NCBI GenBank assembly: GCA_023664045.1
Contig: JAMPGH010000001.1
Coordinates: forward strand, 584,814 to 634,346
Reading direction: 5' to 3'
DNA: 49,533 nucleotides
From: Alistipes senegalensis
GTDB taxonomy: Bacteria > Bacteroidota > Bacteroidia > Bacteroidales > Rikenellaceae
Part shown: positions 1 to 49,533 of the stretch, in pieces
Numbering within the stretch: the stretch's first letter is position 1
How the letters are laid out: each line of letters starts with the position of its first letter
Program-made: the position numbers and the translations under genes
Notes under the pieces: generated by a model
Database searches by the model: none
Seen by the model: only the letters and a program-made list of their open reading frames with translations
What the model was told of the DNA's origin: nothing

Positions 1-189
1 CCCGCAGCGCAGGAGCCGCCGGCCCGGGTCGCCCCGCGTCAGCCGCTGGCAGCCCCTCAGTACACCGAGGACGAGGAGCCGCCTATCGTAATCGATCCGC
101 GCCGCAAGCGGGACTGGAGCTCCATTTTCCGCAAGGCGGTCGACAAGGTCAACCAAAGTTTCACGGCGGCCGAGGACGAGGAGATTTGA
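1..189 (+). CDS. ftsA: Cell division protein FtsA, C-terminal end only
   Basis: An open frame enters from the left edge and stops with TGA at 187-189, giving the last 62 residues of a protein. The segment is rich in Pro, Ala and Glu and then turns basic and amphipathic (RRKRDWSSIFRKAVDKVNQ). A disordered linker followed by a short amphipathic helix is what FtsA uses as a C-terminal membrane-targeting sequence to anchor FtsZ filaments. The frame is followed directly by ftsZ, the usual ftsA-ftsZ order. The catalytic actin-like part lies outside the window, so the call rests on context and on the tail. Another ftsZ-linked protein cannot be fully excluded. Confidence 0.72.
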   Translation, partial: PAAQEPPARVAPRQPLAAPQYTEDEEPPIVIDPRRKRDWSSIFRKAVDKVNQSFTAAEDEEI

Positions 190-330
190 TCCCGGGCCCG
201 AAGAGGGGGGGGCCGGCCCGAAGGGGGGGGGATCCCAGTCTGAAAAGGAGGGGCGGATTCCGACCCGAAGAGGGGAAGGGGAGTCGGATACCCGAATAGT
301 CGGGTAATCGGATACCCGGACGATCGGGCC
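190..330 (+). repeat. Purine-rich degenerate repeat spacer between ftsA and ftsZ
   Basis: This spacer follows the ftsA stop codon. It contains three copies of a CCCGAAGRGGGG unit (197-212, 217-231, 264-275); the first two carry a G8 tract (205-212) and a G9 tract (223-231). An 11-base direct repeat TCGGATACCCG occurs at 284-294 and 308-318, and a small inverted repeat CCCGA/TCGGG at 291-304 lies between them. I see no open frame of plausible codon use here. It resembles other purine-rich spacers found after stop codons elsewhere in the window. Confidence 0.6.
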
Positions 331-389
331 TGCGGAATCGGAGGCCCGCAGCATTGAATAATCAAGAAATTCCTGCTTTATATCGAGTT

Positions 390-1703
390 ATGACAGACGA
401 ACTGATGTCGGAGATCAAAGTGCCGAGGGATTCCCGGTCGCTCATCACGGTGGTGGGTATCGGCGGCGCCGGCGGCAATGCCGTGAACCATATGTGGAGC
501 CTCGGCATCCGCGGCGTGTCGTTCATGGTCTGCAATACCGACCAGCAGGCTCTCGACAAGAGCCCCGTGGAGACCAAGATCCGCCTCGGCGCCGAAGGTC
601 TCGGTGCCGGCAACGACCCCGAGAACGGTCGCCGCGCCGCCGTGGAGACCATGCCCGAAATCCGGCAGCACTTCGAGTCGGCCGGTACGCGCATGCTCTT
701 CATCACGGCCGGTATGGGCGGCGGTACCGGTACGGGCGCCTCGCCCGTGATCGCCAAGCTGGCCCGCGAAATGGGCATCCTGACGGTCGCCATCGTTACC
801 TCTCCGTTGGCCGTCGAGGGCAAGATCCGCTACGAGCAGGCTTTCCGGGGTATCGAGGAGCTGCGGCAAAACGTCGACTCGCTGCTCATCATCAACAACG
901 AGAGCATCCTCGAAATCTACGGACGTCTCTCGCTCAAGCAGGCTTTCGGCAAGGCCGACGACATTCTGGCTTCGGCCGCGAAGGGCATCGCCGAGATCAT
1001 CACCGTCGAGAGCGATCTGGTGAACGTCGACTTCGCCGATGTCTCCAAAGTCATGCGCAACTCGGGTCGCGCCCACATGGCCGTCGCCACGGCCGAGGGC
1101 GAGAACCGCGCCGAGCTGGTCGCCAAAGCATCGTTGCAGTCGCCGCTTTTGGATCACAACCTCATCTCCGGCGCCAAGAACATCCTGCTCAACATCTCCG
1201 TGTCGAGCACCGAGGAGCTCATGTCCGACGAGGTCAATACCATCCTCCACTACATTCAGGCCCACGCCAGCGTGAAGGACGAGTCGGGCGTGGTCCACGA
1301 TGCCAACCTCATCTGGGGTACGAGCGAGAAACCCCAGCTGGGCAACGCCATCGAGCTGGTCATCGTCGCCACGGGTTTCGAGGAGAACGTCCGCGACGGA
1401 CTCACGCAGATCATTCCGCCCGTGCGGCCCGTGCAGCCCGTCGCCGTCGAGCCGGCCGCCGCATCGGCGCTGGAGCCCATCAAGCCCGTTCCGCCCAAGC
1501 AGCCGCAGCGCAGCAACGAGCAGGTGGTGCTGGGAGCCCGTTCTACGCGTTACAGCAACATCGACCTGCTGCTTTCGAAGCCCGCTTACCAGTCGCGCAA
1601 CTCGAAGTTCGTAACGCAGGTCTCGGGTCGCCGCAAGGAGGTCTTGCGCGACAAGAGCGCCGAGCCGAAGGAGGATTCCGGCAGCGGCTCGCTTTTCGAT
1701 TAA
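390..1703 (+). CDS. ftsZ: Cell division protein FtsZ
   Basis: FtsZ is the tubulin-like GTPase that polymerises into the Z ring at mid-cell. With the ATG at 390 the protein has 437 residues. The N-terminal nucleotide-binding motif GIGGAGGNAVNHM is present, as is the tubulin signature GGGTGTG at about residues 110-116. The GTPase domain is followed by a FtsZ C-terminal domain, a Pro/Ala-rich linker (about 340-380) and a basic tail ending in SGSLFD. A TTG at 354 would add twelve residues, but the ATG gives the usual short leader before the first beta strand, so I prefer it. It follows ftsA, and gldE begins 16 bases after the stop. The identification is secure; only the start is uncertain. Confidence 0.96.
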   Translation: MTDELMSEIKVPRDSRSLITVVGIGGAGGNAVNHMWSLGIRGVSFMVCNTDQQALDKSPVETKIRLGAEGLGAGNDPENGRRAAVETMPEIRQHFESAGTRMLFITAGMGGGTGTGASPVIAKLAREMGILTVAIVTSPLAVEGKIRYEQAFRGIEELRQNVDSLLIINNESILEIYGRLSLKQAFGKADDILASAAKGIAEIITVESDLVNVDFADVSKVMRNSGRAHMAVATAEGENRAELVAKASLQSPLLDHNLISGAKNILLNISVSSTEELMSDEVNTILHYIQAHASVKDESGVVHDANLIWGTSEKPQLGNAIELVIVATGFEENVRDGLTQIIPPVRPVQPVAVEPAAASALEPIKPVPPKQPQRSNEQVVLGARSTRYSNIDLLLSKPAYQSRNSKFVTQVSGRRKEVLRDKSAEPKEDSGSGSLFD

Positions 1704-1719
1704 CTCACTTTCGGTCGGT

Positions 1720-2997
1720 TTGGAACATACACCCTGGATTCTCTTCGAAGGTTTCTCTCCCCGCCTCGTCGTGCTGTGCGTCGTAACGGTGGGATTGCTG
1801 TGTCTCTCGGCGCTCGTCTCGGGAGCCGAAACATCGTTCTTTTCGCTCTCGCACAAGGACGTGCAGCAGCTTCGGGCGCGCCCGACCGCGTCGGCCGCCG
1901 CCGTGTTGCGGCTCTTGGGCGACGTCGACATGTTGCTGGCCACGATTCTGGTGGTCAACAACCTCGTCAACATCTGCATCACGATCCTCACGGCCTCGAT
2001 CGTCGACTCCTTGTTCTCGTTCGCGCACTTCGAGTTCCTCTTCAAGACGGTCATCGTTACGTTCCTTCTGTTGTTTTTCGGCGAGGTTTTGCCGAAGGTG
2101 ATGGCGCAGACCGCTCCCGTGCGGTTCGCACAGCTGGTCGCCCGGCCCCTCGTCGCCTTGCGGTGGATCTTCTATCCGCTCTCTTACATACTCGTCCGAA
2201 CCAGCAGCCGCATCAGCGGGCGGGCGGGCCACAAGAGCGAGATTTCGCTCGACGAGCTGGCCGACGCCGTCGACATGACGCAGACTTCCAATCCCGAGGA
2301 GCACGTCATGTTGTCGGGCATCGTCAACTTCGTCAATACCGAGGTGCAGGAGATCATGAAGCCGCGCGTCGACATCACGGCGCTCGGACTGACCGACGAC
2401 TACGAGACGGTCAAGCGGACGATCATCGCGTCGGGTTTTTCGCGCATTCCGGTCTTCGAGGAGGATGTCGACAACATCCGCGGCACGCTCTACGTCAAGG
2501 ATCTGCTGCCTTATATCAACCACGGCAACGAGTTCGGGTGGCAGCAGCTGATCCGCAAGCCCTATTTCGTTCCCGAGCATAAGAAGATCAACGACTTGTT
2601 GGGCGATTTCCAGACCAACAAGGTCCACATGGCGATCGTCGTTGACGAGTACGGCTCCACGTTGGGGCTCGTCTCGCTCGAGGACATCATCGAGGAGATC
2701 GTCGGCGAGATCTCCGACGAGTCCGACGCCGACGAGCGCTTCTATACGCGGCTCGATGCCGACAGCTACCTCTTCGACGGCAAGACCCACATCGGCGACT
2801 TCGAGCGCGTGCTGTCGCTCGACGAGGATACTTTCTCCGACGTCAAGGGCGAGGCCGAAACGCTGGCGGGCTTGATGCTCGAACTCAAGCGCGACTTCCC
2901 CCGCAAGGGCGACGTCTTCACGTCGCACGACATCCGCTTCACCGTCAAGGAGACTGACGCCCACCGCATCGAGAAGATCCGCGTCGACCTTCAATAG
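1720..2997 (+). CDS. gldE: GldE-type CNNM/CBS-domain membrane protein
   Basis: This 425-residue protein has the architecture of the CNNM/HlyC-CorC family. An N-terminal DUF21-type membrane domain (hydrophobic segments from about 15 to 150) is followed by a CBS pair (about 195-320, containing the TLGLVSLEDIIEEIVGEI segment) and a C-terminal CorC/HlyC domain (about 340-425). In Bacteroidota this form is called GldE, after its association with gliding and type IX secretion genes in flavobacteria. It also occurs in non-gliding gut species, where its role is unclear and ion transport or stress resistance is possible. The only plausible start is a TTG 16 bases after the ftsZ stop, so the two genes are probably co-transcribed. 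No gldD neighbour is visible. Confidence 0.85.
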   Translation: MEHTPWILFEGFSPRLVVLCVVTVGLLCLSALVSGAETSFFSLSHKDVQQLRARPTASAAAVLRLLGDVDMLLATILVVNNLVNICITILTASIVDSLFSFAHFEFLFKTVIVTFLLLFFGEVLPKVMAQTAPVRFAQLVARPLVALRWIFYPLSYILVRTSSRISGRAGHKSEISLDELADAVDMTQTSNPEEHVMLSGIVNFVNTEVQEIMKPRVDITALGLTDDYETVKRTIIASGFSRIPVFEEDVDNIRGTLYVKDLLPYINHGNEFGWQQLIRKPYFVPEHKKINDLLGDFQTNKVHMAIVVDEYGSTLGLVSLEDIIEEIVGEISDESDADERFYTRLDADSYLFDGKTHIGDFERVLSLDEDTFSDVKGEAETLAGLMLELKRDFPRKGDVFTSHDIRFTVKETDAHRIEKIRVDLQ

Positions 2998-3070
2998 TTG
3001 ATAATGAATAATTAATAGTGAATAATTTCAAAGAAATCATTATTAATTATTCTCTATTCATTATTCATTG
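2998..3070. repeat. AT-rich imperfect inverted repeat, copy 1
   Basis: Directly after the gldE stop lies a very AT-rich stretch in a GC-rich setting. Its left arm carries ATAATGAATAATTAATAGTG and its right arm CTATTCATTATTCA around a short AAA centre near 3029. The arms pair imperfectly. The same sequence type recurs at 22585-22656, so this is a small dispersed element rather than a gene-specific terminator. It may still act as a hairpin that ends or stabilises the gldE transcript. Confidence 0.7.
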
Positions 3071-3075
3071 ACGCC

Positions 3076-3657
3076 ATGTTCCGCCTCCTCCTTTCCCAGC
3101 CTCTCTCCGATGCCGATTTCGCTCTCTGGACCTTACCTTCGGAGTTGGCTGCAGCCGCCGGGTTCGCGCCCGAGCGGCGGAGCGAGTGGCTTTCATGGCG
3201 GGCTCTCGTGCGGCGCGAGCTCTGCACTTCGACGGATTGCGATCCGCTGGAGGTAAGGTTCTCTTACAGCGATCTCGGGGCTCCTCTCATCGTGGGGTCG
3301 CCGCTCCGGCTCTCCGTCTCCCATTGCGAGGGCAGCATCGCCGTCGCGCTCTCCGAGTTTCCTTGCGCCGTCGACGTCGAATCCCTCGACCGTCGTTTCG
3401 GGCGGGTCGTTTCGCGGTATATGACATCCGCCGAGTGGTCGCTCTCGGAGGATCCGCGCTGGCCCGCTGTCGTCTGGTGCGCAAAGGAGTGCCTCTATAA
3501 GTTCGCCGGGCGCTGCGAACTGGATCTGTTGCGCGATCTCCGCATCGAGGCCGTCGACTTTTCCGCCGCAACGCTCGTCGGCCGCATCGGCAGCGGCCCG
3601 GCCCTCACGCTCCGCTTCCTCTTTTTCGCCGACCGTGTCGTGGTCTATTTGTCGTAA
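3076..3657 (+). CDS. 4'-phosphopantetheinyl transferase superfamily protein
   Basis: The 193-residue product has the signature of Sfp/AcpT-type phosphopantetheinyl transferases, which move the phosphopantetheine arm from coenzyme A to a carrier-protein serine. SVSHCEG lies at residues 80-86. AVDVE at 98-102 supplies the metal-binding Asp100 and the neighbouring Glu102. WCAKECLYKF at 134-143 is the conserved W-x-x-K-E-x-x-x-K motif, with Glu138 and Lys142. The length fits a compact pseudodimeric enzyme, longer than AcpS. No polyketide, peptide-synthetase or carrier-protein gene lies nearby, so the acceptor is unknown and primary fatty-acid ACP is possible. The next gene starts two bases after the stop, suggesting co-translation. 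Confidence 0.87.
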   Translation: MFRLLLSQPLSDADFALWTLPSELAAAAGFAPERRSEWLSWRALVRRELCTSTDCDPLEVRFSYSDLGAPLIVGSPLRLSVSHCEGSIAVALSEFPCAVDVESLDRRFGRVVSRYMTSAEWSLSEDPRWPAVVWCAKECLYKFAGRCELDLLRDLRIEAVDFSAATLVGRIGSGPALTLRFLFFADRVVVYLS

Positions 3658-3659
3658 TC

Positions 3660-4301
3660 ATGGAAATTCCCGCTCCGCAGCTGCCCGACGCGTCGACGCC
3701 CGATGCCGATCCGGCGCTTCTCGCCGATGCGGAGGAGGTTGCCGGAGCCGTTTTCCGCGGCGCCGTGTTCGATGCGCTCGACCGCGGGCACTTCACCGTC
3801 GAGCAGTCGTTCTTCTCCGGATGCCGGTTTCCCGACGCCCGGCTGCACAACGTCCGGTTCTCCGACGTGCTCTTCCGCAACTGCGACTTCTCCAACGCCT
3901 GCCTGCGCAACTGTTCGTTCCACCGCGTGCGCTTCCTCGATTGCAAGCTCACCGGCGCCGACTTCGCCGAGGGGCGTTTCGGCTTCGTCTCGTTCGGGCG
4001 GTGCCGCGGCGAATTCGCCGGGTTCGCCTCCTCGAAGTTCCGCCGGGCGGCATTCGAGGCGTGCGTGTTGCGGAGCGCCGTTCTGAGCGACTGCCGTTTC
4101 GAGCAGACCGCCTTTTCGGGCTGCGACTTCACGTCGGCCGAGTTCTTCGGTTCCCGCTTGCAGGGCATTTCGTTGGCCGACTGCGAGATCGGTGGGGCCT
4201 GCTTCCGCGATGCCGTTTCGTTCGAGCTCCGCGGTGCCCGCATCTCCCGCGCCCAGGCTCTCGACTTGGTGCGGCTCCTCGGCGTCGAGTTCGAGGAATA
4301 A
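3660..4301 (+). CDS. Pentapeptide-repeat protein
   Basis: The 213-residue protein consists largely of tandem pentapeptides of the A(D/N)LXX type in a Cys/Phe-rich version, running from about residue 35 to 195. Examples are NVRFSDVLFRNCDFSNACL and DCRFEQTAFSGCDF. Such repeats fold into a right-handed quadrilateral beta helix. No signal peptide or membrane segment is seen, so it should be cytoplasmic. The length is close to Qnr and MfpA, DNA-mimicking proteins that protect gyrase, but many pentapeptide proteins have other or unknown roles and I see nothing that proves gyrase binding. It starts two bases after the phosphopantetheinyl transferase stop and is very likely in the same transcript. 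Confidence 0.85.
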   Translation: MEIPAPQLPDASTPDADPALLADAEEVAGAVFRGAVFDALDRGHFTVEQSFFSGCRFPDARLHNVRFSDVLFRNCDFSNACLRNCSFHRVRFLDCKLTGADFAEGRFGFVSFGRCRGEFAGFASSKFRRAAFEACVLRSAVLSDCRFEQTAFSGCDFTSAEFFGSRLQGISLADCEIGGACFRDAVSFELRGARISRAQALDLVRLLGVEFEE

Positions 4302-4303
4302 AA

Positions 4304-4335
4304 AATCCGGAGTCCTCGAAAGAGGATTCCGGATT
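4304..4335 (-). terminator. Rho-independent terminator of the C1 peptidase gene
   Basis: The 14-base arms 4304-4317 and 4322-4335 pair, with one G-T wobble, around a GAAA-type loop. Read on the minus strand the hairpin is followed by a run of T (4305-4301), as expected for a terminator of the minus-strand gene ending at 4405. On the plus strand there is no T tail, so it may only weakly end the pentapeptide-repeat transcript. Confidence 0.75.
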
Positions 4336-4404
4336 GGTTCAGACGTAAGGTTTTTCGGTATTCCTTTTCGGCCGCTTGCTGCCTTCCGCCTTTTGTCTTG
4401 CATT

Positions 4405-5610
4405 CTATTTCAGCTCCAGCTTCTTGGCGATGGCTTTGGGCAGCGCCTTTTTGTTGACCATGATGTCCATCGTCTTGTACTCCACGAAGGGCCGCGAGAA
4501 GTAGTAGTAGCCGCCGTAGGGAGGCATGCTGTCCCACGAGTTCAGTACTTTGTAGTAGGAGTTGCCGGCCTGATCTTTCGCCGTGCCTACGATCACCATG
4601 CCGTGGTCGTCCGTGGTCTCGTAGTTGTCGAACGCCTGCTGGCGCATCTCTTGCGTGATCTTGCGTTCTTTGCCCGGCTTCTCGAATTTGTAGAGGGCCG
4701 CTTCCTTTTCGCGTTCCGTCAGCTTGCCCCAGCGTTCGGCTTCCGTGCCGCTCATGCTCTCCACGTCGGCTTCGGGGATGATTCCCAGCGCGCCCGTGCG
4801 GCTGAATCCCTTCTCGCTCACGTCGGTGCCCCACGCCACCGGGTAGCCGTTCTCCAGCGCATGGTCGATGACGGCCATCATTTCATCTAAGGGCAGGTTG
4901 TAAACTTCGCCCCACATCCAGTTGTCGGGTACTTCCAGAATGAAGCGCGTGTAGAACGGATGGTGGGTGAACGAGGCGATGTCGATGTAGTCTTCCATGT
5001 CGAGGGGCAGCGAGGCTGCGAAGGTCTCGGGCGTGTATTCCTTGCCTTCGTAGACGAAGGTCTCGGGCATCGGGCCGAAGTATTGGTCCAGCAGGGCGTC
5101 GAATCCCCGTTTCCACGCGGTCGACAGGGGTTTGCCCGAGCGGTCGGCCACCGAGATCACGGCGTCGAGGTAGGCTTTCAGCACCGGGGTCAGTTCATGG
5201 AAATCGGGTTTGTCGGTTCCGTAGTTCAGACCCGGATAGGCTTCGAAGGGCACGATGCCGTATTTCTTGATTCCTTCCGTTACGTCGTGGGCCGCACCTC
5301 CTTCGGCGAAGTTCAGTTCGCCGTGCATGCGGACGTATTTCTCGGCTTTCTCCATGAAGGTGTGGCGGACGATCCACATCTCCGACAGATGGACCGGGGC
5401 ACCGCCTGCGCGCAGAATTTCGCCTTCCAGAAACGAGAGGGTCGAGAAGCACCAGCACGTGCCGCTGCGGTTCTGGTTCTTGACGGGCGTCATTTCGAGG
5501 ACCTTGCCGTCGGTGAAGCGGTAGCCTTCGGGCTCTGCGGTTTCGGGGGTCTGGGCTGCGGCGCCGTACAGGGCACTGAGGGCCGCAAGGGTAAGAAAGA
5601 GGTTTTTCAT
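4405..5610 (-). CDS. Secreted C1B family cysteine peptidase (aminopeptidase C / bleomycin hydrolase type)
   Basis: The product has 401 residues when started at the ATG at 5610, which gives a clean signal peptide (MKNLFLTLAALSALYGAAAQ). An upstream start at 5637 would put nine polar residues in front of it. Papain-like catalytic residues are visible: Cys52 in SGTCWCFS, His336 in DDHGMVIVGT and Asn357 in KVLNSWDS. Bleomycin hydrolase/PepC enzymes are normally cytoplasmic aminopeptidases. Here the signal peptide predicts a periplasmic or exported enzyme, a form common in gut Bacteroidota. It probably trims peptides imported from the gut. A T-tailed hairpin at 4304-4335 ends the gene. The substrate is not known from the sequence. 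Confidence 0.88.
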   Translation of the reverse strand: MKNLFLTLAALSALYGAAAQTPETAEPEGYRFTDGKVLEMTPVKNQNRSGTCWCFSTLSFLEGEILRAGGAPVHLSEMWIVRHTFMEKAEKYVRMHGELNFAEGGAAHDVTEGIKKYGIVPFEAYPGLNYGTDKPDFHELTPVLKAYLDAVISVADRSGKPLSTAWKRGFDALLDQYFGPMPETFVYEGKEYTPETFAASLPLDMEDYIDIASFTHHPFYTRFILEVPDNWMWGEVYNLPLDEMMAVIDHALENGYPVAWGTDVSEKGFSRTGALGIIPEADVESMSGTEAERWGKLTEREKEAALYKFEKPGKERKITQEMRQQAFDNYETTDDHGMVIVGTAKDQAGNSYYKVLNSWDSMPPYGGYYYFSRPFVEYKTMDIMVNKKALPKAIAKKLELK

Positions 5611-5961
5611 GATCGGTAGTTTTGAAGTCTTTACCATGTTTCGTTTCGTTTTTTGCGGCTGGGAGCCTCGGCCCGGTGTTATTCGCGGGGAGACGTTCCG
5701 CCGGATTGTTATGCCTTTTCAGAACGTCGTCGTCGGAGCGTTTATTGTGCTCCGCGCCGCTCACCCTCTTTCGCACGGGTTCCGTTCCCGCGTTTCGGCC
5801 ACTCTCTCGCGGTTTCCGCCGCTTCCGCCTCTTTCGCGACCGTGGTTCCCGCCGCACCGCTCGTCCGAACTTCCCGCTTCCTGCCCGGTGCACCCAATTT
5901 TCCCGGCTCGCCCGCTCTCGGCGCTTGTTCTCCCCTGCCCCCCCCCGGCTCCGGACGGTGG
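5611..5961. other. 351-base spacer between topA and the C1 peptidase gene
   Basis: No gene with normal codon use is visible here. The part next to the topA stop (5760-5960) is pyrimidine-rich on the plus strand, and so purine-rich in the direction of transcription. It contains a C9 tract at 5938-5946, 16 bases beyond the topA stop. I found no TAnnTTTG box for the downstream peptidase gene, which may be read from topA or from an unrecognised promoter. Short frames in this stretch run on without a convincing start or any family motif, so I left them out. Confidence 0.5.
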
Positions 5962-8259
5962 TTATTTCTTCGCGTTGGCTACGATCCGAAGACAGTCGTC
6001 CAGCGTCAGATTTCCGGGTTCGGTTCCTTTCGGGATCCGGTAGTTCTTGCCTTTGTAGGCGATGTAGGCGCCGTAGCGGCCGTTCCGAACCAGCATGTCG
6101 GGGTCTTCTTCGAAGCTCTTCAGGGGCATGCGGGCCGTCGCCGCAGCTTCCTTGTGGGCGCGGATCACTTCCACGGCCCGGTCGTAGGCGATCGTGTAGG
6201 GATCGTCGTTCTTGGCCAGCGAGGCGAACGACTTGCCGTAGCGGACGTAGGCTCCGTATTTGCCGATTCCCACCGCCACTTCTTCGCCGTCGAGCTCGCC
6301 CAGCGTGCGGGGCAGGGCGAAGAGTTCCAGCGCTTCTTCTAAGGTGATGGATTCGATCAGCTGGCCTTTCTTGAGCGAGGCGAAGCGGCTCTTCTCGCCT
6401 TCGGCACCTTCTATTTCCACCATCGGGCCGTAGCGGCCGATGCGCGCCTTGACCGCATGGCCCGTCGCCGGGTCGGTGCCCAGCACGCGGCCTTGACTCT
6501 TCTTGTCGGTCTGTTGTTCGATGGCCGTGTCCACCATCTTGTGGAACGGTTCGTAGAAGTCGCCGATCATGCGGTCCCAGGTGATGTCTCCTTCGGCCAC
6601 CCGGTCGAACTCTTTCTCGACGTTGGCCGTGAAGTTGTAGTCCATGATCGGCCCGAACTGGGCTTCCAGATAGTCGTTCACCACCATGCCGATGTCCGTG
6701 GGCGAAAGGCGGCTCTTCTCTTTGCCGACGTTCTCCGTCAGGTTCTTGACCGCGATCTTCTCGCCCGTCAGGGTCAGTTGTACATAGCCGCGTTTCTGCC
6801 CCTCCTTGTTTTGTTTCACTACATAGCCGCGGTTGATGATCGTCGAGATCGTCGGGGCGTAGGTCGACGGGCGGCCGATGCCCAGCTCTTCCAGCCGCTT
6901 CACCAACGAGGCTTCGTTGTAGCGCGCCGGGGCTTGCGTGAAGCGTTCCGTGGCGGTGATGTCCGTCGCTTCCAGCCGGTCTCCTTCGGCCATGCGGGGC
7001 AGCAGGCCTTCGCCGCTTTCGGCTGCCTGATCGTCGTCCGTCGACTCGGAGTAGAGTCGCAGGAATCCGTCGAACTGCACCACTTCGCCCGTCGCCACGA
7101 ATTGTTGCGGACGACCTTCGATGTCGATCGTAACGGTCGTGCGGTTCAGCTCCGCGCAGACCATCTGCGAGGCCACCGTGCGCTTCCAGATCAGTTCGTA
7201 GAGCCGTCGCTCGGCCGGTGTGCCTTCGATCTTCTGCCGCTCGATGTAGGAGGGACGGATCGCCTCGTGGGCTTCCTGCGCTCCTTTGGTCTTGGTCTTG
7301 TAGTTGAACCAGCGGGAGTATTTCTCGCCGAAAAGTTTCGTGATCTCTTCCTTGCATTGGGCCAGCGCCTGCTGCGAAAGATTCACCGAGTCGGTACGCA
7401 TGTAGGTAATCAGACCTTGTTCGTAGAGGTGTTGCGCCACCGACATGGTCTGCGATACGGACATGCCCAGCTTGCGGCCCGCCTCCTGCTGGAGCGTCGA
7501 GGTCGTGAACGGGGGCGCTGGGTAGCGTTGCGCCGGTTTCTCTTCCGCTTTGGACACGGTGAATCGGGCGCCGATCGCGCTGCGCAGGAAGGCTTCGGCT
7601 TCGGCTTGCGTCTCGAAGCGCGACGAAAGTTCCGCTTTGAAAAGCGTCTTTTCGGGGTCGTCCGCCGCATGGAACCGGGCTACCACCCGGAAGTAGGGCT
7701 TCGACTTGAATGCGATGATCTCGCGTTCGCGTTCGACGATCAGCCGCACGGCCACCGACTGTACGCGGCCTGCCGAGAGCGACGGCCTCACCTTCTTCCA
7801 CAGCACGGGCGAAAGTTCGAATCCCACCAGCCGGTCCAGAATGCGGCGCGCCTGCTGGGCATTCACCAGATCCATGTTCACCGTCCGGGGGTTCTCGATG
7901 GCTTCGAGGATGGCGCGCTTGGTGATTTCATGGAAGACGATGCGCTTCGTCTTCTCTACCGGGAGACCCAACACTTCGGTCAGGTGCCATGCGATGGCTT
8001 CTCCTTCGCGGTCTTCATCGGAGGCCAGCCAGACGGTCTTGGTCTTGGCCAGCCGGGCCAGTTCGTCGACGACTTTCTTCTTGTCGCCCGGGATTTCGTA
8101 GACCGGGGCGAATTTTTCGGCGATGCGGATGCCGAGATCCTTTTTCGAGAGGTCGCGGATATGGCCGAAACTCGACTTGACGATGAAATCCTTGCCCAGA
8201 AACTTCTCGATGGTTTTCGCTTTGGCGGGAGACTCGACGATGACTAAATTTTCCTGCAT
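5962..8259 (-). CDS. topA: DNA topoisomerase I (type IA)
   Basis: The 765-residue enzyme relaxes negatively supercoiled DNA by single-strand passage. The Toprim domain is complete: Glu9 in VIVES and the acidic cluster in SDEDREGEA (Asp81, Asp83, Glu85). The active-site tyrosine is Tyr286 in ITYMRTDSVNL. After the catalytic core (to about residue 580) the tail is built from topoisomerase C-terminal repeats, such as KYGAYVRYGKSFASL and RYGAYIAYKGKNYRI. I see no four-cysteine zinc fingers of the E. coli type. The ATG at 8259 begins the conserved MQENLVIVESPAKAKTIEKF, so the start is secure. The minus-strand neighbours are the DUF4270 gene upstream and the C1 peptidase downstream. Confidence 0.97.
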   Translation of the reverse strand: MQENLVIVESPAKAKTIEKFLGKDFIVKSSFGHIRDLSKKDLGIRIAEKFAPVYEIPGDKKKVVDELARLAKTKTVWLASDEDREGEAIAWHLTEVLGLPVEKTKRIVFHEITKRAILEAIENPRTVNMDLVNAQQARRILDRLVGFELSPVLWKKVRPSLSAGRVQSVAVRLIVEREREIIAFKSKPYFRVVARFHAADDPEKTLFKAELSSRFETQAEAEAFLRSAIGARFTVSKAEEKPAQRYPAPPFTTSTLQQEAGRKLGMSVSQTMSVAQHLYEQGLITYMRTDSVNLSQQALAQCKEEITKLFGEKYSRWFNYKTKTKGAQEAHEAIRPSYIERQKIEGTPAERRLYELIWKRTVASQMVCAELNRTTVTIDIEGRPQQFVATGEVVQFDGFLRLYSESTDDDQAAESGEGLLPRMAEGDRLEATDITATERFTQAPARYNEASLVKRLEELGIGRPSTYAPTISTIINRGYVVKQNKEGQKRGYVQLTLTGEKIAVKNLTENVGKEKSRLSPTDIGMVVNDYLEAQFGPIMDYNFTANVEKEFDRVAEGDITWDRMIGDFYEPFHKMVDTAIEQQTDKKSQGRVLGTDPATGHAVKARIGRYGPMVEIEGAEGEKSRFASLKKGQLIESITLEEALELFALPRTLGELDGEEVAVGIGKYGAYVRYGKSFASLAKNDDPYTIAYDRAVEVIRAHKEAAATARMPLKSFEEDPDMLVRNGRYGAYIAYKGKNYRIPKGTEPGNLTLDDCLRIVANAKK

Positions 8260-8287
8260 GGTGTCGGTGGTATGGCGTTTTCAGAAA

Positions 8288-8320
8288 TGCGAAAACCTAA
8301 GTGCTCGACTTAGGTTCGCA
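8288..8320 (-). terminator. Hairpin between the DUF4270 gene and topA
   Basis: Arms AACCTAAG (8294-8301) and CTTAGGTT (8309-8316) pair perfectly around a seven-base loop, and TGCG/CGCA extends the stem beyond a two-base bulge. It lies 22 bases past the stop of the minus-strand DUF4270 gene and before topA. There is no strong T tract after it, so it may be an attenuator or a processing site rather than a full terminator. Confidence 0.5.
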
Positions 8321-8341
8321 TTCGCGTTACGTGGTTTTCGG

Positions 8342-9955
8342 TTATTTGACCAGGTTGTACATCAGCTCGAAGCGGATCGGTGCGTTCCGCACGGCTTCTC
8401 CTTCTTCGGAGGCCATGCCTTGCAGCACGCAGAACGAGGTCGTGTAGAGCCCGTAGGCTTCGGGGGCAGCATAAATCGTCCGGTTCTTCACGTTCGCGAT
8501 CTCGAATGCGCGGCCTTCGGCCGCCGCCGCGTCGCGTTCTTCGACATAGCTGTTCCAGAGCGCCTGCATGTAGCCCGTGATGTCCATCGTGTAGCATCCG
8601 CGGCTCCGGTTCACTCTGCCGTCGTAGGCCAGCGTCAGGTTGTTGTTCTTCTCGTAGGCGTAGGCATAGTCGGAAATGGAGCTCAGCAGTTTGTAGTCGG
8701 TGTAGAGACCGATGCGCTCGGGCGCCGCGTCCATCTCGTAGATCAGACGTTCGGCATCCAGCGGGTCGATCTTCTCCCAGTCGTAGTCGCTGCCGGCGAA
8801 GTAGATCCGCATGCGGGCCTGACTGAAAGCCAGCGTGGTGAATTGCTTGCCTCCGACGTTCGCCGCCGCGATTTCGGCTTCCAGTTCGTCGAAGAACTCT
8901 TTCGTGAACGAAAGTTCGGTCGCCACGCCGCCCATGCCTTCGACGATCACCCGGCCGTCCAGCGGTCGCTGGCCCTCTTCTCCGATACGGGACGGGTCGA
9001 TCTGCGTGCCTGCGGCGTAGTCGTGTTCGATGGTGTTGATCGAGAGGTTGCCGTACGTCGAGGAGTAGGGATGCTTGAATATGTAGCGCAGTTCGAGCGT
9101 ATCTTTGATCAGCGAGGGGTCTTCTTCGACGCGGTTGCGGCCGTATATCGCCAGCTTCGTTCCCGAGAGGGTCGTGGCGTAAATGGTTCCCTTGCCGGGT
9201 TGCGCCGGCGCGCCGACGGGGCGGATGCAGAGACCCTTGAACTCTTCGACCCATTGTTTCAGACTGTCGGCGCCGGTGTAGATCGAGTAGTCGTCCTTGT
9301 AGGTCCCTTTCTGCAGCATCAGCCGCGCGATCAGGTCTTCGCCTTCGGGGGTGATCTTCAGGGGTACGCTCGTCGTCGCGGGCCCCGTGGTCTCGCCGTC
9401 GGGGAATGTGAACTCGAAGAGCGGTTTTTCGGAGATGTATTTCCGGGGATCGAAGTTCAGGTAGAAGGTCGTGTCGGAGGGGTGATCCTCCATGTAGGCG
9501 TTGCTCACGATCTCGTAGATGCGGTAGGCTTGCGGCGTGAGGGTGTCGAGCCCGTATTGGGCGATGGAGAGCTCCAGCCGCGCCGAGTCCACGAACGGTT
9601 CGTATCCGAACGCGCCCGCCCCGACTCCGTCGTCCATGTAGTCCAGATACTGGGTCATGAATCCCGCCGTGCGGAGTCCCAGCGTGTCGTTGAGTTCGGC
9701 GCCCATGTAGCCGTAGGCGATGTTCGACGAGACGATCGAGTCGGTGCGGAACAGCCGCGTCGCAACGTAGCGTTTCGGGGTCTCGCCCTTGCGCGGGAGA
9801 GTAACGTAACCCGCCTGTATCTGTTGGTTCTCCGGCACCAGATTGCTTCCCACCGAGTCGTCGACTTTCGTGCAGCCGGCTGCGGCGGCCAGCAGGGCGG
9901 CCAGAGCTGCGGTCAGAAGTCGCGGTGCGTGGCGGAGGTTATTGAATTTCATCAT
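8342..9955 (-). CDS. DUF4270 family lipoprotein
   Basis: The protein has 537 residues from the ATG at 9955 (a second ATG follows at 9952). The N terminus is a lipoprotein signal with a basic start, a hydrophobic stretch of alanine and leucine, and the lipobox Cys28 in LLAAAAGC. The rest is a long beta-rich extracytoplasmic domain without known catalytic motifs that matches my memory of the Bacteroidota DUF4270 family. Its start overlaps the 3' end of the glycogen-synthase-like gene (stop at 9939), so the two are translationally coupled. This pairing is recurrent in Bacteroidota. Function unknown; a cell-envelope role is inferred from the lipoprotein signal. Confidence 0.8.
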   Translation of the reverse strand: MMKFNNLRHAPRLLTAALAALLAAAAGCTKVDDSVGSNLVPENQQIQAGYVTLPRKGETPKRYVATRLFRTDSIVSSNIAYGYMGAELNDTLGLRTAGFMTQYLDYMDDGVGAGAFGYEPFVDSARLELSIAQYGLDTLTPQAYRIYEIVSNAYMEDHPSDTTFYLNFDPRKYISEKPLFEFTFPDGETTGPATTSVPLKITPEGEDLIARLMLQKGTYKDDYSIYTGADSLKQWVEEFKGLCIRPVGAPAQPGKGTIYATTLSGTKLAIYGRNRVEEDPSLIKDTLELRYIFKHPYSSTYGNLSINTIEHDYAAGTQIDPSRIGEEGQRPLDGRVIVEGMGGVATELSFTKEFFDELEAEIAAANVGGKQFTTLAFSQARMRIYFAGSDYDWEKIDPLDAERLIYEMDAAPERIGLYTDYKLLSSISDYAYAYEKNNNLTLAYDGRVNRSRGCYTMDITGYMQALWNSYVEERDAAAAEGRAFEIANVKNRTIYAAPEAYGLYTTSFCVLQGMASEEGEAVRNAPIRFELMYNLVK

Positions 9956-10745
9956 AGAATCGGTTGTAATTGTCGAAAAATCCCTCCTCCTCGGGCGACC
10001 GGTATTCGAGCATCGGCTTGCCGCTCGTGCGGGCGATCTCCAGTACCTTGCGGTCGACGTCGGGGGATGCGACGATGATTCCGTCGGCATACTCCATAAC
10101 GAAGCGGCAGAGATTTTCGTATGACGGGACGGCCAGAATCGAAAGATTTTTGTCTTGTACTCCCTCTCCGGCGATCTTGACGTTGAAATCCTTGTTCAGT
10201 TCTCCGGCGAAGGCGTCGTCGTAGAGCGAGACGACGACTTTCACGTCGCGGAAGATCGGGTCGTCGGCGAACACGCGCTTCAGGTATACGGGCGCCACGC
10301 CGGCGAACCAGCCGTGGCAGTGTACGACCGACGGGGCCCAGCGCAGTTTCTTGACCGTCTCGAGCACGCCCCTCGCGAAGAAGATGGCCCGTTCGTCGTT
10401 GTCGGCGAATTCGCGGCCTTCGGCGTCGAGCAGCACGGCCTTGCGCGAGAAGTAGTCGTCGTTGTCGATGAAGTAGATCTGCACGCGCGCCGAGGGGATC
10501 GAGGCCACCTTGATGATGAGTTGGTGGTCGTTGTCGTCGATAATCAAGTTCATGCCCGACAGGCGGATCACTTCATGGAGCTGATGCCGCCGCTCGTTGA
10601 TGCACCCGTAGCGGGGCATGAAGGTGCGGATCTCGTTGCCGCGCTCCTGCATCGCCTGCACCAGCCTGCGGCACAGCGAGGAGGCCTCCGTTTCGGGAAG
10701 ATAGGGCGCTATCTGTTGACAGACGTACAGTATCTTGCTTGCCAT
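9939..10745 (-). CDS. Glycogen/starch synthase-like protein, N-terminal GT-B half only
   Basis: The 268-residue product begins MASKILYVCQQIAPYLPETE and resembles the N-terminal Rossmann half of GT5 glycogen synthase, including PSVVHCHGWFAGVAP near residue 135, the counterpart of the DxHDW segment. The C-terminal nucleotide-sugar domain is absent. The ADP-glucose motif KTGGL expected near the N terminus is replaced by ETEAS. Database annotation often calls such short proteins glycogen synthase, but by sequence it lacks two things that activity needs. It could be a carbohydrate-binding or regulatory relative. It has its own -7 box at 10850-10857 and is followed with overlap by the DUF4270 lipoprotein gene. 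Confidence 0.8.
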   Translation of the reverse strand: MASKILYVCQQIAPYLPETEASSLCRRLVQAMQERGNEIRTFMPRYGCINERRHQLHEVIRLSGMNLIIDDNDHQLIIKVASIPSARVQIYFIDNDDYFSRKAVLLDAEGREFADNDERAIFFARGVLETVKKLRWAPSVVHCHGWFAGVAPVYLKRVFADDPIFRDVKVVVSLYDDAFAGELNKDFNVKIAGEGVQDKNLSILAVPSYENLCRFVMEYADGIIVASPDVDRKVLEIARTSGKPMLEYRSPEEEGFFDNYNRFYDEIQ

Positions 10746-10849
10746 GATCCGTATTTTTTGAGGGCGTCGGGGAGTGCGTGCCGTCCGTGCTGCGGCGGTC
10801 CTGCTGCTTGGGCGGGCGACGGCCGCTCCGGGCCGGAATTATCTTTTTG

Positions 10850-10857
10850 CAAAGATA
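10850..10857 (-). promoter_or_regulatory. Bacteroidota -7 box for the glycogen-synthase-like gene
   Basis: On the minus strand these bases read TATCTTTG, matching the Bacteroidota consensus TAnnTTTG. The expected transcript start lies about 100 bases before the ATG at 10745. The surrounding sequence is locally AT-rich in an otherwise GC-rich region, and the preceding gene queA has just ended at 10894. No clear -33 TTG was identified at ideal spacing. Confidence 0.6.
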
Positions 10858-10893
10858 GTGAAAAATTCTTAAAAATTAAGCGCGCCGCCGGGG

Positions 10894-11943
10894 TTAGAGG
10901 ATCAGCATCGCATCGCCGTAGGTGCCGAAGCGGTACTTCTCTTCTTTGGCCGCCTTGTAGGCGTTCATCACCGTTTCGTAGCCGCCGAACGCCGCCACCA
11001 TCATCAGCTGCGTGGAGTAGGGGCGGTGGAAATTGGTAACCATCGCGTCGGCCACCGAGAAGTCGTAGGGCGCGAATATGAATTTGTTGGTCCACCCCTC
11101 CATCGGCTTGATCATGCCGCCGGTCGAGGCCGCGGTCTCGATCGTGCGCATCACGGTGGTGCCGATGGCCACGATCTTGCGGCCTTCGCTCTTGGCCGCG
11201 TTGACGGCGCGGGCCGCTTCTTCGTCCACGAAGAACTGCTCGGAGTCCATCTTGTGCTTCGAGAGGTCTTCCACATCCACCGTGCGGAAGTTGCCCAGCC
11301 CCACGTGCAGGGTGATGAACGCGCGGTCTATGCCTTTGATCTCCATGCGCTTCATCAGGTGCTTCGAGAAGTGCATGCCGGCCGTCGGGGCGGCCACGGC
11401 GCCTTCTTTGGCCGCGAAGATGGTCTGGTAGCGTTCGGCATCTTCGGGTTCCACCTTCTCGCGCACCCAGCGGGGCAGCGGGGTCTCGCCCAGGGCGAAG
11501 AGCGCTTGTTTGAACTCTTCGTAGGAGCCGTCGAAGAGGAAGCGCAGGGTGCGGCCGCGCGAGGTCGTGTTGTCGATCACTTCGGCCACCAGCAGGTCGT
11601 CGTCGCCGAAGTAAAGTTTGTTGCCGATGCGGATCTTGCGGGCCGGATCCACCAGCACGTCCCACAGCCGCAGGTCGCGGTTGAGTTCGCGCAGCAGGAA
11701 GATCTCGATCTCGGCTCCGGTCTTCTCCTTGTTGCCGTAAAGGCGGGCGGGGAATACCTTCGTGTCGTTGAATACGAAGAGGTCTTTCTCGTCGAAGTAG
11801 TCGATGATCTCCTTGAAGAGGCGGTGTTCGATGGTTCCTTTGGCCCGGTCGATGACCATCAGCCGCGATTCGTCGCGGTTTTCGGCCGGGTAGTGGGCCA
11901 GCATCTCGGGGTCGAAGTCGTAGCCGTATTGCGATAGTTTCAT
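10894..11943 (-). CDS. queA: S-adenosylmethionine:tRNA ribosyltransferase-isomerase QueA
   Basis: QueA transfers and isomerises the ribosyl group of S-adenosylmethionine onto 7-aminomethyl-7-deazaguanine in tRNA, giving epoxyqueuosine. The 349-residue product has the family's conserved segments: [33 protein letters not shown] and [14 protein letters not shown]. The start is fixed by the ATG at 11943, which gives [20 protein letters not shown], a typical QueA N terminus. It lies 62 bases after truB in the same direction. No other queuosine gene is visible in the window. A full-length enzyme with no apparent defects. Confidence 0.96.
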
Positions 11944-12005
11944 GACGGAAAATGGGTTTTCGTTCGGAAAAAAGCAGCGTAAATATTCATAATACGCAGC
12001 GCATG

Positions 12006-12734
12006 TTATTTTGTTTCGATGGCTTGCAGTTTTTTCAGAAACCGCTCCAGCTGCCACGCCTGCTCGACGGTGAAGCCGCCGCTGCGGGTGCGGCGCAGCG
12101 ACGTAAGGTGGGCTCCGCTTCGGAGGGCTTCGCCGATTTCGCGGGCCAGCGAGCGGATGTAGGTGCCCTTGCTGCAGCGTACGCGGATGCGGATGCGCGG
12201 GAGGTCGTATTCCAAGAGTTCGATTTCGTAAAGGTTCACCCGGGCTTTGCGCAGCTCCACCGTCTCTTCCGTCTCGCCCGCCCGGGCCAGTTCGTAGGCG
12301 CGCGTGCCGTCGATCTTCTTGGCCGAGTAGAGGGGCGGTTCCTGCAGGCGTTCTCCTTCGAGCGAGCGGAGCGCTTCTTCGACCGCTTCGCGCGTGATGT
12401 GGTCGTAGGGGTAGGTGCGGTCGATCGGGTGTTCCAGATCGTAGCTCGGTGTGGTGGCTCCCAGCATCACGTCGGCCACATACTCTTTCTCTTCGGCCTG
12501 CAGGGCGTCCGCCAGCTTCGTGGCCCGGCCTATGCAGACCAGCAGGATGCCCGTGGCCAGCGGATCGAGGGTCCCGGCATGACCGACCTTGATGCGGCGG
12601 TATTCCAGTTTGCGGAGCGCGAATTTGATTTTCCGCACCACGTCGGCCGAGGTCCACTCCAGCGGTTTGTCTATCACGGCAATGTATCCCTCTTCGAAGT
12701 TGATGCCGCGCAGGTCGAACTGTTCTTCGATCAT
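12006..12734 (-). CDS. truB: tRNA pseudouridine(55) synthase TruB
   Basis: TruB makes pseudouridine 55 in the T loop of tRNA. The protein has 242 residues. The catalytic aspartate is Asp57 in [12 protein letters not shown], and the downstream [17 protein letters not shown] and [11 protein letters not shown] segments are typical of the family. The short length fits bacterial TruB without an added PUA domain. The start ATG at 12734 overlaps the stop of uppP by four bases (ATGA), which indicates translational coupling and decides the start. Confidence 0.96.
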
Positions 12735-13525
12735 AGGTAGTAGTAGCTGACGATGGAGACGATGCCGGCCGCGGCGCAGTAGACCGCGAACCAGATCAGG
12801 CGGCCCTTGCGTACGATGCCGATCATCAGGCGGCAGGCCAGACAGCCCGTTATGAACGCCGCGGCGAATCCGGCCAGCAGGGGTCCGGCAGCCACGCCGG
12901 CGGTCAGTTTTCCCGAGACCGCTTCGAGGAACATCTCGCCCAGAATCGGGGCCAGCACCATCAGGAACGAGAATTGGGCCACCGCGGTTTTCTTGTTGCC
13001 CAGGAGCAGACCCGTGGCGATCGTCGCTCCCGAGCGCGAAAGTCCCGGCAGCGCAGCGCAGGCTTGGGCGATGCCGATCACAAAGGCGTCGCGATAGCTT
13101 ATCTCTTCTTTCTGCCGCGGCTTGGCATAGTAGGCGAATGCCAGCAGGGCGGCCGTCAGCAGCAGCATGCTTCCCACGGCGATCAGAATCCACGGAGCTC
13201 CCAGCAGGTCGTCGATGCGGTCTTTGAGTGCGAATCCCACGATGCCGATGGGGATCATCGAAAGCAGAAGTTTGAGCACGTAGGCTTGTTCGGGCGTGAA
13301 GCGGCGCGAGAAGAGCCCCTTGAGCAGTCGCAGCACTTCGTGCCACAGCACCACCAGCGTGCTGAGCACCGTCGCGGCATGCAGGGTGATGTCGAACGTG
13401 AGGTTCTCTTCGAGCTCCACATCCAGAAACTCTTTGGCGATCTGGAGGTGTCCGCTGCTCGATACGGGCAGGAATTCGGTGATTCCCTGCACGATGCCGA
13501 GCAGAATGGCTTGCAGCGTATCCAT
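12731..13525 (-). CDS. uppP: Undecaprenyl-diphosphatase UppP (BacA)
   Basis: This 264-residue integral membrane protein recycles undecaprenyl diphosphate to the monophosphate carrier used in peptidoglycan and surface polysaccharide synthesis. The two family motifs are present: [14 protein letters not shown] near residues 14-27 and [15 protein letters not shown] near 160. Around eight hydrophobic segments are visible. It is sandwiched between the DUF3098 gene (no gap: its ATG ends where that stop begins) and truB (four-base overlap), so the group is one transcript. Overproduction of this family is known to raise bacitracin resistance, but here it is in a housekeeping setting. Confidence 0.95.
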
Positions 13526-13768
13526 CTATTCGTAGCGTTTGAGTATGGCGTATATCTCCGTCGCGAAGCCGCCGACTACCAGAATCGGGGCCAGCGTGAT
13601 GCGGCGCCACGAGAACATGGCGTAGTCGAATTCGTCGGGCGAAGAGCTGCCGCCGCCGGCCATCAGGACGAACCCCAGCACGATGACGGCGAATCCGATC
13701 GCCAGCAGGACGTAGTTGCGGCGCGAAAGGGGCATGCGGGGATTTTCGGGTGTGTTTTTCGGTTGCAT
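13526..13768 (-). CDS. DUF3098 family small membrane protein
   Basis: The product has 80 residues: a basic, proline-containing N terminus, one hydrophobic segment (about 20-41), an SSSPDEFDYAMFSWRRITLAP loop region, and a second hydrophobic segment (about 56-75). This matches the two-helix DUF3098 family, which is restricted to Bacteroidota and usually sits between ftsX and uppP, as here. Function unknown. It is directly followed by uppP and separated from ftsX by an unusual repeat-filled spacer. Confidence 0.82.
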   Translation of the reverse strand: MQPKNTPENPRMPLSRRNYVLLAIGFAVIVLGFVLMAGGGSSSPDEFDYAMFSWRRITLAPILVVGGFATEIYAILKRYE

Positions 13769-14059
13769 ATTTCGTCTGTTGTTTCTGTCTCTCGTTCAGT
13801 TGCTTGTCCGGCCTCTTGTTCCGATCTCTCGGCCGGCGTCTTGTCGCTTGTTCCGATCTCTCTGTCTCTTGTCCGGCCGCTTGTTCGGCCTCTTGTTCCG
13901 ATCTCTCGACCGCTTGTTCGGCCGGTTGTTTCATCTCTCGGCCGGCGTCTTGCCGTTTGTTCCGATCTCTCTATCTCTTGTCAGCCGCTTGTTCGGCCGG
14001 TTGTTCCGTCGTCCGTTTTTCGGGGGCCGGGGCCGTCTCCGGCCGGAGCCCCGGAGGGG
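13769..14059 (-). repeat. Degenerate repeat array between ftsX and the DUF3098 gene
   Basis: A 15-base unit TTGTTCCGATCTCTC (plus strand) occurs exactly or nearly so at 13816-13830, 13848-13862, 13893-13907 and 13957-13971, with divergent copies at 13779-13793 and 13926-13939. Starts are spaced 31 to 45 bases apart, and the gaps are themselves made of GGCCG/CTTG variants. On the transcribed strand the array is purine-rich. A frame reads across it on the minus strand as a hydrophilic Glu/Gln/Arg-rich string but continues out of frame through DUF3098, so I do not call it a gene. Confidence 0.75.
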
Positions 14060-14944
14060 TCAGTACAGGTAGATTTTGTTCGACTTCATGTTGACGAACT
14101 TGTTGAGCGCCGCCCACGTGAAGAGCCACGAGATCACTACGCCGCCGCCGATCATCGCACCGAACAGGTAGATGCCTGTGCGGCTCGCTTCGGCCAGCGC
14201 CTGCAGTTCGGGCACCGCTTCGTCCAGTCCGTAGGCCGCCGCCGCGAAGAGCAGCGAGGCCATCACGCCCGCCAGCAGGCCCTGCGTGATGCTGCTCGCC
14301 AGAAAGGGGCGCATGATGAACCACTTGGTCGCGCCCACCAGCTTCATGGTGTTTATCAGGTAGCGCTTCGAGAAGATCGCCAGCCGGATGGTGTTGCTCA
14401 GCAGAATCAGCGAGATCAGCAGCAGCGCGCCTCCGAAGAGCAGCAGCACGAAGCGGATCTTGTTCACCGTCGCATGCAGGCGTTCGGCCATCAGAGCCGG
14501 GTAGCTCACGTGGGCCACGCCTTTCAGGTGTTCTATTCCGCCGATGAAGGCTTCGATCAGTTCCTTGTCCGCCGACTGGGCCGTGAGGGTCAGTTCGTAG
14601 GAGTCCAGCAGCGGATTTTCGCCCAGTATCTCTTCGAACTGGCTGCCGAACATGCGGCGGAACTCCTGATCTTCGATCTTCTCTCCTTTCGATACGTAGA
14701 GCAGTTCGCTTACGAGTTCCTGATCGTTCAGGCGTTTTTCGACGGCCCGGCGTTGCGCTTCCGTGATGTCGTTGCGCAGCTCCACGGAGATGCGGATGCT
14801 CGACTGCAGGGTCCGGGCGACCTTCATCGCCGCCAGCATCAGATAGCCCACCGACCCCAGCAGGAAGAGCACCAGCGCGATGCTCACCGTAGCCACCATG
14901 TAGGAGTTGCGGACTTTGCGTTTCAAGCGTTTGTCGTCTTTCAT
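14060..14944 (-). CDS. ftsX: Cell division protein FtsX
   Basis: The 294-residue product has the FtsX permease layout: one N-terminal transmembrane helix (about 16-40), a periplasmic loop of about 120 residues, and three C-terminal helices (about 165-190, 215-240 and 260-282). With FtsE it forms an ABC-type complex that activates peptidoglycan hydrolases at the septum. No ftsE is visible in the window, as is common in Bacteroidota, where the two genes are often apart. The ATG at 14944 gives MKDDKRLKRKVRNSYMVA, a normal cytoplasmic start. It begins 44 bases after the yfhO stop. In Bacteroidota ftsX commonly leads the DUF3098-uppP-truB-queA group. Confidence 0.9.
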   Translation of the reverse strand: MKDDKRLKRKVRNSYMVATVSIALVLFLLGSVGYLMLAAMKVARTLQSSIRISVELRNDITEAQRRAVEKRLNDQELVSELLYVSKGEKIEDQEFRRMFGSQFEEILGENPLLDSYELTLTAQSADKELIEAFIGGIEHLKGVAHVSYPALMAERLHATVNKIRFVLLLFGGALLLISLILLSNTIRLAIFSKRYLINTMKLVGATKWFIMRPFLASSITQGLLAGVMASLLFAAAAYGLDEAVPELQALAEASRTGIYLFGAMIGGGVVISWLFTWAALNKFVNMKSNKIYLY

Positions 14945-14988
14945 GTCGTTGGTCTGTGGGGGGACTTTCGTTCCGGGCGTTTCCGGAG

Positions 14989-17490
14989 CTATCGTTCTTT
15001 TCGGCTCGCGCGTTCGCGGAGGCGGAGTACGAGGGCCGCCAGCGCGCCCGCCAGTATGGCCAGCGAGGCCGCCAGCGTGATCCCTTCCGTCCACTTCCAG
15101 CCCGGCGCACGGAAACGCCACTCCACCGTGTGGTTCCCGGCCGGCAGCCGCATGGCCCGCAGTACGTAGTCGGCCCGGAAATAGGGGGCCTCTTCTCCGT
15201 CGACGTAGGCCGTCCAGCCTTTGTCGTAGTAGATCTCCGAGAAGACCGCCACCGCTTCCGCCGGCGCCGCGTATTCGTATTTCAGGTAGTTCGGCCGGTA
15301 TTCCGTCAGGGTTATCTCTCCCGCCATATCCGTATCCGCATCCGCCGCCGTATCCGTGTCCGCATCCGTTGCCGCTGCGCCGCCCGATACCACCGCCGTC
15401 GTCCGCAGGTCGATTTGTCCCAGCGCCTCGATCTCTTCGCGCGCCCCGGTCGCCCGAACCAGCTTCTCCACGAACCACGCCGGGCCGTATTCCGTGCCGC
15501 GGTAGCGGGCTTCGGGTTGCCCGTTCGGACCCGGCACGATCGCATAGCGGGTGTTCAGCAGGTCGAGTATCTTTTCGTCCGGCACCGAAAGGTAGCGGTC
15601 TATGAGGTCTTGGTAGCGGGCCAGCTTGGCTCCATGATAGCCGCCTACCGAGCGGTGGAAATAGGAGGTCGTCGCATCGTTGAAGGGGCTCACCGTCAGG
15701 TTGATTACCCGATACCCCGGGTCGGTGTCGGCCAGAATCGCCTTGTCGGCGGCCGTCGGCATCGCGTGCCGCTGCCGCGCCGGCACGAAGTCGTCCGACG
15801 AGAGGAAGCGCAGATCCACCGGCACCAGATCGAGCAGCATCACGCCCGCCAGCACGGCCACGAGGGCATATTTGCCGATCTTGCGCCATGCGTAAAGCGC
15901 TACGCTTCCCGCCGCCAGCAGGATCATCATCAGCGAGCGCCATGCGTCCGCCTGCATCATCGAGGCCCGTTCGGTGGCCATCGCGTCGGCCGTCGCTTCG
16001 CCCCACTCCATGTCGAATCCGCGATCCACGTAGGTTTGCAGATCGTTGGCTTCGAGGATGCGGCGGTATTGATCGGTCATCATCGCGGCGCTTTCGTCGC
16101 GTCCGAAGTCGAAGAGCGCGCTTCCCGCTACGGCCAGCAGCAGACACAGACCGCCCGTGATGCCCGCCGCCCATGCCAGCGTCCGCAGCAGGCGCTGCTT
16201 CGGGATCTCGTCGCGCCACAGCCTTCCGAGCGCCAGCGCCCCCGACAGCGGCACGGTCCATTGCACTATTACCAGCGTCATCGACACCGTGCGGAACTTG
16301 TCGTATCCGGGCAGCAGGCGGAATGCCGCTTCGGTCAGCCCCATCAGGTTGCGGCCCCACGCCAGCAGGATCATCAGCAGGGAGATCCCCGCGATCCACC
16401 ATTTGTTGCGGCCGCGGGCCAGTCCCAGCCCCAGCGCCGCCAGAAAGATCGCCGCGGCGCCCAGATAGGTCGGGCCGCCCGTGTAGGGTTGCGTGCCCCA
16501 GTAGGCCGGCAGTTGCCGGGCGATGCCCCGCAGCCCCAGTTCCTCGGTTACGGCGGCCACTTCGCCGTCGGCCGCGAACGTCGTGCCCGAGTCGCGGCCC
16601 ATGAAGTCGGGAACGAGCAGGTTCAGCGTCTCGGCCTTGCCGTAGCTCCAGGCCGTCGCGTAGTCCGGATCGAGGCCGCCGCGCCGGTTTTCGGCCGTCG
16701 CCGCCAGCTCGGAGCCGCCGCGAATGGTCTCTTTCGTGTGGCGGGCCGTGTACCAGAGGGGTGCGAAGTTGCTCGCTACGGCCAGCATGCCCGCGGCCGC
16801 CAGCGCCGCCGTGCGCAGGCCGAAGTTCCGCAGCCGCTTTTCGCGCAGCGCCACGATGCCGTCGCTGAGCCACAGCGCTCCCATCGCCAGCAGAAAATAA
16901 TAGGTGATCTGCGGATGCCCCGCTCCGATTTCGAGCGACGCGGCCAGCGCCGTCAGCACCGCTCCGTAGCGTACGTCGCCGCGCAGCGTTACCCACGCCC
17001 CGCCCATCATCAGGGGCGCATAGACCAGCGCCCACATCTTCGTGATGTGCCCCGCGCCGATAATCAGCAGAAAGTAGGTCGACAGTCCGTATGCCAGCGC
17101 CGGCACGATGCCGACCCACGGGTCGATGCCCATCATCAGGAGCATGAGCCACATGGCCGTCATGGCGAAGAAGAGGAACGACGCCGGCGTATCGAGCACC
17201 TTGACCGCCTGCCCCACGGTGCGTTTGACCAGCTGCGCCGGGTAGGCTACGTTGATCAGATAGGCCGGCATGCCGCCGAACATGCCGCCCGTCCATTGGG
17301 GATCTTCGCCGCTCTGTTGCCGCGTCTGGAGGATGTCGCGGGTCATGCCTTCGTATTGGATCACATCGTGCTGGGGCAGCGCTTCGCCCCGGAACTGGGG
17401 CGCGAAGTAGGCGGCGCTGACCACGAAAAACAACAGCAGGGCCGTCGCCGCCGGCAACGGACGCCGTATGGAATTTTCGGGGAAATTCAT
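14989..17490 (-). CDS. YfhO family membrane protein
   Basis: The product has 833 residues starting at the ATG at 17490. A longer frame beginning with TTG at 17538 would overlap the promoter box and is rejected. There are about a dozen hydrophobic segments in the first 500 residues, then a hydrophilic extracytoplasmic part and a final helix near the C terminus. The overall form and the QHDVIQYEGM-type loop after helix 1 fit the YfhO family of GT-C-like proteins, implicated in glycosylation of wall or surface polymers in Firmicutes. The exact role in Bacteroidota is unknown. Residues around 706-721 are an Asp/Thr/Ala dipeptide-like insert encoded by a hexanucleotide array (15327-15374). It is the first gene of a run that continues through ftsX. 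Confidence 0.8.
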   Translation of the reverse strand: MNFPENSIRRPLPAATALLLFFVVSAAYFAPQFRGEALPQHDVIQYEGMTRDILQTRQQSGEDPQWTGGMFGGMPAYLINVAYPAQLVKRTVGQAVKVLDTPASFLFFAMTAMWLMLLMMGIDPWVGIVPALAYGLSTYFLLIIGAGHITKMWALVYAPLMMGGAWVTLRGDVRYGAVLTALAASLEIGAGHPQITYYFLLAMGALWLSDGIVALREKRLRNFGLRTAALAAAGMLAVASNFAPLWYTARHTKETIRGGSELAATAENRRGGLDPDYATAWSYGKAETLNLLVPDFMGRDSGTTFAADGEVAAVTEELGLRGIARQLPAYWGTQPYTGGPTYLGAAAIFLAALGLGLARGRNKWWIAGISLLMILLAWGRNLMGLTEAAFRLLPGYDKFRTVSMTLVIVQWTVPLSGALALGRLWRDEIPKQRLLRTLAWAAGITGGLCLLLAVAGSALFDFGRDESAAMMTDQYRRILEANDLQTYVDRGFDMEWGEATADAMATERASMMQADAWRSLMMILLAAGSVALYAWRKIGKYALVAVLAGVMLLDLVPVDLRFLSSDDFVPARQRHAMPTAADKAILADTDPGYRVINLTVSPFNDATTSYFHRSVGGYHGAKLARYQDLIDRYLSVPDEKILDLLNTRYAIVPGPNGQPEARYRGTEYGPAWFVEKLVRATGAREEIEALGQIDLRTTAVVSGGAAATDADTDTAADADTDMAGEITLTEYRPNYLKYEYAAPAEAVAVFSEIYYDKGWTAYVDGEEAPYFRADYVLRAMRLPAGNHTVEWRFRAPGWKWTEGITLAASLAILAGALAALVLRLRERASRKER
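15327..15374 (-). repeat. Imperfect hexanucleotide array inside the YfhO-family gene
   Basis: Eight consecutive six-base units are TATCCG, TATCCG, CATCCG, CCGCCG, TATCCG, TGTCCG, CATCCG and TTGCCG. They are in frame and encode an alternating Asp-rich string (ATDADTDTAADADTD) in the extracytoplasmic part. Six-base units change length without shifting the frame. Confidence 0.75.
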
Positions 17491-17535
17491 TTCGGAATCG
17501 CTTGATCGGGCCGAAAAAAGATGCTTCGGCAGGGC

Positions 17536-17616
17536 CAAAGGTACGAATAAGCGAGCGCAAAAGCAAACTTGTCCGCATTTTGCCGGGCGGAAGTATCTTC
17601 GGTGCAGCCAAAGGTA
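17536..17616 (-). promoter_or_regulatory. Two -7 boxes upstream of yfhO
   Basis: On the minus strand TACCTTTG occurs at 17536-17543 and again at 17609-17616. Each sits in a 13-base direct repeat CCAAAGGTACGAA (plus strand, 17535-17547 and 17608-17620). Both match TAnnTTTG. The nearer box is 46 bases before the yfhO ATG and should be the working promoter. The farther one may be a second promoter or a duplicated site. Confidence 0.6.
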
Positions 17617-17631
17617 CGAAAAAATAGTTGC

Positions 17632-17667
17632 TTGCCGCGCCGGGATTGCGAAATTTCATTATATTTG
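17632..17667 (+). promoter_or_regulatory. Promoter of the polyprenyl synthetase gene
   Basis: The -7 box TATATTTG lies at 17660-17667. A TTG at 17632-17634 is a possible -33 element, with spacing slightly longer than ideal (25 bases); another TTG at 17628-17630 is farther. The transcript would start near 17675, leaving a leader of about 85 bases. It is divergent from the yfhO promoter boxes at 17536-17616. Confidence 0.6.
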
Positions 17668-17760
17668 CAAAGTTTTACCGTCGTTCGGGCCGCCTGTCCG
17701 GCCGGGCGATGCGCCGTTCGGTTCCGCGCGCGGCATTTTCGATTTCCGGAGAGGTTTTTT

Positions 17761-18750
17761 ATGACTGCACTCGATACGATCCGCAGGCCCGTGGAGGCCG
17801 AACTGAAGGCGTTCGACGAATTCGTCGAACGGCAGTTCACGGCCGAGGGGGAGCTGCTTTCCGAGATGTTGCACTATGCGCTCTCGGCGCGCGGCAAGGG
17901 GGTCCGTCCCTTGCTGGTGATGCTCTCGGCTGCGTTGAACGCGCCGGTTCGGGGCGCTTCGTCGGGCCGGCGTCCTTGTCTGGCGGCCATGTTGGTCGAG
18001 ATGATCCACGTGGCGTCGCTCATCCACGACGACGTGATCGACGAGTCCGATACGCGGCGCGGCCGGCCCTCGGTCAACGCCCGCTGGCAGTCGCACAAGG
18101 CGGTGCTTCTGGGCGACTACGTGCTGGCCCGGAACATGAACATCGGCCTGCTGAGCGGACAGTACGATCTGGTAACCCACGTCTGCGGGGCGATGGCCGC
18201 GCTGTGCGAGGGCGAGGTGCTGCAGAGCCAGAGCGCCGAGCGGTGCGACATGACGCGCGACCGTTATTTCGAGATCATCCGCAAGAAGACGGCCAGCCTG
18301 CTGGGCATCAGCGCTTCGGCCGGAGCGCTCGCCGTCGGGGCCACGCGCGACCGCGTCGCCCGCATGAGCCGCTTCGGCGAGTCGCTGGGCATGGCGTTCC
18401 AGATTCAGGACGACATCCTCGACTACACGGCCGCCGCCGACACCGGAAAACCCGCCTACAACGACTTGCGCGAGGGCAAGATCACCCTGCCGCTGCTCTG
18501 CGTCATGGAGCGCATGGGCGAGGAGCGGCGCAGCGAGGTGGCGGCGCGCCTGCAGCGTTGCCGCGACGATGCCGCCGCGATGGAGTACCTGCAGCGGATC
18601 GTCGAAAACGAGGACGGCATCGCCTCGGCGACCGGGGTCATGCGCAGCTACCTCTCGCAGGCCGTGGAGCTCCTCTCCGACTACGAGCCCTCGGACTACA
18701 AGACGGCGTTGGTGGACCTCTGCGCCTACGTCGGCGAGCGGACCCGCTGA
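17761..18750 (+). CDS. Long-chain polyprenyl diphosphate synthase
   Basis: This 329-residue enzyme belongs to the trans-isoprenyl diphosphate synthases, which extend farnesyl or geranylgeranyl diphosphate with isopentenyl units. Both Asp-rich motifs are intact: HDDVIDESD (Asp90, Asp91, Asp94) and QDDILDY (Asp217, Asp218, Asp221). The product is probably the all-trans side chain of menaquinone, by analogy with octaprenyl or solanesyl diphosphate synthase; chain length cannot be read with certainty. The start ATG at 17761 follows a TAnnTTTG promoter. A purine-rich repeat spacer follows the stop before the next gene. Confidence 0.9.
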   Translation: MTALDTIRRPVEAELKAFDEFVERQFTAEGELLSEMLHYALSARGKGVRPLLVMLSAALNAPVRGASSGRRPCLAAMLVEMIHVASLIHDDVIDESDTRRGRPSVNARWQSHKAVLLGDYVLARNMNIGLLSGQYDLVTHVCGAMAALCEGEVLQSQSAERCDMTRDRYFEIIRKKTASLLGISASAGALAVGATRDRVARMSRFGESLGMAFQIQDDILDYTAAADTGKPAYNDLREGKITLPLLCVMERMGEERRSEVAARLQRCRDDAAAMEYLQRIVENEDGIASATGVMRSYLSQAVELLSDYEPSDYKTALVDLCAYVGERTR

Positions 18751-18933
18751 GGGGCCGGGGCGAAGAGGGGGCCGCAGGGGGGCGCAAAACCGCAAGAAAA
18801 GAGCCCGCGAAAAGGAGAACCCCGAAAAAAGCCCGGAGAAAATAGGAGGGCGAGAAGAAACGGCCGAAAAGAGGCTGCGAAAAGCGGCCTCGCGAAAAAG
18901 ATGAAAACCGAACAGAAACCTTAAAAAATAGTT
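18751..18933 (+). repeat. Purine-rich low-complexity spacer after the polyprenyl synthase gene
   Basis: This 183-base spacer is almost wholly purine-rich on the plus strand, with many GCGAAAA, GAAAAG and GGAG units. A hairpin GAGGCTGC (18871-18878) / GCGGCCTC (18884-18891) has a GAAAA loop but no T tail. No gene is supported. Its placement directly after a stop codon is shared with the other degenerate spacers of this window. Confidence 0.5.
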
Positions 18934-20280
18934 ATGGAACAGAAAACCAACCGCAAATTGCCCTTAGTCCCCATCGTTACGATGTTCTTCCTCTTCGCGA
19001 TGATCTCCTTCGTAACGAATCTCGCGGCTCCTATCGGCACCATCTGGCGCAACGCCTACGAGGGCTCGAACACCCTCGGCATGATGGGCAACATGATGAA
19101 CTTCCTGGCCTACCTCTTCATGGGCATTCCCGCCGGCCGGATGCTCGTGCGCATCGGTTATAAGAAGACGGCCCTGATCGCGATGGCCGTGGGTATCGTG
19201 GGTCTCTTCACGCAGTTTCTGTCGAGCCGCGTCGGCGCCGACGTCTCGCTGTGCGATCTGGGAGGCATGACGCTGCGGCTCGATTTCGTCATCTACCTGC
19301 TGGGCGCTTTCATCTGCGGCTTCTGCGTCTGCATGCTCAATACGGTGGTCAACCCCATGCTCAACCTCTTGGGCGGCGGCGGTAACAAGGGCAACCAGCT
19401 CCTGCAGACCGGTGCGGCGCTCAACTCGCTGTCGGGTACGCTGACGCCGCTGTTCGTCGGCGCGCTCATCGGCACCGTTACCGCGCATACGGCCATGTCG
19501 AACGTTACGTCGCTCCTGTTCCTCGCTATGGGCGTCTTCGCCGCGGCGTTCGTCGTCATCTCGTTCGTCTCCATTCCGGAGCCGCATCTGCAGTCCCGCA
19601 CGGTCGGCAAGAGCGTGCACAGCCACAGCCCCTGGAACTTCCGCCATACGGTCTTGGGCGTCGTCGGCATCTTCATCTACGTGGGCGTCGAGATCGGCAT
19701 TCCCGGCACGCTCAATTTCTACCTCGCCGACGCTTCCGAGCGCGGTGCCGGCCTCTTGGTCGACGGCGCGGCCATCGGCGGCGCCATCGCCGCGGTCTAC
19801 TGGTTGCTGATGCTCGTGGGACGTTCGCTCAGCAGCCTTATCAGCGGCAAGGTCTCCAGCCGCACGCAGCTGATGGTCGTCTCGGCTACGGCGATCTTCT
19901 TCGTCGTGCTGGCCATCTTCCTCCCGAAGACCATCACGGTCGCCATGCCCGGCTATAGCGTCGAAAACGGATTCCAGCTGGCTCGCGTGCCCGTCAGCGC
20001 CTTGTTGCTGGTGCTGTGCGGTCTCTGCACCTCGGTCATGTGGGGCGGCATCTTCAATCTGGCCGTCGAGGGTCTGGGCAAGTATACCGCTCAGGCGTCG
20101 GGCATCTTCATGATGATGGTCGTCGGCGGGGGCGTGCTGCCGCTCTTCCAGCAGTTCGTCGCCGACAAGGCCGGTTACATGACCAGTTACTGGGTCATCG
20201 TCGCCGGGCTGGCCTACCTCTTCTACTACGCACTGATCGGGTGCCGCAACGTCAATCGCGACATCCCCGTCGAGGAGTAG
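18934..20280 (+). CDS. MFS transporter, FHS (fucose/glucose) type
   Basis: The 448-residue protein has twelve hydrophobic segments and the shape of the FHS branch of the major facilitator superfamily, to which FucP and related sugar:proton symporters belong. The first loop carries NLAAPIGTIWR, and the middle region has NPMLNLLGGGGNKGNQLLQ, a segment type found in FucP-like carriers (loop NPxxxxLG). It sits in the inner membrane and probably imports a hexose or deoxyhexose. The specific sugar cannot be read from sequence, and it is not next to any sugar catabolic gene. A strong hairpin ends the transcript (20312-20343). Confidence 0.82.
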   Translation: MEQKTNRKLPLVPIVTMFFLFAMISFVTNLAAPIGTIWRNAYEGSNTLGMMGNMMNFLAYLFMGIPAGRMLVRIGYKKTALIAMAVGIVGLFTQFLSSRVGADVSLCDLGGMTLRLDFVIYLLGAFICGFCVCMLNTVVNPMLNLLGGGGNKGNQLLQTGAALNSLSGTLTPLFVGALIGTVTAHTAMSNVTSLLFLAMGVFAAAFVVISFVSIPEPHLQSRTVGKSVHSHSPWNFRHTVLGVVGIFIYVGVEIGIPGTLNFYLADASERGAGLLVDGAAIGGAIAAVYWLLMLVGRSLSSLISGKVSSRTQLMVVSATAIFFVVLAIFLPKTITVAMPGYSVENGFQLARVPVSALLLVLCGLCTSVMWGGIFNLAVEGLGKYTAQASGIFMMMVVGGGVLPLFQQFVADKAGYMTSYWVIVAGLAYLFYYALIGCRNVNRDIPVEE

Positions 20281-20311
20281 AATTCCGGTTCGATCCGAAA
20301 GAGAATAAAAT

Positions 20312-20343
20312 CGTCCGGCATTCCGTTCTCGGGGTGCCGGACG
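20312..20343 (+). terminator. Rho-independent terminator after the MFS gene
   Basis: CGTCCGGCA (20312-20320) pairs perfectly with TGCCGGACG (20335-20343) and is followed by TTTCGATTT. It lies 32 bases past the MFS stop and just before the relA-type promoter, so it separates the two units. Confidence 0.8.
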
Positions 20344-20358
20344 TTTCGATTTATCGGT

Positions 20359-20366
20359 TATCTTTG
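20359..20366 (+). promoter_or_regulatory. -7 box of the RelA/SpoT-family gene
   Basis: TATCTTTG matches TAnnTTTG. The transcript would begin only a few bases downstream, close to 20372. That makes the ATG at 20377 nearly leaderless and favours the ATG at 20389 as the real start. Confidence 0.65.
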
Positions 20367-20388
20367 CAAACGGTTAATGGGTGTTACG

Positions 20389-22584
20389 ATGGATATTTCG
20401 CGTTACGATGCTTTCCGCACGTTGGTGCGGACCACTTTTTCTTCGGAGACGCAGGCTGCGGTCGACGAGGCCCTCGCGTGGGCCGGAGAACGCCTCGCCG
20501 ACGAGGCGCGCTACGACGGCAGCCCGTTGCTCGACCACGCCGTCGCCGTCGCCGGGATCGTCATCTCCGAGATCGGACTGGGCCGCAACTCGACCGTCGC
20601 GTCGATCTTGCACGACGTCGTGCGGCTGGCGCACAAACGGCTGCCCTCCGAGGAGTTCCTCGCGCTCACCGAGGAGATCCGCCGCCTCTTCGGCGAGGAG
20701 GTCGTGGGCATCACCGTCGGGCTGTCGAATATTTCCGAACTCAGGCTCAAGGTCGCGAAGGAGCAGGCCGATAACTTCCGCGACCTGATCGTCAGCTACT
20801 CCGAGGATCCGCGCGTGATCCTCATCAAGCTCGCCGACCGGCTCGAGGTGATGCGTTCGCTCGACATCTTCCCCCGCGAGAAGCACCGCAAGAAAAGTTG
20901 GGAGTCCCTGAACCTCTACGCCCAGATCGCCCATAAACTGGGCCTCTACGGCATCAAGAGCGAGCTGGAGGACATCGCCCTCAAGTACCTCGAACCCAAA
21001 GACTACGAGCATATCGTCGCCAAATTGGAGGAGAGCGCCGACGAGCGCCGTGCCTTCATCGCGCGCTTTCTGGTCCCCGTCGAGGAGCGGCTGCATAAGC
21101 TGGGCCTCAAATACCATATCAAGTCGCGCACCAAGTCGATCTTCTCCATCTGGACCAAGATGCAGAAGCAGCACGTGCCTTTCGAGGGGGTCTACGACAT
21201 CTTCGCCTTGCGCATCATCATCGACTGCCCGCGCGAGGAGGAGAAGCCGCAGTGTTGGACCGCCTACTCGGTCGTTACCGATTTCTATACGCCCAACCCC
21301 AAGCGCATGCGCGACTGGATCTCCATTCCCAAGTCCAACGGCTACGAGTCCCTGCATACCACCGTCTCGGCCGAGGGGCGCTGGGTCGAGGTGCAGATCC
21401 GCACCGAGCGCATGGACGCCGTCGCCGAGCGGGGCATCGCCGCCCACTGGCGTTACAAGGGGGTCAATCAGGGGGCGCGGACCAGCGAGCAGTGGCTCGG
21501 GCGGCTGCGCGAGCTGATGGAGGACACGACCCATTCGCTGGCCCGGCGCTTCGACGCCAAGCCCGCTTCGGGCGAGATCTTCGTCTTCACGCCCAACGGC
21601 GACTTGCGGAAGCTGCCCGAGGGGGCCGCGTTGCTCGACTTCGCCTTCGACATCCACACGTCGCTCGGAGCCACGTGCGTCGGCGGCCGGGTCAACGGCC
21701 GCGCCGCGTCGATCCGCGAGGTCTTGCATAACGGCGATATCGTCGAGATCCAGACCCAGAAGAACCAGACCCCGAAGGCCGATTGGTTGTCGGTGGTCGT
21801 TACCTCCAAAGCGCGCAACAAGATCAAGTCGTTCTTGCGCGAGGAGCAGGCGCGCCATACCCGCATGGGGCGCGAGGAGCTCGAGCGGAAGATCAAGAAC
21901 TGGAAAATGGCCCTCACCATCGACGAGGCCGTGGCTTATCTGGCCAAGTACTTCAAGTTGAGGCTCGGTACGGAGGTCTACGGCCTGATCGCCACGCAGA
22001 AGGTCGACTTCGGGTCGATCAAGGAGATCCTTTCGCGCCACCTTTCGGGCGAGGCCGCTGAGGAGCGCCGCGCCGCCGCTGCCGAGGCCGAGCGGCAGAA
22101 AGTCCACACGTCCCGCGAGAGCGAGGCTCCGCAGGACGCTCTGGTCATCGACGACGACATCTCCAAAATCCAGTACAAGCTGGCCCGCTGTTGCAACCCC
22201 ATCAAGGGCGACGACGTCTTCGGCTTCATTACCATCAGCTCGGGCATCACGATCCACCGCACCGACTGCCCCAACGCCCGGCGCATGCGCGAGAACTATC
22301 CCTACCGCGTCATCGAGGCGCGGTGGCGGCACTCCGCCGCAGGGGCTTTCCGGGTTACGATCCGCATCGTCGCGGCCGACACCGCCGGCATGGCCAACCG
22401 CATCACCGAGACCGTCAGCCGCGATTTGAAGCTCAACATCCGGTCGTTCAATTTCGAAACGGCGTCCGGGGGCTGCGTCGCCGGCACCGTCTCGGTCGAG
22501 GTGCCCGGCGCGGGCGTCGTCGACACGCTCATCCACTCGATCATGCGTATCAAGGGGGTGCAGCGGGCCTACCGGGTCAACTGA
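20389..22584 (+). CDS. RelA/SpoT family (p)ppGpp synthetase with degenerate hydrolase site
   Basis: The product has 731 residues from the ATG at 20389; an ATG at 20377 would add four. Domains in order are an HD hydrolase fold (about 20-190), the nucleotidyltransferase synthetase domain (about 230-350, with SIPKSNGYESLHTTV and VEVQIRT), TGS (about 395-455, VFTPNGDLRKLPEGAALLDFA), a helical and CC-containing region, and ACT at the C terminus. Key hydrolase residues are changed: His50 and His75-Asp76 remain, but HDVVED has become HDVVRL and DRLHNM has become DRLEVM. I infer a synthetase-dominant RelA-type enzyme of the stringent response. A second, SpoT-like enzyme would be needed to degrade ppGpp. 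Confidence 0.92.
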   Translation: MDISRYDAFRTLVRTTFSSETQAAVDEALAWAGERLADEARYDGSPLLDHAVAVAGIVISEIGLGRNSTVASILHDVVRLAHKRLPSEEFLALTEEIRRLFGEEVVGITVGLSNISELRLKVAKEQADNFRDLIVSYSEDPRVILIKLADRLEVMRSLDIFPREKHRKKSWESLNLYAQIAHKLGLYGIKSELEDIALKYLEPKDYEHIVAKLEESADERRAFIARFLVPVEERLHKLGLKYHIKSRTKSIFSIWTKMQKQHVPFEGVYDIFALRIIIDCPREEEKPQCWTAYSVVTDFYTPNPKRMRDWISIPKSNGYESLHTTVSAEGRWVEVQIRTERMDAVAERGIAAHWRYKGVNQGARTSEQWLGRLRELMEDTTHSLARRFDAKPASGEIFVFTPNGDLRKLPEGAALLDFAFDIHTSLGATCVGGRVNGRAASIREVLHNGDIVEIQTQKNQTPKADWLSVVVTSKARNKIKSFLREEQARHTRMGREELERKIKNWKMALTIDEAVAYLAKYFKLRLGTEVYGLIATQKVDFGSIKEILSRHLSGEAAEERRAAAAEAERQKVHTSRESEAPQDALVIDDDISKIQYKLARCCNPIKGDDVFGFITISSGITIHRTDCPNARRMRENYPYRVIEARWRHSAAGAFRVTIRIVAADTAGMANRITETVSRDLKLNIRSFNFETASGGCVAGTVSVEVPGAGVVDTLIHSIMRIKGVQRAYRVN

Positions 22585-22656
22585 TGAATAATGAATAGTT
22601 GATAGTGAATAATGATTCGTAAAAAACGATTATTCACTATTCATTATCAATTATTC
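22585..22656. repeat. AT-rich inverted repeat, copy 2
   Basis: This lies between the convergent RelA-type and cls genes. The left arm contains GATAGTGAATAATGATTCGTT and the right arm AACGATTATTCACTATTC around an AAAA centre near 22622. The arms pair well close to the loop and less well outside. It shares TGAATAATGAATAGT and GTGAATAAT with copy 1 at 2998-3070. Besides being a dispersed element it is well placed as a bidirectional terminator. Confidence 0.75.
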
Positions 22657-22661
22657 CTTGT

Positions 22662-24089
22662 TCAGAGTAGCGGCGAGAAGATGCGCATGAACGATTCGGC
22701 CCAGCGGCGGCTGCGCGGACGGCCGAACCAGCGGTCGGGCGTCAGGTCGCGGCAGCAACTCAGATCTTCTTCGTAAATGGCCGCCATGCGGGCGTTGAAC
22801 GCGGCGTCGTAGACGAATGCGTTGATCTCGAAGTTGTGTTCGAAGCTGCGGAAGTCCATGTTCGCCGAGCCCGCGACCGTCAGATCGTCGTCGATTATCA
22901 GCAGCTTGGAGTGCAGAAATCCGGGGGCGTAGAACGAGATCTTCACGCCCGCGCGTATCATGTCGTCCAGATAGGAGTGGCTCGCCAGATCGACCACCCG
23001 CGAGTCGGAGCGTTCGGGCAGCATCAGCCGCACGTCGATCCCCGCCAGCGCCGCCTCCTGCAGCGCCGCGTTCAGCGTCTCGGAGGGCAGATAGTAGGGC
23101 GTTTGGATCCATACGCGCCGACATGCCCGCGACACGGCGTAGCTGGCGGCTTGCAGCAGGGTCCGCCACTTGCCGAAAGGTCCGCTGGGTACGACTTGCA
23201 GCACGTTGTCCGTCAGCCGTTCCGTCGCAGGATAGTAGGCCGGGCCGGTTACCGTCTGCTTGGTCGTCGCCGACCAGTCGCTCAGAAACGAGGCTTGCAG
23301 TCCCGCCACGCCGCTCCCTTCTATCCGGAAGTGGGTGTCGCGCCACCTTTCGCGGCGTCCGTCCCCGCGGTCGATGCCCAGTACGTAGCGATCGGCGATG
23401 TTCATGCCGCCGAGGAATCCCACCCGGCCGTCCACGACCGCGATCTTGCGGTGATTGCGGTAGTTGACTTTGCTCGTGAAGTGCGGAAACTGCACTTGCA
23501 GAAACGAGCGGACGTCGATCCCCGCTTTCCGCATGCTTTCGAAGAAGGCTTTCTTCACCCGGGCGCAGCCTACGTCGTCGTATAGAATCCGCACCTCCAC
23601 CCCTTCGCGGGCTTTGGCTACGAGCGCATCGCGCAGGCGGCAGCCGGTCCGGTCGTCGCTCAGAATATAGTATTGGATATGGATGTGATGTTCGGCTGCG
23701 GCGATCGCCGCGAGCAGGGTCTCCATCTTCGTCTTTCCGTCGGTGCAGGGGGTCAGCCGGCTGCCGTAGAGGGGTACGGCGAGGGCCGTGTTCCTCAGCA
23801 TGCGGGCCAGAGGTTGCCATTGCGGCGGTACGGCGGTTTCGGCGGCCGCCGCCTCTTCCAGCCGGGTCGTGATCCGTTTGCGGGTGCGGCGCGAGATGAT
23901 TCTCCGCTTGGAGAGGTTCTGGCCGAAAAAGAAGTAGAACGCCAGCCCCGCACCGGGCGTCAGCACCAGCAGCAGAATCCACGGCAGGGTCTTCAGCGGG
24001 TTCCGGTTGTCGGTGATGATGACCAGCACCACGCCGACGATCGTCAGCGTGTAGACGATCAGGAATATCGTGGTCAGTATCTCTCGCAT
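22662..24089 (-). CDS. cls: Cardiolipin synthase (phospholipase D family)
   Basis: The 475-residue protein starts with two hydrophobic segments (about 5-60) that anchor it in the inner membrane, then two PLD domains with complete HKD motifs: HRKIAVVDGRVGFLGGMNI near 227-245 and HSKLLIIDDDLTVAGSANMD near 395-414. Such enzymes join two phosphatidylglycerol molecules (or PG and PE) into cardiolipin. A frame ending at 22651 in another phase is a shadow. It lies downstream of the DUF4837 gene in the same direction, separated by a 240-base spacer that contains a 45-base tandem repeat. Confidence 0.93.
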   Translation of the reverse strand: MREILTTIFLIVYTLTIVGVVLVIITDNRNPLKTLPWILLLVLTPGAGLAFYFFFGQNLSKRRIISRRTRKRITTRLEEAAAAETAVPPQWQPLARMLRNTALAVPLYGSRLTPCTDGKTKMETLLAAIAAAEHHIHIQYYILSDDRTGCRLRDALVAKAREGVEVRILYDDVGCARVKKAFFESMRKAGIDVRSFLQVQFPHFTSKVNYRNHRKIAVVDGRVGFLGGMNIADRYVLGIDRGDGRRERWRDTHFRIEGSGVAGLQASFLSDWSATTKQTVTGPAYYPATERLTDNVLQVVPSGPFGKWRTLLQAASYAVSRACRRVWIQTPYYLPSETLNAALQEAALAGIDVRLMLPERSDSRVVDLASHSYLDDMIRAGVKISFYAPGFLHSKLLIIDDDLTVAGSANMDFRSFEHNFEINAFVYDAAFNARMAAIYEEDLSCCRDLTPDRWFGRPRSRRWAESFMRIFSPLL

Positions 24090-24329
24090 TGCAGGTTTCT
24101 TCCATGTTCGGGACCGTCCCTTTGCGTCCGGACCCTTTTTTTTCGGCTTTTTCTTTGCCGCCCTTTCGGTCTTCGAAGTCTCTTCCCGACTTCCGAAGTC
24201 TCCGCCGGCCTCTTTCCTCCTCCCGACCCCTTTCCGCCTCCTAAGTGCCGTCGGCCTCTCTTTCCTTCCCGACCTCTTTCGGTCTCCGTAGTATCCGCCG
24301 GCCGCCGGCTTCTTTCCGGCTCCCGGACG
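24090..24329 (-). repeat. Spacer with 45-base imperfect tandem repeat between DUF4837 and cls
   Basis: Three consecutive copies of a unit of 45 or 46 bases lie at 24191-24235, 24236-24280 and 24281-24326 (plus-strand pattern TCCGAAGTCTCCGCCGGCCT followed by CTTTCC and CCCGACC). A shorter partial copy lies at about 24169-24190. The copies are diverged but keep the period. The array starts directly after the DUF4837 stop at 24330. It is purine-rich on the sense (minus) strand. No gene is supported in it. Confidence 0.7.
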
Positions 24330-25325
24330 TTATTCTTTCGGGAATTCCACTCCGTAGAGCAGGTGTTCTACGCCGCGCAGGAAGTTGCGTTTGTGCAGTT
24401 TGGGCGAGTAGACATAGCAGTCCAGCGTGAATACGCGTTCGGTGCGCATGTCTACGGTCGTGTAGCTCACGAACGGGCCGCCCATGAAGTCGCCCGCCAC
24501 ATCCCAGAATCCGCGCAGTTCGCACCACAGGCGTCCTTCAAGATAGAACGTGCGGTAGTCGGGCGGAAATGCGTCGGAGGTGGTCATGTAGGAGCCGTCG
24601 GAGGGCCCCGGTATGCGGGCCGCGAAACGATTGCGGGCCCGCAGCAGCGCTTCGGGCGTAAGATCCGCCGGCCCCGTGTAGGGGTAGGAGCAGACGAAGA
24701 ATCCTTGACTGGCCGTCGGGTATTCGTAGCGCGCCCACACGAAGTCGGGTTGCTCGGCCGCCAGTATGTAGCCTTTGGGCACGGACATGCTGGCTCCGAA
24801 CTCTTTCTCTATGGCTTTTTCCACGTTGGGAGCTCCGAATTTGCGCGCGAAGGCCACGGCCCGGTCGCGCTCGGCCGACTCCAACACCGCCAGCACTTCG
24901 TCCCGGTAGGTCGACAGATACTCCGCGATCGACCGTTCGTCGGGTCCTTGCACCGTTACCACGATCTGCGGCGCGGCCGTCAGGTCGTATTGCACTCCGG
25001 CGGCGGCTTTGTCGAGTGCCGGATCCACCGCTACCTTAAGAATGTTGCGGTGGTCGGCGATCATGCCGTTGAAGTCTTGCGCCCGGACACGGAGTACGTC
25101 GAAGCGCGGTTCGGTCTGGTTCAGATAGGGTATCGGCTGGGTCAGGATGGCGCGCAGCGTGTCGCCCGCCCGTCCCGTCCACTCGCGTTGTTCGCAGACG
25201 ACGATCAGTTCGTAGGGGGCGCCCTGCGCCGTCTTCGTGTGGGTGGAGAGCGTGCGGAATGCGTCGCAGGCGGTCGCCGCTACGGCGATCGCCGCAGCCG
25301 CTGCTATGTATCGGAAAGTTTTCAT
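24330..25325 (-). CDS. DUF4837 family lipoprotein
   Basis: The 331-residue protein has a lipoprotein signal with Cys20 (AIAVAATAC) and an all-soluble remainder. The internal sequence (PYELIVVCEQREWTGRAGDT near 37, then a long alpha/beta domain with YPYTGPADLTPEALLRARN) matches my memory of DUF4837, a Bacteroidota family without known function. It is divergent from a polysaccharide deacetylase gene; the 80 bases between them hold the deacetylase promoter. Function unknown. The cell-surface or periplasmic location is inferred from the lipobox. Confidence 0.8.
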   Translation of the reverse strand: MKTFRYIAAAAAIAVAATACDAFRTLSTHTKTAQGAPYELIVVCEQREWTGRAGDTLRAILTQPIPYLNQTEPRFDVLRVRAQDFNGMIADHRNILKVAVDPALDKAAAGVQYDLTAAPQIVVTVQGPDERSIAEYLSTYRDEVLAVLESAERDRAVAFARKFGAPNVEKAIEKEFGASMSVPKGYILAAEQPDFVWARYEYPTASQGFFVCSYPYTGPADLTPEALLRARNRFAARIPGPSDGSYMTTSDAFPPDYRTFYLEGRLWCELRGFWDVAGDFMGGPFVSYTTVDMRTERVFTLDCYVYSPKLHKRNFLRGVEHLLYGVEFPKE

Positions 25326-25363
25326 GGCGATGGAATTCTTGGTTTTCGCGAAGTTACGAAATA

Positions 25364-25397
25364 TTTTTTGTTCCGCTGCGGATTTTCACTACTTTTG
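25364..25397 (+). promoter_or_regulatory. Promoter of the polysaccharide deacetylase gene
   Basis: The -33 element is TTTTTTG (25364-25370) and the -7 box is TACTTTTG (25390-25397), with 19 bases between, which is close to the Bacteroidota ideal. The ATG follows at 25406, so the leader is very short. Confidence 0.75.
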
Positions 25398-25405
25398 CGC
25401 TCGCC

Positions 25406-26014
25406 ATGCGTTTCAAGCCGCCCAAAATAATCCGGCGTCTGATGCCCGATCTGATCTGGGAGATCGACGACTCCGAGGGGGTCTTCCTCACTTTCGACGA
25501 CGGCCCCACGCCCGGCGTTACCGAGTGGATCCTCGCCACGTTGGACAAGTACGATGCCAAAGCCACTTTCTTCGTCTTGGGCAAGAACGTGGAGATGTAC
25601 CCCGACCTCTTCCGGCGTATCGTCGACGCCGGCCACCGGGTCGGCAACCACACCTACTCGCACCAGAAAGGCTGGGGCATGAGTCTGGAGCGCTATACCG
25701 AGGATGTCGACTTCGCCAACGATCTGATCGACAGCGACCTCTTCCGCCCGCCCTACGCGCGGATCACCCCGGCGCAGGCGCGCTTGCTCGGCGAGCGTTA
25801 CAAGCTGGTGATGTGGGATATCATCTCGCGCGACTATAACCGCCGCCTCTCGCCCCGCGCCTGCCTGAAGAACGTCTCCAAGCATCTGGCTCCCGGGGCC
25901 ATCGTCGTCTTCCACGACAGCGAGAAGGCTTTCCGCAACATGCGCTACGCCCTCCCGCGCACGCTCGAGCGAATCCGGCAGGCCGGGTGGAAATGCAAGG
26001 CCATCGGGCTGTAG
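25406..26014 (+). CDS. Polysaccharide deacetylase family protein (NodB homology)
   Basis: The 202-residue product is a compact CE4-type domain. Motif 1 is LTFDDGPTP (the Asp pair at about 30-31). The metal-binding H-x3-H is HTYSH near 85. RPPYAR near 119 and VVFHDSE near 172 are the later motifs. CE4 enzymes remove N-acetyl groups from chitin-like or peptidoglycan polymers. No signal peptide is seen at this start; the longer in-frame extension upstream runs through the promoter and is rejected. A cytoplasmic location is therefore possible. The substrate is unknown. The motifs are intact, so activity is likely. Confidence 0.88.
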   Translation: MRFKPPKIIRRLMPDLIWEIDDSEGVFLTFDDGPTPGVTEWILATLDKYDAKATFFVLGKNVEMYPDLFRRIVDAGHRVGNHTYSHQKGWGMSLERYTEDVDFANDLIDSDLFRPPYARITPAQARLLGERYKLVMWDIISRDYNRRLSPRACLKNVSKHLAPGAIVVFHDSEKAFRNMRYALPRTLERIRQAGWKCKAIGL

Positions 26015-26101
26015 CCGGAGGGGGACGCCGGAGGTCCGCAGCCGGTTTGCGGGCGGGTGCCGTCGGCTCCGGGGCCGGATGCCCGCACCGGCGAATCGCG
26101 C

Positions 26102-26135
26102 TTTTTGTACTTTCGCGGATTTTTTCGTAAATTTG
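26102..26135 (+). promoter_or_regulatory. Promoter of efp
   Basis: The -33 element TTTTTG (26102-26107) and the -7 box TAAATTTG (26128-26135) are separated by 20 bases. The ATG of efp at 26169 follows at a normal distance. The area before it, after the deacetylase stop (26015-26090), has GCCGGAGG-type repeats. Confidence 0.75.
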
Positions 26136-26168
26136 CCGCCAGTCAAAAATTCCAAAAACGATAACATC

Positions 26169-26741
26169 ATGACTATTACCGCCGCCGACATCAAGATCGG
26201 CATGTGCATCGAAATGGACGGCAAGACCTTCCTCGTCGTCGATTTCCAGCATTGCAAACCGGGCAAGGGCCCCGCTTTCGTCCGCTCGAAACTCAAGAAT
26301 CTGGAGAACGGCCGCGTTCTCGAAAACACCTTCTCGTCCGTAAGCCAGAAGATCGAGCAGGTGCGCGTCGAGCGCCGTCCCTACCAGTTCACCTACGAGG
26401 ACGATCTGGGTGCGCACTTCATGCACACCGAGACTTTCGAGGAGATCAACATCGACAAGAACCTCATCAACAACTACGACCTGATGGCCGACGGCCAGAT
26501 CGTCGAGGTGATGTTCCATACCGACAAGGAGATCGTCCTCTCGGCCGAGCTTCCGCCGATCGTCGACATGGAGGTAACCTACACCGAGCCGGGCATCAAG
26601 GGCGATACGGCGTCGACCAACTCGCTCAAGCCCGCGACGGTCAATACGGGGGCTACGGTCCGCGTGCCTCTGTTCATCAATACGGGCGACAAGATCCGCG
26701 TCGACACCCGTACGCGCGAGTACTACGAGCGCATCAAGTAG
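26169..26741 (+). CDS. efp: Translation elongation factor P
   Basis: EF-P binds stalled ribosomes between P and E sites and helps peptide bonds at polyproline stretches. The 190-residue length and three-domain layout are typical: KOW-like N domain, OB domain 2 and OB domain 3 ending in DTRTREYYERIK. The tip of domain 1 carries KPGKGPAF, with the lysine that in many bacteria receives the post-translational modification. The ATG at 26169 gives MTITAADIKIGM, a normal N terminus. It is monocistronic: own promoter upstream and a strong hairpin downstream. Confidence 0.97.
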   Translation: MTITAADIKIGMCIEMDGKTFLVVDFQHCKPGKGPAFVRSKLKNLENGRVLENTFSSVSQKIEQVRVERRPYQFTYEDDLGAHFMHTETFEEINIDKNLINNYDLMADGQIVEVMFHTDKEIVLSAELPPIVDMEVTYTEPGIKGDTASTNSLKPATVNTGATVRVPLFINTGDKIRVDTRTREYYERIK

Positions 26742-26760
26742 CCTCGATCCGTCGGATAAC

Positions 26761-26797
26761 GAAAACCCCCGGGATGCCGTGCATCCCGGGGGTTTTC
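26761..26797. terminator. Bidirectional terminator between efp and the GH2 gene
   Basis: Two perfectly complementary 17-base arms (26761-26777 and 26781-26797) enclose a three-base loop CGT, with a GC-rich core flanked by AAAA and TTTT, so T-tailed in both directions. It can end efp on the plus strand and the convergent GH operon on the minus strand. Confidence 0.9.
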
Positions 26798-26819
26798 GTT
26801 TTGGCAGGATAGCTCGCGC

Positions 26820-26903
26820 CGCCTTCCGGCCGAATTTCCAACTAACCTTCCGACCGATCCTCCGGCCGACCCTCCGGCCTGCAGCCCGGCCCGCATCCGC
26901 CGC
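26820..26903 (-). repeat. 12-base tandem repeat array after the GH2 gene
   Basis: Seven consecutive 12-base units can be laid out. In sense (minus) direction the better ones read GGCCGGAGGGTC, GGCCGGAGGATC, GGTCGGAAGGTT, AGTTGGAAATTC and GGCCGGAAGGCG. Units run 26820-26831, 26832-26843, 26844-26855, 26856-26867, 26868-26879 and 26880-26891, with a weak one at 26892-26903. The array lies between the GH2 stop (26906) and the bidirectional terminator. Copies are diverged but the register is kept. Confidence 0.7.
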
Positions 26904-26905
26904 CT

Positions 26906-29413
26906 CTATCTCGTGCGGATCGTCGTTTCGGCTCCGTCTCCGATGCCTTCCGCCCGCAGTACGGCTTCGCCCCGTTCTCCGCGGCGGGAGCGTACGATGG
27001 CCAACGCCTTGCCCGCAAAGAGGGCTTTGCGGGTGCCGCGCAGCGAGAGCGTGTCGGCCGCATTGCCGTTGTCCACGCCGACCAGTTCGCCCGTGCCCGT
27101 AACTCGGAAGCGGAGTTCCCGATCGGCCGTCGGCACCGGGTTGCCCGCCGCATCTACCGCTTCCACGGTTACGTACGAAAGGTCGTAACCGTCGGCCGCG
27201 ATGCGCCGGCGGTCGGGCGTCAGCCGCAGCGCCACTGGTTCGCCGGCCGTGCGGCGTACGGTCCGATTCTCCGCGCGGCCTGCGCGGTAGCTTATCGCTT
27301 CTATTTCGCCCGCTTCGAAGGGCACCTGTGCCCAGAGGGCATGCAGGCGGTCGGCGCTTTTGGCGCGGAATCCCAGCGAGCGGCCGTTGAGGCGCAGCTC
27401 CACCGAGTCGGCGTTGTTGTAGTAGCACCACATATCGATCCGCTGGCCCGGCGTCCAGTTCCAGTGCGGGAAAAGATGCAGGGTCGGGGTGTCGGTCCAC
27501 TCCGAGCGGTACATGTAGTAGACATCTTTGGGGAATCCGCAGAGGTCTGCGATGCCGAAGTAGGAGGAGCGCGACGGCCACGTGTAGGGCGTCGGTTCGC
27601 CCAGGTAGTCGAATCCCGTCCAGACGAAAGTTCCCGCCAGCCAGTCGCGGTCGCGGATCGCGATCCAGCTCTTTTCATGGTGATCGCCCCACGCTACCCG
27701 GGAGTTGTCGTAGGCCGAGCATTGGTGGTGGGGCGTGTCGTAGATCGTGCGCCAGTCGTCGGGCAGGGGCACCGGCTCGGTCGAGGGGTGGACGTAGAAT
27801 CCGCGGCTCTGCACCGACGACACGGTCTCCGAGCCCAACAGCGGCTTGTCGGGATACCATATGCGCGTCGAGTCGTAGAGCGCCGTGCCGTAGTTGAACC
27901 CGTAGATGTCGAGGGCTCCCGAGCGCAGGAGGTTGTTGCGGGGGCGGAGTTCGTTGCATCCCGCGATCACCGGACGCGTGGGGTCTATCGCCTTGACCAG
28001 CGCCACCATGTGGGCCGTCAGCAGCATGCTGGGATTGACCCCTTCGGCGGTGCCGTGCCGGCGGCGGCTCAGGAAGTTCATCAGCAGGTTGGCTTGTTCG
28101 GCCGGCAGGTCGGCCGGATCGTCGTCCGAGGCGTCCCATTGTTCGATGATCTCGTTGCCCACCGACCACATCACGATCGAGGGGTGGTTGCGGTCGCGGC
28201 GCACGAAATCTTCCACGTCGCGTTCGTGCCACTCGTCGAAGAAGCGCGCATAGTCGTAGCGCGTCTTCGGGCGGCGCCACATGTCCAGCGCTTCGTCCAT
28301 GACCAGCAGCCCCATCTCGTCGCAGAGATCCAGCAGCTCGGGTGCCGGGGGATTGTGCGACGTGCGGATCGCGTTGCAGCCCATTTCGCGCAGGATGCCG
28401 AGTTGGCGTTCCAGCGCACGGCGGTGTACCGCAGCGCCCAAAGCCCCCTGATCGTGGTGCAGACAGACGCCCCGGAGTTTCACGCGGCGGCCGTTCAGGC
28501 GGAATCCCTCGTCGGCCGAGAAGCCGAACGTGCGGATGCCGAAGCGCGTTCGGTAGCGGTCTCTCTCGGCGCCGTCTCGGAGTATGCGGCTCTCCGCCCG
28601 GTAGAGCGCGGGATGTTCCGTGTCCCAAAGACGGGGGGCCGCTACCCGGAGCGTCGCCGCCACCTCCACCGTGTCGCCCGCATTCGCCGCGAAGACCTCC
28701 ACGGCCGTGGCTACCCGGCGGCCGCGGTCGTCGTAAATCCGGTGTTCCAGCCGCGCTTCGGGGATCGCTTCGTTCCCGTCGTTGACGATCCGGGTCGCGA
28801 TGCGCACCGCGGCTTCTTCTTCCGTTACTTCGGGCGTCGTTACATAGGTCCCCGAGTAGAGTATGTGGAGCGGCTCCACCTCCACGAGCCGGACATTGCG
28901 GTAGATGCCGCAGCCGGCATACCAGCGCGAGTTGGGTTGTTCGGCGTTGTCGCAGCGCACGGCGATGACGTTGCGTCCGCCCGCCGGCGCAAGGTGGGGC
29001 GTCAGGTCGTAGCTGAACGACGAGTAGCCGTAGGGCCGCGTGCCGAGGGGCCGGCCGTTGACGTAGACCGTGCTGTTCATGAATACGCCGTCGAACTCCG
29101 CATAAAGCCGGCGGCCCGTTCCCAGCGTCTCGGGCGTCGGAAACTCCTTGCGGTACCAGCCGATGCCGCCCGGGAGGGCTCCGCCGCCGGGCGTCGAGGG
29201 GTTCTCTCTCGAGAAGTCGCCTTCGATGGCCCAGTCGTGGGGCAGATGCAGGGGGCGCCAGCCGCTGTCGTCGTATTCCGGCGCAGCGTATGCCTCCTCG
29301 TCGCCCAGTGCGAAGCGCCATTCGAAGTTGAAATCTTCCGTGCGGCGCACCTCGGGGCTTCCGCAGGCGACCAGCAGGCAGAGCAGGGCCGCAAGAATCG
29401 GCGCGCGTCTCAT
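26906..29413 (-). CDS. Glycoside hydrolase family 2 lipoprotein, probable beta-galactosidase
   Basis: The product has 835 residues from the ATG at 29413, which gives a lipoprotein signal with Cys17 in ALLCLLVAC; an 81-base upstream extension has no signal and is rejected. Domains are the GH2 jelly-roll sugar-binding domain (about 25-180), an immunoglobulin-like domain (about 185-295), a TIM barrel (about 300-600) and C-terminal beta domains. The acid/base is Glu421 in WSVGNEI; Glu529 in LLGSETVSS is the nucleophile. Within the locus the likely job is removal of galactose from xyloglucan side chains, but GH2 also covers glucuronidases and mannosidases. Its ATG overlaps the GH3 stop by four bases. 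Last gene of a GH31-GH3-GH2 operon. Confidence 0.9.
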   Translation of the reverse strand: MRRAPILAALLCLLVACGSPEVRRTEDFNFEWRFALGDEEAYAAPEYDDSGWRPLHLPHDWAIEGDFSRENPSTPGGGALPGGIGWYRKEFPTPETLGTGRRLYAEFDGVFMNSTVYVNGRPLGTRPYGYSSFSYDLTPHLAPAGGRNVIAVRCDNAEQPNSRWYAGCGIYRNVRLVEVEPLHILYSGTYVTTPEVTEEEAAVRIATRIVNDGNEAIPEARLEHRIYDDRGRRVATAVEVFAANAGDTVEVAATLRVAAPRLWDTEHPALYRAESRILRDGAERDRYRTRFGIRTFGFSADEGFRLNGRRVKLRGVCLHHDQGALGAAVHRRALERQLGILREMGCNAIRTSHNPPAPELLDLCDEMGLLVMDEALDMWRRPKTRYDYARFFDEWHERDVEDFVRRDRNHPSIVMWSVGNEIIEQWDASDDDPADLPAEQANLLMNFLSRRRHGTAEGVNPSMLLTAHMVALVKAIDPTRPVIAGCNELRPRNNLLRSGALDIYGFNYGTALYDSTRIWYPDKPLLGSETVSSVQSRGFYVHPSTEPVPLPDDWRTIYDTPHHQCSAYDNSRVAWGDHHEKSWIAIRDRDWLAGTFVWTGFDYLGEPTPYTWPSRSSYFGIADLCGFPKDVYYMYRSEWTDTPTLHLFPHWNWTPGQRIDMWCYYNNADSVELRLNGRSLGFRAKSADRLHALWAQVPFEAGEIEAISYRAGRAENRTVRRTAGEPVALRLTPDRRRIAADGYDLSYVTVEAVDAAGNPVPTADRELRFRVTGTGELVGVDNGNAADTLSLRGTRKALFAGKALAIVRSRRGERGEAVLRAEGIGDGAETTIRTR

Positions 29414-31596
29414 TGCACTTCGATTTTTACGGCGCCGGTCGCTTCCGAGGAGTTGCCGACATAGACCGTGTAGGTTCCTTTTTCCACTTCCCATGCGCCT
29501 TCCGCCTCGTCCCAGTAGGCCAGCTCGGCTACGGGGAACGCCAGTTCCACGCGCCGTGTCTCGCCCGGGGCGAACGTCTCTTTCACGAAGGCTTTCAACT
29601 CGCGGGGCGCACGTTCCACGGCGCTCTTCGGCTTGCCCGCGTAGAGCTGCACCACTTCCTTGCCTTCCACCGATCCCGTGTTCGTTACCTCCACGCTCAC
29701 ACGTACGATGTCTCCCGCGCCGTATCTCTTCGCGTCGGCCGCAGGCTTGCCTATCCGGAAGGTCGTGTAGCTCAGTCCGTAGCCGAACGGATATTTGGCC
29801 CGGATCTTCTTCGCCCCCAGCCAGCGGTAGCCCACCAGCACTCCTTCCTTGTATTCCACCTTGTCATCCACGCCCGGATAGGCTTCCGGTCCGAAGGCGT
29901 GCGCCGGGCAGTCTTCCAGCCGGGCGTAGAACGATACGGGCAGCTTGCCGCTCGGGCATACTTCGCCCGAGAGCACGTCCACCAGCGCATGCCCCGCTTC
30001 GGAGCCAAGATACCAGCCTTGCACCACGGCCCGGGCCTTGCGGTCCCAGTCGGTTTGCACCGCGTTGCCCGAGATGAGCGTTACCACGATGTTGGGATTC
30101 GCTTCATGCAGCTCGGCCAGCAGCTCTTCCTGCCCGAACGGCAGCCCGTAGGTGTCGCGGTCGCCGTCTTCGCAGTCTTGGCGGTGGTTCTTGTTCAGAC
30201 CGCCGAAGAAGAGCACCACGTCGGCCCGGCGCGCCGCTTCCGCCGCTTCGCGGCGGAGCGCTTCCTGATCGGACTCGGGTTCCACGACATGTCCGTAGCG
30301 GGGTTCTCCGGCTTCGTAGCCTTTGGCGTAGACCACATGTTCCTTGCCGTAGTACTCTTCCACCGCTTCGAGGGGCGAGATCTCGCGCCACGGCTTGAGT
30401 TCCGACGACCCGCCGCCGCGGCACATCGAGCGCACGGCGTTGTCGCCCACCACCAGAATGCGGCCCGCCGTCTCCTTGCGCAGGGGCAGGATGCCGTCGT
30501 TCTTGAGCAGCACGATCCCTTCTTGCGCCACGCGGCGGCCCGCCGCAGCATGTTCTTCCGTGGCGAACGAGCCCCACGGACGCTCCGGCGACATCACCGT
30601 GCGGAATATCAGCCGCAGCACGCGGCGCGCCTTGTCGTCGAGCTCTTCGGTCGAGGCGCGGTCTTCACGCAGCGCCGCCAGGTAGGGTTGTGCAAGATAG
30701 TAGTTCTCGTAGGCGTTCTCCAGCGAGTAGGTCAGACCGTCGGATCCCGTGCCCATCTCGATGTCGAGCCCGTTGGCCGCCGCCTCTTCGGTCGAGTGGC
30801 AGCCGCTCCAGTCGGTGATTACGGCTCCGTCGTAGCCCCACTCCTGCTTGAGGATCTTCTGCAGCAGCACTTCGTTGTGGCAGCAGTATTGACCCCGGTA
30901 TTTGTTGTAGGCACCCATGATCGACCACGCTCCGCCTTCTGCGGTTGCCGCCCGGAACGCCGGGAGGTAGATCTCGCGCAGCGCACGGTCCGAGACTTCG
31001 ACATCCACGTTCATGCGGCGCGTCTCCTGATTGTTGAGGGCGTAGTGTTTCACGCATACGGCGATGCCGTTGGTCTGGGCTTCGCGAACGTAGGGAACCA
31101 CCATCTTCGAGGCCAGACAGGGGTCTTCGCCCATGTATTCGAAGTTGCGGCCGTTCATCGGCGTGCGGCAGATGTTGACTCCCGGGCCGAGCAGCACGTC
31201 TTTCTTGCGGAATCGCGCCTCTTCGCCCACGGCCTTGCCGTAGAGGGCCGACATCTCGGGATTCCACGTCGCCGCCAGACAGGTCAGGGCCGGAAAGGCC
31301 GTGCAGCGGTCGTTGGTCCAGCCGGCGTAGCCCCAGTCGTCCCAGTTGATTTCGGCGCGTACGCCGTGGGGGCCGTCGCTCATCCACAGTTCGGGAATGC
31401 CCAGCCGGGGTACGCCCTTGATCGAGAATTTCGACTGCGCATGGCACAGGGCCACCTTCTCTTCCACGGTCATGCGCGCCAGCGCGTCTTCCACCCGTTC
31501 TTCGACGGGGGCTTTCAGGTCAAGATAGCGCGGCGTCTGCGCCCGGGCCGGGCCCAGAACGCTCACCGCGGTCAGCAGCATCAGGATTCGTTTCAT
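29410..31596 (-). CDS. Glycoside hydrolase family 3, probable beta-glucosidase
   Basis: This 728-residue enzyme begins with a signal peptide ending in PARA-Q and should be periplasmic. The N-terminal barrel has VKHYALNNQE (Lys183-His184) and the nucleophile Asp262 in AVITDWSGCHS. The alpha/beta sandwich follows (about 365-570), then a fibronectin III-like domain (about 625-720). The family removes beta-glucosyl or beta-xylosyl units from oligosaccharide ends. In this locus release of glucose from the debranched backbone is the natural role. It lies 24 bases after GH31 and overlaps GH2 by ATGA. Confidence 0.9.
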   Translation of the reverse strand: MKRILMLLTAVSVLGPARAQTPRYLDLKAPVEERVEDALARMTVEEKVALCHAQSKFSIKGVPRLGIPELWMSDGPHGVRAEINWDDWGYAGWTNDRCTAFPALTCLAATWNPEMSALYGKAVGEEARFRKKDVLLGPGVNICRTPMNGRNFEYMGEDPCLASKMVVPYVREAQTNGIAVCVKHYALNNQETRRMNVDVEVSDRALREIYLPAFRAATAEGGAWSIMGAYNKYRGQYCCHNEVLLQKILKQEWGYDGAVITDWSGCHSTEEAAANGLDIEMGTGSDGLTYSLENAYENYYLAQPYLAALREDRASTEELDDKARRVLRLIFRTVMSPERPWGSFATEEHAAAGRRVAQEGIVLLKNDGILPLRKETAGRILVVGDNAVRSMCRGGGSSELKPWREISPLEAVEEYYGKEHVVYAKGYEAGEPRYGHVVEPESDQEALRREAAEAARRADVVLFFGGLNKNHRQDCEDGDRDTYGLPFGQEELLAELHEANPNIVVTLISGNAVQTDWDRKARAVVQGWYLGSEAGHALVDVLSGEVCPSGKLPVSFYARLEDCPAHAFGPEAYPGVDDKVEYKEGVLVGYRWLGAKKIRAKYPFGYGLSYTTFRIGKPAADAKRYGAGDIVRVSVEVTNTGSVEGKEVVQLYAGKPKSAVERAPRELKAFVKETFAPGETRRVELAFPVAELAYWDEAEGAWEVEKGTYTVYVGNSSEATGAVKIEVQ

Positions 31597-31620
31597 CGGT
31601 TCGTAGTTTTTTTCTTCGGT

Positions 31621-34386
31621 TTATTTCGTGCGGAATGTAAGCTCCGTGCCGTCGTAGCGGCCCGCAAAGCTACGGATTCCGGTCGGCGAGACGATGCGTA
31701 CTTCTACGGGACGCTCGGCGATCATGCCTTCGAATCCGCCCGTGCGGGCGCCGATCGCGAAGGTGCCCGCCGCTTCGTTCCACTCCATCGGAATGCGGCT
31801 GTAGAGGCCTTTTTCATAGTTGTAGTTCACCCCTTCGTCTTCGTAGAGCGAGAATCGGGCGTCGGCTCCCGCGTAGACGGTCAGCGTCAGGGCGCCGTCT
31901 TGTTCCTGCGAGGTGTATTCGATGTCGCGGCCCGTCGGGACGATGCGGCCCGCCCGTACATAGAGGGGCGAGTATTCGTAGGGCGCTTCGGCTTCGATCG
32001 TGCGGCCTCCCTCTACGTAGGCGTTCGTGCGGTAGTCGTACCAGCCGCCTGCCGGCAGATAGACTTCGCGGCTGCGGGCCTTGTATTCGTATACGGGGCA
32101 GACCATCAGGGCATCTCCGAACATGAACTGGTCGGAGATGTTCTTTACGCGGGCGTCCGACGGGAAGTCCATCACCAGCGGCCGCATGATCGTGTAGTCG
32201 TCGAACCACGTGCGCGAGGCCAGCGTGTAGATGTAGGGCATCAGGCGGTAGCGCAGACGGTTGTGGCAGAGGATGCTCCGGTAGGCGGGGTGCTTCTCGG
32301 GGGCTATGTGGTAGATCTCGCGGTAGGGGTACTGGCCGTGTGCCCGGTAGAGGGGCGAGAATACGCCCCACTGGTGCCAGCGGGCGTTCAGCTCGCGCCA
32401 TTCGTCGAGGGCCTGCGAGCCTTCGCGTGCTCGTTCGAATTTGCGTTGCACGCAGAATCCGCCGATGTCTTGCGTCCAGTAGGGGATGCCCGACATGGCG
32501 AAGTTCAGACCCGCCGAGATCTGGGCCTTCATGTCTTCCCAGCAGGTGCCGATGTCGCCCGACCACGTCGCCGTGGAGTAGCGTTGAAGCCCCGCGAATC
32601 CCGAGCGGGTCAGCAGGAATACGCGTTGGTCGGGCCGTTCGCCGCGTTGTCCCTCGTAGATCGCCTGCGCGTTCATCAGGGCGTAGGCGTTCAGGTAGCG
32701 GGTCGAGGAGCCTAAGTAGGTCGGGCCCGAGAGGGCCTTGCGGTATTCGAGCGAGGCGTTCGAGAGGATGTCGGGTTCCGAGGCGTCCATCCACCACGCA
32801 TCCACGCCTAAGGGGAGGTAGTGTTCGCTCATCTGGTGCCAGAACAGACGGCGCGCTTCCGGGTCGTAGGCGTCGTAGAACGAGCCCATGTAGCCCGCTC
32901 CGATCCAGTCGCGGACGCTGTCTTGCACGGCCCGCCGATAAATGGCTCCGATCGCGTCGAGTTCCTTGTAGTGGTCGGTCGTGCAGTAGAACTTGGGCCA
33001 TACCGAGACCATGAAGCGGGCGTTCATCGCATGGATCGAGTCGACCATCGCCTTCGGGTCTTCGAAGCGCGCCGGGTCGAATTCATGGCTGCCCCACGCA
33101 TCTTCCCGCCAGTGCGACCAGTCCATGACGATGTTGTCCAACCCGATATGGCGGCGGCGGTGTTCGGCCACCGTCTCCACGATCTCCCGCTGCGTCTTGT
33201 AGCGTTCGCGGCTCTGCCAGTAGCCCATCGCCCACTTGGGCATGATCTGGCTCTTGCCCGTGAGGGTGCGGTAGCCCGAGATCACGCCGTCGGGCGTTCC
33301 TCCGTAGACAAAGTAGTAGTCCGTCTGATCGCCCAGCTCGCTCCACCACGACTGCTTGGCTTGTTCCTCTTCCGCCACGGGCGTCAGGGCTTTGAGCGAA
33401 AGGTAGGATACGCCGCCGTCGGGGCGCCATTCGATCTTCACGCGGCGCGGTTCGCCCGCTCTCATCTCCAGCTCGAACTTCACGCTGTTGGGATTCCACG
33501 CCGTCCGCCAGTGTTCGGGCACCACTTCGCGACCGTCCACATAGAGGGTCGTGTAGCCGGCATAGTAGAGGATGAAGCGGTGGATGCCGCTTTCGCGGGG
33601 CGTCAGGTCGCCCTCCCAGACGATTCGCGAGCCGTAGAAGCGGGGCAGCATCTCCGCCGGGAAAGCGTCGACCTTGTCGAGGTCCGAGTAGTCGAGGCGG
33701 GGCTCCGTGCGTTCGAGGCGGAAGCCGTCGCGCGCTTGGTAGCGGGCCGTCAGATCCGACTTTTCGAAGGCTTCGTCCAGCTGCAGGTAGTCGCGCGGGT
33801 CGCCCCAGCGCGTCAGGGAGCAGTTGTCCCACAGAATGCCGTATCCGCGGTCGGAGACGATGAACGGCACCGACACTTTGGTGTTGTATTGATAGAGCGT
33901 CTCGTTCTTGCCTTTGTAGTTGAATTCGTCGCTCTGGTGTTGCCCGAGCCCATAGAATGCTTCGTCGTCGGGCGAGAGGAATACCTGCCGAACCGAGTAG
34001 CCGCGGTCGCCGTCCGCTTCGACGGGGGTAAATTCGCGGCGGTCTTCGGCCAGCAGTTCGTTGCCGTCGGCGTCGTAGAAGGTCGTCCGGCCGTCGGCCC
34101 GGTCTACTTCGACGCGCAGGGCCGAGGTCGTGAGGCGTACGCAGCGTTCGTCGCTCTCCACTTCGAATTCCGGCCGGCCGGCCGCGGGAAGCACCGCCAG
34201 CGATCCGCGCTCCGAGAAGCGGCCGCCCGGCACGGCCGACACGCGGACGATCCGTTCGGTTACGGCTTCGAGACGCACGCGTTCTCCGTTTTCGGCCGTT
34301 ACGACCGCTCCGCCGTCGGTCCGCTTCACGCCGTCGCCGCAGGCCACGGCTGCCAGACACAGAAGTCCCAGGATTGTTTTTTTCAT
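31621..34386 (-). CDS. Glycoside hydrolase family 31 with PA14 insert, probable alpha-xylosidase
   Basis: The 921-residue lipoprotein (Cys16 in LCLAAVAC) has a GH31 N-terminal beta domain interrupted at about 225-335 by a PA14-like insert (REWEGDLTP-type segment VWEGDLTPRESGIHRFILYY near 257-276, and LYVDGREVVPEHWR). The catalytic barrel follows, with nucleophile Asp534 in WMDASEPD and acid/base Asp611 in WSGDIG. GH31 with a PA14 insert is the arrangement of the xyloglucan alpha-xylosidase BoGH31A of Bacteroides ovatus. That makes removal of xylose from the non-reducing end the best guess; an alpha-glucosidase role is the alternative. The ATG at 34386 is chosen because it opens the signal. 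It is the first gene of the minus-strand operon. Confidence 0.9.
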   Translation of the reverse strand: MKKTILGLLCLAAVACGDGVKRTDGGAVVTAENGERVRLEAVTERIVRVSAVPGGRFSERGSLAVLPAAGRPEFEVESDERCVRLTTSALRVEVDRADGRTTFYDADGNELLAEDRREFTPVEADGDRGYSVRQVFLSPDDEAFYGLGQHQSDEFNYKGKNETLYQYNTKVSVPFIVSDRGYGILWDNCSLTRWGDPRDYLQLDEAFEKSDLTARYQARDGFRLERTEPRLDYSDLDKVDAFPAEMLPRFYGSRIVWEGDLTPRESGIHRFILYYAGYTTLYVDGREVVPEHWRTAWNPNSVKFELEMRAGEPRRVKIEWRPDGGVSYLSLKALTPVAEEEQAKQSWWSELGDQTDYYFVYGGTPDGVISGYRTLTGKSQIMPKWAMGYWQSRERYKTQREIVETVAEHRRRHIGLDNIVMDWSHWREDAWGSHEFDPARFEDPKAMVDSIHAMNARFMVSVWPKFYCTTDHYKELDAIGAIYRRAVQDSVRDWIGAGYMGSFYDAYDPEARRLFWHQMSEHYLPLGVDAWWMDASEPDILSNASLEYRKALSGPTYLGSSTRYLNAYALMNAQAIYEGQRGERPDQRVFLLTRSGFAGLQRYSTATWSGDIGTCWEDMKAQISAGLNFAMSGIPYWTQDIGGFCVQRKFERAREGSQALDEWRELNARWHQWGVFSPLYRAHGQYPYREIYHIAPEKHPAYRSILCHNRLRYRLMPYIYTLASRTWFDDYTIMRPLVMDFPSDARVKNISDQFMFGDALMVCPVYEYKARSREVYLPAGGWYDYRTNAYVEGGRTIEAEAPYEYSPLYVRAGRIVPTGRDIEYTSQEQDGALTLTVYAGADARFSLYEDEGVNYNYEKGLYSRIPMEWNEAAGTFAIGARTGGFEGMIAERPVEVRIVSPTGIRSFAGRYDGTELTFRTK

Positions 34387-34441
34387 TTCGGTTCGGGTTT
34401 TATTATTAAAAATTTTCATAATTTCTGCGTTCCCGTTTTTA

Positions 34442-34480
34442 CAAAAGTAGTCGATTCCCGGTCGACCGAGGGGCCGCAAA
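34442..34480 (-). promoter_or_regulatory. Promoter of the GH31-GH3-GH2 operon
   Basis: The minus-strand -7 box TACTTTTG lies at 34442-34449 and a TTTG at 34477-34480 could be the -33 element, though 27 bases apart, longer than usual. The wide spacing fits an activator-dependent promoter; the 10-base palindrome at 34459-34468 lies in the gap. Confidence 0.55.
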
Positions 34481-34651
34481 TGTTGCCGAAAAGGGTGCCG
34501 CTCGATGTATTTCACCTCGGAATCCGCCTCCGGAGGGCTCCGCGCAGGGCTTCGCTCCGTCGGCCGGGTATTCGAAAAAGTCGGTTGCCGGAAGCCGATT
34601 TTTTTACGAACAGAGACATTCGAATCCTTTATCGGCAACAAACAAGACCCC

Positions 34652-34679
34652 TTGCGAATCGTCGAAAAGCGTAATTTTG
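34652..34679 (+). promoter_or_regulatory. Promoter of the susC operon
   Basis: TAATTTTG (34672-34679) is the -7 box, with TTG at 34652-34654 as the -33 element, 17 bases apart. The leader to the susC ATG at 34758 would be about 70 bases. Confidence 0.6.
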
Positions 34680-34757
34680 TTAAAACGAAAGGGCGGTCCC
34701 CGGACCCGTCCGTCCCGAACAACCAACTTACTATTTGTCCAACTTAAAACTACCTCT

Positions 34758-37700
34758 ATGGAAAGAAATTTTTCCGCCATGAGAAAGGTGCTCGCAACGC
34801 TGTTCGCAGCGGTTTTCGCGACTATTTCGTGGGGGGGGGAATTGCAGGCCCAACCTCGTGAAATCACCGGAACCGTTACTTCGGAGGCCGCCGAGCCGAT
34901 CGTCGGCGCGGCCGTCGTCGCCGAGGGTACCTCGGTCGGCACCTCGACCGATCTTGACGGCCGTTACCGGCTGACGCTGCCTGCCGGCGCGACCGCCATC
35001 ACGGTCTCCTATCTGGGCTACGATCCCGCGACGGTCGTCGTCGGCAACCGCACGACGGTCGACATCCGGCTCGCCGAGTCGGCTTCGGCGCTCGACGAAG
35101 TGGTCGTCGTCGGCTACGGCGTCCAGAAGAAGAAGCTCACCACGGGCGCCAACCTCAACGTCAAGGGCGACGAGCTCATGAAGCGCAGCACCTCCAGCCC
35201 GCTGCAGGCGCTGCAGGGCCAGACGCCGGGCGTGCAGATCACCTCCACGTCGGGACAGCCGGGCGAGGGGATGAAGGTTACGGTCCGCGGTCTGGGCACC
35301 ACGGGCAGCGCCGGTCCGCTCTACGTCGTCGACGGCATCCCGGGCGACATCACCAAGCTCAACCCCGCCGACATCGAGTCGATCGACATCCTCAAGGACG
35401 CCGCTTCGGCCGCCATCTACGGTTCGCAGGCCGCCAACGGCGTCGTGCTGGTAACCACCAAGAGCGGCAAGAAGGGTTCGGCGCAGGTCTACTACGACGG
35501 TTACTACGGCGTGCAGACCATCTACCGCAAGGCCAGCATGCTCGATGCCTCGCAGTACCGCACCATCATGGACGAGCAGTCGCTCAACTCCGGCGGCACG
35601 CCCTACGACTGGTCTCAGTACAACATGGCCGACACCGACTGGGCCGACCAGATGTTCCGGTCGTCGGCTCCCACGCAGAACCACACCGTCGGCGTCTCGG
35701 GCGGCGGCGAAACGTCGGTCTACGCCTTCTCGTTCAACTACACCGATCAGGAGGGTCTGGCCGGCAGCCGCGAGAAGTCGTCGCTCAAGAGCTACAAGTT
35801 CCGCGTCAATACCGAGCATAAGGTCTACCGCGACATCCTCAAGATCGGCGAGCACTTCACTTTCGTGCATAACGAGCAGGCCGGCATCGGCGTGGGCAAC
35901 CAATATAATAATACGTTGCGCGCTGCGTTCGCCGCTTCGCCGCTGGCCCACGTCTACGGCGGCAACTACTACGGCTGGGGCGACGAGAAGGGTACCTGGA
36001 ACGACTCGGCTTACGAGGGCGAGGGCGGCATCCAGAACCAGTGGAACCCCGAGGACGGCAACCCCTACGCATCGATGATGCTGGGGCGTTCGCTCACCAA
36101 GTCGCAGAACGTCATCGGCGACGTCTACGCCGAGCTGCAGCCCGTCGAGGGGCTGAGAATCCGCTCCACGCTGGGTCTCTCGTTCTACGCCAGCCGCGGC
36201 CACAGCATCGGCTTCCCCTCCAAGTGGGATTCTTTCGGCAGCGCCCCCTCCGAGGAGGAGCACTACTACGCCAGCGTCTCGCAGAGCCAGTCCAACGGCT
36301 ACTCCCTCTCGTGGATCAACACCGCGCAGTACGACTTCACCGTCCGCGACGACCACAACCTTTCGTTCATGATCGGTTCCGAGTGGGACACCAACGAGGG
36401 CGAGTGGATCAGCGGCTCGAACAAGATCTCCGTCGAGCAGTTCAAGGACTTCCGGCACGCTTGGCTCGACAACGGCGTCGACGTCAGCACCTTCTGGGGC
36501 AAGCCCTCGGGCAACGTCAACGACGTCGACCGCACGATGTCGCTCTTCGCGCGCGCAGGTTATAATTATAAGGAGAAGTACATGGTCAACGTAACGTTCC
36601 GCGCCGACGCTTCTTCGAAATTCGCCAAGGGCAACCGCTGGGGTTACTTCCCCTCGGTTTCGGCCGGCTGGGTGCTCACCGAGGAGAAGTGGGCCCGCAA
36701 CAGCCGGTGGCTCGACTTCTTCAAGCTCCGCGGTTCGTGGGGTCAGGTCGGCAACAAGAACATCGGCAATTACATGTACACCGCGCCGATCTCCACTTCG
36801 AACCACGGTTATAACTTCGGTACGGGCCTCGGCTCGGCGGCCGAGCAGCTGGGTTCGATCCAGACGCGTCTGGCCAACCTCGACATCAAGTGGGAGACTT
36901 CCGAGCAGCTCGACTTCGGCTTCGACGCCCGCTTGTTCGGCAATCGCCTCGACGTGAACTTCGACTGGTACCGCAAGACGACGCGCGACTGGCTCGTCGA
37001 GGCTCCCATCATCGCCACCACCGGTACCGGCGCTCCTTATATCAACGGCGGCGACGTGAAGAACACCGGCGTCGAGCTCGCCCTCAACTGGCACGCTTCG
37101 GCCGGCCGCGACTTCCACTACTACGTCGGCGTGAACGGCGCCTACAACAAGAACCGCGTGGGCCGCATTCCCAACACCGACGGCATCATCCACGGTCCCG
37201 ACAACCAGATCTACCAGAACGCGCCCGAGTTCTACCGCGCGCAGGACGGCCACGCCATCGGTTACTGGTGGGGTCTGCAGACCGCGGGCGTCTTCCAGAA
37301 CCAGCAGCAGATCGACGAGTGGCGCGCCGCCGGCAACGGCATCTATCAGGCCGACGTGCAGCCGGGCGACGCGATCTTCGTCGATCAGGACCATAACGGC
37401 ATCATCGACGAGAACGACCGCGTGGATCTGGGCAACGGCATGCCCGACTTCACCTACGGCTTCTCGCTGGGCTTCGACTGGAAGGGCCTCGACTTCAATG
37501 TTACCGCCTACGGCTCGGCAGGCGTCGATCTGGTGCAGTCGTACCGCAATCCCAATGCGCAGCGCGCCAACTATACCACGGCGATCCTCGGTCGCTGGAC
37601 GGGCGAGGGCACCTCGAACCGCATTCCGCGCGTAACCAACAACGGCACCAACTACCAGCCTTTCTCCGACCTCTACATTCAGGACGGCGACTTCCTGCGC

Positions 37701-37925
37701 ATTTCGAACATCACTGTGGGCTACGACTTCGCCCGCCTGATCGACAAGTCGTGGATGTCGCAGCTGCGGCTCTACTTCTCCGTGCAGAACGCCTTCACCT
37801 TCACCGAGTACGACGGCATGGATCCCGAGATCGGCTACGGTACTTCGGACTGGTGCTCGGGCGTCGACGTGGGTTACTATCCCCACCCGCGCACCTACCT
37901 CGTGGGCCTGAATATCAAGTTCTAA
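34758..37925 (+). CDS. SusC/RagA family TonB-linked outer membrane transporter
   Basis: This is the outer-membrane importer of the locus, 1055 residues. After the signal peptide (start MERNFSAMRKVLATLFAAVF; alternative Met at residue 8) comes a carboxypeptidase-regulatory-like domain (about 35-115, ITGTVTSEA), the junction SALDEVVVVGYGVQKKKLTTGA, the plug (about 120-235), and a 22-stranded barrel ending in YLVGLNIKF. SusC forms a lidded pore with the SusD gene product encoded next. The start is in front of a G9 tract at codons 25-28, which makes this gene a candidate for frameshift switching. No TonB box variants were examined. Confidence 0.95.
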   Translation: MERNFSAMRKVLATLFAAVFATISWGGELQAQPREITGTVTSEAAEPIVGAAVVAEGTSVGTSTDLDGRYRLTLPAGATAITVSYLGYDPATVVVGNRTTVDIRLAESASALDEVVVVGYGVQKKKLTTGANLNVKGDELMKRSTSSPLQALQGQTPGVQITSTSGQPGEGMKVTVRGLGTTGSAGPLYVVDGIPGDITKLNPADIESIDILKDAASAAIYGSQAANGVVLVTTKSGKKGSAQVYYDGYYGVQTIYRKASMLDASQYRTIMDEQSLNSGGTPYDWSQYNMADTDWADQMFRSSAPTQNHTVGVSGGGETSVYAFSFNYTDQEGLAGSREKSSLKSYKFRVNTEHKVYRDILKIGEHFTFVHNEQAGIGVGNQYNNTLRAAFAASPLAHVYGGNYYGWGDEKGTWNDSAYEGEGGIQNQWNPEDGNPYASMMLGRSLTKSQNVIGDVYAELQPVEGLRIRSTLGLSFYASRGHSIGFPSKWDSFGSAPSEEEHYYASVSQSQSNGYSLSWINTAQYDFTVRDDHNLSFMIGSEWDTNEGEWISGSNKISVEQFKDFRHAWLDNGVDVSTFWGKPSGNVNDVDRTMSLFARAGYNYKEKYMVNVTFRADASSKFAKGNRWGYFPSVSAGWVLTEEKWARNSRWLDFFKLRGSWGQVGNKNIGNYMYTAPISTSNHGYNFGTGLGSAAEQLGSIQTRLANLDIKWETSEQLDFGFDARLFGNRLDVNFDWYRKTTRDWLVEAPIIATTGTGAPYINGGDVKNTGVELALNWHASAGRDFHYYVGVNGAYNKNRVGRIPNTDGIIHGPDNQIYQNAPEFYRAQDGHAIGYWWGLQTAGVFQNQQQIDEWRAAGNGIYQADVQPGDAIFVDQDHNGIIDENDRVDLGNGMPDFTYGFSLGFDWKGLDFNVTAYGSAGVDLVQSYRNPNAQRANYTTAILGRWTGEGTSNRIPRVTNNGTNYQPFSDLYIQDGDFLRISNITVGYDFARLIDKSWMSQLRLYFSVQNAFTFTEYDGMDPEIGYGTSDWCSGVDVGYYPHPRTYLVGLNIKF
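34831..34839 (+). repeat. G9 homopolymer inside the susC signal-peptide region
   Basis: Nine consecutive G at codons 25-28 (Trp-Gly-Gly-Glu), inside the signal peptide of susC. Gain or loss of one base would shift the frame near the start of the protein. Confidence 0.9.
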
Positions 37926-37946
37926 CATCCTAAACATCGAAAGCAC

Positions 37947-39653
37947 ATGAATGCAACGATAAAATATCTGTCGGCGATTCTTCTCGCAGGAGCCGTCTCC
38001 TGTTCGCTCGATACCGAGTCGATGTCGAGCATCGACAGCGGCACCTATTACAAGACGATGGCCGATGCCGAGGCGGCGCGCGTCGGTTGCTACGACGGCT
38101 ACCGCCGCATCTCGGCCGAGAACGCCCTGTCGTTCACGCTGGCTTCGGAGGTCATGGGCGACGACTGCTTCGGCGGCGCCGGCATGGGCGACGCCCGCAA
38201 CTACCAGATGCTCGACCGCTTCGACATCGCGCAGGCTCCCGGCTCGGTCAACGAGTTCAACGACCTGTGGCGCCTCTCCTACAACGCGATCTTCAACTGC
38301 AATACGTTGCTCGCCAACCTCGGGAACATCGAGTGGAAGGCCGACGCGTCGCGTGGCTGCGAAACTCCCGAGGCCACCCGCGACGCCTACGAGGGCGAGG
38401 CGCGTTTCTTGCGCGCCGTGGTCTACTTCGACCTCGTGCGGTTGTTCGAGCGCGTGCCTCTGCTGACCGTCCCCACGAAGGAGGTCGTCGCGCAGGCCGC
38501 TCCCGAGGAGACCTACGCATTGATCATCGCCGACCTCAAGTTCGCAATGGAGCATATCCCCTACGTGCCCACTCCCGCTTGGCATAAGAGCTTCGACGGT
38601 ACGGCTACCGCCGATGCCGCCGCCGCCCTGCTGGGCCGCGTCTACCTCTTCTATACGGGTTACTACGGCAAGGAGCACGAGGCCCTCACGAAGGCCGAGG
38701 CCGTCGAGGCGCTGGAGTTCGTCGTCGAGCGCGGCAACTACGGCCTCGTCCAGAAGGGCGACGACGATGCCAACGGCTTCACGCGCCTGTGGCGCGCCGC
38801 CATCGCCACCGACGCCGGTGCCGGCAAGGGGCTCGACAACCACTCGTGGGTGGGCCGCGCCTGCGAATACGCCGAGACCAACGAGTTCATCTTCACCCAG
38901 AAGTTCAACTTCCTCTCCAACTACAACGGCAACGCCTCGGGCAACCGGTGGTTGGTGATGGTGGGTCTCCGCAACATCGACCACGTGCAGGCCGTGCCTT
39001 ACGGCAAGGGCTGGGGCATCATGACCGTCAGCCCCGACGCCAAGCGCGTCTTCGAGGCCGCCGACCCGCGTCTCAAGGCCACGATCATCGACTTCGCGTC
39101 GGAGGGCCGCACGGGCGTAACCGATCAGGTCGTTTCGTTGGGCGACTGGCGCGAGTTCACAGGGTATAACTTCAAGAAGTACATCCCCCTCTCTTGCAAC
39201 GTCGACGGCAAGGCCGTCGCCGAGGTCTCCGGTTCCGATTTCGCCGAGGGCGAGCAGGATTTCCAGATCTCGCAGTATCAGGACGTCGTCATCATGCGTT
39301 ACGCCGACGTGCTGCTCATGCTCTCCGAGCTGAAGGAGGACGCCTCCTACATGAATCTGGTCCGCCAGCGCGCCGGCATGGGCGACCTGGCCTATTCGAA
39401 GGAGAACATCCTCGCGGAGCGTCATCGCGAGCTCATGGGCGAGGGCGTCCGTTACTGGGACCTGCTGCGTCAGGGCGTGGAGTACGCCGCCGAGACGATC
39501 GCCGGTTCGTGGACCGTCCAGAGCGGCAACGTCGACGACCGGATCGTCATTTCGAAGGAGAACATCCTCTCCAAGCGGGGTCTGTGCCGCATTCCCGAGA
39601 GCCAGATCGTGGCCGCGAACGGCGTCTATACGCAGAACCCGGGATGGAACTAA
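37947..39653 (+). CDS. SusD/RagB family outer-membrane lipoprotein
   Basis: The 568-residue protein carries a lipoprotein signal with Cys19 (LLAGAVSC). The N-terminal SusD-like part has the helical TPR scaffold (SYNAIFNCNTLLANL, EARFLRAVVYFDLVRLFERV), and the C-terminal part carries RHRELMGEGVRYWDLLRQG, the usual signature before the ending with IPESQI. SusD sits on the cell surface as the lid of SusC and binds the glycan. It begins 21 bases after susC. Full length, with no sign of damage. Confidence 0.94.
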   Translation: MNATIKYLSAILLAGAVSCSLDTESMSSIDSGTYYKTMADAEAARVGCYDGYRRISAENALSFTLASEVMGDDCFGGAGMGDARNYQMLDRFDIAQAPGSVNEFNDLWRLSYNAIFNCNTLLANLGNIEWKADASRGCETPEATRDAYEGEARFLRAVVYFDLVRLFERVPLLTVPTKEVVAQAAPEETYALIIADLKFAMEHIPYVPTPAWHKSFDGTATADAAAALLGRVYLFYTGYYGKEHEALTKAEAVEALEFVVERGNYGLVQKGDDDANGFTRLWRAAIATDAGAGKGLDNHSWVGRACEYAETNEFIFTQKFNFLSNYNGNASGNRWLVMVGLRNIDHVQAVPYGKGWGIMTVSPDAKRVFEAADPRLKATIIDFASEGRTGVTDQVVSLGDWREFTGYNFKKYIPLSCNVDGKAVAEVSGSDFAEGEQDFQISQYQDVVIMRYADVLLMLSELKEDASYMNLVRQRAGMGDLAYSKENILAERHRELMGEGVRYWDLLRQGVEYAAETIAGSWTVQSGNVDDRIVISKENILSKRGLCRIPESQIVAANGVYTQNPGWN

Positions 39654-39677
39654 TCCGAATCTTAAGACTCTAAAACC

Positions 39678-41957
39678 ATGAAAAAGATATTTCGACTGTT
39701 TCTGTCGGCTGCGGCGGGCTTCGTCTTGGGAGCCTGCACGCCCGATGCGCCCGAACTCCCGGAGATGACTTTCTCGGCGGAGGATCTCGTCATGGGCGAA
39801 GCCTATACGATCACGCAGGACGCCGACGATCCCAATACCGTCTACCTCGCCAGCTTGCTCAAGGGCGTAACTCCCTTGTGGGAGTACCCCGGCGGGCGGT
39901 CCCAGAAGTCGGAGGTGAAGCTGCAGATCGCCTTCAAGGGGCAGTATACCTTCCGGTTCGGCGTGATGACTCCCGGCGGCTACGTCTACGGCGAGCCTTA
40001 CGTGCTGGACCTTACGACCGACAACTTCGCCTACGTCGAGAACGAGTTGTGGACCTGCCTCTCGGGCGGCCGCGGCAAATCGAAAACGTGGGTGCTCGAC
40101 CTCGACGCCGAGGGCAACACCACCTACTTCAAGGGTCCCAAGTGGTTCTTCGCCAACGGCTATACGTGGGACGCCGTGCATAAGGCCGACGGCTCCTGCT
40201 ACCTCGACATGAGCGACTACGCCGCCGCAGGTTACGCCGAGTGCATCGCGCCTTACATCGTCGACGGCGCTTCGGCTTGGTACTGGGCCGCCGACTGGGC
40301 CGGCAACTCCTGGATGTGCGGGGCCGCCGACTACGGTACGATGACTTTCGACCTCATCGACGGCGCCAACTGCACGGTGGTCGACGCCAACGGCAACGAG
40401 ATCAAGGGTTCCTACATCCTCGACGCCGATTCGCATACGATCGCTTTCACCGACGTGGTGATGCTCAACCCCGACGGCATGACGGCCAACCCCGCCAGCT
40501 TGCGGCTGATCGCGCTGGACGACTACCGCCTGCAGATCGCCGCCGTGCCCGATCCTCCCTATACGGCTCCCGACGATCCTTCGATGACCGTCTACAACTT
40601 CGTTACGAAGGAGTACTTCGACAACCCGCCCGCTCCCGAGGAGCCTAAGGAGCCCGAGCTCCCGGAGGGTTGGAAGGATATCGTCGGCCAGATCACGCAG
40701 ACGGCCATCAAGTGGACGCTCTCGACCGAGAATCCGCTCGACTGGTGCACTCTCTCGGGCGGCCGCATGAACGGCTGGAACTCCCCGTCCGACTATCCCG
40801 ACTGGCTCGGCACGCCCGATCCGGCCGTCTACGGCGACTTCTCGCTCACGATGGACAGCTCCACGGGCGCTTACGTGGCTGTCGCTCCCGACGGCAGCGA
40901 GACCGCCGGCAGCTACTCGCTCGACGACAAGGGCGTCTACAAGTTCGACAACGGGCTGCCTTCGTTCACGCTCATCGGGTGGGCTTCGTTCGCCACGACG
41001 GACGACAACGAGTTGCGCATCATGTCGATCGAGACCGCCGGCAGCGGCACCATCCGCGGCATGTGGCTCGGCGCTAAGGCGGCCGATAAGGACGAGTATA
41101 CGGCCTACCACCTCATCGCCAACGTCGGCAGCGGCGATTCGGCCGAAGGGGAATCGGGTTACGACGCTTCGATCTACTTCACCAATTCGTCGTGGTGGCC
41201 TTCGGGCAACGGCGCGGTCGTGAAGATCACCGGCGACGGCACCTATACTTGCGAATTCGCCGTCGAGCAGCAGGTTACCGACGCTATGGTGTTCACCGTG
41301 GACATCGCCGGCCTGCGCAAGGACCATCCCGCTGCGGGCGCTGCGGTCAAGGCCGTTCGTTGCGACGGGCAGGAGATCGCTTTCGATGCCGCGAAAGTCG
41401 CTTACGGCGATCTGGAGGGCAACGGCAATCTGCGTCTCGAACTGGCGAATGCCTTCGGCCCGACCAGTGGCGATCCGGCCGTCGCCGCCGTCGACTTCTC
41501 GCAGAAGATCGAGGTCGATTTCGAGGTGAAGTTCGAGGCTTACGAGGCTCAGATCATGATTACCAACAGCGGTTGGTGGCCGTCCTACAGCGGTGCCACG
41601 CAGGCCGGCGTTCTGGGTGTGGGCAAGTATCTGATCGGGCTCGAGGAGATGGGCGATGCCATCACCGCACCGATGATCTTCTGCATCGACGTGCTGGGTT
41701 ATCCCGACGCGGCGACCGCCAAGTGCGGCATCCACTCCATCGAGGTCAACGGCGAGAAAGTTACGGTCAAGGCCGGGAACCTCGCCTACGGCGACCTCGA
41801 AAAGAAAGGCAATCTGCGTTGGGAGTTCTTCAACATCTACGGCGATACTAAGGGTTCTTCGACCGACAGTGCGTTGGACTATAGCCAGTCGGTGATCGAC
41901 GGCAGCGAGTTCACCGAGGTGAAGAGTCTCAAGATCCTCGTATCGATCGACGAATAA
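39678..41957 (+). CDS. Surface glycan-binding-type lipoprotein with duplicated domains
   Basis: This 759-residue lipoprotein (Cys20, GFVLGAC) stands where xyloglucan loci encode a surface glycan-binding protein. An N-terminal Ig-like domain (about 22-115) is followed by two copies of one unit (A: about 125-315 and 345-485) and two copies of another (B: about 495-620 and 622-756). A copies share WTCLSGGR / WCTLSGGR, GSYILD / GSYSLD and DDYRLQI / DDNELRIM. B copies share FTNSSWWPS / ITNSGWWPS, AMVFTVDIAG / PMIFCIDVLG and AYGDLE followed by GNLR. The many tryptophans fit sugar binding. I recognise no catalytic residues. Binding of the substrate is inferred from position; the family is not one I can name. 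Confidence 0.72.
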   Translation: MKKIFRLFLSAAAGFVLGACTPDAPELPEMTFSAEDLVMGEAYTITQDADDPNTVYLASLLKGVTPLWEYPGGRSQKSEVKLQIAFKGQYTFRFGVMTPGGYVYGEPYVLDLTTDNFAYVENELWTCLSGGRGKSKTWVLDLDAEGNTTYFKGPKWFFANGYTWDAVHKADGSCYLDMSDYAAAGYAECIAPYIVDGASAWYWAADWAGNSWMCGAADYGTMTFDLIDGANCTVVDANGNEIKGSYILDADSHTIAFTDVVMLNPDGMTANPASLRLIALDDYRLQIAAVPDPPYTAPDDPSMTVYNFVTKEYFDNPPAPEEPKEPELPEGWKDIVGQITQTAIKWTLSTENPLDWCTLSGGRMNGWNSPSDYPDWLGTPDPAVYGDFSLTMDSSTGAYVAVAPDGSETAGSYSLDDKGVYKFDNGLPSFTLIGWASFATTDDNELRIMSIETAGSGTIRGMWLGAKAADKDEYTAYHLIANVGSGDSAEGESGYDASIYFTNSSWWPSGNGAVVKITGDGTYTCEFAVEQQVTDAMVFTVDIAGLRKDHPAAGAAVKAVRCDGQEIAFDAAKVAYGDLEGNGNLRLELANAFGPTSGDPAVAAVDFSQKIEVDFEVKFEAYEAQIMITNSGWWPSYSGATQAGVLGVGKYLIGLEEMGDAITAPMIFCIDVLGYPDAATAKCGIHSIEVNGEKVTVKAGNLAYGDLEKKGNLRWEFFNIYGDTKGSSTDSALDYSQSVIDGSEFTEVKSLKILVSIDE

Positions 41958-41972
41958 TTTCCCGTTCCGTTG

Positions 41973-42000
41973 AATCCCGCCCTCTGCGGAGGGCGGGATT
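41973..42000 (+). terminator. Terminator or attenuator between the glycan-binding protein and GH5 genes
   Basis: AATCCCGCCCTC (41973-41984) pairs perfectly with GAGGGCGGGATT (41989-42000) around TGCG, followed by TTTCTT. It looks like a full intrinsic terminator, yet it lies inside the operon, 21 bases before the GH5 ATG. Partial termination would make less GH5 than SusC/SusD. Confidence 0.8.
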
Positions 42001-42020
42001 TTCTTCATACACTTCCTTCC

Positions 42021-43529
42021 ATGAAAAAAATCATCTCTCTTCTCTGCGCCTTCGCCATGCTCGCTTCGGCTGCGGCTTGCTCCGACAGCGATCCCGGCGG
42101 CGATCCCGTCCCCGGCGGCAAGGAGTACGAGCTCAGCCTCTCGCCCGCCGCGTTCGCCGAGGTTCCGGCCGAGGGCTCGGGCGACGCACCTCTCGTGCTG
42201 ACCCTCCGCACCACCGCTCCTTCTTGGAGCGTCGTCCGGGCCGAGGACAACGACTGGGCCTTGCCCAATATCTCCGTGGGATTGGCCGGCGAGCATGCCG
42301 TTCGCATCTCCGTGGCGGCGAATGGGGGCGAAGCCCGTTCGACCTCCTTCACGGTCCGGGCCACCGGGTGCGACGACCTCGCTTTCTCCGTCTTGCAGGC
42401 CGGGGCCGAGATCCCTCCCGCGCCCGTTTTCGACGATCCCGATGCGATGCCCGACCGCATCGAGGCCGATGCCTCGGGCATGGAGTCCGACGCCATGACG
42501 TTGGCCGCCAAGATGACGGCCGGCATCAACATCGGCAATACGTTGGAGGCTTGCGACAACAAGGGCAGCGCCGACATGACCGTGTGGAGCGGCAGCGAAA
42601 CGACGTGGGGCAACCCGCAGATCACGCAGACGCTCATCGACGGTTACAAGGCCGCCGGCTTCGACGCCGTGCGCATCCCCGTCGCATGGGTCTGCGGCCA
42701 TATCTCCGACTTCGAAACTTGGAAGATCGACCTCGCGTGGCTGGCCCGCGTGCGGGAGGTCGTCGATTATTGCCGCACCGCCGACATGTACGTCCTCATC
42801 AACATCCATTGGGACGGGGGCTGGCTCGAGAACAACCCCACCTACGCCCGGCAGGAGGAGGTCAACGCCATGCAGCGGCGGCTGTGGACGCAGATCGCCA
42901 AGTACTTCCGCGACTACGACGAGCACCTGCTCTTCGCCGGCACCAACGAGGTGCATGCCGATTACGGCACGCCCACCGACGAGCACATCGCCGTGCAGCA
43001 GTCGTTCAACCAGACTTTCGTCGACGCCGTGCGCGACACGGGCGGCCGCAACGCCTTCCGCGTGCTCGTTACGCAGACCTACAACACCAACATCTGGTTA
43101 GGGGCTCAGAAGCACGTCATGTCCCGGGATCGGGTCGAGGGCCGGCAGATGCTTGAGGTGCATTGCTACGATCCGTGGAGCTTCTGCGGCGACGACCCCT
43201 CCGCTTCGACGTGGGGTTCCGACGCCGAGATCGAGACGCTGCGTTCGCAGTTCACGCAGCTGGGGTCGTTCTACGACGCCGGCATTCCTTTCATCCTCGG
43301 CGAGTACGGCGCTCTCTACCAACCCGCGCTCAAAAACCGCGAGGGCTACATGGCGAGCCGTTGCAAGTGGATCTTCCACGCCACGAAGTTCGCCGTCGAG
43401 AACGGTTACGTGCCTTTCGTGTGGGATACCGGCTCCGACGTCATGAACCGCTCCACGGGTACGCCCCACGAGATCCAGCAGCCGTACCTCGACGCCCTGA
43501 TGCGGGGCGCCCGCGGCGAGGCCTATTGA
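42021..43529 (+). CDS. GH5 endo-glucanase with BACON domain, probable endo-xyloglucanase
   Basis: The 502-residue lipoprotein (Cys20, ASAAAC) has an N-terminal BACON domain (about 35-127) and a GH5 barrel (about 155-495). The acid/base is Glu310 in FAGTNEVH and the nucleophile Glu428 in FILGEYGAL; the TAGINIGNTLEA and RIPVAW segments are those of GH5 subfamily 4 type. BACON-GH5 is the architecture of the vanguard endo-xyloglucanase BoGH5A, which sits on the outer surface and cuts the backbone. Other beta-glucanase activities are possible. It starts just after a terminator-like hairpin. Confidence 0.9.
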   Translation: MKKIISLLCAFAMLASAAACSDSDPGGDPVPGGKEYELSLSPAAFAEVPAEGSGDAPLVLTLRTTAPSWSVVRAEDNDWALPNISVGLAGEHAVRISVAANGGEARSTSFTVRATGCDDLAFSVLQAGAEIPPAPVFDDPDAMPDRIEADASGMESDAMTLAAKMTAGINIGNTLEACDNKGSADMTVWSGSETTWGNPQITQTLIDGYKAAGFDAVRIPVAWVCGHISDFETWKIDLAWLARVREVVDYCRTADMYVLINIHWDGGWLENNPTYARQEEVNAMQRRLWTQIAKYFRDYDEHLLFAGTNEVHADYGTPTDEHIAVQQSFNQTFVDAVRDTGGRNAFRVLVTQTYNTNIWLGAQKHVMSRDRVEGRQMLEVHCYDPWSFCGDDPSASTWGSDAEIETLRSQFTQLGSFYDAGIPFILGEYGALYQPALKNREGYMASRCKWIFHATKFAVENGYVPFVWDTGSDVMNRSTGTPHEIQQPYLDALMRGARGEAY

Positions 43530-43567
43530 CCGCTCCGTCTCGAATACGAAGAATAGCGCAGGTCCCG

Positions 43568-43597
43568 TTGCGGCTTGCGTTATTTTTCGTATCTTCG
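43568..43597 (+). promoter_or_regulatory. Probable promoter of the hybrid two-component regulator gene
   Basis: TTG at 43568-43570 and TATCTTCG at 43590-43597 are 19 bases apart. The -7 element differs from TAnnTTTG at one position, so the promoter may be weak. The ATG is at 43641. Confidence 0.5.
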
Positions 43598-43640
43598 CAA
43601 TATACGACCCTTCCCCGCTGACCGAAACTTTCCGGAAACC

Positions 43641-46600
43641 ATGAAACGGCTGCTGTTCTCTTGTTGCCTCCTTTGCTTCGCGCTCTGTTGCCGGCCTCTG
43701 GCCGCCGCTCCCGCTCCCGGAGGGGGCACCTACCTCTTCGACCATATCGAGACTCCCAACATGTGGATCAACTCGATCTTCCAGGACGACGACGGCTTCA
43801 TCTGGCTCGCCACGCGCAGCGGCTTGTTCCGCGATCTGGACGGCTACATGCTCGAGCAGAAGAGCGTCTTCGCCGGCAGCCACATCGACAAGGTCATGCA
43901 GGACGGCGCGGGGCGCCTCTGGCTGCGGCGCCGGCACGACGTTGTGGCCTACGACACGATGTCCGACCGGGAGCTCGACGAGCGGCAGGTCGCCGAGTTG
44001 CTCGGGGCCCGCGATCCCGTGGCCATGCTCTACGTCGACGGAAAGAGAAACCTCTGGTGGATCGACGACGGCGCCTTGTGGTTCCGGGCGGAGGGTTCTT
44101 CCCGCAACCGGCTCGTCGAGCGGAGCGCCGCCGCGGCCGGCATCACCGACATGTACGACTCCGGGCGCATGCTCCACGCCTTGTGCCCCGACGGGCGGGT
44201 CTTGCGCTACGTCGTCGACGGCTGCGAGGTCTCGGCCGCCGAGCCCCTCGCCGCACCGCCCGCCGCGGACGACGAGCCTTTCTACCTCGTCTTCGTCGAC
44301 TCGGCCGGCAACGTCTGGCTTTCGCAGCGTACCCGCGGCGTGTGGACCTACTTCCCGGCCCGCGGCCGCTACGAGCACTTCAGCGACTCTTCGCCCGCGC
44401 GGCATATCCCGCGGGGTTTCATCTGCAGCATCATCGAGGACGCCACGGGCGCCGTCTGGATGGCTTCCGACCACGGGGGCATCTGCATCTGGCGCGCCGG
44501 CGCTCCGATGACCTACCTCGAAAACATCCCCTCCGACCCCTCGTCGCTGGCCGGCAACAGCGTCTTTTCGCTCTACCGCGACCGCGACGACAACATCTGG
44601 GTCGGGTATACCAAAAACGGCGTGTCGGTCTGGCGGGGACAGAACCGCCGCTACTCGCTGCTGCACCTGCAGTCGTTCTACGGCCGCAACTTCAACGACG
44701 ACATCAACGCCACGTGCGAGGACCGCGAGGGCAACCTCTGGTTCGGCACCGACGGCAACGGGGTGGTCCGCCTCGACCGGTCGGGCCGCGAGACGCTCTT
44801 CACCGCCGGCCCGGGTCCCCGCCGGCTGCACAGCAACATCATCACGGCGCTCCATTGCGACGCCGTCGGGCGGGTGTGGATCGGCACCTTCTACGGGGGC
44901 CTCTCTTGTTATCGCGACGGACGGCTCACGACCTATGTCCATAGCGACGCTTCGGAGGGCCTGGCCTCCGCCGACGTGTGGAGCATCGACAGCGACCGCG
45001 CCGGCAACATCTGGATCGGCACGCTGGGCGGGGGATTGCAGCGGCTCGATCCGCTCTCCGGGCGCTTCACGACCTATACCGCCGCAAACTGCGGACTGGC
45101 CAACGACTACATCCTGCAGATCGACTGTTGCGACGACGGCAGCATCGCGCTGGCCACGGCCTACGGGCTCTCGCTCTTCGATCCCGTCGCCGGGCGCGCC
45201 GCCACCGTCCTCCCCGAACGCAACGGCACACCCATCGACAACCCCGTCTTGTCGGACGTCCGTTTCGATTCCGACGGGGGCGTGTGGTTCGTCTGCGAGG
45301 GGCGCGCCGGCATGTACGACCGCTCCTCGGGCAAGCTGCACGACTTGCCGGAGGTCGACACCTCCAACGTCCAGAGCATCGTCCTCGGCGACGACGGCAC
45401 CGTGTGGATCATCGCCTCCGATTGTCTGTGCGGCGTCCGCCGCGTCGGCACCGATACCGGGGGCTCTCCCCGCTTCGCTACGCGCACCTACCGCTTCTCG
45501 AACGCCGCGGGCGTGCGTTTCAACCAGCGTTCCGCCTGCCGCACGGCCGACGGAGGCATCCTCGCCGGCACCTTCAACGGCTACATGCGCTTCATGCCCG
45601 GCTCGGTCGAGGGCCGCAGCGCCGGCGGGTCCCAGCGCCTCTACTTCACCGGCATTCAGGTCAACGGCACCTCCGTCCGTCCCGGCGAGCGGCTCGACGG
45701 CCGCACGATCCTCGACCGGGCCGTGGAGCACACTTCCGAAATCGTCCTCCGCCACCATCAGAACCGGCTCTCCGTCGACTTCGCGGCGCTGGGTTACTCC
45801 TCCGCGTTCCGGCGCGAGCTGCGTTACCGCATGGAGGGCATCTCCGACGAGTGGATCCCCGTCGACAACCTCTCCACGCGGCTCACCTTCTTCAACCTCC
45901 GGCCCGGGCGCTATCGGCTGACGCTCGAAACGCTCCCTTCGGGCGACTGCGCCGGGGCTTCCGCTTCGCTGGCCGTCGTCGTGCGCCGTCCGTGGTACTT
46001 CTCCACGGTCGCCGGCCTCTCCTATTTCGGCCTCGCAGCTTTCGTCTGCCTGATCGCCGTCGCGATCTTCCGCCGGCGCCGGGCCCGCAGCCTCGAGGCG
46101 ATGGAGCTGGCCATGCGGCGCGAGCAGCAGCACTACGTCGACCAGATGAAGATCCAGTTCTTCACCAACGTCAGCCACGACTTCCGCACGCCGCTCACGC
46201 TCATCATCTCGCCCCTCGAGGAGTTGTTGCGCAGCCGGCCGGAGGTCCGGAACGACATGACCGTCAGCACGGTCTACCGCAATGCGCAGCGTTTGTTGAC
46301 GCTCGTCAACCAGTTGCTCGACTTGCGCAAACTGGAGGTCTGCGGCATCGCGCTGCACCTCGCGCCCGCCGATTTGGCGACCCTCGTGCGGGAGGTGTGC
46401 GCTTCGTTCGGGCTCATGTTGCAGCACGCCGGCATCGCCTTCGACGTCGAGATTCCCGACGGGGAGTGGTGCGTCGACCTCGACCGCGACAAGGTTACCA
46501 AGATCCTCACCAACTTGCTCTCCAACGCCTTGAAGTTCACTCCGCGCGGGGGGTGCATCCGCGTCTCGGTCTCCCGGGAGGAGGATTTCTTGCGCGTGAG

Positions 46601-47678
46601 CGTCGCCGACAGCGGCTGCGGCATCCCCGACAGCGACAAGCGGCGGATCTTCGAGCGTTTCTATCAGGCCAGCGACGGCGCCGCGAGCGGCAGCGGCATC
46701 GGCCTGCATATCGCCCGCGAGTTCACCGTCATGCACGGGGGCGGGATCCGCGTCGAGGACAACGAGCCGCAGGGTTCGGTCTTTTCGTTCACGTTGCCCG
46801 TGCGGCGGACCCTCGCGGCGGAGGCGGACGACGCCGACGATCGGGCGAGCGCCCTGAGCGTTCCGGCTTCGGCCGACGAGACGGGGCAGCGGCCCCTGTT
46901 GTTGATCGTCGACGACAACGACGAGTTCCGCCACTTCATGCGGGCGTCGCTCTGCGCCGACTACGGGATCATCGAGGCGGCCGACGGCGCCGAGGCCTTG
47001 CGGCGGGTGGGGGAGGAGCCCGTCGACATCGTGGTCTGCGACGTCATGATGCCCGTCATGGACGGCGTGGAGTTCTGCCGGCGCATGAAGTCCGACATCA
47101 ACGTCTCGCACATCCCCGTCATCTTGCTCACGGCCCGCTCCATGCAGGAGGACGAGTGCTCGGGGCTCGAATCGGGCGCCGACGACTACATCACCAAACC
47201 TTTCAACATGTCGATCCTGCGGCTGCGCATCGCCCGTTTTCTGGAGTGGAAGCAGCGGGCCCACCGCCTCTTCGACCGGCAGATCGACATCGCCCCCGAC
47301 CAGATCACCCTCACCTCCCTCGACGACCGGCTCTTGCAGGCCGCCATCGAGGCCGTGAACGACAACATCGGCAACCCCGACTTCTCGGTCGCCGACCTCT
47401 CGACGATGCTGCACATGCACCGTACGCACCTCTACAAAAAATTGCTTTTCATCACCGGCAAGGCTCCGCTGGAGTTCATCCGGGCCCTTCGGCTCAAGCG
47501 GGCCGCGCAGTTGCTCGAAACCGGACAGACCTACATCGCCGAGGTGGCCTACATGGTGGGTTTCAACTCGCCGAAGCTCTTCGCCCGCCACTTCCGCGAC
47601 GAATTCGGGTGTTCGCCTTCGGAGTACCAGCGCCGCCATGCCGCCGGACGATCGCAAAACCGCACCGACGAACCATGA
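43641..47678 (+). CDS. Hybrid two-component system sensor/regulator (HTCS)
   Basis: One 1345-residue protein combines sensor and regulator. A signal peptide (about 1-24) is followed by a periplasmic two-component-type beta-propeller (about 28-700, with repeated IWLATRSGLF, NLWFGTDGNGV, IWIGTLGGGL motifs), a Y_Y_Y domain (about 705-785) and a transmembrane helix (about 788-810). The histidine kinase follows (His846 in NVSHDFRTPLTL, ATPase to about 1055), then a receiver domain (acidic pair at 1091-1092 and phospho-acceptor Asp1134 in VCDVMMP), and an AraC-type DNA-binding domain (about 1250-1335). It should sense an oligosaccharide of the substrate and switch on the locus. Its stop overlaps the GH95 start by ATGA. 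Confidence 0.95.
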   Translation: MKRLLFSCCLLCFALCCRPLAAAPAPGGGTYLFDHIETPNMWINSIFQDDDGFIWLATRSGLFRDLDGYMLEQKSVFAGSHIDKVMQDGAGRLWLRRRHDVVAYDTMSDRELDERQVAELLGARDPVAMLYVDGKRNLWWIDDGALWFRAEGSSRNRLVERSAAAAGITDMYDSGRMLHALCPDGRVLRYVVDGCEVSAAEPLAAPPAADDEPFYLVFVDSAGNVWLSQRTRGVWTYFPARGRYEHFSDSSPARHIPRGFICSIIEDATGAVWMASDHGGICIWRAGAPMTYLENIPSDPSSLAGNSVFSLYRDRDDNIWVGYTKNGVSVWRGQNRRYSLLHLQSFYGRNFNDDINATCEDREGNLWFGTDGNGVVRLDRSGRETLFTAGPGPRRLHSNIITALHCDAVGRVWIGTFYGGLSCYRDGRLTTYVHSDASEGLASADVWSIDSDRAGNIWIGTLGGGLQRLDPLSGRFTTYTAANCGLANDYILQIDCCDDGSIALATAYGLSLFDPVAGRAATVLPERNGTPIDNPVLSDVRFDSDGGVWFVCEGRAGMYDRSSGKLHDLPEVDTSNVQSIVLGDDGTVWIIASDCLCGVRRVGTDTGGSPRFATRTYRFSNAAGVRFNQRSACRTADGGILAGTFNGYMRFMPGSVEGRSAGGSQRLYFTGIQVNGTSVRPGERLDGRTILDRAVEHTSEIVLRHHQNRLSVDFAALGYSSAFRRELRYRMEGISDEWIPVDNLSTRLTFFNLRPGRYRLTLETLPSGDCAGASASLAVVVRRPWYFSTVAGLSYFGLAAFVCLIAVAIFRRRRARSLEAMELAMRREQQHYVDQMKIQFFTNVSHDFRTPLTLIISPLEELLRSRPEVRNDMTVSTVYRNAQRLLTLVNQLLDLRKLEVCGIALHLAPADLATLVREVCASFGLMLQHAGIAFDVEIPDGEWCVDLDRDKVTKILTNLLSNALKFTPRGGCIRVSVSREEDFLRVSVADSGCGIPDSDKRRIFERFYQASDGAASGSGIGLHIAREFTVMHGGGIRVEDNEPQGSVFSFTLPVRRTLAAEADDADDRASALSVPASADETGQRPLLLIVDDNDEFRHFMRASLCADYGIIEAADGAEALRRVGEEPVDIVVCDVMMPVMDGVEFCRRMKSDINVSHIPVILLTARSMQEDECSGLESGADDYITKPFNMSILRLRIARFLEWKQRAHRLFDRQIDIAPDQITLTSLDDRLLQAAIEAVNDNIGNPDFSVADLSTMLHMHRTHLYKKLLFITGKAPLEFIRALRLKRAAQLLETGQTYIAEVAYMVGFNSPKLFARHFRDEFGCSPSEYQRRHAAGRSQNRTDEP

Positions 47679-49533
47679 AACTTTCCGCCTTCTTCGCCGC
47701 AGGAGTGGCACTGATCTCCGCCGCCTGCTCCGCTTCCGTCGACCGCCGTTCCGACGACAACCTCGTGTTGCGCTACGACCGCCCCGCCGCCATCTGGGAG
47801 GAGACCCTTCCGCTCGGCAACGGACGACTGGGCGCCATGCCTTACGGACGACCCGCCGCCGAGCGCATCGTCCTCAACGAGGAGTCCATGTGGAGCGGTT
47901 CGCGCCAGCAGACCGACAACCCCGAGGCCGCCCGGTGGCTTCCCGAGATCCGGCGCCTCTTGCTCGAGGGGCGCAACGCCGAGGCGCAGCAGCTGATGTA
48001 CCGCCGCTTCACCTGCCGCGGCGGCGGGGGTTCTTCCCCGGCATTCGGGTCTTACCAGACACTGGGAATGTTGGAGCTCGATTTCGAGCTCGACAGTACG
48101 CGGGTCTCCGATTATTCGCGGCGGTTGTCGTTGCACGAGGCCGTCGCATCGACCGAGTTCGTCGCCGACGGCTCGCACTATAGCTACGAATATTTCGTCT
48201 CGTTGGCCGACGACGTGGTCGCCGTCTCCCTCTCTTCCGACGGCGCGCCGCTCGACTTCGCCGTCGCTCTTTCGCGGCCCGAACGGGCCGTCTCCACGGC
48301 CGACTCCCGACGCCTCCGCATGCAGGGCACGCTCGACAGCGGCACCCCCGGCGTCGACGGGGTACGCTACCTCGCCGAACTGCGCGTCCTCACCGACGGA
48401 GAGGTCTTGGCCGACGGCGGGCGGCTCCGCGTCTCGGGCTCCGACCGCGCCCTGCTGCTCCTCACCGCCGCCACCGATTACAATACCCCCGACCTCGGGG
48501 CCCGCACCGCCGCGATCCTCGACGCCGCGGCCGCCATTCCTTATTTCGAGCTGCGCCACCGGCATACGTACGCCCACCGCCGTCTCTTCGACCGCGTGGC
48601 GATCGACCTCGGCCCGGCGCCCGCGGCACTCTCCACCGACCGCCGCATCGAGCGCTTCGGCGAGGGCGGGGACCCGGCGCTGGCGGCGCTCTATTTGCAG
48701 TACGGCCGCTACTTGCTCATCGCTTCGACCGCACAGGGTACGCTCCCGCCCAACTTGCAGGGGCTCTGGGCCGACAGGTGCGTCTGCCCGTGGAACGGCG
48801 ATTACCACCTCAACATCAACGTGCAGATGAACCACTGGCCGCTCGAACCGGGCAACCTTCCGGAGCTCGCCGGGCCGCTCACCCGTTACGTCGAGTCGCT
48901 CGTCTCGTCGGGCGAACGTTCCGCGCGGGTCTTCTACGACGCGCCGGGGTGGTGCGCCCACGTGCTGGCCAACGTCTGGCAGTTCACTTCGCCGGCCGAG
49001 GATCCCGCGTGGGGCGCCACCAATACCGGGGGCGCATGGCTGGCCCTGCACCTCTGGGAGCACTACCTCTATACGCTCGACCGCGACTACCTGCGGCGCG
49101 TCTATCCCGTCTTGCGGGGCGCCGCCGAGTTCCTGCAGGCGCTGCTCGTCGAGGAGCCGTCTCACGGCTGGCTCGTAACGGCCCCCACCACCTCGCCCGA
49201 GAACGGATTCTACCTGCCCGACGACCCCGGGCACGTCGTCTACGTCTGCATGGGTTCGGCTATGGATACCCAGATCGTCCGCGAGGTGTTCGGCGCCGTG
49301 TCGGCCGCTGCCTCGGTGCTCGACATCGACCGGGAGTTCGCCGCCCGCCTCGACCGGACGTGCGCCAAGTTGCCGCCGATGCAGGTCTCCCGCGAGGGTT
49401 ATCTCATGGAGTGGTTGGAGGATTACCAGGAGATGGATTCGCACCACCGCCACGTCTCGCACCTCTTCGGCCTCTACCCGGCCGCGCAGATCACGCGCCG
49501 CACGCCCGAGCTGCTCGACGCCTGCCGCCGCAC
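47675..49533 (+). CDS. GH95 alpha-L-fucosidase or alpha-L-galactosidase, cut by window end
   Basis: A 619-residue portion is present; the frame runs off the right edge, so roughly the last 150-200 residues are missing. A lipoprotein signal with Cys18 (LISAAC) is followed by the N-terminal beta domain (RYDRPAAIWEETLPLGNGRLGAM) and the alpha/alpha-barrel. The paired asparagines of the active site are seen in NGDYHLNINVQMNHWP and the catalytic glutamate in TTSPENGF. The third catalytic residue, an aspartate near the end of the family, lies outside the window. GH95 cuts alpha-1,2-fucosyl (or alpha-L-galactosyl) ends, as in fucosylated xyloglucan. Its start overlaps the HTCS stop, so the two are translated together. 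Confidence 0.9.
   Translation, partial: MKLSAFFAAGVALISAACSASVDRRSDDNLVLRYDRPAAIWEETLPLGNGRLGAMPYGRPAAERIVLNEESMWSGSRQQTDNPEAARWLPEIRRLLLEGRNAEAQQLMYRRFTCRGGGGSSPAFGSYQTLGMLELDFELDSTRVSDYSRRLSLHEAVASTEFVADGSHYSYEYFVSLADDVVAVSLSSDGAPLDFAVALSRPERAVSTADSRRLRMQGTLDSGTPGVDGVRYLAELRVLTDGEVLADGGRLRVSGSDRALLLLTAATDYNTPDLGARTAAILDAAAAIPYFELRHRHTYAHRRLFDRVAIDLGPAPAALSTDRRIERFGEGGDPALAALYLQYGRYLLIASTAQGTLPPNLQGLWADRCVCPWNGDYHLNINVQMNHWPLEPGNLPELAGPLTRYVESLVSSGERSARVFYDAPGWCAHVLANVWQFTSPAEDPAWGATNTGGAWLALHLWEHYLYTLDRDYLRRVYPVLRGAAEFLQALLVEEPSHGWLVTAPTTSPENGFYLPDDPGHVVYVCMGSAMDTQIVREVFGAVSAAASVLDIDREFAARLDRTCAKLPPMQVSREGYLMEWLEDYQEMDSHHRHVSHLFGLYPAAQITRRTPELLDACRR

What the first reader, a model, noticed from the sequence alone, without database searches (positions are those of the whole stretch)
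26906..49533. Polysaccharide locus that fits fucogalacto-xyloglucan, in a probable Alistipes relative
GH2, GH3, GH31 with PA14 insert, SusC, SusD, a surface binder, BACON-GH5, HTCS and GH95 together cover every link of dicot xyloglucan: backbone, xylose, galactose and fucose. No GH43 arabinofuranosidase and no GH9 is seen, so the arabinosylated form looks less likely as target. Genes beyond the right edge could change this. The two arms are arranged divergently, unlike the single-direction locus I know from B. ovatus.
Basis: partly seen in the sequence, partly recalled or inferred. Interest (0 to 1): 0.75.

Follow-up and report, generated by a model that had tools for sequence, protein, structure and literature searches.

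The report
Xyloglucan-eating gene cluster in gut bacterium
A bacterium probably of the Alistipes family carries a known type of gene cluster for eating xyloglucan, a plant cell wall polymer; the parts are ordinary, but few related species have it and they may have passed it between them.

Summary
Window 26906-49533 encodes GH2, GH3 and GH31 on one strand and SusC, SusD, a surface binder, GH5, HTCS and GH95 on the other. GH31 is nearest to the B. ovatus xyloglucan alpha-xylosidase (1169 bits) and GH5 to BoGH5A (273 bits). It is a xyloglucan utilization locus, a known kind. Divergent arms are not rare: 5 of 16 other loci with a visible SusC show them.

Corrections: a 100-N gap cuts GH95, so what follows is unknown. 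In congener G092 a BoGH43A-type GH43 follows GH95, so arabinosylated xyloglucan is not excluded. RelA is nearest to a named Rikenellaceae genome; Alistipes is plausible, not shown.

New here: of 180 held genomes of the genus, own included, 8 have this GH31: four in a SusC/SusD locus (G009 cut by contig ends, G092 a variant), four in a GH31-GH3 pair. Sites differ between G000 and G168. G009 and G168 loci are 84-94% identical, their core proteins 71-83%; this suggests transfer, though gene trees mostly do not settle it.

The parts
26906..29413 (-). GH2 beta-galactosidase-like lipoprotein; start codon overlaps the GH3 stop (ATGA)
   Evidence: Pfam GH2 domains; NCBIfam GalB and GalA best, both under cut-off; PDB best 7cwd 680 bits; overlap read
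29410..31596 (-). GH3 beta-glucosidase-like
   Evidence: Pfam; PDB best 8va7 816 bits, BoGH3B only 158 bits; 60% to GH3 of the B. fluxus locus L052
31621..34410 (-). GH31 alpha-xylosidase with PA14-like insert
   Evidence: Pfam; PDB best 5jou BoGH31A 1169 bits
34411..34757 (.). divergent promoter region: TACTTTTG 34442-34449 (-) and TAATTTTG 34672-34679 (+); conserved block ATCGGCAACAAAC 34631-34643, a weak candidate for a regulator site
   Evidence: elements in both directions also in G009, G168 and G092
34758..37925 (+). SusC-type TonB-dependent transporter
   Evidence: TIGR04056 887 bits, over cut-off; Pfam
37947..39653 (+). SusD-type lipoprotein
   Evidence: PF07980, PF14322; PDB SusD homologues
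39678..41957 (+). surface glycan-binding protein (SGBP) candidate, lipoprotein
42021..43529 (+). GH5 endo-xyloglucanase-like lipoprotein with divergent BACON-like domain
   Evidence: PDB best 3zmr (BoGH5A) 273 bits; E310 and E428 invariant in 9 aligned GH5 (that they are the catalytic pair is recalled)
43641..47678 (+). hybrid two-component system regulator (HTCS)
   Evidence: Reg_prop, Y_Y_Y, HisKA, HATPase, receiver, AraC HTH
47675..49533 (+). GH95 alpha-L-fucosidase-like, C-terminus lost in a scaffold gap; start overlaps HTCS stop (ATGA)
   Evidence: Pfam GH95; PDB best 7kmq (XacAfc95) 424 bits; gap; overlap
26169..26741 (+). efp (elongation factor P), left neighbour of the island; not part of it
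   Evidence: TIGR00038 214 bits, over cut-off; DNA similarity to congeners ends near 26742

Best explanation
The region is a xyloglucan utilization locus of the known Bacteroidota kind, built as two divergent operons. The HTCS senses xyloglucan fragments and turns on both arms (inferred). The GH5 lipoprotein cuts the backbone at the surface; SGBP, SusD and SusC bind and import the oligosaccharides; GH95 removes fucose, GH2 galactose, GH31 xylose, and GH3 splits the glucan (families shown, activities and places in the cell inferred). Xylose is then used through xylA and a xylulokinase elsewhere in the genome (genes shown, use inferred). The locus is an accessory island placed beside efp, held by few species of the genus.
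For: GH31 and GH5 nearest to xyloglucan enzymes. GH95 nearest to XacAfc95 and 50% to the GH95 of the B. fluxus YIT 12057 locus L052; PMC10154630 lists BfGH95 of that strain as active on XXFG and XLFG (passage; that it is the same gene was not checked). SusC, SusD and HTCS present. Around the GH31 of the best 80 of at least 580 named relatives, GH95 is seen in 14 of 80 within the fetched stretches (counted by eye). TAnnTTTG elements face both ways between GH31 and SusC in 4 of 4 loci, the -7 consensus quoted in PMC7366714 (passage). xylA over cut-off and a xylulokinase-like gene under cut-off in the genome; in congener G092 xylB, xylA and xylE stand beside GH31. Island borders.
Against: No enzyme was assayed. 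GH95 is incomplete, and XacAfc95 leads the alpha-L-galactosidase 4ufc by only 18 bits. GH2 and GH3 are placed at family level; GH3 is not of BoGH3B type. The SGBP is known only by place and a partial fold match. The GH5 of G092 is only 35% identical to that of the window although SusC there is 72%.
Confidence: 0.88

Rival explanations
1. The locus serves a broader xyloglucan range, including arabinosylated forms, with a GH43 arabinofuranosidase hidden in the scaffold gap after GH95.
For: The gap begins inside GH95. In G092, GH43 follows GH95 and is nearest to BoGH43A, 673 bits. In G168 another GH43 stands about 1.3 kb from GH2. No close copy of the G092 GH43 was found among the four GH43 places of G000 (best 35%).
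Against: In G168 the gene found after GH95 is a GH88-DUF2264 gene, not GH43. In the G000 scaffold xseA follows the gap. G000 has four GH43 matches elsewhere that could serve instead.
Confidence: 0.3
2. The true substrate is another beta-glucan or a xylan-type glycan (for example mixed-linkage glucan, or a GH95 acting on L-galactose).
For: GH5 enzymes of this group vary in specificity (recalled); 4ufc scores close to XacAfc95; the SGBP model resembles a B. fluxus protein solved with laminaritriose and mixed-linkage glucotriose.
Against: GH31 gives 1169 bits to BoGH31A and is nearest to alpha-xylosidases; GH31, GH2 and GH95 stand at one locus.
Confidence: 0.07
3. The odd relation of the G009, G168 and G000 loci comes from binning error, or from an old locus lost in most species, and not from gene transfer.
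For: G009 and G168 are fragmented (390 and 260 contigs); the G009 contig holds only locus genes. The eight GH31 of the genus form one clade (97/95), as an old locus would. Most locus-gene trees do not reject G000+G009.
Against: In G168 the locus shares a contig with rnc, which is 72% to G000 as RelA is. Third-position GC of the locus differs between G009 (0.75-0.80) and G168 (0.81-0.86). G009-G168 locus identity exceeds core identity, and the sites differ between G000 and G168.
Confidence: 0.3

Closest known systems
B. ovatus XyGUL (BoGH5A, BoGH31, BoGH3A/B, BoGH43A/B; PMC4967831, passages)
   Same: GH5, GH31 and GH3 kinds; GH31 and GH5 are the nearest solved relatives. GH2, SusC/SusD, SGBP and HTCS in both (B. 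ovatus side recalled)
   Different: No GH43 or GH9 seen here, GH95 present, the one GH3 not of BoGH3B type, arms divergent (single direction and GH9 in B. ovatus are recalled)
B. fluxus YIT 12057 locus (L052) and related GH95-bearing XyGULs (Dejean 2019, not held; BfGH95 data seen in PMC10154630)
   Same: SGBP, GH5, HTCS, GH31, GH2, GH3 and GH95 in one place; identities 35-60%
   Different: These seven run in one direction in the stretch held of L052, which does not reach SusC or SusD; GH95 follows GH3 instead of HTCS
Dysgonomonas mossii DSM 22836 locus (L060)
   Same: Two opposite arms; SusC 55%, GH5 50%, GH31 56%
   Different: GH31 runs with SusC; HTCS and GH95 run the other way
Xanthomonas XyGUL (PMC8245568, passages)
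   Same: XacXyl31 and XacAfc95 are close relatives of GH31 and GH95
   Different: GH74 and GH35 in place of GH5 and GH2; absence of SusD is recalled

Membership tests
XyGUL of Bacteroidota | GH5 (subfamily 4) endo-xyloglucanase | tested here: met
   best of 53 solved matches is 3zmr, BoGH5A; the subfamily itself was not scored and activity not tested
XyGUL of Bacteroidota | PA14-bearing GH31 alpha-xylosidase | tested here: met
   1169 bits to 5jou over residues 147-1016 of the longest reading; PA14 under Pfam cut-off
XyGUL of Bacteroidota | SusC/SusD pair | tested here: met
XyGUL of Bacteroidota | surface glycan-binding protein after SusD | tested here: inconclusive
   homologues in other loci; structural match covers the N-terminal part only
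XyGUL of Bacteroidota | HTCS regulator | tested here: met
XyGUL of Bacteroidota | side-chain galactosidase (GH2) and GH3 beta-glucosidase | tested here: met
   family level only
XyGUL of Bacteroidota | growth on or hydrolysis of xyloglucan | not testable with these tools
   needs bench work
GH95 alpha-1,2-L-fucosidase | general base Asn pair and general acid Asp (N397/N399 and D690 of XacAfc95) | tested here: inconclusive
   NIN motif present; the stretch with the acid lies past the gap start; the G168 orthologue is open to its stop and holds QIDGNFG (that this Asp is the acid is recalled)
Rikenellaceae | core gene nearest to that family | tested here: met
   RelA 61% to the L050 genome (uncultured Rikenellaceae), at most 49% to the other 14 genomes behind named records; one gene, one record of the family
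Alistipes | genus identity | not testable with these tools
   genus names are not shown; 180 genomes held, 1.0 to 3.8 Mb among the 30 listed

The most novel reading that the evidence does not exclude
The xyloglucan locus is a mobile accessory island in a Rikenellaceae genus. It has moved as a block between distant species into different sites. Other species of the genus keep only a GH31-GH3 pair and could live on trimmed fragments (isoprimeverose and XXXG-type pieces) left by the full users. The full user in the window removes fucose but shows no FGGY fuculokinase, so fucose may be left to others.
Probability: 0.4. Interest if true: 0.5.

Novelty: new member of a known kind. Interest (0 to 1): 0.35.

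Why it matters
Xyloglucan loci are described in Bacteroides, Dysgonomonas and Segatella and outside the phylum (passages). This adds a Rikenellaceae genus and a small comparative set: 4 loci with SusC/SusD and 4 lone GH31-GH3 pairs among 180 genomes, own included. That set can test transfer of whole polysaccharide loci and sharing of breakdown products within one genus.

Tried and rejected
Rejected: divergent layout as a novelty. Many stretches are cut by contig ends.

Not accepted as the whole cause: contamination for G168, because rnc shares its contig. For G009 it stays possible.

Weak: trees of locus genes. With G000+G009 tested as one clade, only HTCS rejects it (p-AU 0.011); GH31+SusC+SusD+SGBP together 0.219, SusC 0.085, SusD 0.462, SGBP 0.221, GH5 0.172; GH31 alone joins G000+G009 at 76/81 in this set of 6 rows, while in the GH31 tree of 33 rows G009+G168 join at 89/73. 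The case for transfer rests on distances, sites and the core tree, not on these topologies.

Weak: the block ATCGGCAACAAAC as regulator site. It is conserved in the promoter alignment, but a second exact copy lies at 11616 and 5 of 100 shuffles give as many matches.

G092 GH31 was reported with one stop; the stop is at codon 6 of the stretch I read and an open frame of 927 codons starts after it, so the gene is not broken.

Literature: searches listed no paper whose title or shown start of abstract describes a xyloglucan locus in Alistipes or Rikenellaceae. Some lists were cut (20 of 25, 15 of 2,647, 15 of 89). Only listings were read, except passages of PMC10154630, PMC11784079, PMC4967831, PMC8245568, PMC5816542, PMC8002723 and PMC7366714. 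PMC6805095 (Dejean 2019), PMC4282169 and PMC4850273 are not held.

Not done: phylogeny against characterised CAZy enzymes; a search for fucose isomerase; a fold of the C-terminal half of the SGBP by itself.

Full report
Check of the observation. On the minus strand lie GH31 (31621-34410), GH3 (29410-31596) and GH2 (26906-29413); on the plus strand SusC, SusD, an SGBP candidate, GH5, an HTCS and GH95. The GH3-GH2 and HTCS-GH95 pairs overlap by ATGA. BACON and PA14 fall under the Pfam cut-offs, but the alignments to 3zmr and 5jou pass through those regions.

What the right edge is. The window is one piece of a scaffold. The bases just after it are 100 N (L009 4348-4447), and the left edge also adjoins 100 N (L232 9715-9814). 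GH95 runs into the gap: the family model stops at position 333 of 408. Beyond the gap come the N-terminal part of xseA, a reading without a Pfam family, a TonB-like gene (under cut-off), pfkB and a phosphofructokinase gene, all on the minus strand.

Expression. The 347 bases between GH31 and SusC hold one TAnnTTTG element in each direction. The window holds 13 such elements against 4.9 expected. G009 and G092 each have one element per direction in the same interval; G168 has one towards SusC and two towards GH31.

Host. RelA of the window is 61% identical to that of the genome behind L050, named uncultured Rikenellaceae, and at most 49% to the other 14 genomes behind named records. The genus is not named by the tools. 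xylA is present over its cut-off. One FGGY kinase was found in G000, best matched by xylulokinase though under that model's cut-off. The genome is 86% complete, so a missing fuculokinase is only suggested.

Spread in the genus. All 180 held genomes of the genus, own included, were searched with GH31 (E up to 1e-130): 10 match, of which 8 are near full-length at 69-100% identity and 2 are partial at 44%. G000 and G168 show all nine genes, G168 on two contigs with GH5 split between them and G000 with GH95 cut. G009 shows eight, GH2 and HTCS cut by the contig ends and GH95 out of view. G092 shows seven, without GH2 and GH3. G020, G024, G027 and G034 have GH31 and GH3 side by side with none of the other window genes in the 36 to 60 kb examined. 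GH5 was searched in 151 of these genomes; the four pair-only genomes gave no catalytic-domain match (N-terminal matches in G020, G024 and G034, none in G027). The eight GH31 form one clade (97/95) in a tree of 33 rows, in which G092 groups with the pair-only species (99/97) and not with G000, G009 and G168.

The island. In G000 similarity to congeners stops near 26742, at the end of efp. In G007 and G151, which gave no GH31 match at that threshold, xseA and efp are about 4.3 kb apart with other genes between, and pfkB, the TonB-like gene and xseA keep the G000 order. This supports the scaffold join and marks the locus as an insertion or replacement. In G168 the locus lies beside genes for GH43, GH28, a heparinase II/III-like protein, GH97, RNase III and a ketoacyl synthase. 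In G092 it lies 6.6 kb from pfkB, with GH43 and a second SusC/SusD pair between.

Transfer. Identities: G000-G009 core 92, 96, 100% (RelA, PfkB, PFK) and locus 74-90% (8 genes); G009-G168 core 71, 83, 82% and locus 84-94% (8 genes); G000-G168 core 72, 82, 82% and locus 74-90% (9 genes). The core tree of 12 species puts G009 with G000 (99/98), and G168 outside all others but G092; G009+G168 as a clade is rejected on it (p-AU 1e-38). Locus-gene trees are nearly stars and mostly do not settle the order. Binning error remains possible for G009; for G168 it is unlikely, because rnc on the same contig is 72% to G000. One GH31 clade for the genus also fits an old locus with many losses, so transfer is likely rather than shown.

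A variant. In G092 the GH31 arm carries xylB, xylA, xylE and a SASA-type esterase instead of GH3 and GH2, and GH95 is followed by a GH43 nearest to BoGH43A (673 bits). Its GH5 is only 35% identical to that of the window. Side-chain enzymes thus vary inside the genus while SusC (72%) and GH31 (69%) stay.

Verdict. The reading is right in substance and the kind is known. The host lineage, the patchy spread, the differing sites and the lone GH31-GH3 pairs are the parts worth following.

Noticed in passing
G020:C5:242468-245230, G024:C15:70580-73357, G027:C1:9471-12230, G034:C8:94678-97416 (L016, L013, L014, L015): GH31 with GH3 beside it stand as a pair, without SusC/SusD, GH5, GH2 or GH95 relatives in the stretches examined; neighbours look like housekeeping genes by eye.
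   Followed up: partly
G092:C39 (L153-L155): A XyGUL variant with xylB, xylA, xylE and a SASA esterase in the GH31 arm, BoGH43A-type GH43 and a second SusC/SusD pair after GH95.
   Followed up: partly
L045 and L046: GH31 72% and 67% identical to the window's, although RelA of these genomes is only 45% and 44%: possible transfer of GH31 beyond the family.
   Followed up: no
window 20377-22584 and G000:C1:86914-88983: Two RelA/SpoT homologues in one genome, 39% identical over the aligned part.
   Followed up: no
window 4405-5637: A papain-like (C1) peptidase reading whose two Pfam matches cover only residues 48-129 and 336-408 of 410.
   Followed up: no
window 1-49533, both edges: The window is bounded by 100-N scaffold gaps on both sides.
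   Followed up: yes
window about 26758-26800: A G+C-rich inverted repeat flanked by A and T runs between efp and GH2, like a two-way terminator (read by eye).
   Followed up: no
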